Assembly (NCBI GenBank): GCA_916048095.2
Contig: OU696593.1
Location: forward strand, 434,001 to 498,000
Direction of reading: 5' to 3'
Length of the DNA stretch: 64,000 nt
Source of the DNA: Sacculina carcini
Taxonomy: Eukaryota; Arthropoda; Thecostraca; Sacculinidae
Shown here: positions 1 through 64,000 of the stretch, one piece after another
How the letters are laid out: each line of letters starts with the position of its first letter
Position numbering within the stretch: the first letter of the stretch is position 1
Program-made: the position numbers and the translations under genes
Notes under the pieces: generated by a model
Told to the model about the DNA's origin: nothing
Databases searched by the model: none
What the model saw: the letters and a program-made list of their open reading frames with translations, nothing else

Positions 1-1220
1 GTTACCTAAGTGTGCACTAAGTGTTACCTAAGTGTGCCCTAAGTGTTACCTACGTGTGCCCTAAGTGTTACCTAAGTGTACCCTAAGTGTTACCTCAGTG
101 TTACCTAAGTGTTACCTAAGTGTTACCTAAGTGTTACCTAAGTGCGCCCTAAGTGTTACCTAAGTTTGCCATAAGTGTTACATAAGTGTGCCCTAAGTGT
201 TACCTAAGTGTTACCTAAGTGTGCCCTAAGTGTTACCTACGTGTGCCCTAAGTGTTACCTACGTGTGCCCTAAGTGTTACCTAAGTGTGCCCTAAGTGTG
301 CCCTAAGTGTGCCCTAAGTGTGCCCTAAGTGTTACCTAAGTGTGCCCTAAGTGTTACCTAAGTGTGCCCTAAGTGTTACCTACGTGTGCCCTAAGTGTTA
401 CCTAAGTGTACCCTAAGTGTTACCTCAGTGTTACCTAAGTGTTACCTAAGTGTTACCTAAGTGTTACCTAAGTGTTACCTAAGTGTTACCTAAGTGTACC
501 CTAAGTGTTACCTAAGTGTTACCTAAGTGTTACCTAAGTGTTACCTCAGTGTGCCCTAAGTGTTACCTAAGTGTGCCCTAAGTGTTACCTAAGTGTTACC
601 TAAGTGTTACCTAAGTGTTACCTAAGTGTTACCTAAGTGTTACCTAAGTGTTACCTAAGTGTACCCTAAGTGTTACCTAAGTGTGCCCTAAGTGTTACCT
701 AAGTGTGCCCTAAGTGTTACCTAAGTGTTACCTAAGTGTTACCTAAGTGTGCCCTAAGTGTTACCTAAGTGTTACCTAAGTGTGCCCTAAGTGTTACCTA
801 AGTGTGCCCTAAGTGTTACCTAAGTGTGCCCGAAGTGTTACCTAAGTTTGCCCTAAGTGTTACATAAGTGTTACCTAAGTGTGCCCTAAGTGTTACCTAA
901 GTGTGCCCTAAGTGTTACCTAAGTGTGCCCTAAGTGTTACCTACGTGTGCCCTAAGTGTTACCTAAGTGTGCCCTAAGTGTTACCTAAGTATGCCCTAAG
1001 TGTTACCTAAGTGTGCCCTAAGTGTTACCTAAGTGTTACCTAAGTGTGCCCTAAGTGTACCCTAAGTGTTACCTAAGTGTTACCTAAGTGTTACCTAAGT
1101 GTTACCTAAGTGTTACCTAAGTGTTACCTAAGTGCGCCCTAAGTGTTACCTAAGTTTGCCATAAGTGTTACATAAGTGTGCCCTAAGTGTTACCTAAGTG
1201 TTACCTAAGTGTGCCCTAAG
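1..1220 (+). repeat. array block: HOR-A type, before first tandem duplication
   Basis: Starts inside a HOR. It contains m5 at 165 and 1155 (interval 990 bp), m7 near 846 and m8 near 990, so it is an HOR-A relative lacking two monomers. TGTGCACTAAG at 11-21 is a rare variant seen again near 2134 and 8019. Confidence 0.85.
286..329 (-). repeat. run of four m2 monomers, G-rich on minus strand
   Basis: Four consecutive TGTGCCCTAAG units put four GGG tracts 8 bases apart on the minus strand, each within TTAGGG. The same run occurs once in nearly every HOR copy, sometimes with three units. A G-quadruplex with 8-base loops is conceivable but not strong. Confidence 0.6.
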
Positions 1221-4200
1221 TGTTACCTACGTGTGCCCTAAGTGTTACCTACGTGTGCCCTAAGTGTTACCTAAGTGTGCCCTAAGTGTGCCCTAAGTGT
1301 GCCCTAAGTGTTACCTAAGTGTGCCCTAAGTGTTACCTAAGTGTGCCCTAAGTGTTACCTACGTGTGCCCTAAGTGTTACCTAAGTGTACCCTAAGTGTT
1401 ACCTCAGTGTTACCTAAGTGTTACCTAAGTGTTACCTAAGTGTTACCTAAGTGTTACCTAAGTGTTACCTAAGTGTTACCTAAGTGTACCCTAAGTGTTA
1501 CCTAAGTGTTACCTAAGTGTTACCTAAGTGTTACCTCAGTGTGCCCTAAGTGTTACCTAAGTGTGCCCTAAGTGTTACCTAAGTGTTACCTAAGTGTTAC
1601 CTAAGTGTTACCTAAGTGTTACCTAAGTGTTACCTAAGTGTTACCTAAGTGTACCCTAAGCGTTACCTAAGTGTGCCCTAAGTGTTACCTAAGTGTGCCC
1701 TAAGTGTTACCTAAGTGTTACCTAAGTGTTACCTAAGTGTGCCCTAAGTGTTACCTAAGTGTTACCTAAGTGTGCCCTAAGTGTTACCTAAGTGTGCCCT
1801 AAGTGTTACCTAAGTTTGCCCTAAGTGTTACATAAGTGTGCCCTAAGTGTTACCTAAGTGTTACCTAAGTGTGCCCTAAGTGTTACCTAATTGTGCCCTA
1901 AGTGTTACCTAAGTGTTACCTAAGTGTTACCTAAGTGCGCCCTAAGTGTTACCTAAGTTTGCCATAAGTGTTACATAAGTGTGCCCTAAGTGTTACCTAA
2001 GTGTTACCTAAGTGTGCCCTAAGTGTTACCTACGTGTGCCCTAAGTGTTACCTACGTGTGCCCTAAGTGTTACCTAAGTGTGCCCTAAGTGTGCCCTAAG
2101 TGTGCCCTAAGTGTGCCCTAAGTGTTACCTAAGTGTGCACTAAGTGTTACCTAAGTGTGCCCTAAGTGTTACCTACGTGTGCCCTAAGTGTTACCTAAGT
2201 GTACCCTAAGTGTTACCTCAGTGTTACCTAAGTGTTACCTAAGTGTTACCTAAGTGTTACCTAAGTGTTACCTAAGTGTTACCTAAGTGTTACCTAAGTG
2301 TTACCTAAGTGTACCCTAAGTGTTACCTAAGTGTTACCTAAGTGTTACCTAAGTGTTACCTCAGTGTGCCCTAAGTGTTACCTAAGTGTGCCCTAAGTGT
2401 TACCTAAGTGTTACCTAAGTGTTACCTAAGTGTTACCTAAGTGTTACCTAAGTGTTACCTAAGTGTTACCTAAGTGTACCCTAAGTGTTACCTAAGTGTG
2501 CCCTAAGTGTTACCTAAGTGTGCCCTAAGTGTTACCTAAGTGTTACCTAAGTGTTACCTAAGTGTGCCCTAAGTGTTACCTAAGTGTTACCTAAGTGTGC
2601 CCTAAGTGTTACCTAAGTGTGCCCTAAGTGTTACCTAAGTGTGCCCTAAGTGTTACCTAAGTTTGCCCTAAGTGTTACATAAGTGTTACCTAAGTGTGCC
2701 CTAAGTGTTACCTAAGTGTGCCCTAAGTGTTACCTAAGTGTGCCCTAAGTGTTACCTACGTGTGCCCTAAGTGTTACCTAAGTGTGCCCTAAGTGTTACC
2801 TAAGTATGCCCTAAGTGTTACCTAAGTGTGCCCTAAGTGTTACCTAAGTGTTACCTAAGTGTGCCCTAAGTGTACCCTAAGTGTTACCTAAGTGTTACCT
2901 AAGTGTTACCTAAGTGTTACCTAAGTGTTACCTAAGTGTTACCTAAGTGCGCCCTAAGTGTTACCTAAGTTTGCCATAAGTGTTACATAAGTGTGCCCTA
3001 AGTGTTACCTAAGTGTTACCTAAGTGTGCCCTAAGTGTTACCTACGTGTGCCCTAAGTGTTACCTACGTGTGCCCTAAGTGTTACCTAAGTGTGCCCTAA
3101 GTGTGCCCTAAGTGTGCCCTAAGTGTTACCTAAGTGTGCCCTAAGTGTTACCTAAGTGTGCCCTAAGTGTTACCTACGTGTGCCCTAAGTGTTACCTAAG
3201 TGTGCCCTAAGTGTTACCTAAGTATGCCCTAAGTGTTACCTAAGTGTGCCCTAAGTGTTACCTAAGTGTTACCTAAGTGTGCCCTAAGTGTACCCTAAGT
3301 GTTACCTAAGTGTTACCTAAGTGTTACCTAAGTGTTACCTAAGTGTTACCTAAGTGTTACCTAAGTGCGCCCTAAGTGTTACCTAAGTGTGCCCTAAGTG
3401 TGCCCTAAGTGTGCCCTAAGTGTGCCCTAAGTGTTACCTAAGTGTGCCCTAAGTGTTACCTAAGTGTGCCCTAAGTGTTACCTACGTGTGCCCTAAGTGT
3501 TACCTAAGTGTACCCTAAGTGTTACCTCAGTGTTACCTAAGTGTTACCTAAGTGTTACCTAAGTGTTACCTAAGTGTTACCTAAGTGTTACCTAAGTGTT
3601 ACCTAAGTGTTACCTAAGTGTACCCTAAGTGTTACCTAAGTGTTACCTAAGTGTTACCTAAGTGTTACCTCAGTGTGCCCTAAGTGTTACCTAAGTGTGC
3701 CCTAAGTGTTACCTAAGTGTTACCTAAGTGTTACCTAAGTGTTACCTAAGTGTTACCTAAGTGTTACCTAAGTGTTACCTAAGTGTACCCTAAGTGTTAC
3801 CTAAGTGTGCCCTAAGTGTTACCTAAGTGTGCCCTAAGTGTTACCTAAGTGTTACCTAAGTGTTACCTAAGTGTGCCCTAAGTGTTACCTAAGTGTTACC
3901 TAAGTGTGCCCTAAGTGTTACCTAAGTGTGCCCTAAGTGTTACCTAAGTTTGCCCTAAGTGTTACATAAGTGTGCCCTAAGTGTTACCTAAGTGTTACCT
4001 AAGTGTGCCCTAAGTGTTACCTAATTGTGCCCTAAGTGTTACCTAAGTGTTACCTAAGTGTTACCTAAGTGTTACCTAAGTGTTACCTAAGTGCGCCCTA
4101 AGTGTTACCTAAGTTTGCCATAAGTGTTACATAAGTGTGCCCTAAGTGTTACCTAAGTGTGCCCTAAGTGTTACCTAAGTGTTACCTAAGTGTGCCCTAA

Positions 4201-7105
4201 GTGTTACCTACGTGTGCCCTAAGTGTTACCTAAGTGTGCCCTAAGTGTGCCCTAAGTGTGCCCTAAGTGTGCCCTAAGTGTTACCTAAGTGTGCCCTAAG
4301 TGTTACCTAAGTGTGCCCTAAGTGTTACCTAAGTGTGCCCTAAGTGTTACCTAAGTGTACCCTAAGTGTTACCTCAGTGTTACCTAAGTGTTACCTAAGT
4401 GTTACCTAAGTGTTACCTAAGTGTTACCTAAGTGTTACCTAAGTGTTACCTAAGTGTACCCTAAGTGTTACCTAAGTGTTACCTAAGTGTTACCTAAGTG
4501 TTACCTAAGTGTGCCCTAAGTGTTACCTAAGTGTGCCCTAAGTGTTACCTAAGTGTTACCTAAGTGTTACCTAAGTGTTACCTAAGTGTTACCTAAGTGT
4601 TACCTAAGTGTACCCTAAGTGTTACCTAAGTGTGCCCTAAGTGTTACCTAAGTGTTACCTAAGTGTTACCTAAGTGTTACCTAAGTGTTACCTAAGTGCG
4701 CCCTAAGTGTTACCTAAGTTTGCCATAAGTGTTACATAAGTGTGCCCTAAGTGTTACCTAAGTGTGCCCTAAGTGTTACCTAAGTGTTACCTAAGTGTGC
4801 CCTAAGTGTTACCTACGTGTGCCCTAAGTGTTACCTAAGTGTGCCCTAAGTGTGCCCTAAGTGTGCCCTAAGTGTGCCCTAAGTGTTACCTAAGTGTGCC
4901 CTAAGTGTTACCTAAGTGTGCCCTAAGTGTTACCTACGTGTGCCCTAAGTGTTACCTAAGTGTACCCTAAGTGTTACCTCAGTGTTACCTAAGTGTTACC
5001 TAAGTGTTACCTAAGTGTTATCTAAGTGTTACCTAAGTGTTACCTAAGTGTTACCTAAGTGTACCCTAAGTGTTACCTAAGTGTTACCTAAGTGTTACCT
5101 AAGTGTTACCTAAGTGTGCCCTAAGTGTTACCTAAGTGTGCCCTAAGTGTTACCTAAGTGTTACCTAAGTGTTACCTAAGTGTTACCTAAGTGTTACCTA
5201 AGTGTTACCTAAGTGTTACCTAAGCGTTACCTAAGTGTACCCTAAGTGTTACCTAAGTGTGCCCTAAGTGTTACCTAAGTGTGCCCTAAGTGTTACCTAA
5301 GTGTTACCTAAGTGTTACCTAAGTGTGCCCTAAGTGTTACCTAAGTGTTACCTAAGTGTGTCCTAAGTGTTACCTAAGTGTGCCCTAAGTGTTACCTAAG
5401 TGTGCCCTAAGTGTTACCTAAGTTTGCCCTAAGTGTTACATAAGTGTTACCTAAGTGTGCCCTAAGTGTTACCTAAGTGTGCCCTAAGTGTTACCTAAGT
5501 GTGCCCTAAGTGTTACCTAAGTGTGCCCTAAGTGTTACCTAAGTGTGCCCTAAGTGTTACCTAAGTATGCCCTAAGTGTTACCTAAGTGTGCCCTAAGTG
5601 TTACCTAAGTGTTACCTAAGTGTGCCCTAAGTGTACCCTAAGTGTTACCTAAGTGTTACCTAAGTGTTACCTAAGTGTTACCTAAGTGTTACCTAAGTGT
5701 TACCTAAGTGTGCCCTAAGTGTTACCTAAGTTTGCCATAAGTGTTACATAAGTGTGCCCTAAGTGTTACCTAAGTGTTACCTAAGTGTGCCCTAAGTGTT
5801 ACCTACGTGTGCCCTAAGTGTTACCTACGTGTGCCCTAAGTGTTACCTAAGTGTGCCCTAAGTGTGCCCTAAGTGTGCCCTAAGTGTGCCCTAAGTGTTA
5901 CCTAAGTGTGCCCTAAGTGTTACCTAAGTGTGCCCTAAGTGTTACCTACGTGTGCCCTAAGTGTTACCTAAGTGTACCCTAAGTGTTACCTAAGTGTTAC
6001 CTAAGTGTTACCTAAGTGTTACCTAAGTGTTACCTAAGTGTTACCTAAGTGTTACCTAAGTGTTACCTAAGTGTTACCTAAGTGTACCCTAAGTGTTACC
6101 TAAGTGTTACCTAAGTGTTACCTAAGTGTTACCTCAGTGTGCCCTAAGTGTTACCTAAGTGTGCCCTAAGTGTTACCTAAGTGTTACCTAAGTGTTACCT
6201 AAGTGTTACCTAAGTGTTACCTAAGTGTTACCTAAGTGTTACCTAAGTGTACCCTAAGTGTTACCTAAGTGTGCCCTAAGTGTTACCTAAGTGTGCCCTA
6301 AGTGTTACCTAAGTGTTACCTAAGTGTTACCTAAGTGTGCCCTAAGTGTTACCTAAGTGTTACCTAAGTGTGCCCTAAGTGTTACCTAAGTGTGCCCTAA
6401 GTGTTACCTAAGTGTGCCCTAAGTGTTACCTAAGTTTGCCCTAAGTGTTACATAAGTGTTACCTAAGTGTGCCCTAAGTGTTACCTAAGTGTGCCCTAAG
6501 TGTTACCTAAGTGTGCCCTAAGTGTTACCTACGTGTGCCCTAAGTGTTACCTAAGTGTGCCCTAAGTGTTACCTAAGTATGCCCTAAGTGTTACCTAAGT
6601 GTGCCCTAAGTGTTACCTAAGTGTTACCTAAGTGTGCCCTAAGTGTACCCTAAGTGTTACCTAAGTGTTACCTAAGTGTTACCTAAGTGTTACCTAAGTG
6701 TTACCTAAGTGTTACCTAAGTGCGCCCTAAGTGTTACCTAAGTTTGCCATAAGTGTTACATAAGTGTGCCCTAAGTGTTACCTAAGTGTTACCTAAGTGT
6801 GCCCTAAGTGTTACCTACGTGTGCCCTAAGTGTTACCTACGTGTGCCCTAAGTGTTACCTAAGTGTGCCCTAAGTGTGCCCTAAGTGTGCCCTAAGTGTG
6901 CCCTAAGTGTTACCTAAGTGTGCCCTAAGTGTTACCTAAGTGTGCCCTAAGTGTTACCTACGTGTGCCCTAAGTGTTACCTAAGTGTACCCTAAGTGTTA
7001 CCTCAGTGTTACCTAAGTGTTACCTAAGTGTTACCTAAGTGTTACCTAAGTGTTACCTAAGTGTTACCTAAGTGTTACCTAAGTGTTACCTAAGTGTACC
7101 CTAAG
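1221..7105 (+). repeat. tandem segmental duplication, copy 1 (about 5.9 kb)
   Basis: The landmark series m5 at 1958, 2970, 4114, 4719, 5731 and 6743 is repeated in copy 2 at 7843, 8855, 10109, 10980, 11992 and 13004. Offsets run 5,885, then 5,874, then 5,995 bp before the SINE and 6,261 bp after it. Rare variants coincide, including TGTGCACTAAG (near 2134), TGTTATCTAAG (near 5016) and TGTGTCCTAAG (near 5357). Copy 1 lacks 11 monomers near 3.38 kb: an m4-m1 runs directly into four m2 without m5. Confidence 0.85.
4114..4718 (+). repeat. short HOR, 55 monomers, 605 bp
   Basis: A short form in which the third m3 is followed by m1, m2, six m1-type units and directly by m4, omitting the m7/m6 and m8/m11 parts. 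The same length occurs at 51911-52515. A further copy at 10109-10979 carries the SINE and lacks seven other monomers. It is useful as an empty-site comparison for the SINE. Confidence 0.85.
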
Positions 7106-10100
7106 TGTTACCTACGTGTGCCCTAAGTGTTACCTACGTGTGCCCTAAGTGTTACCTAAGTGTGCCCTAAGTGTGCCCTAAGTGTGCCCTAAGTGTTACC
7201 TAAGTGTGCCCTAAGTGTTACCTAAGTGTGCCCTAAGTGTTACCTACGTGTGCCCTAAGTGTTACCTAAGTGTACCCTAAGTGTTACCTCAGTGTTACCT
7301 AAGTGTTACCTAAGTGTTACCTAAGTGTTACCTAAGTGTTACCTAAGTGTTACCTAAGTGTTACCTAAGTGTACCCTAAGTGTTACCTAAGTGTTACCTA
7401 AGTGTTACCTAAGTGTTACCTCAGTGTGCCCTAAGTGTTACCTAAGTGTGCCCTAAGTGTTACCTAAGTGTTACCTAAGTGTTACCTAAGTGTTACCTAA
7501 GTGTTACCTAAGTGTTACCTAAGTGTTACCTAAGTGTACCCTAAGCGTTACCTAAGTGTGCCCTAAGTGTTACCTAAGTGTGCCCTAAGTGTTACCTAAG
7601 TGTTACCTAAGTGTTACCTAAGTGTGCCCTAAGTGTTACCTAAGTGTTACCTAAGTGTGCCCTAAGTGTTACCTAAGTGTGCCCTAAGTGTTACCTAAGT
7701 TTGCCCTAAGTGTTACATAAGTGTGCCCTAAGTGTTACCTAAGTGTTACCTAAGTGTGCCCTAAGTGTTACCTAATTGTGCCCTAAGTGTTACCTAAGTG
7801 TTCCCTAAGTGTTACCTAAGTGCGCCCTAAGTGTTACCTAAGTTTGCCATAAGTGTTACATAAGTGTGCCCTAAGTGTTACCTAAGTGTTACCTAAGTGT
7901 GCCCTAAGTGTTACCTACGTGTGCCCTAAGTGTTACCTACGTGTGCCCTAAGTGTTACCTAAGTGTGCCCTAAGTGTGCCCTAAGTGTGCCCTAAGTGTG
8001 CCCTAAGTGTTACCTAAGTGTGCACTAAGTGTTACCTAAGTGTGCCCTAAGTGTTACCTACGTGTGCCCTAAGTGTTACCTAAGTGTACCCTAAGTGTTA
8101 CCTCAGTGTTACCTAAGTGTTACCTAAGTGTTACCTAAGTGTTACCTAAGTGTTACCTAAGTGTTACCTAAGTGTTACCTAAGTGTTACCTAAGTGTACC
8201 CTAAGTGTTACCTAAGTGTTACCTAAGTGTTACCTAAGTGTTACCTCAGTGTGCCCTAAGTGTTACCTAAGTGTGCCCTAAGTGTTACCTAAGTGTTACC
8301 TAAGTGTTACCTAAGTGTTACCTAAGTGTTACCTAAGTGTTACCTAAGTGTTACCTAAGTGTACCCTAAGTGTTACCTAAGTGTGCCCTAAGTGTTACCT
8401 AAGTGTGCCCTAAGTGTTACCTAAGTGTTACCTAAGTGTTACCTAAGTGTGCCCTAAGTGTTACCTAAGTGTTACCTAAGTGTGCCCTAAGTGTTACCTA
8501 AGTGTGCCCTAAGTGTTACCTAAGTGTGCCCTAAGTGTTACCTAAGTTTGCCCTAAGTGTTACATAAGTGTTACCTAAGTGTGCCTTAAGTGTTACCTAA
8601 GTGTGCCCTAAGTGTTACCTAAGTGTGCCCTAAGTGTTACCTACGTGTGCCCTAAGTGTTACCTAAGTGTGCCCTAAGTGTTACCTAAGTATGCCCTAAG
8701 TGTTACCTAAGTGTGCCCTAAGTGTTACCTAAGTGTTACCTAAGTGTGCCCTAAGTGTACCCTAAGTGTTACCTAAGTGTTACCTAAGTGTTACCTAAGT
8801 GTTACCTAAGTGTTACCTAAGTGTTACCTAAGTGCGCCCTAAGTGTTACCTAAGTTTGCCATAAGTGTTACATAAGTGTGCCCTAAGTGTTACCTAAGTG
8901 TTACCTAAGTGTGCCCTAAGTGTTACCTACGTGTGCCCTAAGTGTTACCTACGTGTGCCCTAAGTGTTACCTAAGTGTGCCCTAAGTGTGCCCTAAGTGT
9001 TACCTAAGTGTGCCCTAAGTGTTACCTAAGTGTGCCCTAAGTGTTACCTACGTGTGCCCTAAGTGTTACCTAAGTGTGCCCTAAGTGTTACCTAAGTATG
9101 CCCTAAGTGTTACCTAAGTGTGCCCTAAGTGTTACCTAAGTGTTACCTAAGTGTGCCCTAAGTGTACCCTAAGTGTTACCTAAGTGTTACCTAAGTGTTA
9201 CCTAAGTGTTACCTAAGTGTTACCTAAGTATTACCTAAGTGCGCCCTAAGTGTTACCTAAGTTTGCCATAAGTGTTACATAAGTGTGCCCTAAGTGTTAC
9301 CTAAGTGTTACCTAAGTGTGCCCTAAGTGTTACCTACGTGTGCCCTAAGTGTTACCTACGTGTGCCCTAAGTGTTACCTAAGTGTGCCCTAAGTGTGCCC
9401 TAAGTGTGCCCTAAGTGTGCCCTAAGTGTTACCTAAGTGTGCCCTAAGTGTTACCTAAGTGTGCCCTAAGTGTTACCTACGTGTGCCCTAAGTGTTACCT
9501 AAGTGTACCCTAAGTGTTACCTCAGTGTTACCTAAGTGTTACCTAAGTGTTACCTAAGTGTTACCTAAGTGTTACCTAAGTGTTACCTAAGTGTTACCTA
9601 AGTGTTACCTAAGTGTACCCTAAGTGTTACCTAAGTGTTACCTAAGTGTTACCTAAGTGTTACCTCAGTGTGCCCTAAGTGTTACCTAAGTGTGCCCTAA
9701 GTGTTACCTAAGTGTTACCTAAGTGTTACCTAAGTGTTACCTAAGTGTTACCTAAGTGTTACCTAAGTGTTACCTAAGTGTACCCTAAGTGTTACCTAAG
9801 TGTGCCCTAAGTGTTACCTAAGTGTGCCCTAAGTGTTACCTAAGTGTTACCTAAGTGTTACCTAAGTGTGCCCTAAGTGTTACCTAAGTGTTACCTAAGT
9901 GTGCCCTAAGTGTTACCTAAGTGTGCCCTAAGTGTTACCTAAGTTTGCCCTAAGTGTTACATAAGTGTGCCCTAAGTGTTACCTAAGTGTTACCTAAGTG
10001 TGCCCTAAGTGTTACCTAATTGTGCCCTAAGTGTTACCTAAGTGTTACCTAAGTGTTACCTAAGTGTTACCTAAGTGTTACCTAAGTGCGCCCTAAGTGT

Positions 10101-10497
10101 TACCTAAGTTTGCCATAAGTGTTACATAAGTGTGCCCTAAGTGTTACCTAAGTGTGCCCTAAGTGTTACCTAAGTGTTACCTAAGTGTGCCCTAAGTGTT
10201 ACCTACGTGTGCCCTAAGTGTTACCTAAGTGTGCCCTAAGTGTGCCCTAAGTGTGCCCTAAGTGTGCCCTAAGTGTTACCTAAGTGTGCCCTAAGTGTTA
10301 CCTAAGTGTGCCCTAAGTGTTACCTACGTGTGCCCTAAGTGTTACCTAAGTGTACCCTAAGTGTTACCTCAGTGTTACCTAAGTGTTACCTAAGTGTTAC
10401 CTAAGTGTTACCTAAGTGTTACCTCAGTGTGCCCTAAGTGTTACCTAAGTGTGCCCTAAGTGTTACCTAAGTGTTACCTAAGTGTTACCTAAGTGTT

Positions 10498-10509
10498 ACC
10501 TAAGTGTTA
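10498..10509. repeat. left copy of probable 12-bp target-site duplication
   Basis: ACCTAAGTGTTA occurs immediately left of the SINE and again at 10841-10852. Because the target is an 11-bp tandem repeat, a 1-bp duplication would look identical; 12 bp is preferred because LINE-mediated insertion normally gives duplications of about this size. Confidence 0.6.
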
Positions 10510-10526
10510 AAGGTTAAAGGTTAAAT
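10506..10526 (-). repeat. 3' tail of the SINE, three 7-bp repeats
   Basis: On the plus strand the tail reads GTTAAAG twice, then GTTAAAT; on the minus strand the unit is CTTTAAC. Short tandem-repeat tails rather than poly(A) are known for SINEs mobilised by some LINE clades (for example L2/CR1 and RTE). The last TAAC also matches the satellite target. Confidence 0.85.
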
Positions 10527-10767
10527 GCCTAAGTGGCAGCTGCTACACGGAAGAAGCCGAAGCTTATGAACACACAGGCGTGCCCCGTGCAGCTCGCTGC
10601 CACCGCAGAACCGACCCTCTCCACGCTATGGCGCCACAAGGACGTAAGACGTATTAGAGAGGGCCACCTCCCCAGAATGCATGGCACAACTCATGACTGA
10701 TATCTGGTACCATTTACTGCTGGGTTGACAGGGGCTGTGGGATTGTAGAATTCGCCCAATGAAATTC
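10527..10767 (-). other. SINE body, tRNA-unrelated
   Basis: This is the central part of the SINE between the tRNA head and the tail. It was not recognised. Near its 5' end (minus strand) a short inverted repeat, AGAATT and AATTCT, could form a 6-bp stem around a 10-base loop. A stretch CCCAGCAGTAAATGG at about 10717-10731 gave a weak impression of a conserved invertebrate SINE core, but it cannot be assigned without a search. The body contains several CpGs, unlike the satellite around it. There is no run of four T on the minus strand, so no obvious Pol III terminator. Confidence 0.7.
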
Positions 10768-10777
10768 TGCTCCGCCG

Positions 10778-10788
10778 GGTTTCGAACC
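10778..10788 (-). promoter_or_regulatory. Pol III B box of the SINE
   Basis: The minus strand reads GGTTCGAAACC, a full match to the B-box consensus GGTTCGANNCC. It begins 44 bases after the start of the A box, within the normal spacing. With the A box it should be able to recruit TFIIIC. Confidence 0.9.
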
Positions 10789-10821
10789 ACGGACCTCCCG
10801 CTTGTGAGGCGGGTGTGCTAA

Positions 10822-10832
10822 CAACTGCACCA
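10822..10832 (-). promoter_or_regulatory. Pol III A box of the SINE
   Basis: The minus strand reads TGGTGCAGTTG, close to the eukaryotic tRNA A-box consensus (TRGYNNARNNGG). It sits 9 bases inside the 5' end of the element, as in tRNA genes. Confidence 0.8.
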
Positions 10833-10840
10833 CGGAGTCC

Positions 10841-10852
10841 ACCTAAGTGTTA
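10841..10852. repeat. right copy of probable 12-bp target-site duplication
   Basis: ACCTAAGTGTTA directly follows the tRNA-like 5' end of the SINE and equals the bases at 10498-10509. Its length is uncertain because it lies in tandem repeats. The SINE plus one 12-bp copy adds 343 bp, which explains the two-base register shift of the array. Confidence 0.6.
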
Positions 10853-11991
10853 CCTAAGTGTTACCTAAGTGTACCCTAAGTGTTACCTAAGTGTGCCCTA
10901 AGTGTTACCTAAGTGTTACCTAAGTGTTACCTAAGTGTTACCTAAGTGTTACCTAAGTGCGCCCTAAGTGTTACCTAAGTTTGCCATAAGTGTTACATAA
11001 GTGTGCCCTAAGTGTTACCTAAGTGTGCCCTAAGTGTTACCTAAGTGTTACCTAAGTGTGCCCTAAGTGTTACCTACGTGTGCCCTAAGTGTTACCTAAG
11101 TGTGCCCTAAGTGTGCCCTAAGTGTGCCCTAAGTGTGCCCTAAGTGTTACCTAAGTGTGCCCTAAGTGTTACCTAAGTGTGCCCTAAGTGTTACCTACGT
11201 GTGCCCTAAGTGTTACCTAAGTGTACCCTAAGTGTTACCTCAGTGTTACCTAAGTGTTACCTAAGTGTTACCTAAGTGTTATCTAAGTGTTACCTAAGTG
11301 TTACCTAAGTGTTACCTAAGTGTGCCCTAAGTGTTACCTAAGTGTTACCTAAGTGTTACCTAAGTGTTACCTCAGTGTGCCCTAAGTGTTACCTAAGTGT
11401 GCCCTAAGTGTTACCTAAGTGTTACCTAAGTGTTACCTAAGTGTTACCTAAGTGTTACCTAAGTGTTACCTAAGTGTTACCTAAGCGTTACCTAAGTGTG
11501 CCCTAAGTGTTACCTAAGTGTGCCCTAAGTGTTACCTAAGTGTGCCCTAAGTGTTACCTAAGTGTTACCTAAGTGTTACCTAAGTGTGCCCTAAGTGTTA
11601 CCTAAGTGTTACCTAAGTGTGTCCTAAGTGTTACCTAAGTGTGCCCTAAGTGTTACCTAAGTGTGCCCTAAGTGTTACCTAAGTTTGCCCTAAGTGTTAC
11701 ATAAGTGTTACCTAAGTGTGCCCTAAGTGTTACCTAAGTGTGCCCTAAGTGTTACCTAAGTGTGCCCTAAGTGTTACCTACGTGTGCCCTAAGTGTTACC
11801 TAAGTGTGCCCTAAGTGTTACCTAAGTATGCCCTAAGTGTTACCTAAGTGTGCCCTAAGTGTTACCTAAGTGTTACCTAAGTGTGCCCTAAGTGTACCCT
11901 AAGTGTTACCTAAGTGTTACCTAAGTGTTACCTAAGTGTTACCTAAGTGTTACCTAAGTGTTACCTAAGTGCGCCCTAAGTGTTACCTAAG

Positions 11992-13003
11992 TTTGCCATA
12001 AGTGTTACATAAGTGTGCCCTAAGTGTTACCTAAGTGTTACCTAAGTGTGCCCTAAGTGTTACCTACGTGTGCCCTAAGTGTTACCTACGTGTGCCCTAA
12101 GTGTTACCTAAGTGTGCCCTAAGTGTGCCCTAAGTGTGCCCTAAGTGTGCCCTAAGTGTTACCTAAGTGTGCCCTAAGTGTTACCTAAGTGTGCCCTAAG
12201 TGTTACCTACGTGTGCCCTAAGTGTTACCTAAGTGTACCCTAAGTGTTACCTCAGTGTTACCTAAGTGTTACCTAAGTGTTACCTAAGTGTTACCTAAGT
12301 GTTACCTAAGTGTTACCTAAGTGTTACCTAAGTGTTACCTAAGTGTACCCTAAGTGTTACCTAAGTGTTACCTAAGTGTTACCTAAGTGTTACCTCAGTG
12401 TGCCCTAAGTGTTACCTAAGTGTGCCCTAAGTGTTACCTAAGTGTTACCTAAGTGTTACCTAAGTGTTACCTAAGTGTTACCTAAGTGTTACCTAAGTGT
12501 TACCTAAGTGTACCCTAAGTGTTACCTAAGTGTGCCCTAAGTGTTACCTAAGTGTGCCCTAAGTGTTACCTAAGTGTTACCTAAGTGTTACCTAAGTGTG
12601 CCCTAAGTGTTACCTAAGTGTTACCTAAGTGTGCCCTAAGTGTTACCTAAGTGTGCCCTAAGTGTTACCTAAGTGTGCCCTAAGTGTTACCTAAGTTTGC
12701 CCTAAGTGTTACATAAGTGTTACCTAAGTGTGCCCTAAGTGTTACCTAAGTGTGCCCTAAGTGTTACCTAAGTGTGCCCTAAGTGTTACCTACGTGTGCC
12801 CTAAGTGTTACCTAAGTGTGCCCTAAGTGTTACCTAAGTATGCCCTAAGTGTTACCTAAGTGTGCCCTAAGTGTTACCTAAGTGTTACCTAAGTGTGCCC
12901 TAAGTGTACCCTAAGTGTTACCTAAGTGTTACCTAAGTGTTACCTAAGTGTTACCTAAGTGTTACCTAAGTGTTACCTAAGTGCGCCCTAAGTGTTACCT
13001 AAG
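11992..13003 (+). repeat. HOR-A reference copy, 92 monomers, 1,012 bp
   Basis: This is the full higher-order repeat from one m5 to the next. Order in words: m5, m6, then m2/m1/m9 alternation with two m9; four m2 in a row; m3 and m10; eight m1; m3; three m1; m10; m2, m1, m2; seven m1; m3; a mixed m1/m2 stretch; m7 and m6; m1/m2 with one m9; m8; m3; six m1; m4; m1. My count is 92 monomers. Other m5-to-m5 intervals of exactly 1,012 bp start at 1958, 4719, 5731, 7843, 10980, 15226, 41450, 44200, 53462 and 55013. The m8 monomer (TATGCCCTAAG) is diagnostic, though the copy at 44200 has lost it by one substitution. Confidence 0.9.
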
Positions 13004-13366
13004 TTTGCCATAAGTGTTACATAAGTGTGCCCTAAGTGTTACCTAAGTGTTACCTAAGTGTGCCCTAAGTGTTACCTACGTGTGCCCTAAGTGTTACCTA
13101 CGTGTGCCCTAAGTGTTACCTAAGTGTGCCCTAAGTGTGCCCTAAGTGTGCCCTAAGTGTGCCCTAAGTGTTACCTAAGTGTGCCCTAAGTGTTACCTAA
13201 GTGTGCCCTAAGTGTTACCTACGTGTGCCCTAAGTGTTACCTAAGTGTACCCTAAGTGTTACCTCAGTGTTACCTAAGTGTTACCTAAGTGTTACCTAAG
13301 TGTTACCTAAGTGTTACCTAAGTGTTACCTAAGTGTTACCTAAGTGTTACCTAAGTGTACCCTAAG

Positions 13367-16237
13367 TGTTACCTAAGTGTTACCTAAGTGTTACCTAAGT
13401 GTTACCTACGTGTGCCCTAAGTGTTACCTAAGTGTGCCCTAAGTGTTACCTAAGTATGCCCTAAGTGTTACCTAAGTGTGCCCTAAGTGTTACCTAAGTG
13501 TTACCTAAGTGTGCCCTAAGTGTACCCTAAGTGTTACCTAAGTGTTACCTAAGTGTTACCTAAGTGTTATCTAAGTGTTACCTAAGTGTTACCTAAGTGC
13601 GCCCTAAGTGTTACCTAAGTTTGCCATAAGTGTTACATAAGTGTGCCCTAAGTGTTACCTAAGTGTTACCTAAGTGTGCCCTAAGTGTTACCTACGTGTG
13701 CCCTAAGTGTTACCTACGTGTGCCCTAAGTGTTACCTAAGTGTGCCCTAAGTGTGCCCTAAGTGTGCCCTAAGTGTGCCCTAAGTGTTACCTAAGTGTGC
13801 CCTAAGTGTTACCTAAGTGTGCCCTAAGTGTTACCTACGTGTGCCCTAAGTGTTACCTAAGTGTACCCTAAGTGTTACCTCAGTGTTACCTAAGTGTTAC
13901 CTAAGTGTTACCTAAGTGTTACCTAAGTGTTACCTAAGTGTTACCTAAGTGTTACCTAAGTGTTACCTAAGTGTACCCTAAGTGTTACCTAAGTGTTACC
14001 TAAGTGTTACCTAAGTGTTACCTCAGTGTGCCCTAAGTGTTACCTAAGTGTGCCCTAAGTGTTACCTAAGTGTTACCTAAGTGTTACCTAAGTGTTACCT
14101 AAGTGTTACCTAAGTGTTACCTAAGTGTTACCTAAGTGTACCCTAAGTGTTACCTAAGTGTGTCCTAAGTGTTACCTAAGTGTGCCCTAAGTGTTACCTA
14201 AGTGTGCCCTAAGTGTTACCTAAGTTTGCCCTAAGTGTTACATAAGTGTTACCTAAGTGTGCCCTAAGTGTTACCTAAGTGTGCCCTAAGTGTTACCTAA
14301 GTGTGCCCTAAGTGTTACCTACGTGTGCCCTAAGTGTTACCTAAGTGTGCCCTAAGTGTTACCTAAGTATGCCCTAAGTGTTACCTAAGTGTGCCCTAAG
14401 TGTTACCTAAGTGTTACCTAAGTGTGCCCTAAGTGTACCCTAAGTGTTACCTAAGTGTTACCTAAGTGTTACCTAAGTGTTACCTAAGTGTTACCTAAGT
14501 GTTACCTAAGTGCGCCCTAAGTGTTACCTAAGTTTGCCATAAGTGTTACATAAGTGTGCCCTAAGTGTTACCTAAGTGTTACCTAAGTGTGCCCTAAGTG
14601 TTACCTACGTGTGCCCTAAGTGTTACCTACGTGTGCCCTAAGTGTTACCTAAGTGTACCCTAAGTGTTACCTCAGTGTTACCTAAGTGTTACCTAAGTGT
14701 TACCTAAGTGTTACCTAAGTGTTACCTAAGTGTTACCTAAGTGTTACCTAAGTGTTACCTAAGTGTACCCTAAGTGTTACCTAAGTGTTACCTAAGTGTT
14801 ACCTAAGTGTTACCTCAGTGTGCCCTAAGTGTTACCTAAGTGTGCCCTAAGTGTTACCTAAGTGTTACCTAAGTGTTACCTAAGTGTTACCTAAGTGTTA
14901 CCTAAGTGTTACCTAAGTGTTACCTAAGTGTACCCTAAGTGTTACCTAAGTGTGCCCTAAGTGTACCCTAAGTGTTACCTAAGTGTTACCTAAGTGTTAC
15001 CTAAGTGTTACCTACGTGTGCCCTAAGTGTTACCTAAGTGTGCCCTAAGTGTTACCTAAGTATGCCCTAAGTGTTACCTAAGTGTGCCCTAAGTGTTACC
15101 TAAGTGTTACCTAAGTGTGCCCTAAGTGTACCCTAAGTGTTACCTAAGTGTTACCTAAGTGTTACCTAAGTGTTATCTAAGTGTTACCTAAGTGTTACCT
15201 AAGTGCGCCCTAAGTGTTACCTAAGTTTGCCATAAGTGTTACATAAGTGTGCCCTAAGTGTTACCTAAGTGTTACCTAAGTGTGCCCTAAGTGTTACCTA
15301 CGTGTGCCCTAAGTGTTACCTACGTGTGCCCTAAGTGTTACCTAAGTGTGCCCTAAGTGTGCCCTAAGTGTGCCCTAAGTGTGCCCTAAGTGTTACCTAA
15401 GTGTGCCCTAAGTGTTACCTAAGTGTGCCCTAAGTGTTACCTACGTGTGCCCTAAGTGTTACCTAAGTGTACCCTAAGTGTTACCTCAGTGTTACCTAAG
15501 TGTTACCTAAGTGTTACCTAAGTGTTACCTAAGTGTTACCTAAGTGTTACCTAAGTGTTACCTAAGTGTTACCTAAGTGTACCCTAAGTGTTACCTAAGT
15601 GTTACCTAAGTGTTACCTAAGTGTTACCTCAGTGTGCCCTAAGTGTTACCTAAGTGTGCCCTAAGTGTTACCTAAGTGTTACCTAAGTGTTACCTAAGTG
15701 TTACCTAAGTGTTACCTAAGTGTTACCTAAGTGTTACCTAAGTGTACCCTAAGTGTTACCTAAGTGTGCCCTAAGTGTTACCTAAGTGTGCCCTAAGTGT
15801 TACCTAAGTGTTACCTAAGTGTTACCTAAGTGTGCCCTAAGTGTTACCTAAGTGTTACCTAAGTGTGCCCTAAGTGTTACCTAAGTGTGCCCTAAGTGTT
15901 ACCTAAGTGTGCCCTAAGTGTTACCTAAGTTTGCCCTAAGTGTTACATAAGTGTTACCTAAGTGTGCCCTAAGTGTTACCTAAGTGTGCCCTAAGTGTTA
16001 CCTAAGTGTGCCCTAAGTGTTACCTACGTGTGCCCTAAGTGTTACCTAAGTGTGCCCTAAGTGTTACCTAAGTATGCCCTAAGTGTTACCTAAGTGTGCC
16101 CTAAGTGTTACCTAAGTGTTACCTAAGTGTGCCCTAAGTGTACCCTAAGTGTTACCTAAGTGTTACCTAAGTGTTACCTAAGTGTTACCTAAGTGTTACC
16201 TAAGTGTTACCTAAGTGCGCCCTAAGTGTTACCTAAG
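13367..16237 (+). repeat. array block: HOR-A with shared deletion junctions
   Basis: Contains m5 at 13620, 14533 and 15226, and one full HOR-A at 15226-16237. Near 13.41 and 15.01 kb, runs of m1 jump directly to m9-m2-m1-m2-m1-m8, skipping the second-half m7/m6. Both forms carry TGTTATCTAAG shortly after (near 13562 and 15169). The same junction reappears near 34.93, 38.23 and 54.79 kb. Confidence 0.82.
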
Positions 16238-17051
16238 TTTGCCATAAGTGTTACATAAGTGTGCCCTAAGTGTTACCTAAGTGTTACCTAAGTGTGCCCT
16301 AAGTGTTACCTACGTGTGCCCTAAGTGTTACCTACGTGTGCCCTAAGTGTTACCTAAGTGTGCCCTAAGTGTGCCCTAAGTGTGCCCTAAGTGTGCCCTA
16401 AGTGTTACCTAAGTGTGCCCTAAGTGTTACCTAAGTGTGCCCTAAGTGTTACCTACGTGTGCCCTAAGTGTTACCTAAGTGTACCCTAAGTGTTACCTCA
16501 GTGTTACCTAAGTGTTACCTAAGTGTTACCTAAGTGTTACCTAAGTGTTACCTAAGTGTTACCTAAGTGTTACCTAAGTGTACCCTAAGTGTTACCTAAG
16601 TGTTACCTAAGTGTTACCTAAGTGTTACCTCAGTGTGCCCTAAGTGTTACCTAAGTGTGCCCTAAGTGTTACCTAAGTGTTACCTAAGTGTTACCTAAGT
16701 GTTACCTAAGTGTTACCTAAGTGTTACCTAAGTGTTACCTAAGTGTACCCTAAGCGTTACCTAAGTGTGCCCTAAGTGTTACCTAAGTGTGCCCTAAGTG
16801 TTACCTAAGTGTTACCTAAGTGTTACCTAAGTGTGCCCTAAGTGTTACCTAAGTGTTACCTAAGTGTGCCCTAAGTGTTACCTAAGTGTGCCCTAAGTGT
16901 TACCTAAGTTTGCCCTAAGTGTTACATAAGTGTGCCCTAAATGTTACCTAAGTGTTACCTAAGTGTGCCCTAAGTGTTACCTAATTGTGCCCTAAGTGTT
17001 ACCTAAGTGTTACCTAAGTGGTACCTAAGTGCGCCCTAAGTGTTACCTAAG
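16238..17051 (+). repeat. HOR-B reference copy, 74 monomers, 814 bp
   Basis: It shares its first half with HOR-A but has seven rather than eight m1 after the first m10. The third m3 is followed by m12 (CGTTACCTAAG). The stretch after m7-m6 is replaced by a short m2/m1 stretch, m11 (TGTTACCTAAT), m2, three m1 and m4. Copies of exactly 814 bp also start at 46972, 56025 and 59919. Length variants of 803 (1155), 836 (32782, 39415, 45212, 50206) and 847 bp (23091, 24158) differ by whole m1 units or small blocks. The m12 and m11 markers occur together almost throughout, so they define a lineage. Confidence 0.88.
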
Positions 17052-18415
17052 TTTGCCATAAGTGTTACATAAGTGTGCCCTAAGTGTTACCTAAGTGTTA
17101 CCTAAGTGTGCCCTAAGTGTTACCTACGTGTGCCCTAAGTGTTACCTACGTGTGCCCTAAGTGTTACCTAAGTGTGCCCTAAGTGTGCCCTAAGTGTGCC
17201 CTAAGTGTGCCCTAAGTGTTACCTAAGTGTGCCCTAAGTGTTACCTAAGTGTGCCCTAAGTGTTACCTACGTGTGCCCTAAGTGTTACCTAAGTGTACCC
17301 TAAGTGTTACCTCAGTGTTACCTGAGTGTTACCTAAGTGTTACCTAAGTGTTACCTAAGTGTTACCTAAGTGTTACCTAAGTGTTACCTAAGTGTTACCT
17401 AAGTGTACCCTAAGTGTTACCTAAGTGTTACCTAAGTGTTACCTAAGTGTTACCTCAGTGTGCCCTAAGTGTTACCTAAGTGTGCCCTAAGTGTTACCTA
17501 AGTGTTACCTAAGTGTTACCTAAGTGTTACCTAAGTGTTACCTAAGTGTTACCTAAGTGTTACCTAAGTGTACCCTAAGTGTTACCTAAGTGTGCCCTAA
17601 GTGTTACCTAAGTGTGCCCTAAGTGTTACCTAAGTGTTACCTAAGTGTTACCTAAGTGTGCCCTAAGTGTTACCTACGTGTGCCCTAAGTGTTACCTACG
17701 TGTGCCCTAAGTGTTACCTAAGTGTGCCCTAAGTGTGCCCTAAGTGTGCCCTAAGTGTGCCCTAAGTGTTACCTAAGTGTGCCCTAAGTGTTACCTAAGT
17801 GTGCCCTAAGTGTTACCTACGTGTGCCCTAAGTGTTACCTAAGTGTACCCTAAGTGTTACCTCAGTGTTACCTAAGTGTTACCTAAGTGTTACCTAAGTG
17901 TTACCTAAGTGTTACCTAAGTGTTACCTAAGTGTTACCTAAGTGTACCCTAAGTGTTACCTAAGTGTTACCTAAGTGTTACCTAAGTGTTACCTCAGTGT
18001 GCCCTAAGTGTTACCTAAGTGTGCCCTAAGTGTTACCTAAGTGTTACCTAAGTGTTACCTAAGTGTTACCTAAGTGTTACCTAAGTGTTACCTAAGTGTT
18101 ACCTAAGTGTACCCTAAGCGTTACCTAAGTGTGCCCTAAGTGTTACCTAAGTGTGCCCTAAGTGTTACCTAAGTGTTACCTAAGTGTTACCTAAGTGTGC
18201 CCTAAGTGTTACCTAAGTGTTACCTAAGTGTGCCCTAAGTGTTACCTAAGTGTGCCCTAAGTGTTACCTAAGTTTGCCCTAAGTGTTACATAAGTGTGCC
18301 CTAAGTGTTACCTAAGTGTTACCTAAGTGTGCCCTAAGTGTTACCTAATTGTGCCCTAAGTGTTACCTAAGTGTTACCTAAGTGTTACCTAAGTGCGCCC
18401 TAAGTGTTACCTAAG
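17052..18415 (+). repeat. composite HOR, 124 monomers, 1,364 bp
   Basis: The interval starts as a standard HOR. After its third m3 and the mixed m1/m2 stretch it jumps back to the m9-m2-m9 and four-m2 part, then completes as HOR-B. It therefore contains the first-half motif twice with only one m5. The same 1,364-bp interval occurs at 30362-31725, 47786-49149 and 56839-58202, so the unequal-crossover junction formed once and was then copied. Confidence 0.85.
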
Positions 18416-19306
18416 TTTGCCATAAGTGTTACATAAGTGTGCCCTAAGTGTTACCTAAGTGTTACCTAAGTGTGCCCTAAGTGTTACCTACGTGTGCCCT
18501 AAGTGTTACCTACGTGTGCCCTAAGTGTTACCTAAGTGTGCCCTAAGTGTGCCCTAAGTGTGCCCTAAGTGTGCCCTAAGTGTTACCTAAGTGTGCCCTA
18601 AGTGTTACCTAAGTGTGCCCTAAGTGTTACCTACGTGTGCCCTAAGTGTTACCTAAGTGTACCCTAAGTGTTACCTCAGTGTTACCTAAGTGTTACCTAA
18701 GTGTTACCTAAGTGTTACCTAAGTGTTACCTAAGTGTTACCTAAGTGTTACCTAAGTGTTACCTAAGTGTACCCTAAGTGTTACCTAAGTGTTACCTAAG
18801 TGTTACCTAAGTGTTACCTCAGTGTGCCCTAAGTGTTACCTAAGTGTGCCCTAAGTGTTACCTAAGTGTTACCTAAGTGTTACCTAAGTGTTACCTAAGT
18901 GTTACCTAAGTGTTACCTAAGTGTTACCTAAGTGTACCCTAAGTGTTACCTAAGTGTGCCCTAAGTGTTACCTAAGTGTGCCCTAAGTGTTACCTAAGTG
19001 TTACCTAAGTGTTACCTAAGTGTGCCCTAAGTGTTACCTAAGTGTTACCTAAGTGTGCCCTAAGTGTTACCTAAGTGTGCCCTAAGTGTTACCTAAGTGT
19101 GCCCTAAGTGTTACCTAAGTTTGCCCTAAGTGTTACATAAGTGTTACCTAAGTGTGCCCTAAGTGTTACCTAAGTGTGCCCTAAGTGTTACCTAAGTGTG
19201 CCCTAAGTGTTACCTACGTGTGCCCTAAGTGTTACCTAAGTGTGCCCTAAGTGTTACCTAAGTGTTACCTAAGTGTTACCTAAGTGCGCCCTAAGTGTTA
19301 CCTAAG

Positions 19307-19471
19307 TTTGCCATAAGTGTTACATAAGTGTGCCCTAAGTGTTACCTAAGTGTTACCTAAGTGTGCCCTAAGTGTTACCTACGTGTGCCCTAAGTGTTAC
19401 CTAAGTGTTACCTAAGTGTTACCTAAGTGTTACCTAAGTGTTACCTAAGTGCGCCCTAAGTGTTACCTAAG
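19307..19471 (+). repeat. 15-monomer mini-HOR, 165 bp
   Basis: Two m5-m6 landmarks lie only 165 bp apart, with one m9 and five m1 before the next m4. The same 165-bp pair occurs at 22926, 27502, 28734, 32617 and 50041. Six copies at scattered places mark a shared junction that travelled with larger duplications. Confidence 0.85.
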
Positions 19472-20516
19472 TTTGCCATAAGTGTTACATAAGTGTGCCC
19501 TAAGTGTTACCTAAGTGTTACCTAAGTGTGCCCTAAGTGTTACCTACGTGTGCCCTAAGTGTTACCTACGTGTGCCCTAAGTGTTACCTAAGTGTTACCT
19601 AAGTGTGCCCTAAGTGTGCCCTAAGTGTGCCCTAAGTGTTACCTAAGTGTGCCCTAAGTGTTACCTAAGTGTGCCCTAAGTGTTACCTACGTGTGCCCTA
19701 AGTGTTACCTAAGTGTACCCTAAGTGTTACCTCAGTGTTACCTAAGTGTTACCTAAGTGTTACCTAAGTGTTACCTAAGTGTTACCTAAGTGTTACCTAA
19801 GTGTTACCTAAGTGTACCCTAAGTGTTACCTAAGTGTTACCTAAGTGTTACCTAAGTGTTACCTCAGTGTGCCCTAAGTGTTACCTAAGTGTGCCCTAAG
19901 TGTTACCTAAGTGTTACCTAAGTGTTACCTAAGTGTTACCTAAGTGTTACCTAAGTGTTACCTAAGTGTTACCTAAGTGTACCCTAAGCGTTACCTAAGT
20001 GTGCCCTAAGTGTTACCTAAGTGTGCCCTAAGTGTTACCTAAGTGTTACCTAAGTGTTACCTAAGTGTGCCCTAAGTGTTACCTAAGTGTTACCTAAGTG
20101 TGCCCTAAGTGTTACCTAAGTGTGCCCTAAGTGTTACCTAAGTTTGCCCTAAGTGTTACATAAGTGTGCCCTAAGTGTTACCTAAGTGTTACCTAAGTGT
20201 GCCCTAAGTGTTACCTAATTGTGCCCTAAGTGTTACCTAAGTGTTACCTAAGTGTTACCTAAGTGTTACCTAAGTGTTACCTAAGTGTGCCCTAAGTGTT
20301 ACATAAGTGTTACATAAGTGTGCCCTAAGTGTTACCTAAGTGTGCCCTAAGTGTTACCTAAGTGTTACCTAAGTGTGCCCTAAGTGTTACCTACGTGTGC
20401 CCTAAGTGTTACCTAAGTGTGCCCTAAGTGTGCCCTAAGTGTGCCCTAAGTGTGCCCTAAGTGTTACCTAAGTGTGCCCTAAGTGTTACCTAAGTGCGCC
20501 CTAAGTGTTACCTAAG

Positions 20517-23500
20517 TTTGCCATAAGTGTTACATAAGTGTGCCCTAAGTGTTACCTAAGTGTTACCTAAGTGTGCCCTAAGTGTTACCTACGTGTGCCC
20601 TAAGTGTTACCTAAGTGTACCCTAAGTGTTACCTCAGTGTTACCTAAGTGTTACCTAAGTGTTACCTAAGTGTTACCTAAGTGTTACCTAAGTGTTACCT
20701 AAGTGTTACCTAAGTGTTACCTAAGTGTACCCTAAGTGTTACCTAAGTGTTACCTAAGTGTTACCTAAGTGTTACCTCAGTGTGCCCTAAGTGTTACCTA
20801 AGTGTGCCCTAAGTGTTACCTAAGTGTTACCTAAGTGTTACCTAAGTGTTACCTAAGTGTTACCTAAGTGTTACCTAAGTGTTACCTAAGTGTACCCTAA
20901 GTGTTACCTAAGTGTGCCCTAAGTGTTACCTAAGTGTGCCCTAAGTGTTACCTAAGTGTTACCTAAGTGTTACCTAAGTGTGCCCTAAGTGTTACCTAAG
21001 TGTTACCTAAGTGTGCCCTAAGTGTTACCTAAGTGTGCCCTAAGTGTTACCTAAGTTTGCCCTAAGTGTTACATAAGTGTGCCCTAAGTGTTACCTAAGT
21101 GTTACCTAAGTGTGCCCTAAGTGTTACCTAATTGTGCCCTAAGTGTTACCTAAGTGTTACCTAAGTGTTACCTAAGTGTTACCTAAGTGTTACCTAAGTG
21201 CGCCCTAAGTGTTACCTAAGTTTGCCATAAGTGTTACATAAGTGTGCCCTAAGTGTTACCTAAGTGTGCCCTAAGTGTTACCTAAGTGTTACCTAAGTGT
21301 TACCTAAGTGTTACCTAAGTGTTACCTAAGTGTTACCTAAGTGTACCCTAAGCGTTACCTAAGTGTGCCCTAAGTGTTACCTAAGTGTGCCCTAAGTGTT
21401 ACCTAAGTGTTACCTAAGTGTTACCTAAGTGTGCCCTAAGTGTTACCTAAGTGTTACCTAAGTGTGCCCTAAGTGTTACCTAAGTGTGCCCTAAGTGTTA
21501 CCTAAGTTTGCCCTAAGTGTTACATAAGTGTGCCCTAAGTGTTACCTAAGTGTTACCTAAGTGTGCCCTAAGTGTTACCTAATTGTGCCCTAAGTGTTAC
21601 CTAAGTGTTACCTAAGTGTTACCTAAGTGCGCCCTAAGTGTTACCTAAGTTTGCCATAAGTGTTACATAAGTGTGCCCTAAGTGTTACCTAAGTGTTACC
21701 TAAGTGTGCCCTAAGTGTTACCTACGTGTGCCCTAAGTGTTACCTACGTGTGCCCTAAGTGTTACCTAAGTGTGCCCTAAGTGTGCCCTAAGTGTGCCCT
21801 AAGTGTGCCCTAAGTGTTACCTAAGTGTGCCCTAAGTGTTACCTAAGTGTGCCCTAAGTGTTACCTACGTGTGCCCTAAGTGTTACCTAAGTGTACCCTA
21901 AGTGTTACCTCAGTGTTACCTAAGTGTTACCTAAGTGTTACCTAAGTGTTACCTAAGTGTTACCTAAGTGTTACCTAAGTGTTACCTAAGTGTTACCTAA
22001 GTGTACCCTAAGTGTTACCCAAGTGTTACCTAAGTGTTACCTAAGTGTTACCTCAGTGTGCCCTAAGTGTTACCTAAGTGTGCCCTAAGTGTTACCTAAG
22101 TGTTACCTAAGTGTTACCTAAGTGTTACCTAAGTGTTACCTAAGTGTTACCTAAGTGTTACCTAAGTGTACCCTAAGTGTTACCTAAGTGTGCCCTAAGT
22201 GTTACCTAAGTGTGCCCTAAGTGTTACCTAAGTGTTACCTAAGTGTTACCTAAGTGTGCCCTAAGTGTTACCTACGTGTGCCCTAAGTGTTACCTACGTG
22301 TGCCCTAAGTGTTACCTAAGTGTGCCCTAAGTGTGCCCTAAGTGTGCCCTAAGTGTGCCCTAAGTGTTACCTAAGTGTGCCCTAAGTGTTACCTAAGTGT
22401 GCCCTAAGTGTTACCTACGTGTGCCCTAAGTGTTACCTAAGTGTACCCTAAATGTTACCTCAGTGTTACCTAAGTGTTACCTAAGTGTTACCTAAGTGTT
22501 ACCTAAGTGTTACCTAAGTGTTACCTAAGTGTTACCTAAGTGTACCCTAAGTGTTACCTAAGTGTTACCTAAGTGTTACCTAAGTGTTACCTAAGTGTGC
22601 CCTAAGTGTTACCTAAGTGTTACCTAAGTGTTACCTAAGTGTGCCCTAAGTGTTACCTAAGTGTTACCTAAGTGTGCCCTAAGTGTTACCTAAGTGTGCC
22701 CTAAGTGTTACCTAAGTGTGCCCTAAGTGTTACCTAAGTTTGCCCTAAGTGTTACATAAGTGTTACCTAAGTGTGCCCTAAGTGTTACCTAAGTGTGCCC
22801 TAAGTGTTACCTAAGTGTGCCCTAAGTGTTACCTACGTGTGCCCTAAGTGTTACCTAAGTGTGCCCTAAGTGTTACCTAAGTGTTACCTAAGTGTTACCT
22901 AAGTGCGCCCTAAGTGTTACCTAAGTTTGCCATAAGTGTTACATAAGTGTGCCCTAAGTGTTACCTAAGTGTTACCTAAGTGTGCCCTAAGTGTTACCTA
23001 CGTGTGCCCTAAGTGTTACCTAAGTGTTACCTAAGTGTTACCTAAGTGTTACCTAAGTGTTACCTAAGTGCGCCCTAAGTGTTACCTAAGTTTGCCATAA
23101 GTGTTACATAAGTGTGCCCTAAGTGTTACCTAAGTGTTACCTAAGTGTGCCCTAAGTGTTACCTACGTGTGCCCTAAGTGTTACCTACGTGTGCCCTAAG
23201 TGTTACCTAAGTGTTACCTAAGTGTGCCCTAAGTGTGCCCTAAGTGTGCCCTAAGTGTTACCTAAGTGTGCCCTAAGTGTTACCTAAGTGTGCCCTAAGT
23301 GTTACCTACGTGTGCCCTAAGTGTTACCTAAGTGTACCCTAAGTGTTACCTCAGTGTTACCTAAGTGTTACCTAAGTGTTACCTAAGTGTTACCTAAGTG
23401 TTACCTAAGTGTTACCTAAGTGTTACCTAAGTGTACCCTAAGTGTTACCTAAGTGTTACCTAAGTGTTACCTAAGTGTTACCTCAGTGTGCCCTAAGTGT

Positions 23501-26500
23501 TACCTAAGTGTGCCCTAAGTGTTACCTAAGTGTTACCTAAGTGTTACCTAAGTGTTACCTAAGTGTTACCTAAGTGTTACCTAAGTGTTACCTAAGTGTT
23601 ACCTAAGTGTACCCTAAGCGTTACCTAAGTGTGCCCTAAGTGTTACCTAAGTGTGCCCTAAGTGTTACCTAAGTGTTACCTAAGTGTTACCTAAGTGTGC
23701 CCTAAGTGTTACCTAAGTGTTACCTAAGTGTGCCCTAAGTGTTACCTAAGTGTGCCCTAAGTGTTACCTAAGTTTGCCCTAAGTGTTACATAAGTGTGCC
23801 CTAAGTGTTACCTAAGTGTTACCTAAGTGTGCCCTAAGTGTTACCTAATTGTGCCCTAAGTGTTACCTAAGTGTTACCTAAGTGTTACCTAAGTGTTACC
23901 TAAGTGTTACCTAAGTGCGCCCTAAGTGTTACCTAAGTTTGCCATAAGTGTTACATAAGTGTGCCCTAAGTGTTACCTAAGTGTGCCCTAAGTGTTACCT
24001 AAGTGTTACCTAAGTGTGCCCTAAGTGTTACCTACGTGTGCCCTAAGTGTTACCTAAGTGTGCCCTAAGTGTGCCCTAAGTGTGCCCTAAGTGTGCCCTA
24101 AGTGTTACCTAAGTGTGCCCTAAGTGTTACCTAAGTGCGCCCTAAGTGTTACCTAAGTTTGCCATAAGTGTTACATAAGTGTGCCCTAAGTGTTACCTAA
24201 GTGTTACCTAAGTGTGCCCTAAGTGTTACCTACGTGTGCCCTAAGTGTTACCTAAGTGTGCCCTAAGTGTTACCTACGTGTGCCCTAAGTGTTACCTACG
24301 TGTGCCCTAAGTGTTACCTAAGTGTTACCTAAGTGTGCCCTAAGTGTGCCCTAAGTGTGCCCTAAGTGTTACCTAAGTGTGCCCTAAGTGTTACCTAAGT
24401 GTGCCCTAAGTGTTACCTACGTGTGCCCTAAGTGTTACCTAAGTGTACCCTAAGTGTTACCTCAGTGTTACCTAAGTGTTACCTAAGTGTTACCTAAGTG
24501 TTACCTAAGTGTTACCTAAGTGTTACCTAAGTGTTACCTAAGTGTACCCTAAGTGTTACCTAAGTGTTACCTAAGTGTTACCTAAGTGTTACCTCAGTGT
24601 GCCCTAAGTGTTACCTAAGTGTGCCCTAAGTGTTACCTAAGTGTTACCTAAGTGTTACCTAAGTGTTACCTAAGTGTACCCTAAGCGTTACCTAAGTGTG
24701 CCCTAAGTGTTACCTAAGTGTGCCCTAAGTGTTACCTAAGTGTTACCTAAGTGTTACCTAAGTGTGCCCTAAGTGTTACCTAAGTGTTACCTAAGTGTGC
24801 CCTAAGTGTTACCTAAGTGTGCCCTAAGTGTTACCTAAGTTTGCCCTAAGTGTTACATAAGTGTGCCCTAAGTGTTACCTAAGTGTTACCTAAGTGTGCC
24901 CTAAGTGTTACCTAATTGTGCCCTAAGTGTTACCTAAGTGTTACCTAAGTGTTACCTAAGTGTTACCTAAGTGTTACCTAAGTGCGCCCTAAGTGTTACC
25001 TAAGTTTGCCATAAGTGTTACATAAGTGTGCCCTAAGTGTTACCTAAGTGTGCCCTAAGTGTTACCTAAGTGTTACCTAAGTGTGCCCTAAGTGTTACCT
25101 ACGTGTGCCCTAAGTGTTACCTAAGTGTGCCCTAAGTGTGCCCTAAGTGTGCCCTAAGTGTGCCCTAAGTGTTACCTAAGTGTGCCCTAAGTGTTACCTA
25201 AGTGCGCCCTAAGTGTTACCTAAGTTTGCCATAAGTGTTACATAAGTGTGCCCTAAGTGTTACCTAAGTGTTACCTAAGTGTGCCCTAAGTGTTACCTAC
25301 GTGTGCCCTAAGTGTTACCTAAGTGTACCCTAAGTGTTACCTCAGTGTTACCTAAGTGTTACCTAAGTGTTACCTAAGTGTTACCTAAGTGTTACCTAAG
25401 TGTTACCTAAGTGTTACCTAAGTGTTACCTAAGTGTACCCTAAGTGTTACCTAAGTGTTACCTAAGTGTTACCTAAGTGTTACCTCAGTGTGCCCTAAGT
25501 GTTACCTAAGTGTGCCCTAAGTGTTACCTAAGTGTTACCTAAGTGTTACCTAAGTGTTACCTAAGTGTTACCTAAGTGTTACCTAAGTGTTACCTAAGTG
25601 TACCCTAAGTGTTACCTAAGTGTGCCCTAAGTGTTACCTAAGTGTGCCCTAAGTGTTACCTAAGTGTTACCTAAGTGTTACCTAAGTGTGCCCTAAGTGT
25701 TACCTAAGTGTTACCTAAGTGTGCCCTAAGTGTTACCTAAGTGTGCCCTAAGTGTTACCTAAGTTTGCCCTAAGTGTTACATAAGTGTGCCCTAAGTGTT
25801 ACCTAAGTGTTACCTAAGTGTGCCCTAAGTGTTACCTAATTGTGCCCTAAGTGTTACCTAAGTGTTACCTAAGTGTTACCTAAGTGTTACCTAAGTGTTA
25901 CCTAAGTGCGCCCTAAGTGTTACCTAAGTTTGCCATAAGTGTTACATAAGTGTGCCCTAAGTGTTACCTAAGTGTGCCCTAAGTGTTACCTAAGTGTTAC
26001 CTAAGTGTTACCTAAGTGTTACCTAAGTGTTACCTAAGTGTTACCTAAGTGTACCCTAAGCGTTACCTAAGTGTGCCCTAAGTGTTACCTAAGTGTGCCC
26101 TAAGTGTTACCTAAGTGTTACCTAAGTGTTACCTAAGTGTGCCCTAAGTGTTACCTAAGTGTTACCTAAGTGTGCCCTAAGTGTTACCTAAGTGTGCCCT
26201 AAGTGTTACCTAAGTTTGCCCTAAGTGTTACATAAGTGTGCCCTAAGTGTTACCTAAGTGTTACCTAAGTGTGCCCTAAGTGTTACCTAATTGTGCCCTA
26301 AGTGTTACCTAAGTGTTACCTAAGTGTTACCTAAGTGCGCCCTAAGTGTTACCTAAGTTTGCCATAAGTGTTACATAAGTGTGCCCTAAGTGTTACCTAA
26401 GTGTTACCTAAGTGTGCCCTAAGTGTTACCTACGTGTGCCCTAAGTGTTACCTACGTGTGCCCTAAGTGTTACCTAAGTGTGCCCTAAGTGTGCCCTAAG

Positions 26501-29500
26501 TGTGCCCTAAGTGTGCCCTAAGTGTTACCTAAGTGTGCCCTAAGTGTTACCTAAGTGTGCCCTAAGTGTTACCTACGTGTGCCCTAAGTGTTACCTAAGT
26601 GTACCCTAAGTGTTACCTCAGTGTTACCTAAGTGTTACCTAAGTGTTACCTAAGTGTTACCTAAGTGTTACCTAAGTGTTACCTAAGTGTTACCTAAGTG
26701 TTACCTAAGTGTACCCTAAGTGTTACCCAAGTGTTACCTAAGTGTTACCTAAGTGTTACCTCAGTGTGCCCTAAGTGTTACCTAAGTGTGCCCTAAGTGT
26801 TACCTAAGTGTTACCTAAGTGTTACCTAAGTGTTACCTAAGTGTTACCTAAGTGTTACCTAAGTGTTACCTAAGTGTTACCTAAGTGTACCCTAAGTGTT
26901 ACCTAAGTGTTACCTAAGTGTTACCTAAGTGTTACCTCAGTGTGCCCTAAGTGTTACCTAAGTGTGCCCTAAGTGTTACCTAAGTGTTACCTAAGTGTTA
27001 CCTAAGTGTTACCTAAGTGTTACCTAAGTGTTACCTAAGTGTTACCTAAGTGTACCCTAAGCGTTACCTAAGTGTGCCCTAAGTGTTACCTAAGTGTGCC
27101 CTAAGTGTTACCTAAGTGTTACCTAAGTGTTACCTAAGTGTTACCTCAGTGTGCCCTAAGTGTTACCTAAGTGTGCCCTAAGTGTTACCTAAGTGTTACC
27201 TAAGTGTTACCTAAGTGTACCCTAAGTGTTACCTAAGTGTTACCTAAGTGTTACCTAAGTGTTACCTAAGTGTGCCCTAAGTGTTACCTAATTGTGCCCT
27301 AAGTGTTACCTAAGTTTGCCCTAAGTGTTACATAAGTGTTACCTAAGTGTGCCCTAAGTGTTACCTAAGTGTGCCCTAAGTGTTACCTAAGTGTGCCCTA
27401 AGTGTTACCTACGTGTGCCCTAAGTGTTACCTAAGTGTGCCCTAAGTGTTACCTAAGTGTTACCTAAGTGTTACCTAAGTGCGCCCTAAGTGTTACCTAA
27501 GTTTGCCATAAGTGTTACATAAGTGTGCCCTAAGTGTTACCTAAGTGTTACCTAAGTGTGCCCTAAGTGTTACCTACGTGTGCCCTAAGTGTTACCTAAG
27601 TGTTACCTAAGTGTTACCTAAGTGTTACCTAAGTGTTACCTAAGTGCGCCCTAAGTGTTACCTAAGTTTGCCATAAGTGTTACATAAGTGTGCCCTAAGT
27701 GTTACCTAAGTGTTACCTAAGTGTGCCCTAAGTGTTACCTACGTGTGCCCTAAGTGTTACCTACGTGTGCCCTAAGTGTTACCTAAGTGTTACCTAAGTG
27801 TGCCCTAAGTGTGCCCTAAGTGTGCCCTAAGTGTTACCTAAGTGTGCCCTAAGTGTTACCTAAGTGTGCCCTAAGTGTTACCTACGTGTGCCCTAAGTGT
27901 TACCTAAGTGTACCCTAAGTGTTACCTCAGTGTTACCTAAGTGTTACCTAAGTGTTACCTAAGTGTTACCTAAGTGTTACCTAAGTGTTACCTAAGTGTT
28001 ACCTAAGTGTACACTAAGTGTTACCTAAGTGTTACCTAAGTGTTACCTAAGTGTTACCTCAGTGTGCCCTAAGTGTTACCTAAGTGTGCCCTAAGTGTTA
28101 CCTAAGTGTTACCTAAGTGTACCCTAAGTGTTACCTAAGTGTTACCTAAGTGTTACCTAAGTGTTACCTCAGTGTGCCCTAAGTGTTACCTAAGTGTGCC
28201 CTAAGTGTTACCTAAGTGTTACCTAAGTGTTACCTAAGTGTTACCTAAGTGTTACCTAAGTGTTACCTAAGTGTTACCTAAGTGTACCCTAAGCGTTACC
28301 TAAGTGTGCCCTAAGTGTTACCTAAGTGTGCCCTAAGTGTTACCTAAGTGTTACCTAAGTGTTACCTAAGTGTTACCTCAGTGTGCCCTAAGTGTTACCT
28401 AAGTGTGCCCTAAGTGTTACCTAAGTGTTACCTAAGTGTTACCTAAGTGTACCCTAAGTGTTACCTAAGTGTTACCTAAGTGTTACCTAAGTGTTACCTA
28501 AGTGTGCCCTAAGTGTTACCTAATTGTGCCCTAAGTGTTACCTAAGTTTGCCCTAAGTGTTACATAAGTGTTACCTAAGTGTGCCCTAAGTGTTACCTAA
28601 GTGTGCCCTAAGTGTTACCTAAGTGTGCCCTAAGTGTTACCTACGTGTGCCCTAAGTGTTACCTAAGTGTGCCCTAAGTGTTACCTAAGTGTTACCTAAG
28701 TGTTACCTAAGTGCGCCCTAAGTGTTACCTAAGTTTGCCATAAGTGTTACATAAGTGTGCCCTAAGTGTTACCTAAGTGTTACCTAAGTGTGCCCTAAGT
28801 GTTACCTACGTGTGCCCTAAGTGTTACCTAAGTGTTACCTAAGTGTTACCTAAGTGTTACCTAAGTGTTACCTAAGTGCGCCCTAAGTGTTACCTAAGTT
28901 TGCCATAAGTGTTACATAAGTGTGCCCTAAGTGTTACCTAAGTGTTACCTAAGTGTGCCCTAAGTGTTACCTACGTGTGCCCTAAGTGTTACCTACGTGT
29001 GCCCTAAGTGTTACCTAAGTGTTACCTAAGTGTGCCCTAAGTGTGCCCTAAGTGTGCCCTAAGTGTTACCTAAGTGTGCCCTAAGTGTTACCTAAGTGTG
29101 CCCTAAGTGTTACCTACGTGTGCCCTAAGTGTTACCTAAGTGTACCCTAAGTGTTACCTCAGTGTTACCTAAGTGTTACCTAAGTGTTACCTAAGTGTTA
29201 CCTAAGTGTTACCTAAGTGTTACCTAAGTGTTACCTAAGTGTACCCTAAGTGTTACCTAAGTGTTACCTAAGTGTTACCTAAGTGTTACCTCAGTGTGCC
29301 CTAAGTGTTACCTAAGTGTGCCCTAAGTGTTACCTAAGTGTTACCTAAGTGTTACCTAAGTGTTACCTAAGTGTTACCTAAGTGTTACCTAAGTGTTACC
29401 TAAGTGTACCCTAAGCGTTACCTAAGTGTGCCCTAAGTGTTACCTAAGTGTGCCCTAAGTGTTACCTAAGTGTTACCTAAGTGTGCCCTAAGTGTTACCT

Positions 29501-29974
29501 AAGTGTTACCTAAGTGTGCCCTAAGTGTTACCTAAGTGTGCCCTAAGTGTTACCTAAGTTTGCCCTAAGTGTTACATAAGTGTGCCCTAAGTGTTACCTA
29601 AGTGTTACCTAAGTGTGCCCTAAGTGTTACCTAATTGTGCCCTAAGTGTTACCTAAGTGTTACCTAAGTGTTACCTAAGTGTTACCTAAGTGTTACCTAA
29701 GTGCGCCCTAAGTGTTACCTAAGTTTGCCATAAGTGTTACATAAGTGTGCCCTAAGTGTTACCTAAGTGTGCCCTAAGTGTTACCTAAGTGTTACCTAAG
29801 TGTGCCCTAAGTGTTACCTACGTGTGCCCTAAGTGTTACCTAAGTGTGCCCTAAGTGTGCCCTAAGTGTGCCCTAAGTGTTACCTAATTGTGCCCTAAGT
29901 GTTACCTAAGTGTTACCTAAGTGTTACCTAAGTGTTACCTAAGTGTTACCTAAGTGCGCCCTAAGTGTTACCTA
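20517..29974 (+). repeat. array block: nested HOR-B duplications
   Basis: m5 landmarks are at 20517, 21221, 21650, 22926, 23091, 23938, 24158, 25005, 25225, 25929, 26358, 27502, 27667, 28734, 28899 and 29724. The series 20517-21221-21650 repeats at 25225-25929-26358 (offset 4,708 bp). Intervals of 1,067 bp repeat at 23091, 24158 and 27667. A 1,232-bp step links 27502/27667 to 28734/28899. No m8 is seen here, while m11 and m12 are frequent. TGTTACCCAAG near 22013 and 26721 is a private shared variant. Confidence 0.82.
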
Positions 29975-32900
29975 AGTGTGCCCTAAGTGTTACCTAAGTG
30001 TTACCTAAGTGTTACCTAAGTGTTACCTAAGTGTTACCTAAGTGTTACCTAAGTGTACCCTAAGCGTTACCTAAGTGTGCCCTAAGTGTTACCTAAGTGT
30101 GCCCTAAGTGTTACCTAAGTGTTACCTAAGTGTTACCTAAGTGTGCCCTAAGTGTTACCTAAGTGTTACCTAAGTGTGCCCTAAGTGTTACCTAAGTGTG
30201 CCCTAAGTGTTACCTAAGTTTGCCCTAAGTGTTACATAAGTGTGCCCTAAGTGTTACCTAAGTGTTACCTAAGTGTGCCCTAAGTGTTACCTAATTGTGC
30301 CCTAAGTGTTACCTAAGTGTTACCTAAGTGTTACCTAAGTGCGCCCTAAGTGTTACCTAAGTTTGCCATAAGTGTTACATAAGTGTGCCCTAAGTGTTAC
30401 CTAAGTGTTACCTAAGTGTGCCCTAAGTGTTACCTACGTGTGCCCTAAGTGTTACCTACGTGTGCCCTAAGTGTTACCTAAGTGTGCCCTAAGTGTGCCC
30501 TAAGTGTGCCCTAAGTGTGCCCTAAGTGTTACCTAAGTGTGCCCTAAGTGTTACCTAAGTGTGCCCTAAGTGTTACCTACGTGTGCCCTAAGTGTTACCT
30601 AAGTGTACCCTAAGTGTTACCTCAGTGTTACCTAAGTGTTACCTAAGTGTTACCTAAGTGTTACCTAAGTGTTACCTAAGTGTTACCTAAGTGTTACCTA
30701 AGTGTTACCTAAGTGTACCCTAAGTGTTACCCAAGTGTTACCTAAGTGTTACCTAAGTGTTACCTCAGTGTGCCCTAAGTGTTACCTAAGTGTGCCCTAA
30801 GTGTTACCTAAGTGTTACCTAAGTGTTACCTAAGTGTTACCTAAGTGTTACCTAAGTGTTACCTAAGTGTTACCTAAGTGTACCCTAAGTGTTACCTAAG
30901 TGTGCCCTAAGTGTTACCTAAGTGTGCCCTAAGTGTTACCTAAGTGTTACCTAAGTGTTACCTAAGTGTGCCCTAAGTGTTACCTACGTGTGCCCTAAGT
31001 GTTACCTACGTGTGCCCTAAGTGTTACCTAAGTGTGCCCTAAGTGTGCCCTAAGTGTGCCCTAAGTGTGCCCTAAGTGTTACCTAAGTGTGCCCTAAGTG
31101 TTACCTAAGTGTGCCCTAAGTGTTACCTACGTGTGCCCTAAGTGTTACCTAAGTGTACCCTAAATGTTACCTCAGTGTTACCTAAGTGTTACCTAAGTGT
31201 TACCTAAGTGTTACCTAAGTGTTACCTAAGTGTTACCTAAGTGTTACCTAAGTGTACCCTAAGTGTTACCTAAGTGTTACCTAAGTGTTACCTAAGTGTT
31301 ACCTCAGTGTGCCCTAAGTGTTACCTAAGTGTGCCCTAAGTGTTACCTAAGTGTTACCTAAGTGTTACCTAAGTGTTACCTAAGTGTTACCTAAGTGTTA
31401 CCTAAGTGTTACCTAAGTGTACCCTAAGCGTTACCTAAGTGTGCCCTAAGTGTTACCTAAGTGTGCCCTAAGTGTTACCTAAGTGTTACCTAAGTGTTAC
31501 CTAAGTGTGCCCTAAGTGTTACCTAAGTGTTACCTAAGTGTGCCCTAAGTGTTACCTAAGTGTGCCCTAAGTGTTACCTAAGTTTGCCCTAAGTGTTACA
31601 TAAGTGTGCCCTAAGTGTTACCTAAGTGTTACCTAAGTGTGCCCTAAGTGTTACCTAATTGTGCCCTAAGTGTTACCTAAGTGTTACCTAAGTGTTACCT
31701 AAGTGCGCCCTAAGTGTTACCTAAGTTTGCCATAAGTGTTACATAAGTGTGCCCTAAGTGTTACCTAAGTGTTACCTAAGTGTGCCCTAAGTGTTACCTA
31801 CGTGTGCCCTAAGTGTTACCTACGTGTGCCCTAAGTGTTACCTAAGTGTGCCCTAAGTGTGCCCTAAGTGTGCCCTAAGTGTGCCCTAAGTGTTACCTAA
31901 GTGTGCCCTAAGTGTTACCTAAGTGTGCCCTAAGTGTTACCTACGTGTGCCCTAAGTGTTACCTAAGTGTACCCTAAGTGTTACCTCAGTGTTACCTAAG
32001 TGTTACCTAAGTGTTACCTAAGTGTTACCTAAGTGTTACCTAAGTGTTACCTAAGTGTTACCTAAGTGTTACCTAAGTGTACCCTAAGTGTTACCTAAGT
32101 GTTACCTAAGTGTTACCTAAGTGTTACCTAAGTGTGCCCTAAGTGTTACCTAAGTGTGCCCTAAGTGTTACCTAAGTGTTACCTAAGTGTTACCTAAGTG
32201 TTACCTAAGTGTTACCTAAGTGTTACCTAAGTGTTACCTAAGTGTACCCTAAGTGTTACCTAAGTGTGCCCTAAGTGTTACCTAAGTGTGCCCTAAGTGT
32301 TACCTAAGTGTTACCTAAGTGTTACCTAAGTGTGCCCTAAGTGTTACCTAAGTGTTACCTAAGTGTGCCCTAAGTGTTACCTAAGTGTGCCCTAAGTGTT
32401 ACCTAAGTGTGCCCTAAGTGTTACCTAAGTTTGCCCTAAGTGTTACATAAGTGTTACCTAAGTGTGCCCTAAGTGTTACCTAAGTGTGCCCTAAGTGTTA
32501 CCTAAGTGTGCCCTAAGTGTTACCTACGTGTGCCCTAAGTGTTACCTAAGTGTGCCCTAAGTGTTACCTAAGTGTTACCTAAGTGTTACCTAAGTGCGCC
32601 CTAAGTGTTACCTAAGTTTGCCATAAGTGTTACATAAGTGTGCCCTAAGTGTTACCTAAGTGTTACCTAAGTGTGCCCTAAGTGTTACCTACGTGTGCCC
32701 TAAGTGTTACCTAAGTGTTACCTAAGTGTTACCTAAGTGTTACCTAAGTGTTACCTAAGTGCGCCCTAAGTGTTACCTAAGTTTGCCATAAGTGTTACAT
32801 AAGTGTGCCCTAAGTGTTACCTAAGTGTTACCTAAGTGTGCCCTAAGTGTTACCTACGTGTGCCCTAAGTGTTACCTACGTGTGCCCTAAGTGTTACCTA

Positions 32901-34390
32901 AGTGTTACCTAAGTGTGCCCTAAGTGTGCCCTAAGTGTGCCCTAAGTGTTACCTAAGTGTGCCCTAAGTGTTACCTAAGTGTGCCCTAAGTGTTACCTAC
33001 GTGTGCCCTAAGTGTTACCTAAGTGTACCCTAAGTGTTACCTCAGTGTTACCTAAGTGTTACCTAAGTGTTACCTAAGTGTTACCTAAGTGTTACCTAAG
33101 TGTTACCTAAGTGTTACCTAAGTGTACCCTAAGTGTTACCTAAGTGTTACCTAAGTGTTACCTAAGTGTTACCTCAGTGTGCCCTAAGTGTTACCTAAGT
33201 GTGCCCTAAGTGTTACCTAAGTGTTACCTAAGTGTTACCTAAGTGTTACCTAAGTGTTACCTAAGTGTTACCTAAGTGTTACCTAAGTGTACCCTAAGCG
33301 TTACCTAAGTGTGCCCTAAGTGTTACCTAAGTGTGCCCTAAGTGTTACCTAAGTGTTACCTAAGTGTTACCTAAGTGTGCCCTAAGTGTTACCTAAGTGT
33401 TACCTAAGTGTGCCCTAAGTGTTACCTAAGTGTGCCCTAAGTGTTACCTAAGTTTGCCCTAAGTGTTACATAAGTGTGCCCTAAGTGTTACCTAAGTGTT
33501 ACCTAAGTGTGCCCTAAGTGTTACCTAATTGTGCCCTAAGTGTTACCTAAGTGTTACCTAAGTGTTACCTAAGTGTTACCTAAGTGTTACCTAAGTGCGC
33601 CCTAAGTGTTACCTAAGTTTGCCATAAGTGTTACATAAGTGTGCCCTAAGTGTTACCTAAGTGTGCCCTAAGTGTTACCTAAGTGTTACCTAAGTGTGCC
33701 CTAAGTGTTACCTACGTGTGCCCTAAGTGTTACCTAAGTGTGCCCTAAGTGTGCCCTAAGTGTGCCCTAAGTGTGCCCTAAGTGTTACCTAAGTGTGCCC
33801 TAAGTGTTACCTAAGTGCGCCCTAAGTGTTACCTAAGTTTGCCATAAGTGTTACATAAGTGTGCCCTAAGTGTTACCTAAGTGTTACCTAAGTGTGCCCT
33901 AAGTGTTACCTACGTGTGCCCTAAGTGTTACCTAAGTGTACCCTAAGTGTTACCTCAGTGTTACCTAAGTGTTACCTAAGTGTTACCTAAGTGTTACCTA
34001 AGTGTTACCTAAGTGTTACCTAAGTGTTACCTAAGTGTTACCTAAGTGTACCCTAAGTGTTACCTAAGTGTTACCTAAGTGTTACCTAAGTGTTACCTCA
34101 GTGTGCCCTAAGTGTTACCTAAGTGTGCCCTAAGTGTTACCTAAGTGTTACCTAAGTGTTACCTAAGTGTTACCTAAGTGTTACCTAAGTGTTACCTAAG
34201 TGTTACCTAAGTGTACCCTAAGTGTTACCTAAGTGTGCCCTAAGTGTTACCTAAGTGTGCCCTAAGTGTTACCTAAGTGTTACCTAAGTGTTACCTAAGT
34301 GTGCCCTAAGTGTTACCTAAGTGTTACCTAAGTGTGCCCTAAGTGTTACCTAAGTGTGCCCTAAGTGTTACCTAAGTGTGCCCTAAGTGT
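29975..34390 (+). repeat. superblock copy 2
   Basis: Matches 16.67-21.1 kb at an offset of 13,310 bp (m12 near 30.06 kb; m5 at 30362, 31726, 32617, 32782 and 33618), then 13,321 bp after the monomer lost near 20.29 kb. It starts at a junction where m4-m1-m2 runs into seven m1, m3 and m12, with no m5. Near 34.4 kb it changes to the HOR-A ending. TGTTACCCAAG (near 30725) and TAAATG (near 31161) are also found about 8,712 bp upstream. Confidence 0.83.
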
Positions 34391-37300
34391 TACCTAAGTG
34401 TTACCTAAGTGTGCCCTAAGTGTACCCTAAGTGTTACCTAAGTGTTACCTAAGTGTTACCTAAGTGTTACCTAAGTGTTACCTAAGTGTTACCTAAGTGC
34501 GCCCTAAGTGTTACCTAAGTTTGCCATAAGTGTTACATAAGTGTGCCCTAAGTGTTACCTAAGTGTTACCTAAGTGTGCCCTAAGTGTTACCTACGTGTG
34601 CCCTAAGTGTTACCTACGTGTGCCCTAAGTGTTACCTAAGTGTGCCCTAAGTGTGCCCTAAGTGTGCCCTAAGTGTGCCCTAAGTGTTACCTAAGTGTGC
34701 CCTAAGTGTTACCTAAGTGTGCCCTAAGTGTTACCTACGTGTGCCCTAAGTGTTACCTAAGTGTACCCTAAGTGTTACCTCAGTGTTACCTAAGTGTTAC
34801 CTAAGTGTTACCTAAGTGTTACCTAAGTGTTACCTAAGTGTTACCTAAGTGTTACCTAAGTGTTACCTAAGTGTTACCTAAGTGTACCCTAAGTGTTACC
34901 TAAGTGTTACCTAAGTGTTACCTAAGTGTTACCTACGTGTGCCCTAAGTGTTACCTAAGTGTGCCCTAAGTGTTACCTAAGTATGCCCTAAGTGTTACCT
35001 AAGTGTGCCCTAAGTGTTACCTAAGTGTTACCTAAGTGTGCCCTAAGTGTACCCTAAGTGTTACCTAAGTGTTACCTAAGTGTTACCTAAGTGTTATCTA
35101 AGTGTTACCTAAGTGTTACCTAAGTGCGCCCTAAGTGTTACCTAAGTTTGCCATAAGTGTTACATAAGTGTTACCTAAGTGCGCCCTAAGTGTTACCTAA
35201 GTGTGCCCTAAGTGTTACATAAGTGTGCCCTAAGTGTTACCTAAGTGTTACCTAAGTGTGCCCTAAGTGTTACCTACGTGTGCCCTAAGTGTTACCTAAG
35301 TGTGCCCTAAGTGTGCCCTAAGTGTGCCCTAAGTGTGCCCTAAGTGTTACCTAAGTGTGCCCTAAGTGTTACCTAAGTGTGCCCTAAGTGTTACCTACGT
35401 GTGCCCTAAGTGTTACCTAAGTGTACCCTAAGTGTTACCTCAGTGTTACCTAAGTGTTACCTAAGTGTTACCTAAGTGTACCCTAAGTGTTACCTAAGTG
35501 TGCCCTAAGTGTTACCTAAGTGTTACCTAAGTGTTACCTAAGTGTTACCTAAGTGTTACCTAAGTGCGCCCTAAGTGTTACCTAAGTTTGCCATAAGTGT
35601 TACATAAGTGTGCCCTAAGTGTTACCTAAGTGTGCCCTAAGTGTTACCTAAGTGTTACCTAAGTGTGCCCTAAGTGTTACCTACGTGTGCCCTAAGTGTT
35701 ACCTAAGTGTGCCCTAAGTGTGCCCTAAGTGTGCCCTAAGTGTGCCCTAAGTGTTACCTAAGTGTTACCTAAGTGTGCCCTAAGTGTTACCTAAGTGTTA
35801 CCTACGTGTGCCCTAAGTGTTACCTAAGTGTGCCCTAAGTGTTACCTAAGTATGCCCTAAGTGTTACCTAAGTGTGCCCTAAGTGTTACCTAAGTGTTAC
35901 CTAAGTGTGCCCTAAGTGTACCCTAAGTGTTACCTAAGTGTTACCTAAGTGTTACCTAAGTGTTACCTAAGTGTTACCTAAGTGTTACCTAAGTGCGCCC
36001 TAAGTGTTACCTAAGTTTGCCATAAGTGTTACATAAGTGTGCCCTAAGTGTTACCTAAGTGTTACCTAAGTGTGCCCTAAGTGTTACCTACGTGTGCCCT
36101 AAGTGTTACCTACGTGTGCCCTAAGTGTTACCTAAGTGTGCCCTAAGTGTGCCCTAAGTGTGCCCTAAGTGTGCCCTAAGTGTTACCTAAGTGTGCCCTA
36201 AGTGTTACCTAAGTGTGCCCTAAGTGTTACCTACGTGTGCCCTAAGTGTTACCTAAGTGTACCCTAAGTGTTACCTCAGTGTTACCTAAGCGTTACCTAA
36301 GTGTACCCTAAGTGTTACCTAAGTGTGCCCTAAGTGTTACCTAAGTGTGCCCTAAGTGTTACCTAAGTGTTACCTAAGTGTTACCTAAGTGTGCCCTAAG
36401 TGTTACCTAAGTGTTACCTAAGTGTGCCCTAAGTGTTACCTAAGTGTGCCCTAAGTGTTACCTAAGTGTGCCCTAAGTGTTACCTAAGTTTGCCCTAAGT
36501 GTTACATAAGTGTTACCTAAGTGTGCCCTAAGTGTTACCTAAGTGTTACCTAAGTGTGCCCTAAGTGTTACCTAAGTGTGCCCTAAGTGTTACCTACGTG
36601 TGCCCTAAGTGTTACCTAAGTGTGCCCTAAGTGTTACCTAAGTATGCCCTAAGTGTTACCTAAGTGTGCCCTAAGTGTTACCTAAGTGTTACCTAAGTGT
36701 GCCCTAAGTGTACCCTAAGTGTTACCTAAGTGTTACCTAAGTGTTACCTAAGTGTTACCTAAGTGTTACCTAAGTGCGCCCTAAGTGTTACCTAAGTTTG
36801 CCATAAGTGTTACATAAGTGTGCCCTAAGTGTTACCTAAGTGTTACCTAAGTGTGCCCTAAGTGTTACCTACGTGTGCCCTAAGTGTTACCTACGTGTGC
36901 CCTAAGTGTTACCTAAGTGTGCCCTAAGTGTGCCCTAAGTGTGCCCTAAGTGTGCCCTAAGTGTTACCTAAGTGTGCCCTAAGTGTTACCTAAGTGTGCC
37001 CTAAGTGTTACCTACGTGTGCCCTAAGTGTTACCTAAGTGTACCCTAAGTGTTACCTCAGTGTTACCTAAGTGTTACCTAAGTGTTACCTAAGTGTTACC
37101 TAAGTGTTACCTAAGTGTTACCTAAGTGTTACCTAAGTGTTACCTAAGTGTTACCTAAGTGTACCCTAAGTGTTACCTAAGTGTTACCTAAGTGTTACCT
37201 AAGTGTTACCTCAGTGTGCCCTAAGTGTTACCTAAGTGTGCCCTAAGTGTTACCTAAGTGTTACCTAAGTGTTACCTAAGTGTTACCTAAGTGTTACCTA

Positions 37301-39414
37301 AGTGTTACCTAAGTGTTACCTAAGTGTACCCTAAGTGTTACCTAAGTGTGCCCTAAGTGTTACCTAAGTGTGCCCTAAGTGTTACCTAAGTGTTACCTAA
37401 GTGTTACCTAAGTGTGCCCTAAGTGTTACCTAAGTGTTACCTAAGTGTGCCCTAAGTGTTACCTAAGTGTGCCCTAAGTGTTACCTAAGTGTGCCCTAAG
37501 TGTTACCTAAGTTTGCCCTAAGTGTTACATAAGTGTTACCTAAGTGTGCCCTAAGTGTTACCTAAGTGTGCCCTAAGTGTTACCTAAGTGTGCCCTAAGT
37601 GTTACCTACGTGTGCCCTAAGTGTTACCTAAGTGTGCCCTAAGTGTTACCTAAGTATGCCCTAAGTGTTACCTAAGTGTGCCCTAAGTGTTACCTAAGTG
37701 TTACCTAAGTGTGCCCTAAGTGTACCCTAAGTGTTACCTAAGTGTTACCTAAGTGTTACCTAAGTGTTACCTAAGTGTTACCTAAGTGTTACCTAAGTGC
37801 GCCCTAAGTGTTACCTAAGTTTGCCATAAGTGTTACATAAGTGTGCCCTAAGTGTTACCTAAGTGTTACCTAAGTGTGCCCTAAGTGTTACCTACGTGTG
37901 CCCTAAGTGTTACCTACGTGTGCCCTAAGTGTTACCTAAGTGTGCCCTAAGTGTGCCCTAAGTGTGCCCTAAGTGTGCCCTAAGTGTTACCTAAGTGTGC
38001 CCTAAGTGTTACCTAAGTGTGCCCTAAGTGTTACCTACGTGTGCCCTAAGTGTTACCTAAGTGTACCCTAAGTGTTACCTCAGTGTTACCTAAGTGTTAC
38101 CTAAGTGTTACCTAAGTGTTACCTAAGTGTTACCTAAGTGTTACCTAAGTGTTACCTAAGTGTTACCTAAGTGTTACCTAAGTGTACCCTAAGTGTTACC
38201 TAAGTGTTACCTAAGTGTTACCTAAGTGTTACCTACGTGTGCCCTAAGTGTTACCTAAGTGTGCCCTAAGTGTTACCTAAGTATGCCCTAAGTGTTACCT
38301 AAGTGTGCCCTAAGTGTTACCTAAGTGTTACCTAAGTGTGCCCTAAGTGTACCCTAAGTGTTACCTAAGTGTTACCTAAGTGTTACCTAAGTGTTATCTA
38401 AGTGTTACCTAAGTGTTACCTAAGTGCGCCCTAAGTGTTACCTAAGTTTGCCATAAGTGTTACATAAGTGTGCCCTAAGTGTTACCTAAGTGTTACCTAA
38501 GTGTTACCTAAGTGTTACCTACGTGTGCCCTAAGTGTTACCTAAGTGTGCCCTAAGTGTGACCTAAGTGTGCCCTAAGTGTGCCCTAAGTGTTACCTAAG
38601 TGTGCCCTAAGTGTTACCTAAGTGTGCCCTAAGTGTTACCTACGTGTGCCCTAAGTGTTACCTAAGTGTACCCTAAGTGTTACCTCAGTGTTACCTAAGT
38701 GTTACCTAAGTGTTACCTAAGTGTTACCTAAGTGTTACCTAAGTGTTACCTAAGTGTACCCTAAGTGTTACCTAAGTGTTACCTAAGTGTTACCTAAGTG
38801 TTACCTCAGTGTGCCCTAAGTGTTACCTAAGTGTGCCCTAAGTGTTACCTAAGTGTTACCTAAGTGTTACCTAAGTGTTACCTAAGTGTTACCTAAGTGT
38901 TACCTAAGTGTTACCTAAGTGTACCCTAAGTGTTACCTAAGTGTGCCCTAAGTGTTACCTAAGTGTGCCCTAAGTGTTACCTAAGTGTTACCTAAGTGTT
39001 ACCTAAGTGTGCCCTAAGTGTTACCTAAGTGTTACCTAAGTGTGCCCTAAGTGTTACCTAAGTGTGCCCTAAGTGTTACCTAAGTGTGCCCTAAGTGTTA
39101 CCTAAGTTTGCCCTAAGTGTTACATAAGTGTTACCTAAGTGTGCCCTAAGTGTTACCTAAGTGTGCCCTAAGTGTTACCTAAGTGTGCCCTAAGTGTTAC
39201 CTACGTGTGCCCTAAGTGTTACCTAAGTGTGCCCTAAGTGTTACCTAAGTATGCCCTAAGTGTTACCTAAGTGTGCCCTAAGTGTTACCTAAGTGTTACC
39301 TAAGTGTGCCCTAAGTGTACCCTAAGTGTTACCTAAGTGTTACCTAAGTGTTACCTAAGTGTTACCTAAGTGTTACCTAAGTGTTACCTAAGTGCGCCCT
39401 AAGTGTTACCTAAG
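34391..39414 (+). repeat. array block: HOR-A type, 3,300-bp-offset duplication
   Basis: m5 at 34520 and 35147 correspond to 37820 and 38447 (offset 3,300 bp), with shared TGTTATCTAAG near 35090 and 38390 and shared m8 near 34981 and 38281. Between them are short intervals of 440, 429, 781 and 1,023 bp. m8 is frequent; m11 is absent. TGTGACCTAAG near 38557 is unique in the window. Confidence 0.82.
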
Positions 39415-42400
39415 TTTGCCATAAGTGTTACATAAGTGTGCCCTAAGTGTTACCTAAGTGTTACCTAAGTGTGCCCTAAGTGTTACCTACGTGTGCCCTA
39501 AGTGTTACCTACGTGTGCCCTAAGTGTTACCTAAGTGTGCCCTAAGTGTGCCCTAAGTGTGCCCTAAGTGTGCCCTAAGTGTTACCTAAGTGTGCCCTAA
39601 GTGTTACCTAAGTGTGCCCTAAGTGTTACCTACGTGTGCCCTAAGTGTTACCTAAGTGTACCCTAAGTGTTACCTCAGTGTTACCTAAGTGTTACCTAAG
39701 TGTTACCTAAGTGTTACCTAAGTGTTACCTAAGTGTTACCTAAGTGTTACCTAAGTGTACCCTAAGTGTTACCTAAGTGTTACCTAAGTGTTACCTAAGT
39801 GTTACCTCAGTGTGCCCTAAGTGTTACCTAAGTGTGCCCTAAGTGTTACCTAAGTGTTACCTAAGTGTTACCTAAGTGTTACCTAAGTGTTACCTAAGTG
39901 TTACCTAAGTGTTACCTAAGTGTTACCTAAGTGTTACCTAAGTGTACCCTAAGCGTTACCTAAGTGTGCCCTAAGTGTTACCTAAGTGTGCCCTAAGTGT
40001 TACCTAAGTGTTACCTAAGTGTTACCTAAGTGTGCCCTAAGTGTTACCTAAGTGTTACCTAAGTGTGCCCTAAGTGTTACCTAAGTGTGCCCTAAGTGTT
40101 ACCTAAGTTTGCCCTAAGTGTTACATAAGTGTGCCCTAAGTGTTACCTAAGTGTTACCTAAGTGTGCCCTAAGTGTTACCTAATTGTGCCCTAAGTGTTA
40201 CCTAAGTGTTACCTAAGTGTTACCTAAGTGCGCCCTAAGTGTTACCTAAGTTTGCCATAAGTGTTACATAAGTGTGCCCTAAGTGTTACCTAAGTGTTAC
40301 CTAAGTGTGCCCTAAGTGTTACCTACGTGTGCCCTAAGTGTTACCTACGTGTGCCCTAAGTGTTACCTAAGTGTGCCCTAAGTGTGCCCTAAGTGTGCCC
40401 TAAGTGTGCCCTAAGTGTTACCTAAGTGTGCCCTAAGTGTTACCTAAGTGTGCCCTAAGTGTTACCTACGTGTGCCCTAAGTGTTACCTAAGTGTACCCT
40501 AAGTGTTACCTCAGTGTTACCTAAGTGTTACCTAAGTGTTACCTAAGTGTTACCTAAGTGTTACCTAAGTGTTACCTAAGTGTTACCTAAGTGTTACCTA
40601 AGTGTACCCTAAGTGTTACCTAAGTGTTACCTAAGTGTTACCTAAGTGTTACCTCAGTGTGCCCTAAGTGTTACCTAAGTGTGCCCTAAGTGTTACCTAA
40701 GTGTTACCTAAGTGTTACCTAAGTGTTACCTAAGTGTTACCTAAGTGTTACCTAAGTGTACCCTAAGTGTTACCTAAGTGTGCCCTAAGTGTTACCTAAG
40801 TGTGCCCTAAGTGTTACCTAAGTGTTACCTAAGTGTTACCTAAGTGTGCCCTAAGTGTTACCTACGTGTGCCCTAAGTGTTACCTACGTGTGCCCTAAGT
40901 GTTACCTAAGTGTGCCCTAAGTGTGCCCTAAGTGTGCCCTAAGTGTGCCCTAAGTGTTACCTAAGTGTGCCCTAAGTGTTACCTAAGTGTGCCCTAAGTG
41001 TTACCTACGTGTGCCCTAAGTGTTACCTAAGTGTACCCTAAGTGTTACCTCAGTGTTACCTAAGTGTTACCTAAGTGTTACCTAAGTGTTACCTAAGTGT
41101 TACCTAAGTGTTACCTAAGTGTTACCTAAGTGTACCCTAAGTGTTACCTAAGTGTTACCTAAGTGTGCCCTAAGTGTTACCTAAGTGTGCCCTAAGTGTT
41201 ACCTAAGTGTTACCTAAGTGTTACCTAAGTGTGCCCTAAGTGTTACCTAAGTGTTACCTAAGTGTGCCCTAAGTGTTACCTAAGTGTGCCCTAAGTGTTA
41301 CCTAAGTTTGCCCTAAGTGTTACATAAGTGTGCCCTAAGTGTTACCTAAGTGTTACCTAAGTGTGCCCTAAGTGTTACCTAATTGTGCCCTAAGTGTTAC
41401 CTAAGTGTTACCTAAGTGTTACCTAAGTGCGCCCTAAGTGTTACCTAAGTTTGCCATAAGTGTTACATAAGTGTGCCCTAAGTGTTACCTAAGTGTTACC
41501 TAAGTGTGCCCTAAGTGTTACCTACGTGTGCCCTAAGTGTTACCTACGTGTGCCCTAAGTGTTACCTAAGTGTGCCCTAAGTGTGCCCTAAGTGTGCCCT
41601 AAGTGTGCCCTAAGTGTTACCTAAGTGTGCCCTAAGTGTTACCTAAGTGTGCCCTAAGTGTTACCTACGTGTGCCCTAAGTGTTACCTAAGTGTACCCTA
41701 AGTGTTACCTCAGTGTTACCTAAGTGTTACCTAAGTGTTACCTAAGTGTTACCTAAGTGTTACCTAAGTGTTACCTAAGTGTTACCTAAGTGTTACCTAA
41801 GTGTACCCTAAGTGTTACCTAAGTGTTACCTAAGTGTTACCTAAGTGTTACCTCAGTGTGCCCTAAGTGTTACCTAAGTGTGCCCTAAGTGTTACCTAAG
41901 TGTTACCTAAGTGTTACCTAAGTGTTACCTAAGTGTTACCTAAGTGTTACCTAAGTGTTACCTAAGTGTACCCTAAGTGTTACCTAAGTGTGCCCTAAGT
42001 GTTACCTAAGTGTGCCCTAAGTGTTACCTAAGTGTTACCTAAGTGTTACCTAAGTGTGCCCTAAGTGTTACCTAAGTGTTACCTAAGTGTGCCCTAAGTG
42101 TTACCTAAGTGTGCCCTAAGTGTTACCTAAGTGTGCCCTAAGTGTTACCTAAGTTTGCCCTAAGTGTTACATAAGTGTTACCTAAGTGTGCCCTAAGTGT
42201 TACCTAAGTGTGCCCTAAGTGTTACCTAAGTGTGCCCTAAGTGTTACCTACGTGTGCCCTAAGTGTTACCTAAGTGTGCCCTAAGTGTTACCTAAGTATG
42301 CCCTAAGTGTTACCTAAGTGTGCCCTAAGTGTTACCTAAGTGTTACCTAAGTGTGCCCTAAGTGTACCCTAAGTGTTACCTAAGTGTTACCTAAGTGTTA

Positions 42401-45400
42401 CCTAAGTGTTACCTAAGTGTTACCTAAGTGTTACCTAAGTGCGCCCTAAGTGTTACCTAAGTTTGCCATAAGTGTTACATAAGTGTGCCCTAAGTGTTAC
42501 CTAAGTGTTACCTAAGTGTGCCCTAAGTGTTACCTACGTGTGCCCTAAGTGTTACCTACGTGTGCCCTAAGTGTTACCTAAGTGTTACCTAAGTGTGCCC
42601 TAAGTGTGCCCTAAGTGTGCCCTAAGTGTTACCTAAGTGTGCCCTAAGTGTTACCTAAGTGTGCCCTAAGTGTTACCTACGTGTGCCCTAAGTGTTACCT
42701 AAGTGTACCCTAAGTGTTACCTCAGTGTTACCTAAGTGTTACCTAAGTGTTACCTAAGTGTTACCTAAGTGTTACCTAAGTGTTACCTAAGTGTTACCTA
42801 AGTGTACCCTAAGTGTTACCTAAGTGTTACCTAAGTGTTACCTAAGTGTTACCTCAGTGTGCCCTAAGTGTTACCTAAGTGTGCCCTAAGTGTTACCTAA
42901 GTGTTACCTAAGTGTTACCTAAGTGTTACCTAAGTGTACCCTAAGTGTTACCTAAGTGTTACCTAAGTGTTACCTAAGTGTTACCTCAGTGTGCCCTAAG
43001 TGTTACCTAAGTGTGCCCTAAGTGTTACCTAAGTGTTACCTAAGTGTGCCCTAAGTGTTACCTAAGTGTGCCCTAAGTGTTACCTAAGTGTTACCTAAGT
43101 GTTACCTAAGTGTGCCCTAAGTGTTACCTACGTGTGCCCTAAGTGTTACCTACGTGTGCCCTAAGTGTTACCTAAGTGTGCCCTAAGTGTGCCCTAAGTG
43201 TGCCCTAAGTGTGCCCTAAGTGTTACCTAAGTGTGCCCTAAGTGTTACCTAAGTGTTACCTAAGTGTTACCTAAGTGTTACCTAAGTGTACCCTAAGTGT
43301 TACCTAAGTGTTACCTAAGTGTTACCTAAGTGTTACCTCAGTGTGCCCTAAGTGTTACCTAAGTGTGCCCTAAGTGTTACCTAAGTGTTACCTAAGTGTT
43401 ACCTAAGTGTTACCTAAGTGTACCCTAAGTGTTACCTAAGTGTTACCTAAGTGTTACCTAAGTGTTACCTCAGTGTGCCCTAAGTGTTACCTAAGTGTTA
43501 CCTAAGTGTACCCTAAGTGTTACCTAAGTGTGCCCTAAGTGTTACCTAAGTGTGCCCTAAGTGTTACCTAAGTGTTACCTAAGTGTTACCTAAGTGTGCC
43601 CTAAGTGTTACCTACGTGTGCCCTAAGTGTTACCTACGTGTGCCCTAAGTGTTACCTAAGTGTGCCCTAAGTGTGCCCTAAGTGTGCCCTAAGTGTGCCC
43701 TAAGTGTTACCTAAGTGTGCCCTAAGTGTTACCTAAGTGTGCCCTAAGTGTTACCTACGTGTGCCCTAAGTGTTACCTAAGTGTACCCTAAGTGTTACCT
43801 CAGTGTTACCTAAGTGTTACCTAAGTGTTACCTAAGTGTTACCTAAGTGTTACCTAAGTGTTACCTAAGTGTTACCTAAGTGTACCCTAAGTGTTACCTA
43901 AGTGTTACCTAAGTGTGCCCTAAGTGTTACCTAAGTGTGCCCTAAGTGTTACCTAAGTGTTACCTAAGTGTTACCTAAGTGTGCCCTAAGTGTTACCTAA
44001 GTGTTACCTAAGTGTGCCCTAAGTGTTACCTAAGTGTGCCCTAAGTGTTACCTAAGTTTGCCCTAAGTGTTACATAAGTGTGCCCTAAGTGTTACCTAAG
44101 TGTTACCTAAGTGTGCCCTAAGTGTTACCTAATTGTGCCCTAAGTGTTACCTAAGTGTTACCTAAGTGTTACCTAAGTGCGCCCTAAGTGTTACCTAAGT
44201 TTGCCATAAGTGTTACATAAGTGTGCCCTAAGTGTTACCTAAGTGTTACCTAAGTGTGCCCTAAGTGTTACCTACGTGTGCCCTAAGTGTTACCTACGTG
44301 TGCCCTAAGTGTTACCTAAGTGTGCCCTAAGTGTGCCCTAAGTGTGCCCTAAGTGTGCCCTAAGTGTTACCTAAGTGTGCCCTAAGTGTTACCTAAGTGT
44401 GCCCTAAGTGTTACCTACGTGTGCCCTAAGTGTTACCTAAGTGTACCCTAAGTGTTACCTCAGTGTTACCTAAGTGTTACCTAAGTGTTACCTAAGTGTT
44501 ACCTAAGTGTTACCTAAGTGTTACCTAAGTGTTACCTAAGTGTTACCTAAGTGTACCCTAAGTGTTACCTAAGTGTTACCTAAGTGTTACCTAAGTGTTA
44601 CCTCAGTGTGCCCTAAGTGTTACCTAAGTGTGCCCTAAGTGTTACCTAAGTGTTACCTAAGTGTTACCTAAGTGTTACCTAAGTGTTACCTAAGTGTTAC
44701 CTAAGTGTTACCTAAGTGTACCCTAAGTGTTACCTAAGTGTGCCCTAAGTGTTACCTAAGTGTGCCCTAAGTGTTACCTAAGTGTTACCTAAGTGTTACC
44801 TAAGTGTGCCCTAAGTGTTACCTAAGTGTTACCTAAGTGTGCCCTAAGTGTTACCTAAGTGTGCCCTAAGTGTTACCTAAGTGTGCCCTAAGTGTTACCT
44901 AAGTTTGCCCTAAGTGTTACATAAGTGTTACCTAAGTGTGCCCTAAGTGTTACCTAAGTGTGCCCTAAGTGTTACCTAAGTGTGCCCTAAGTGTTACCTA
45001 CGTGTGCCCTAAGTGTTACCTAAGTGTGCCCTAAGTGTTACCTAAGTGTGCCCTAAGTGTTACCTAAGTGTGCCCTAAGTGTTACCTAAGTGTTACCTAA
45101 GTGTGCCCTAAGTGTACCCTAAGTGTTACCTAAGTGTTACCTAAGTGTTACCTAAGTGTTACCTAAGTGTTACCTAAGTGTTACCTAAGTGCGCCCTAAG
45201 TGTTACCTAAGTTTGCCATAAGTGTTACATAAGTGTGCCCTAAGTGTTACCTAAGTGTTACCTAAGTGTGCCCTAAGTGTTACCTACGTGTGCCCTAAGT
45301 GTTACCTACGTGTGCCCTAAGTGTTACCTAAGTGTTACCTAAGTGTGCCCTAAGTGTGCCCTAAGTGTGCCCTAAGTGTTACCTAAGTGTGCCCTAAGTG

Positions 45401-46971
45401 TTACCTAAGTGTGCCCTAAGTGTTACCTACGTGTGCCCTAAGTGTTACCTAAGTGTACCCTAAGTGTTACCTCAGTGTTACCTAAGTGTTACCTAAGTGT
45501 TACCTAAGTGTTACCTAAGTGTTACCTAAGTGTTACCTAAGTGTTACCTAAGTGTACCCTAAGTGTTACCTAAGTGTTACCTAAGTGTTACCTAAGTGTT
45601 ACCTCAGTGTGCCCTAAGTGTTACCTAAGTGTGCCCTAAGTGTTACCTAAGTGTTACCTAAGTGTTACCTAAGTGTTACCTAAGTGTTACCTAAGTGTTA
45701 CCTAAGTGTTACCTAAGTGTACCCTAAGCGTTACCTAAGTGTGCCCTAAGTGTTACCTAAGTGTGCCCTAAGTGTTACCTAAGTGTTACCTAAGTGTTAC
45801 CTAAGTGTGCCCTAAGTGTTACCTAAGTGTTACCTAAGTGTGCCCTAAGTGTTACCTAAGTGTGCCCTAAGTGTTACCTAAGTTTGCCCTAAGTGTTACA
45901 TAAGTGTGCCCTAAGTGTTACCTAAGTGTTACCTAAGTGTGCCCTAAGTGTTACCTAATTGTGCCCTAAGTGTTACCTAAGTGTTACCTAAGTGTTACCT
46001 AAGTGTTACCTAAGTGTTACCTAAGTGCGCCCTAAGTGTTACCTAAGTTTGCCATAAGTGTTACATAAGTGTGCCCTAAGTGTTACCTAAGTGTGCCCTA
46101 AGTGTTACCTAAGTGTTACCTAAGTGTGCCCTAAGTGTTACCTACGTGTGCCCTAAGTGTTACCTAAGTGTGCCCTAAGTGTTCCCTAAGTGTGCCCTAA
46201 GTGTGCCCTAAGTGTTACCTAAGTGTGCCCTAAGTGTTACCTAAGTGTGCCCTAAGTGTTACCTACGTGTGCCCTAAGTGTTACCTAAGTGTACCCTAAG
46301 TGTTACCTCAGTGTTACCTAAGTGTTACCTAAGTGTTACCTAAGTGTTACCTAAGTGTTACCTAAGTGTTACCTAAGTGTTACCTAAGTGTTACCTAAGT
46401 GTACCCTAAGTGTTACCTAAGTGTTACCTAAGTGTTACCTAAGTGTTACCTCAGTGTGCCCTAAGTGTTACCTAAGTGTGCCCTAAGTGTTACCTAAGTG
46501 TTACCTAAGTGTTACCTAAGTGTTACCTCAGTGTGCCCTAAGTGTTACCTAAGTGTGCCCTAAGTGTTACCTAAGTGTTACCTAAGTGTTACCTAAGTGT
46601 TACCTAAGTGTTACCTAAGTGTTACCTAAGTGTTACCTAAGTGTACCCTAAGTGTTACCTAAGTGTGCCCTAAGTGTTACCTAAGTGTGCCCTAAGTGTT
46701 ACCTAAGTGTTACCTAAGTGTTACCTAAGTGTGCCCTAAGTGTTACCTAAGTGTTACCTAAGTGTGCCCTAAGTGTTACCTAAGTGTGCCCTAAGTGTTA
46801 CCTAAGTGTGCCCTAAGTGTTACCTAAGTTTGCCCTAAGTGTTACATAAGTGTTACCTAAGTGTGCCCTAAGTGTACCCTAAGTGTTACCTAAGTGTTAC
46901 CTAAGTGTTACCTAAGTGTTACCTAAGTGTTACCTAAGTGTTACCTAAGTGCGCCCTAAGTGTTACCTAAG
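39415..46971 (+). repeat. array block: HOR-B type, 2,750-bp-offset duplication
   Basis: Begins with an 836-bp HOR-B. The segment from about 40741 to 42940 is repeated at about 43491 to 45690 with an exact offset of 2,750 bp (m5 at 41450/44200 and 42462/45212). One clear base difference was seen: m8 at 42297 is m2 at 45047. Between the copies (about 42.9-43.5 kb) lie several short m3/m10 blocks in rapid succession. Confidence 0.82.
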
Positions 46972-49900
46972 TTTGCCATAAGTGTTACATAAGTGTGCCC
47001 TAAGTGTTACCTAAGTGTTACCTAAGTGTGCCCTAAGTGTTACCTACGTGTGCCCTAAGTGTTACCTACGTGTGCCCTAAGTGTTACCTAAGTGTGCCCT
47101 AAGTGTGCCCTAAGTGTGCCCTAAGTGTGCCCTAAGTGTTACCTAAGTGTGCCCTAAGTGTTACCTAAGTGTGCCCTAAGTGTTACCTACGTGTGCCCTA
47201 AGTGTTACCTAAGTGTACCCTAAGTGTTACCTCAGTGTTACCTAAGTGTTACCTAAGTGTTACCTAAGTGTTACCTAAGTGTTACCTAAGTGTTACCTAA
47301 GTGTTACCTAAGTGTACCCTAAGTGTTACCTAAGTGTTACCTAAGTGTTACCTAAGTGTTACCTCAGTGTGCCCTAAGTGTTACCTAAGTGTGCCCTAAG
47401 TGTTACCTAAGTGTTACCTAAGTGTTACCTAAGTGTTACCTAAGTGTTACCTAAGTGTTACCTAAGTGTTACCTAAGTGTACCCTAAGCGTTACCTAAGT
47501 GTGCCCTAAGTGTTACCTAAGTGTGCCCTAAGTGTTACCTAAGTGTTACCTAAGTGTTACCTAAGTGTGCCCTAAGTGTTACCTAAGTGTTACCTAAGTG
47601 TGCCCTAAGTGTTACCTAAGTGTGCCCTAAGTGTTACCTAAGTTTGCCCTAAGTGTTACATAAGTGTGCCCTAAGTGTTACCTAAGTGTTACCTAAGTGT
47701 GCCCTAAGTGTTACCTAATTGTGCCCTAAGTGTTACCTAAGTGTTACCTAAGTGTTACCTAAGTGCGCCCTAAGTGTTACCTAAGTTTGCCATAAGTGTT
47801 ACCTAAGTGTGCCCTAAGTGTTACCTAAGTGTTACCTAAGTGTGCCCTAAGTGTTACCTACGTGTGCCCTAAGTGTTACCTACGTGTGCCCTAAGTGTTA
47901 CCTAAGTGTGCCCTAAGTGTGCCCTAAGTGTGCCCTAAGTGTGCCCTAAGTGTTACCTAAGTGTGCCCTAAGTGTTACCTAAGTGTGCCCTAAGTGTTAC
48001 CTACGTGTGCCCTAAGTGTTACCTAAGTGTACCCTAAGTGTTACCTCAGTGTTACCTAAGTGTTACCTAAGTGTTACCTAAGTGTTACCTAAGTGTTACC
48101 TAAGTGTTACCTAAGTGTTACCTAAGTGTTACCTAAGTGTACCCTAAGTGTTACCTAAGTGTTACCTAAGTGTTACCTAAGTGTTACCTAAGTGTGCCCT
48201 AAGTGTTACCTAAGTGTGCCCTAAGTGTTACCTAAGTGTTACCTAAGTGTTACCTAAGTGTTACCTAAGTGTTACCTAAGTGTTACCTAAGTGTTACCTA
48301 AGTGTACCCTAAGTGTTACCTAAGTGTGCCCTAAGTGTTACCTAAGTGTGCCCTAAGTGTTACCTAAGTGTTACCTAAGTGTTACCTAAGTGTGCCCTAA
48401 GTGTTACCTACGTGTGCCCTAAGTGTTACCTACGTGTGCCCTAAGTGTTACCTAAGTGTGCCCTAAGTGTGCCCTAAGTGTGCCCTAAGTGTGCCCTAAG
48501 TGTTACCTAAGTGTGCCCTAAGTGTTACCTAAGTGTGCCCTAAGTGTTACCTACGTGTGCCCTAAGTGTTACCTAAGTGTACCCTAAGTGTTACCTCAGT
48601 GTTACCTAAGTGTTACCTAAGTGTTACCTAAGTGTTACCTAAGTGTTACCTAAGTGTTACCTAAGTGTTACCTAAGTGTACCCTAAGTGTTACCTAAGTG
48701 TTACCTAAGTGTTACCTAAGTGTTACCTCAGTGTGCCCTAAGTGTTACCTAAGTGTGCCCTAAGTGTTACCTAAGTGTTACCTAAGTGTTACCTAAGTGT
48801 TACCTAAGTGTTACCTAAGTGTTACCTAAGTGTTACCTAAGTGTACCCTAAGCGTTACCTAAGTGTGCCCTAAGTGTTACCTAAGTGTGCCCTAAGTGTT
48901 ACCTAAGTGTTACCTAAGTGTTACCTAAGTGTGCCCTAAGTGTTACCTAAGTGTTACCTAAGTGTGCCCTAAGTGTTACCTAAGTGTGCCCTAAGTGTTA
49001 CCTAAGTTTGCCCTAAGTGTTACATAAGTGTGCCCTAAGTGTTACCTAAGTGTTACCTAAGTGTGCCCTAAGTGTTACCTAATTGTGCCCTAAGTGTTAC
49101 CTAAGTGTTACCTAAGTGTTACCTAAGTGCGCCCTAAGTGTTACCTAAGTTTGCCATAAGTGTTACATAAGTGTGCCCTAAGTGTTACCTAAGTGTTACC
49201 TAAGTGTGCCCTAAGTGTTACCTACGTGTGCCCTAAGTGTTACCTACGTGTGCCCTAAGTGTTACCTAAGTGTGCCCTAAGTGTGCCCTAAGTGTGCCCT
49301 AAGTGTGCCCTAAGTGTTACCTAAGTGTGCCCTAAGTGTTACCTAAGTGTGCCCTAAGTGTTACCTACGTGTGCCCTAAGTGTTACCTAAGTGTACCCTA
49401 AGTGTTACCTCAGTGTTACCTAAGTGTTACCTAAGTGTTACCTAAGTGTTCCCTAAGTGTTACCTAAGTGTTACCTAAGTGTTACCTAAGTGTTACCTAA
49501 GTGTACCCTAAGTGTTACCTAAGTGTTACCTAAGTGTTACCTAAGTGTTACCTCAGTGTGCCCTAAGTGTTACCTAAGTGTGCCCTAAGTGTTACCTAAG
49601 TGTTACCTAAGTGTTACCTAAGTGTTACCTAAGTGTTACCTAAGTGTTACCTAAGTGTTACCTAAGTGTACCCTAAGTGTTACCTAAGTGTGCCCTAAGT
49701 GTTACCTAAGTGTGCCCTAAGTGTTACCTAAGTGTTACCTAAGTGTTACCTAAGTGTGCCCTAAGTGTTACCTAAGTGTTACCTAAGTGTGCCCTAAGTG
49801 TTACCTAAGTGTGCCCTAAGTGTTACCTAAGTGTGCCCTAAGTGTTACCTAAGTTTGCCCTAAGTGTTACATAAGTGTTACCTAAGTGTGCCCTAAGTGT

Positions 49901-51217
49901 TACCTAAGTGTGTCCTAAGTGTTACCTAAGTGTGCCCTAAGTGTTACCTACGTGTGCCCTAAGTGTTACCTAAGTGTGCCCTAAGTGTTACCTAAGTGTT
50001 ACCTAAGTGTTACCTAAGTGCGCCCTAAGTGTTACCTAAGTTTGCCATAAGTGTTACATAAGTGTGCCCTAAGTGTTACCTAAGTGTTACCTAAGTGTGC
50101 CCTAAGTGTTACCTACGTGTGCCCTAAGTGTTACCTAAGTGTTACCTAAGTGTTACCTAAGTGTTACCTAAGTGTTACCTAAGTGCGCCCTAAGTGTTAC
50201 CTAAGTTTGCCATAAGTGTTACATAAGTGTGCCCTAAGTGTTACCTAAGTGTTACCTAAGTGTGCCCTAAGTGTTACCTACGTGTGCCCTAAGTGTTACC
50301 TACGTGTGCCCTAAGTGTTACCTAAGTGTTACCTAAGTGTGCCCTAAGTGTGCCCTAAGTGTGCCCTAAGTGTTACCTAAGTGTGCCCTAAGTGTTACCT
50401 AAGTGTGCCCTAAGTGTTACCTACGTGTGCCCTAAGTGTTACCTAAGTGTACCCTAAGTGTTACCTCAGTGTTACCTAAGTGTTACCTAAGTGTTACCTA
50501 AGTGTTACCTAAGTGTTACCTAAGTGTTACCTAAGTGTTACCTAAGTGTACCCTAAGTGTTACCTAAGTGTTACCTAAGTGTTACCTAAGTGTTACCTCA
50601 GTGTGCCCTAAGTGTTACCTAAGTGTGCCCTAAGTGTTACCTAAGTGTTACCTAAGTGTTACCTAAGTGTTACCTAAGTGTTACCTAAGTGTTACCTAAG
50701 TGTTACCTAAGTGTACCCTAAGCGTTACCTAAGTGTGCCCTAAGTGTTACCTAAGTGTGCCCTAAGTGTTACCTAAGTGTTACCTAAGTGTTACCTAAGT
50801 GTGCCCTAAGTGTTACCTAAGTGTTACCTAAGTGTGCCCTAAGTGTTACCTAAGTGTGCCCTAAGTGTTACCTAAGTTTGCCCTAAGTGTTACATAAGTG
50901 TGCCCTAAGTGTTACCTAAGTGTTACCTAAGTGTGCCCTAAGTGTTACCTAATTGTGCCCTAAGTGTTACCTAAGTGTTACCTAAGTGTTACCTAAGTGT
51001 TACCTAAGTGTTACCTAAGTGCGCCCTAAGTGTTACCTAAGTTTGCCATAAGTGTTACATAAGTGTGCCCTAAGTGTTACCTAAGTGTGCCCTAAGTGTT
51101 ACCTAAGTGTTACCTAAGTGTGCCCTAAGTGTTACCTACGTGTGCCCTAAGTGTGCCCTAAGTGTTACCTAAGTGTGCCCTAAGTGTTACCTAAGTGCGC
51201 CCTAAGTGTTACCTAAG
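46972..51217 (+). repeat. superblock copy 3
   Basis: m5 at 46972, 47786, 49150, 50041, 50206 and 51042 repeat the intervals of 16.2-20.3 kb (offset 30,734 bp). From 47786 they also repeat those of 30.4-33.6 kb (offset 17,424 bp). In this copy the m6 after the m5 at 47786 has reverted to m1. A monomer TGTTCCCTAAG near 49447 is a private change. Confidence 0.83.
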
Positions 51218-54200
51218 TTTGCCATAAGTGTTACATAAGTGTGCCCTAAGTGTTACCTAAGTGTTACCTAAGTGTGCCCTAAGTGTTACCTACGTGTGCC
51301 CTAAGTGTTACCTAAGTGTACCCTAAGTGTTACCTCAGTGTTACCTAAGTGTTACCTAAGTGTTACCTAAGTGTTACCTAAGTGTTACCTAAGTGTTACC
51401 TAAGTGTTACCTAAGTGTTACCTAAGTGTACCCTAAGTGTTACCTAAGTGTTACCTAAGTGTTACCTAAGTGTTACCTCAGTGTGCCCTAAGTGTTACCT
51501 AAGTGTGCCCTAAGTGTTACCTAAGTGTTACCTAAGTGTTACCTAAGTGTTACCTAAGTGTTACCTAAGTGTTACCTAAGTGTACCCTAAGTGTTACCTA
51601 AGTGTGCCCTAAGTGTTACCTAAGTGTGCCCTAAGTGTTACCTAAGTGTTACCTAAGTGTTACCTAAGTGTGCCCTAAGTGTTACCTAAGTGTTACCTAA
51701 GTGTGCCCTAAGTGTTACCTAAGTGTGCCCTAAGTGTTACCTAAGTTTGCCCTAAGTGTTACATAAGTGTGCCCTAAGTGTTACCTAAGTGTTACCTAAG
51801 TGTGCCCTAAGTGTTACCTATTTGTGCCCTAAGTGTTACCTTATTGTTACCTAAGTGTTACCTAAGTGTTACCTAAGTGTTACCTAAGTGCGCCCTAAGT
51901 GTTACATAAGTTTGCCATAAGTGTTACATAAGTGTGCCCTAAGTGTTACCTAAGTGTGCCCTAAGTGTTACCTAAGTGTTACCTAAGTGTGCCCTAAGTG
52001 TTACCTACGTGTGCCCTAAGTGTTACCTAAGTGTGCCCTAAGTGTGCCCTAAGTGTGCCCTAAGTGTGCCCTAAGTGTTACCTAAGTGTGCCCTAAGTGT
52101 TACCTAAGTGTGCCCTAAGTGTTACCTACGTGTGCCCTAAGTGTTACCTAAGTGTACCCTAAGTGTTACCTCAGTGTTACCTAAGTGTTACCTAAGTGTT
52201 ACCTAAGTGTTACCTAAGTGTTACCTAAGTGTTACCTAAGTGTTACCTAAGTGTACCCTAAGTGTTACCTAAGTGTTACCTAAGTGTTACCTAAGTGTTA
52301 CCTCAGTGTGCCCTAAGTGTTACCTAAGTGTGCCCTAAGTGTTACCTAAGTGTTACCTAAGTGTTACCTAAGTGTTACCTAAGTGTTACCTAAGTGTTAC
52401 CTAAGTGTACCCTAAGTGTTACCTAAGTGTGCCCTAAGTGTTACCTAAGTGTTACCTAAGTGTTACCTAAGTGTTACCTAAGTGTTACCTAAGTGCGCCC
52501 TAAGTGTTACCTAAGTTTGCCATAAGTGTTACATAAGTGTGCCCTAAGTGTTACCTAAGTGTGCCCTAAGTGTTACCTAAGTGTTACCTAAGTGTGCCCT
52601 AAGTGTTACCTACGTGTGCCCTAAGTGTTACCTAAGTGTGCCCTAAGTGTGCCCTAAGTGTGCCCTAAGTGTGCCCTAAGTGTTACCTAAGTGTGCCCTA
52701 AGTGTTACCTAAGTGTGCCCTAAGTGTTACCTACGTGTGCCCTAAGTGTTACCTAAGTGTACCCTAAGTGTTACCTCAGTGTTACCTAAGTGTTACCTAA
52801 GTGTTACCTAAGTGTTATCTAAGTGTTACCTAAGTGTTACCTAAGTGTTACCTAAGTGTACCCTAAGTGTTACCTAAGTGTTACCTAAGTGTTACCTAAG
52901 TGTTACCTCAGTGTGCCCTAAGTGTTACCTAAGTGTGCCCTAAGTGTTACCTAAGTGTTACCTAAGTGTTACCTAAGTGTTACCTAAGTGTTACCTAAGT
53001 GTTACCTAAGTGTTACCTAAGCGTTACCTAAGTGTACCCTAAGTGTTACCTAAGTGTGCCCTAAGTGTTACCTAAGTGTGCCCTAAGTGTTACCTAAGTG
53101 TTACCTAAGTGTTACCTAAGTGTGCCCTAAGTGTTACCTAAGTGTTACCTAAGTGTGCCCTAAGTGTTACCTAAGTGTGCCCTAAGTGTTACCTAAGTGT
53201 GCCCTAAGTGTTACCTAAGTTTGCCCTAAGTGTTACATAAGTGTTACCTAAGTGTGCCCTAAGTGTTACCTAAGTGTGCCCTAAGTGTTACCTAAGTATG
53301 CCCTAAGTGTTACCTAAGTGTGCCCTAAGTGTTACCTAAGTGTTACCTAAGTGTGCCCTAAGTGTACCCTAAGTGTTACCTAAGTGTTACCTAAGTGTTA
53401 CCTAAGTGTTACCTAAGTGTTACCTAAGTGTTACCTAAGTGCGCCCTAAGTGTTACCTAAGTTTGCCATAAGTGTTACATAAGTGTGCCCTAAGTGTTAC
53501 CTAAGTGTTACCTAAGTGTGCCCTAAGTGTTACCTACGTGTGCCCTAAGTGTTACCTACGTGTGCCCTAAGTGTTACCTAAGTGTGCCCTAAGTGTGCCC
53601 TAAGTGTGCCCTAAGTGTGCCCTAAGTGTTACCTAAGTGTGCCCTAAGTGTTACCTAAGTGTGCCCTAAGTGTTACCTACGTGTGCCCTAAGTGTTACCT
53701 AAGTGTACCCTAAGTGTTACCTCAGTGTTACCTAAGTGTTACCTAAGTGTTACCTAAGTGTTACCTAAGTGTTACCTAAGTGTTACCTAAGTGTTACCTA
53801 AGTGTTACCTAAGTGTACCCTAAGTGTTACCTAAGTGTTACCTAAGTGTTACCTAAGTGTTACCTCAGTGTGCCCTAAGTGTTACCTAAGTGTGCCCTAA
53901 GTGTTACCTAAGTGTTACCTAAGTGTTACCTAAGTGTTACCTAAGTGTTACCTAAGTGTTACCTAAGTGTTACCTAAGTGTACCCTAAGTGTTACCTAAG
54001 TGTGCCCTAAGTGTTACCTAAGTGTGCCCTAAGTGTTACCTAAGTGTTACCTAAGTGTTACCTAAGTGTGCCCTAAGTGTTACCTAAGTGTTACCTAAGT
54101 GTGCCCTAAGTGTTACCTAAGTGTGCCCTAAGTGTTACCTAAGTGTGCCCTAAGTGTTACCTAAGTTTGCCCTAAGTGTTACATAAGTGTTACCTAAGTG

Positions 54201-56024
54201 TGCCCTAAGTGTTACCTAAGTGTGCCCTAAGTGTTACCTAAGTGTGCCCTAAGTGTTACCTACGTGTGCCCTAAGTGTTACCTAAGTGTGCCCTAAGTGT
54301 TACCTAAGTATGCCCTAAGTGTTACCTAAGTGTGCCCTAAGTGTTACCTAAGTGTTACCTAAGTGTGCCCTAAGTGTACCCTAAGTGTTACCTAAGTGTT
54401 ACCTAAGTGTTACCTAAGTGTTACCTAAGTGTTACCTAAGTGTTACCTAAGTGCGCCCTAAGTGTTACCTAAGTTTGCCATAAGTGTTACATAAGTGTGC
54501 CCTAAGTGTTACCTAAGTGTTACCTAAGTGTGCCCTAAGTGTTACCTACGTGTGCCCTAAGTGTTACCTACGTGTGCCCTAAGTGTTACCTAAGTGTGCC
54601 CTAAGTGTGCCCTAAGTGTGCCCTAAGTGTGCCCTAAGTGTTACCTAAGTGTGCCCTAAGTGTTACCTAAGTGTGCCCTAAGTGTTACCTACGTGTGCCC
54701 TAAGTGTTACCTAAGTGTTACCTAAGTGTTACCTAAGTGTTACCTAAGTGTACCCTAAGTGTTACCTAAGTGTTACCTAAGTGTTACCTAAGTGTTACCT
54801 ACGTGTGCCCTAAGTGTTACCTAAGTGTGCCCTAAGTGTTACCTAAGTATGCCCTAAGTGTTACCTAAGTGTGCCCTAAGTGTTACCTAAGTGTTACCTA
54901 AGTGTGCCCTAAGTGTACCCTAAGTGTTACCTAAGTGTTACCTAAGTGTTACCTAAGTGTTATCTAAGTGTTACCTAAGTGTTACCTAAGTGCGCCCTAA
55001 GTGTTACCTAAGTTTGCCATAAGTGTTACATAAGTGTGCCCTAAGTGTTACCTAAGTGTTACCTAAGTGTGCCCTAAGTGTTACCTACGTGTGCCCTAAG
55101 TGTTACCTACGTGTGCCCTAAGTGTTACCTAAGTGTGCCCTAAGTGTGCCCTAAGTGTGCCCTAAGTGTGCCCTAAGTGTTACCTAAGTGTGCCCTAAGT
55201 GTTACCTAAGTGTGCCCTAAGTGTTACCTACGTGTGCCCTAAGTGTTACCTAAGTGTACCCTAAGTGTTACCTCAGTGTTACCTAAGTGTTACCTAAGTG
55301 TTACCTAAGTGTTACCTAAGTGTTACCTAAGTGTTACCTAAGTGTTACCTAAGTGTTACCTAAGTGTACCCTAAGTGTTACCTAAGTGTTACCTAAGTGT
55401 TACCTAAGTGTTACCTCAGTGTGCCCTAAGTGTTACCTAAGTGTGCCCTAAGTGTTACCTAAGTGTTACCTAAGTGTTACCTAAGTGTTACCTAAGTGTT
55501 ACCTAAGTGTTACCTAAGTGTTACCTAAGTGTACCCTAAGTGTTACCTAAGTGTGCCCTAAGTGTTACCTAAGTGTGCCCTAAGTGTTACCTAAGTGTTA
55601 CCTAAGTGTTACCTAAGTGTGCCCTAAGTGTTACCTAAGTGTTACCTAAGTGTGCCCTAAGTGTTACCTAAGTGTGCCCTAAGTGTTACCTAAGTGTGCC
55701 CTAAGTGTTACCTAAGTTTGCCCTAAGTGTTACATAAGTGTTACCTAAGTGTGCCCTAAGTGTTACCTAAGTGTGCCCTAAGTGTTACCTAAGTGTGCCC
55801 TAAGTGTTACCTAAGTGTGCCCTAAGTGTTACCTAAGTGTGCCCTAAGTGTTACCTAAGTATGCCCTAAGTGTTACCTAAGTGTGCCCTAAGTGTTACCT
55901 AAGTGTTACCTAAGTGTGCCCTAAGTGTACCCTAAGTGTTACCTAAGTGTTACCTAAGTGTTACCTAAGTGTTACCTAAGTGTTACCTAAGTGTTACCTA
56001 AGTGCGCCCTAAGTGTTACCTAAG
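51218..56024 (+). repeat. array block: return to HOR-A, with a mutation cluster
   Basis: m5 at 51911, 52516, 53462, 54474 and 55013. The 605-bp interval at 51911 with TGTTATCTAAG near 52808 resembles 4114-5730 and 10109-11991. Full HOR-A copies start at 53462 and 55013. Several clustered substitutions lie at about 51826-51911. The last m11 before this block is altered to TGTTACCTATT. Confidence 0.82.
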
Positions 56025-59000
56025 TTTGCCATAAGTGTTACATAAGTGTGCCCTAAGTGTTACCTAAGTGTTACCTAAGTGTGCCCTAAGTGTTACCTAC
56101 GTGTGCCCTAAGTGTTACCTACGTGTGCCCTAAGTGTTACCTAAGTGTGCCCTAAGTGTGCCCTAAGTGTGCCCTAAGTGTGCCCTAAGTGTTACCTAAG
56201 TGTGCCCTAAGTGTTACCTAAGTGTGCCCTAAGTGTTACCTACGTGTGCCCTAAGTGTTACCTAAGTGTACCCTAAGTGTTACCTCAGTGTTACCTAAGT
56301 GTTACCTAAGTGTTACCTAAGTGTTACCTAAGTGTTACCTAAGTGTTACCTAAGTGTTACCTAAGTGTACCCTAAGTGTTACCTAAGTGTTACCTAAGTG
56401 TTACCTAAGTGTTACCTCAGTGTGCCCTAAGTGTTACCTAAGTGTGCCCTAAGTGTTACCTAAGTGTTACCTAAGTGTTACCTAAGTGTTACCTAAGTGT
56501 TACCTAAGTGTTACCTAAGTGTTACCTAAGTGTACCCTAAGCGTTACCTAAGTGTGCCCTAAGTGTTACCTAAGTGTGCCCTAAGTGTTACCTAAGTGTT
56601 ACCTAAGTGTTACCTAAGTGTGCCCTAAGTGTTACCTAAGTGTTACCTAAGTGTGCCCTAAGTGTTACCTAAGTGTGCCCTAAGTGTTACCTAAGTTTGC
56701 CCTAAGTGTTACATAAGTGTGCCCTAAGTGTTACCTAAGTGTTACCTAAGTGTGCCCTAAGTGTTACCTAATTGTGCCCTAAGTGTTACCTAAGTGTTAC
56801 CTAAGTGTTACCTAAGTGCGCCCTAAGTGTTACCTAAGTGTGCCATAAGTGTTACATAAGTGTGCCCTAAGTGTTACCTAAGTGTTACCTAAGTGTGCCC
56901 TAAGTGTTACCTACGTGTGCCCTAAGTGTTACCTACGTGTGCCCTAAGTGTTACCTAAGTGTGCCCTAAGTGTGCCCTAAGTGTGCCCTAAGTGTGCCCT
57001 AAGTGTTACCTAAGTGTGCCCTAAGTGTTACCTAAGTGTGCCCTAAGTGTTACCTACGTGTGCCCTAAGTGTTACCTAAGTGTACCCTAAGTGTTACCTC
57101 AGTGTTACCTAAGTGTTACCTAAGTGTTACCTAAGTGTTACCTAAGTGTTACCTAAGTGTTACCTAAGTGTTACCTAAGTGTTACCTAAGTGTACCCTAA
57201 GTGTTACCTAAGTGTTACCTAAGTGTTACCTAAGTGTTACCTCAGTGTGCCCTAAGTGTTACCTAAGTGTGCCCTAAGTGTTACCTAAGTGTTACCTAAG
57301 TGTTACCTAAGTGTTACCTAAGTGTTACCTAAGTGTTACCTAAGTGTTACCTAAGTGTACCCTAAGTGTTACCTAAGTGTGCCCTAAGTGTTACCTAAGT
57401 GTGCCCTAAGTGTTACCTAAGTGTTACCTAAGTGTTACCTAAGTGTGCCCTAAGTGTTACCTACGTGTGCCCTAAGTGTTACCTACGTGTGCCCTAAGTG
57501 TTACCTAAGTGTGCCCTAAGTGTGCCCTAAGTGTGCCCTAAGTGTGCCCTAAGTGTTACCTAAGTGTGCCCTAAGTGTTACCTAAGTGTGCCCTAAGTGT
57601 TACCTACGTGTGCCCTAAGTGTTACCTAAGTGTACCCTAAGTGTTACCTCAGTGTTACCTAAGTGTTACCTAAGTGTTACCTAAGTGTTACCTAAGTGTT
57701 ACCTAAGTGTTACCTAAGTGTTACCTAAGTGTACCCTAAGTGTTACCTAAGTGTTACCTAAGTGTTACCTAAGTGTTACCTCAGTGTGCCCTAAGTGTTA
57801 CCTAAGTGTGCCCTAAGTGTTACCTAAGTGTTACCTAAGTGTTACCTAAGTGTTACCTAAGTGTTACCTAAGTGTTACCTAAGTGTTACCTAAGTGTACC
57901 CTAAGCGTTACCTAAGTGTGCCCTAAGTGTTACCTAAGTGTGCCCTAAGTGTTACCTAAGTGTTACCTAAGTGTTACCTAAGTGTGCCCTAAGTGTTACC
58001 TAAGTGTTACCTAAGTGTGCCCTAAGTGTTACCTAAGTGTGCCCTAAGTGTTACCTAAGTTTGCCCTAAGTGTTACATAAGTGTGCCCTAAGTGTTACCT
58101 AAGTGTTACCTAAGTGTGCCCTAAGTGTTACCTAATTGTGCCCTAAGTGTTACCTAAGTGTTACCTAAGTGTTACCTAAGTGCGCCCTAAGTGTTACCTA
58201 AGTTTGCCATAAGTGTTACATAAGTGTGCCCTAAGTGTTACCTAAGTGTTACCTAAGTGTGCCCTAAGTGTTACCTACGTGTGCCCTAAGTGTTACCTAC
58301 GTGTGCCCTAAGTGTTACCTAAGTGTGCCCTAAGTGTGCCCTAAGTGTGCCCTAAGTGTGCCCTAAGTGTTACCTAAGTGTGCCCTAAGTGTTACCTACG
58401 TGTGCCCTAAGTGTTACCTAAGTGTACCCTAAGTGTTACCTCAGTGTTACCTAAGTGTTACCTAAGTGTTACCTAAGTGTTACCTAAGTGTTACCTAAGT
58501 GTTACCTAAGTGTTACCTAAGTGTTACCTAAGTGTACCCTAAGTGTTACCTAAGTGTTACCTAAGTGTTACCTAAGTGTTACCTCAGTGTGCCCTAAGTG
58601 TTACCTAAGTGTGCCCTAAGTGTTACCTAAGTGTTACCTAAGTGTTACCTAAGTGTTACCTAAGTGTTACCTAAGTGTTACCTAAGTGTTACCTAAGTGT
58701 ACCCTAAGTGTTACCTAAGTGTGCCCTAAGTGTTACCTAAGTGTGCCCTAAGTGTTACCTAAGTGTTACCTAAGTGTTACCTAAGTGTGCCCTAAGTGTT
58801 ACCTAAGTGTTACCTAAGTGTGCCCTAAGTGTTACCTAAGTGTGCCCTAAGTGTTACCTAAGTGTGCCCTAAGTGTTACCTAAGTTTGCCCTAAGTGTTA
58901 CATAAGTGTTACCTAAGTGTGCCCTAAGTGTTACCTAAGTGTTACCTAAGTGTTACCTAAGTGTTACCTAAGTGTTACCTACGTGTGCCCTAAGTGTTAC

Positions 59001-59918
59001 CTACGTGTGCCCTAAGTGTTACCTAAGTGTGCCCTAAGTGTGCCCTAAGTGTGCCCTAAGTGTGCCCTAAGTGTTACCTAAGTGTGCCCTAAGTGTTACC
59101 TAAGTGTGCCCTAAGTGTTACCTACGTGTGCCCTAAGTGTTACCTAAGTGTACCCTAAGTGTTACCTCAGTGTTACCTAAGTGTTACCTAAGTGTTACCT
59201 AAGTGTTACCTAAGTGTTACCTAAGTGTTACCTAAGTGTTACCTAAGTGTTACCTAAGTGTACCCTAAGTGTTACCTAAGTGTTACCTAAGTGTTACCTA
59301 AGTGTTACCTCAGTGTGCCCTAAGTGTTACCTAAGTGTGCCCTAAGTGTTACCTAAGTGTTACCTAAGTGTTACCTAAGTGTTACCTAAGTGTTACCTAA
59401 GTGTTACCTAAGTGTTACCTAAGTGTACCCTAAGTGTTACCTAAGTGTGCCCTAAGTGTTACCTAAGTGTGCCCTAAGTGTTACCTAAGTGTTACCTAAG
59501 TGTTACCTAAGTGTGCCCTAAGTGTTACCTAAGTGTTACCTAAGTGTGCCCTAAGTGTTACCTAAGTGTGCCCTAAGTGTTACCTAAGTGTGCCCTAAGT
59601 GTTACCTAAGTTTGCCCTAAGTGTTACATAAGTGTTACCTAAGTGTGCCCTAAGTGTTACCTAAGTGTGCCCTAAGTGTTACCTAAGTGTGCCCTAAGTG
59701 TTACCTACGTGTGCCCTAAGTGTTACCTAAGTGTGCCCTAAGTGTTACCTAAGTATGCCCTAAGTGTTACCTAAGTGTGCCCTAAGTGTTACCTAAGTGT
59801 TACCTAAGTGTGCCCTAAGTGTACCCTAAGTGTTACCTAAGTGTTACCTAAGTGTTACCTAAGTGTTACCTAAGTGTTACCTAAGTGTTACCTAAGTGCG
59901 CCCTAAGTGTTACCTAAG
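56025..59918 (+). repeat. 3,894-bp tandem duplication, copy 1
   Basis: Contains an 814-bp HOR-B, a 1,364-bp composite and part of a longer interval of 1,716 bp. The m5 at 56839 is altered to TGTGCCATAAG. Its first 1.9 kb recurs from 59919 at an offset of 3,894 bp. Near 58.93-58.99 kb, five m1 lead directly into the two-m9 part of the HOR, another junction. Confidence 0.8.
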
Positions 59919-62900
59919 TTTGCCATAAGTGTTACATAAGTGTGCCCTAAGTGTTACCTAAGTGTTACCTAAGTGTGCCCTAAGTGTTACCTACGTGTGC
60001 CCTAAGTGTTACCTACGTGTGCCCTAAGTGTTACCTAAGTGTGCCCTAAGTGTGCCCTAAGTGTGCCCTAAGTGTGCCCTAAGTGTTACCTAAGTGTGCC
60101 CTAAGTGTTACCTAAGTGTGCCCTAAGTGTTACCTACGTGTGCCCTAAGTGTTACCTAAGTGTACCCTAAGTGTTACCTCAGTGTTACCTAAGTGTTACC
60201 TAAGTGTTACCTAAGTGTTACCTAAGTGTTACCTAAGTGTTACCTAAGTGTTACCTAAGTGTGCCCTAAGTGTTACCTAAGTGTTACCTAAGTGTTACCT
60301 AAGTGTTACCTCAGTGTGCCCTAAGTGTTACCTAAGTGTGCCCTAAGTGTTACCTAAGTGTTACCTAAGTGTTACCTAAGTGTTACCTAAGTGTTACCTA
60401 AGTGTTACCTAAGTGTTACCTAAGTGTACCCTAAGCGTTACCTAAGTGTGCCCTAAGTGTTACCTAAGTGTGCCCTAAGTGTTACCTAAGTGTTACCTAA
60501 GTGTTACCTAAGTGTGCCCTAAGTGTTACCTAAGTGTTACCTAAGTGTGCCCTAAGTGTTACCTAAGTGTGCCCTAAGTGTTACCTAAGTTTGCCCTAAG
60601 TGTTACATAAGTGTGCCCTAAGTGTTACCTAAGTGTTACCTAAGTGTGCCCTAAGTGTTACCTAATTGTGCCCTAAGTGTTACCTAAGTGTTACCTAAGT
60701 GTTACCTAAGTGCGCCCTAAGTGTTACCTAAGTGTGCCCTAAGTGTTACATAAGTGTGCCCTAAGTGTTACCTAAGTGTTACCTAAGTGTGCCCTAAGTG
60801 TTACCTACGTGTGCCCTAAGTGTTACCTACGTGTGCCCTAAGTGTTACCTAAGTGTGCCCTAAGTGTGCCCTAAGTGTGCCCTAAGTGTGCCCTAAGTGT
60901 TACCTAAGTGTGCCCTAAGTGTTACCTAAGTGTGCCCTAAGTGTTACCTAAGTGTGCCCTAAGTGTTACCTAAGTGTACCCTAAGTGTTACCTCAGTGTT
61001 ACCTAAGTGTTACCTAAGTGTTACCTAAGTGTTACCTAAGTGTTACCTAAGTGTTACCTAAGTGTTACCTAAGTGTTACCTAAGTGTACCCTAAGTGTTA
61101 CCTAAGTGTTACCTAAGTGTTACCTAAGTGTTACCTCAGTGTGCCCTAAGTGTTACCTAAGTGTGCCCTAAGTGTTACCTAAGTGTTACCTAAGTGTTAC
61201 CTAAGTGTTACCTAAGTGTTACCTAAGTGTTACCTAAGTGTTACCTAAGTGTACCCTAAGTGTTACCTAAGTGTGCCCTAAGTGTTACCTAAGTGTGCCC
61301 TAAGTGTTACCTAAGTGTTACCTAAGTGTTACCTAAGTGTGCCCTAAGTGTTACCTACGTGTGCCCTAAGTGTTACCTACGTGTGCCCTAAGTGTTACCT
61401 AAGTGTGCCCTAAGTGTGCCCTAAGTGTGCCCTAAGTGTGCCCTAAGTGTTACCTAAGTGTGCCCTAAGTGTTACCTAAGTGTGCCCTAAGTGTTACCTA
61501 CGTGTGCCCTAAGTGTTACCTAAGTGTACCCTAAGTGTTACCTCAGTGTTACCTAAGTGTTACCTAAGTGTTACCTAAGTGTTACCTAAGTGTTACCTAA
61601 GTGTTACCTAAGTGTTACCTAAGTGTACCCTAAGTGTTACCTAAGTGTTACCTAAGTGTTACCTAAGTGTTACCTCAGTGTGCCCTAAGTGTTACCTAAG
61701 TGTGCCCTAAGTGTTACCTAAGTGTTACCTAAGTGTTACCTAAGTGTTACCTAAGTGTTACCTAAGTGTTACCTAAGTGTTACCTAAGTGTACCCTAAGT
61801 GTTACCTCAGTGTTACCTAAGTGTTACCTAAGTGTTACCTAAGTGTTACCTAAGTGTTACCTAAGTGTTACCTAAGTGTTACCTAAGTGTTACCTAAGTG
61901 TACCCTAAGTGTTACCTAAGTGTTACCTAAGTGTTACCTAAGTGTTACCTCAGTGTGCCCTAAGTGTTACCTAAGTGTGCCCTAAGTGTTACCTAAGTGT
62001 TACCTAAGTGTTACCTAAGTGTTACCTAAGTGTTACCTAAGTGTTACCTAAGTGTTACCTAAGTGTGCCCTAAGTGTTACCTACGTGTGCCCTAAGTGTT
62101 ACCTAAGTGTACCCTAAGTGTTACCTCAGTGTTACCTAAGTGTTACCTAAGTGTTACCTAAGTGTTACCTAAGTGTTACCTAAGTGTTACCTAAGTGTTA
62201 CCTAAGTGTACCCTAAGTGTTACCTAAGTGTTACCTAAGTGTTACCTAAGTGTTACCTCAGTGTGCCCTAAGTGTTACCTAAGTGTGCCCTAAGTGTTAC
62301 CTAAGTGTTACCTAAGTGTTACCTAAGTGTTACCTAAGTGTTACCTAAGTGTTACCTAAGTGTTACCTAAGTGTACCCTAAGTGTTACCTAAGTGTGCCC
62401 TAAGTGTTACCTAAGTGTGCCCTAAGTGTTACCTAAGTGTTACCTAAGTGTTACCTAAGTGTGCCCTAAGTGTTACCTAAGTGTTACCTAAGTGTGCCCT
62501 AAGTGTTACCTAAGTGTGCCCTAAGTGTTACCTAAGTGTGCCCTAAGTGTTACCTAAGTTTGCCCTAAGTGTTACATAAGTGTTACCTAAGTGTGCCCTA
62601 AGTGTTACCTAAGTGTTACCTAAGTGTTACCTAAGTGTTACCTAAGTGTTACCTAAGTGTTACCTAAGTGTTACCTAAGTGTACCCTAAGTGTTACCTAA
62701 GTGTGCCCTAAGTGTTACCTAAGTGTGCCCTAAGTGTTACCTAAGTGTTACCTAAGTGTTACCTAAGTGTGCCCTAAGTGTTACCTAAGTGTTACCTAAG
62801 TGTGCCCTAAGTGTTACCTAAGTGTGCCCTAAGTGTTACCTAAGTGTGCCCTAAGTGTTACCTAAGTTTGCCCTAAGTGTTACATAAGTGTTACCTAAGT

Positions 62901-64000
62901 GTGCCCTAAGTGTTACCTAAGTGTGCCCTAAGTGTTACCTAAGTGTGCCCTAAGTGTTACCTACGTGTGCCCTAAGTGTTACCTAAGTGTGCCCTAAGTG
63001 TTACCTAAGTATGCCCTAAGTGTTACCTAAGTGTGCCCTAAGTGTTACCTAAGTGTTACCTAAGTGTGCCCTAAGTGTACCCTAAGTGTTACCTAAGTGT
63101 TACCTAAGTGTTACCTAAGTGTTACCTAAGTGTTACCTAAGTGTTACCTAAGTGCGCCCTAAGTGTTACCTAAGTTTGCCATAAGTGTTACATAAGTGTG
63201 CCCTAAGTGTTACCTAAGTGTTACCTAAGTGTGCCCTAAGTGTTACCTACGTGTGCCCTAAGTGTTACCTACGTGTGCCCTAAGTGTTACCTAAGTGTTA
63301 CCTAAGTGTGCCCTAAGTGTGCCCTAAGTGTGCCCTAAGTGTTACCTAAGTGTGCCCTAAGTGTTACCTAAGTGTGCCCTAAGTGTTACCTACGTGTGCC
63401 CTAAGTGTTACCTAAGTGTACCCTAAGTGTTACCTCAGTGTTACCTAAGTGTTACCTAAGTGTTACCTAAGTGTTACCTAAGTGTTACCTAAGTGTTACC
63501 TAAGTGTTACCTAAGTGTACCCTAAGTGTTACCTAAGTGTTACCTAAGTGTTACCTAAGTGTTACCTCAGTGTGCCCTAAGTGTTACCTAAGTGTGCCCT
63601 AAGTGTTACCTAAGTGTTACCTAAGTGTTACCTAAGTGTTACCTAAGTGTTACCTAAGTGTTACCTAAGTGTTACCTAAGTGTACCCTAAGCGTTACCTA
63701 AGTGTGCCCTAAGTGTTACCTAAGTGTGCCCTAAGTGTTACCTAAGTGTTACCTAAGTGTTACCTAAGTGTGCCCTAAGTGTTACCTAAGTGTTACCTAA
63801 GTGTGCCCTAAGTGTTACCTAAGTGTGGCCTAAGTGTTACCTAAGTTTGCCCTAAGTGTTACATAAGTGTGCCCTAAGTGTTACCTAAGTGTTACCTAAG
63901 TGTGCCCTAAGTGTTACCTAATTGTGCCCTAAGTGTTACCTAAGTGTTACCTAAGTGTTACCTAAGTGTTACCTAAGTGTTACCTAAGTGCGCCCTAAGT
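59919..64000 (+). repeat. 3,894-bp duplication, copy 2, and array to window end
   Basis: m5 at 59919 and its altered counterpart at 60733 (TGTGCCCTAAG) match 56025 and 56839. The match ends near 61.80 kb, where m3 is followed by m10 instead of m12, the trace of a crossover. Then come short m3/m10 blocks, an HOR-A region with m8 near 63010, m5 at 63175, and an HOR-B ending with m12 and m11. The window stops just after an m4 at 63989. Confidence 0.8.

Follow-up and report, generated by a model that had tools for sequence, protein, structure and literature searches.

The window, which is the whole 64-kb stretch of DNA analysed in this study, consists of a single same-strand satellite with a monomer of 11 bp, interrupted once by a SINE-like insertion of 0.33 kb. 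The arrangement is as follows.

1-10508, plus strand: left-hand portion of the satellite array, with 955 monomers and 3 further bases, running past the window start
about 10509-10840, minus strand: SINE-like insertion with a tRNA-Val(CAC)-like head (10767-10839) and an unrelated body
10841-64000, plus strand: right-hand portion of the satellite array, with 4,833 monomers (only 8 bases remain of the first), running past the window end

Decomposition of the array yielded 5,788 monomers, i.e. about 5,800 copies of the motif. Lengths of 9, 10, 12 and 13 were permitted in the decomposition and none of them was needed: all but one of the 5,788 monomers (5,787) measure exactly 11 bp, and the exception is cut short by the insertion. 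The commonest monomers are GTTACCTAAGT (3,121 copies) and GTGCCCTAAGT (1,590 copies). There are 31 full-length monomer types, composed of these two main types, ten types with 24-246 copies and 19 rarer ones. The original prediction of an 11-bp satellite throughout the window, built of about a dozen monomer types, therefore holds, since 12 types have at least 24 copies, and their order is non-random. The two main monomers form a 22-bp alternation; identity is 92.2% at lag 22 versus 85.3% at lag 11, in agreement with the 22-bp period reported by TRF, which gave periods of 22 and 99 bp spanning nearly the entire window. All monomers have one orientation and GC skew is negative across the window, indicating that the array contains no inversion. 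A local cluster of rare variants (GTTACCTATTT and GTTACCTTATT) was seen at 51811-51916, adjoining a unit with an unusual second monomer, GTTACATAAGT.

The array has the properties of a satellite, a long head-to-tail non-coding array: it is 64 kb long in a single orientation and continues past both window ends. None of the listed open frames within the satellite sequence exceeds 32 codons, and a coding function was ruled out because the open frames are short. Hairpin-forming DNA was also ruled out, since 199 or 200 of 200 shuffles folded equally well or better for each of three idealised arrays. The minus strand of the two main monomers holds TTAGG and TTAGGG, the telomere motifs of arthropods and vertebrates, respectively; for an 11-bp unit this may be due to chance. 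The higher-order repeat (HOR) structure described below would speak against direct synthesis of the array by telomerase. Exact satellite patterns had no match among viral contigs or genome contigs, in viral, plasmid and prokaryotic collections that have little bearing on eukaryotes. Literature matches to 11-mers of the monomers, or to 12-13-mers of the monomers and the insertion, were by their titles apparent chance matches, such as primers.

HOR units were delimited by the G monomer, GCGCCCTAAGT, and there are 79 intervals between successive G monomers. Nine intervals are 92 monomers long, four are 74, five are 76 and four are 124, whereas the other 57 range from 5 to 222 monomers, so only 22 of the 79 units have one of these four lengths. 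The predicted units of 92 (HOR-A) and 74 (HOR-B) monomers exist as exact copies: four of the nine 92-mers are identical to the idealised HOR-A, and two of the four 74-mers to HOR-B. Three of the five 76-mers are identical to a 76-monomer version of B, a fourth exact copy of which lies inside a longer interval. By ungapped counts, one 92-mer differs from its reference at 14 monomers and one 76-mer at 16. The units are located as follows.

11971-12982, plus strand: exact HOR-A, 92 monomers, 1,012 bp; further exact copies start at 15205, 41429 and 53441
46951-47764, plus strand: exact HOR-B, 74 monomers, 814 bp; a second exact copy begins at 56004
starts at 19451, 32761, 45191 and 50185, plus strand: exact 76-monomer HOR-B, from the unit comparison
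17031-18394, plus strand: A/B hybrid, 124 monomers, 1,364 bp; others start at 30341, 47765 and 56818

Three blocks, of 33, 15 and 14 monomers, occur in HOR-A and HOR-B alike and in matching order. The differences between the two are one dropped monomer, a change of monomer A to monomer B, a deletion of two monomers and a distinct tail. HOR-A (92 monomers) and HOR-B (74 or 76 monomers) are two versions of one repeat, and the 1,364-bp unit is a recombinant of the two. The idealised 124-mer is exactly monomers 1-57 of A followed by monomers 8-74 of B, and its junction can be placed anywhere within a stretch of three monomers. The four observed 124-mers each depart from this idealised hybrid at one or two monomers. 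There are eight occurrences of the hybrid junction motif. A search with one exact string gave no match to the reciprocal product. Thus, of the proposal that two HOR families are interleaved here, the two units stand, but they are versions of one repeat that share blocks and have formed a hybrid.

Linkage between markers was seen at the 57 TK sites, of which 22 are preceded by B (GTACCCTAAGC), 34 by A and one is unassigned. After B, the N-type tail follows in 22 of 22 cases, one of them holding a variant monomer. After A, another tail follows in 27 of 34 cases and the N-type tail in seven, one with a variant monomer. This is the haplotype-like behaviour of linked markers that had been noted originally.

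Beyond these units we found two features that were absent from the original prediction, namely the insertion and a super-repeat whose copies are 364-428 monomers (4.0-4.7 kb) long. Between 17031 and 34498 four of these copies directly follow one another; another is found at 47765-51889.

17031-21628, plus strand: super-repeat copy 1, 418 monomers
21629-26336, plus strand: super-repeat copy 2, 428 monomers
26337-30340, plus strand: super-repeat copy 3, 364 monomers, the most rearranged
30341-34498, plus strand: super-repeat copy 4, 378 monomers
47765-51889, plus strand: super-repeat copy 5, 375 monomers, not adjacent to the others

The ten pairwise alignments of the copies gave 99.38-99.83% identity over 316-396 aligned monomers. 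These values are inflated by free gap placement, and in the extreme case 48 monomers of a shorter copy of 364 (13%) remained unaligned. Each pair has 7-24 substitutions and 4-16 gaps; as monomers were aligned, gap lengths are multiples of 11 by construction and give no independent evidence on register. The independent evidence for the 11-bp register is the monomer decomposition (5,787 of 5,788). The order of the array has four tiers: 11 bp, 22 bp, about 1 kb (approximately 0.8-1.4 kb) and about 4 kb (4.0-4.7 kb).

In a HOR, copies of the unit are more alike than neighbouring monomers. This is the case here, where exact copies of A and B occur and super-repeat copies are 99.4-99.8% identical in their aligned monomers, versus the 85.3% and 92.2% at lags 11 and 22. 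A canonical HOR also has a constant tandem unit length, which was not found, 57 of the 79 intervals being of other lengths. The array fits the looser sense of a variant or cascading HOR, and the fixed monomer order that had been proposed applies to the modules but not to the length of the unit.

Autocorrelation was calculated for 10849-64000, leaving out the left 10.8 kb, at lags of 495-1991 bp that are multiples of 11. Lags of 1364, 814 and 1012 bp ranked first, second and third among 137, so the three peaks that had been set beforehand as a test of the HORs were the top three to the right of the insertion. In the whole window the monomer autocorrelation was weaker because unit length varies: it was 0.411 at lag 124, 0.403 at lag 92 and 0.391 at lag 74, versus 0.371 (sd 0.005) for permuted order. 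Markov surrogates of order 1, 2 and 4 had maxima of at most 0.403, but those of order 8 (n = 20) attained 0.418 at one of the lags from 20 to 199. By height alone the whole-window peaks are therefore not separable from the order-8 null. When only marker monomers were used in the whole window, lags 92, 124, 294, 74, 428 and 418 were among the eleven strongest (range 2-599).

The length of exact repeats is stronger evidence for order than peak height. The longest exact repeat is 169 monomers, compared with 14-20 in permuted surrogates, 19-30 in Markov-2, 28-40 in Markov-4 and 71-127 in Markov-8 surrogates (20 each), in keeping with the prediction that monomer variants are not distributed at random. 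Greedy cutting of the array into exact pieces of the A and B strings needed 262 pieces, versus 1,924-1,948 in five permutations, and 86% of the monomers lie inside exact 20-monomer stretches of A, B, the 76-monomer B, their head-to-tail junctions or the hybrid.

We consider it probable, at roughly 85%, that the window is part of a non-coding eukaryotic satellite array shaped by unequal exchange or conversion in the 11-bp register. Point mutations would have produced the monomer variants, and repeated unequal exchange that depends on homology, accompanied by gene conversion or by replication-based copying, would have duplicated, deleted and joined blocks of whole monomers. HOR-A and HOR-B may have been derived from one ancestral unit by such edits. 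Recombination between A and B within a shared stretch of three monomers would then have yielded the 1,364-bp unit, and this unit plus its neighbours may have been amplified as the 4-kb block.

The apparent junctions bear on the role of homology. In eight of eight subsets they shared more homology than in-register random breakpoints of the same gap size, although junction contexts are not independent events. In one example of 95 contexts, the mean was 4.33 shared monomers versus 1.45 ± 0.24 at random, and 19 of the 95 had zero homology versus 42% expected. Across the subsets, 14-27% of the contexts (e.g. 22 of 82) were without whole-monomer homology. An initial count of 425 contexts (mean 4.20 versus 1.52) was discarded as inflated.

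Similarity between units does not rise with proximity (Mantel r = -0.14 over 71 anchors, with 1,998 of 2,000 permutations at or above this value). Simple local duplication alone would not give this result; the super-repeat accounts for its sign, as an explanation after the fact. In six of nine settings of a crude neutral simulation of in-register exchange, the longest exact repeat spanned 101-420 monomers (169 observed) and 4-25 types were common (12 observed); the other three settings failed, with longest repeats of 6-76. Three of the six successful settings had no homology requirement (h = 0). Because long repeats also arise at h = 0 and the register is built in, the simulation proves neither homology nor register.

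The four adjoining super-repeat copies of 364-428 monomers could also reflect rolling-circle amplification, in which extrachromosomal circles carrying at least one HOR are copied and then integrate again, so that tandem blocks such as the 4-kb super-repeat are made at once. Satellite circles of plants sized in multiples of the monomer or the HOR, as described in the part of PMC2543021 available, offer a precedent. The 4-16 gaps per super-repeat pair mean that later or other exchange would be needed as well, and we regard rolling-circle copying as an unlikely origin of the array. Under unequal exchange in register, it is a possible helper in making the 4-kb blocks.

The insertion has a head identified as tRNA-Val(CAC) by ARAGORN, with 48.5 bits for Rfam tRNA, and a 3' end of two TTTAACC repeats and a partial one. 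Elements of this kind, headed by a tRNA, point to a eukaryote. Its edges were placed by eye in a repetitive target and may be off by a few bases. A target-site duplication of about 11-12 bp would agree with the phase of the flanking array, but in such a target it is indistinguishable from none. There is no second copy in the 64-kb window, and the element probably arrived after the neighbouring block was last copied. At 10526-10535 on the minus strand, in its 3' region, the insertion reads CACTTAGGCA, which lacks one G relative to CACTTAGGGCA of the satellite. Such a likeness would be expected had the satellite arisen from the 3' terminus of some SINE or LINE family, and a Nin-SINE origin is suggested for a limpet satellite in the title of PMC11121367. 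The common stretch is short, however, with a chance match estimated roughly at one in seven, and no other copies of the element were found in plasmids, phages or, with one exact 21-base pattern, viral contigs, collections whose silence tells little about eukaryotes. We think that this origin is very improbable.

Besides mutation and exchange, selection on the register may be considered. The 11-bp register could be actively kept, e.g. by a protein bound once per helical turn with removal of out-of-register indels, and the four-tier order could be functional at a centromere or heterochromatic block. No out-of-register indel was found beside the 31 occurrences of 18 rare monomer types. Small indels usually arise at about one per eight substitutions, so 2-4 would be expected there; this is only a hint of register keeping. 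None of the monomer positions shows the full invariance that could mark a binding site, and variants occur at all 11 positions, the least variable being positions 5 (12 of 5,787 variant) and 7 (4 of 5,787). We judge active maintenance with such a function to be quite unlikely. By analogy with satellites in general, the array may have a role, for instance in heterochromatin or at the centromere.

Arrays of this kind are hard to assemble, and an assembler may collapse or misjoin repeats. An artefact of assembly or sequencing was assessed from the sequence itself. The array carries rare variants of its own at many places, no out-of-register indel occurs among the 5,788 monomers, and hybrid junctions recur, the junction motif being present eight times. 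These features make an artefact highly improbable, and unequal exchange or conversion in register remains our preferred reading.

With no more than two common monomers and a further ten types that act as markers, the history of this satellite is unusually legible: crossover points, hybrid units and a later amplification are visible at base level. Models of how HORs originate could be tried on it. It is a good specimen, with four-tier order and perfect register, but not a new category, and it can be understood as the probable outcome of repeated unequal exchange; by itself it does not change the knowledge of satellites in general.

The alpha-satellite monomer, on which HORs are best known, is about 170 bp. 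The original statement that a HOR of such short monomers is unusual was too strong, since human HSat2 and DYZ1 (PMC4022460) and deer satellite I (PMC7288315) precede it, as far as these sources are available. HSat2 has a unit of 1.77 kb and DYZ1 (HSat3A6) one of 3.6 kb, and these satellites are described as likely derived from CATTC (PMC4022460); the TRASH paper gives monomers of 5-42 bp for human HSat1A, HSat2 and HSat3 (PMC10199239, in the part available). Like the present array, human satellites 2 and 3 have a short ancestral unit built into long units in large arrays (PMC4022460), but that unit is 5 bp versus 11 bp here, with no sequence relation by eye. Satellite I of cervids and bovids also has a short subrepeat in units of about 0.8 and 1 kb, the deer units of 0.8 and 1 kb being made from a 31-bp subrepeat (PMC7288315); by the same partial account the two unit sizes mark separate deer groups, whereas here both occur in one array. 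In primate cascading or intertwined alpha-satellite HORs, such as the 18mer, 27mer and 45mer with a common backbone and the 59mer of orangutan chromosome 13, several unit lengths lie on one aligned backbone and some monomer types recur within a unit, as in our array (PMC11276891, in the part available). Alpha-satellite monomers are about 170 bp versus 11 bp here, and in our array two types make up most of the unit. Among the papers examined from our literature search for 11-bp satellites, the one with a unit of about 11 bp concerns Adamussium colbecki, whose Ac4p1 satellite is described, in the available part of PMC5874043, as a 33-bp repeat from an approximately 11-bp subrepeat. Compared by description and not by letters, Ac4p1 shares with our array the 11-bp subrepeat and a variable subrepeat number, but its subrepeats are more diverged and are arranged in 33-bp units (PMC5874043).
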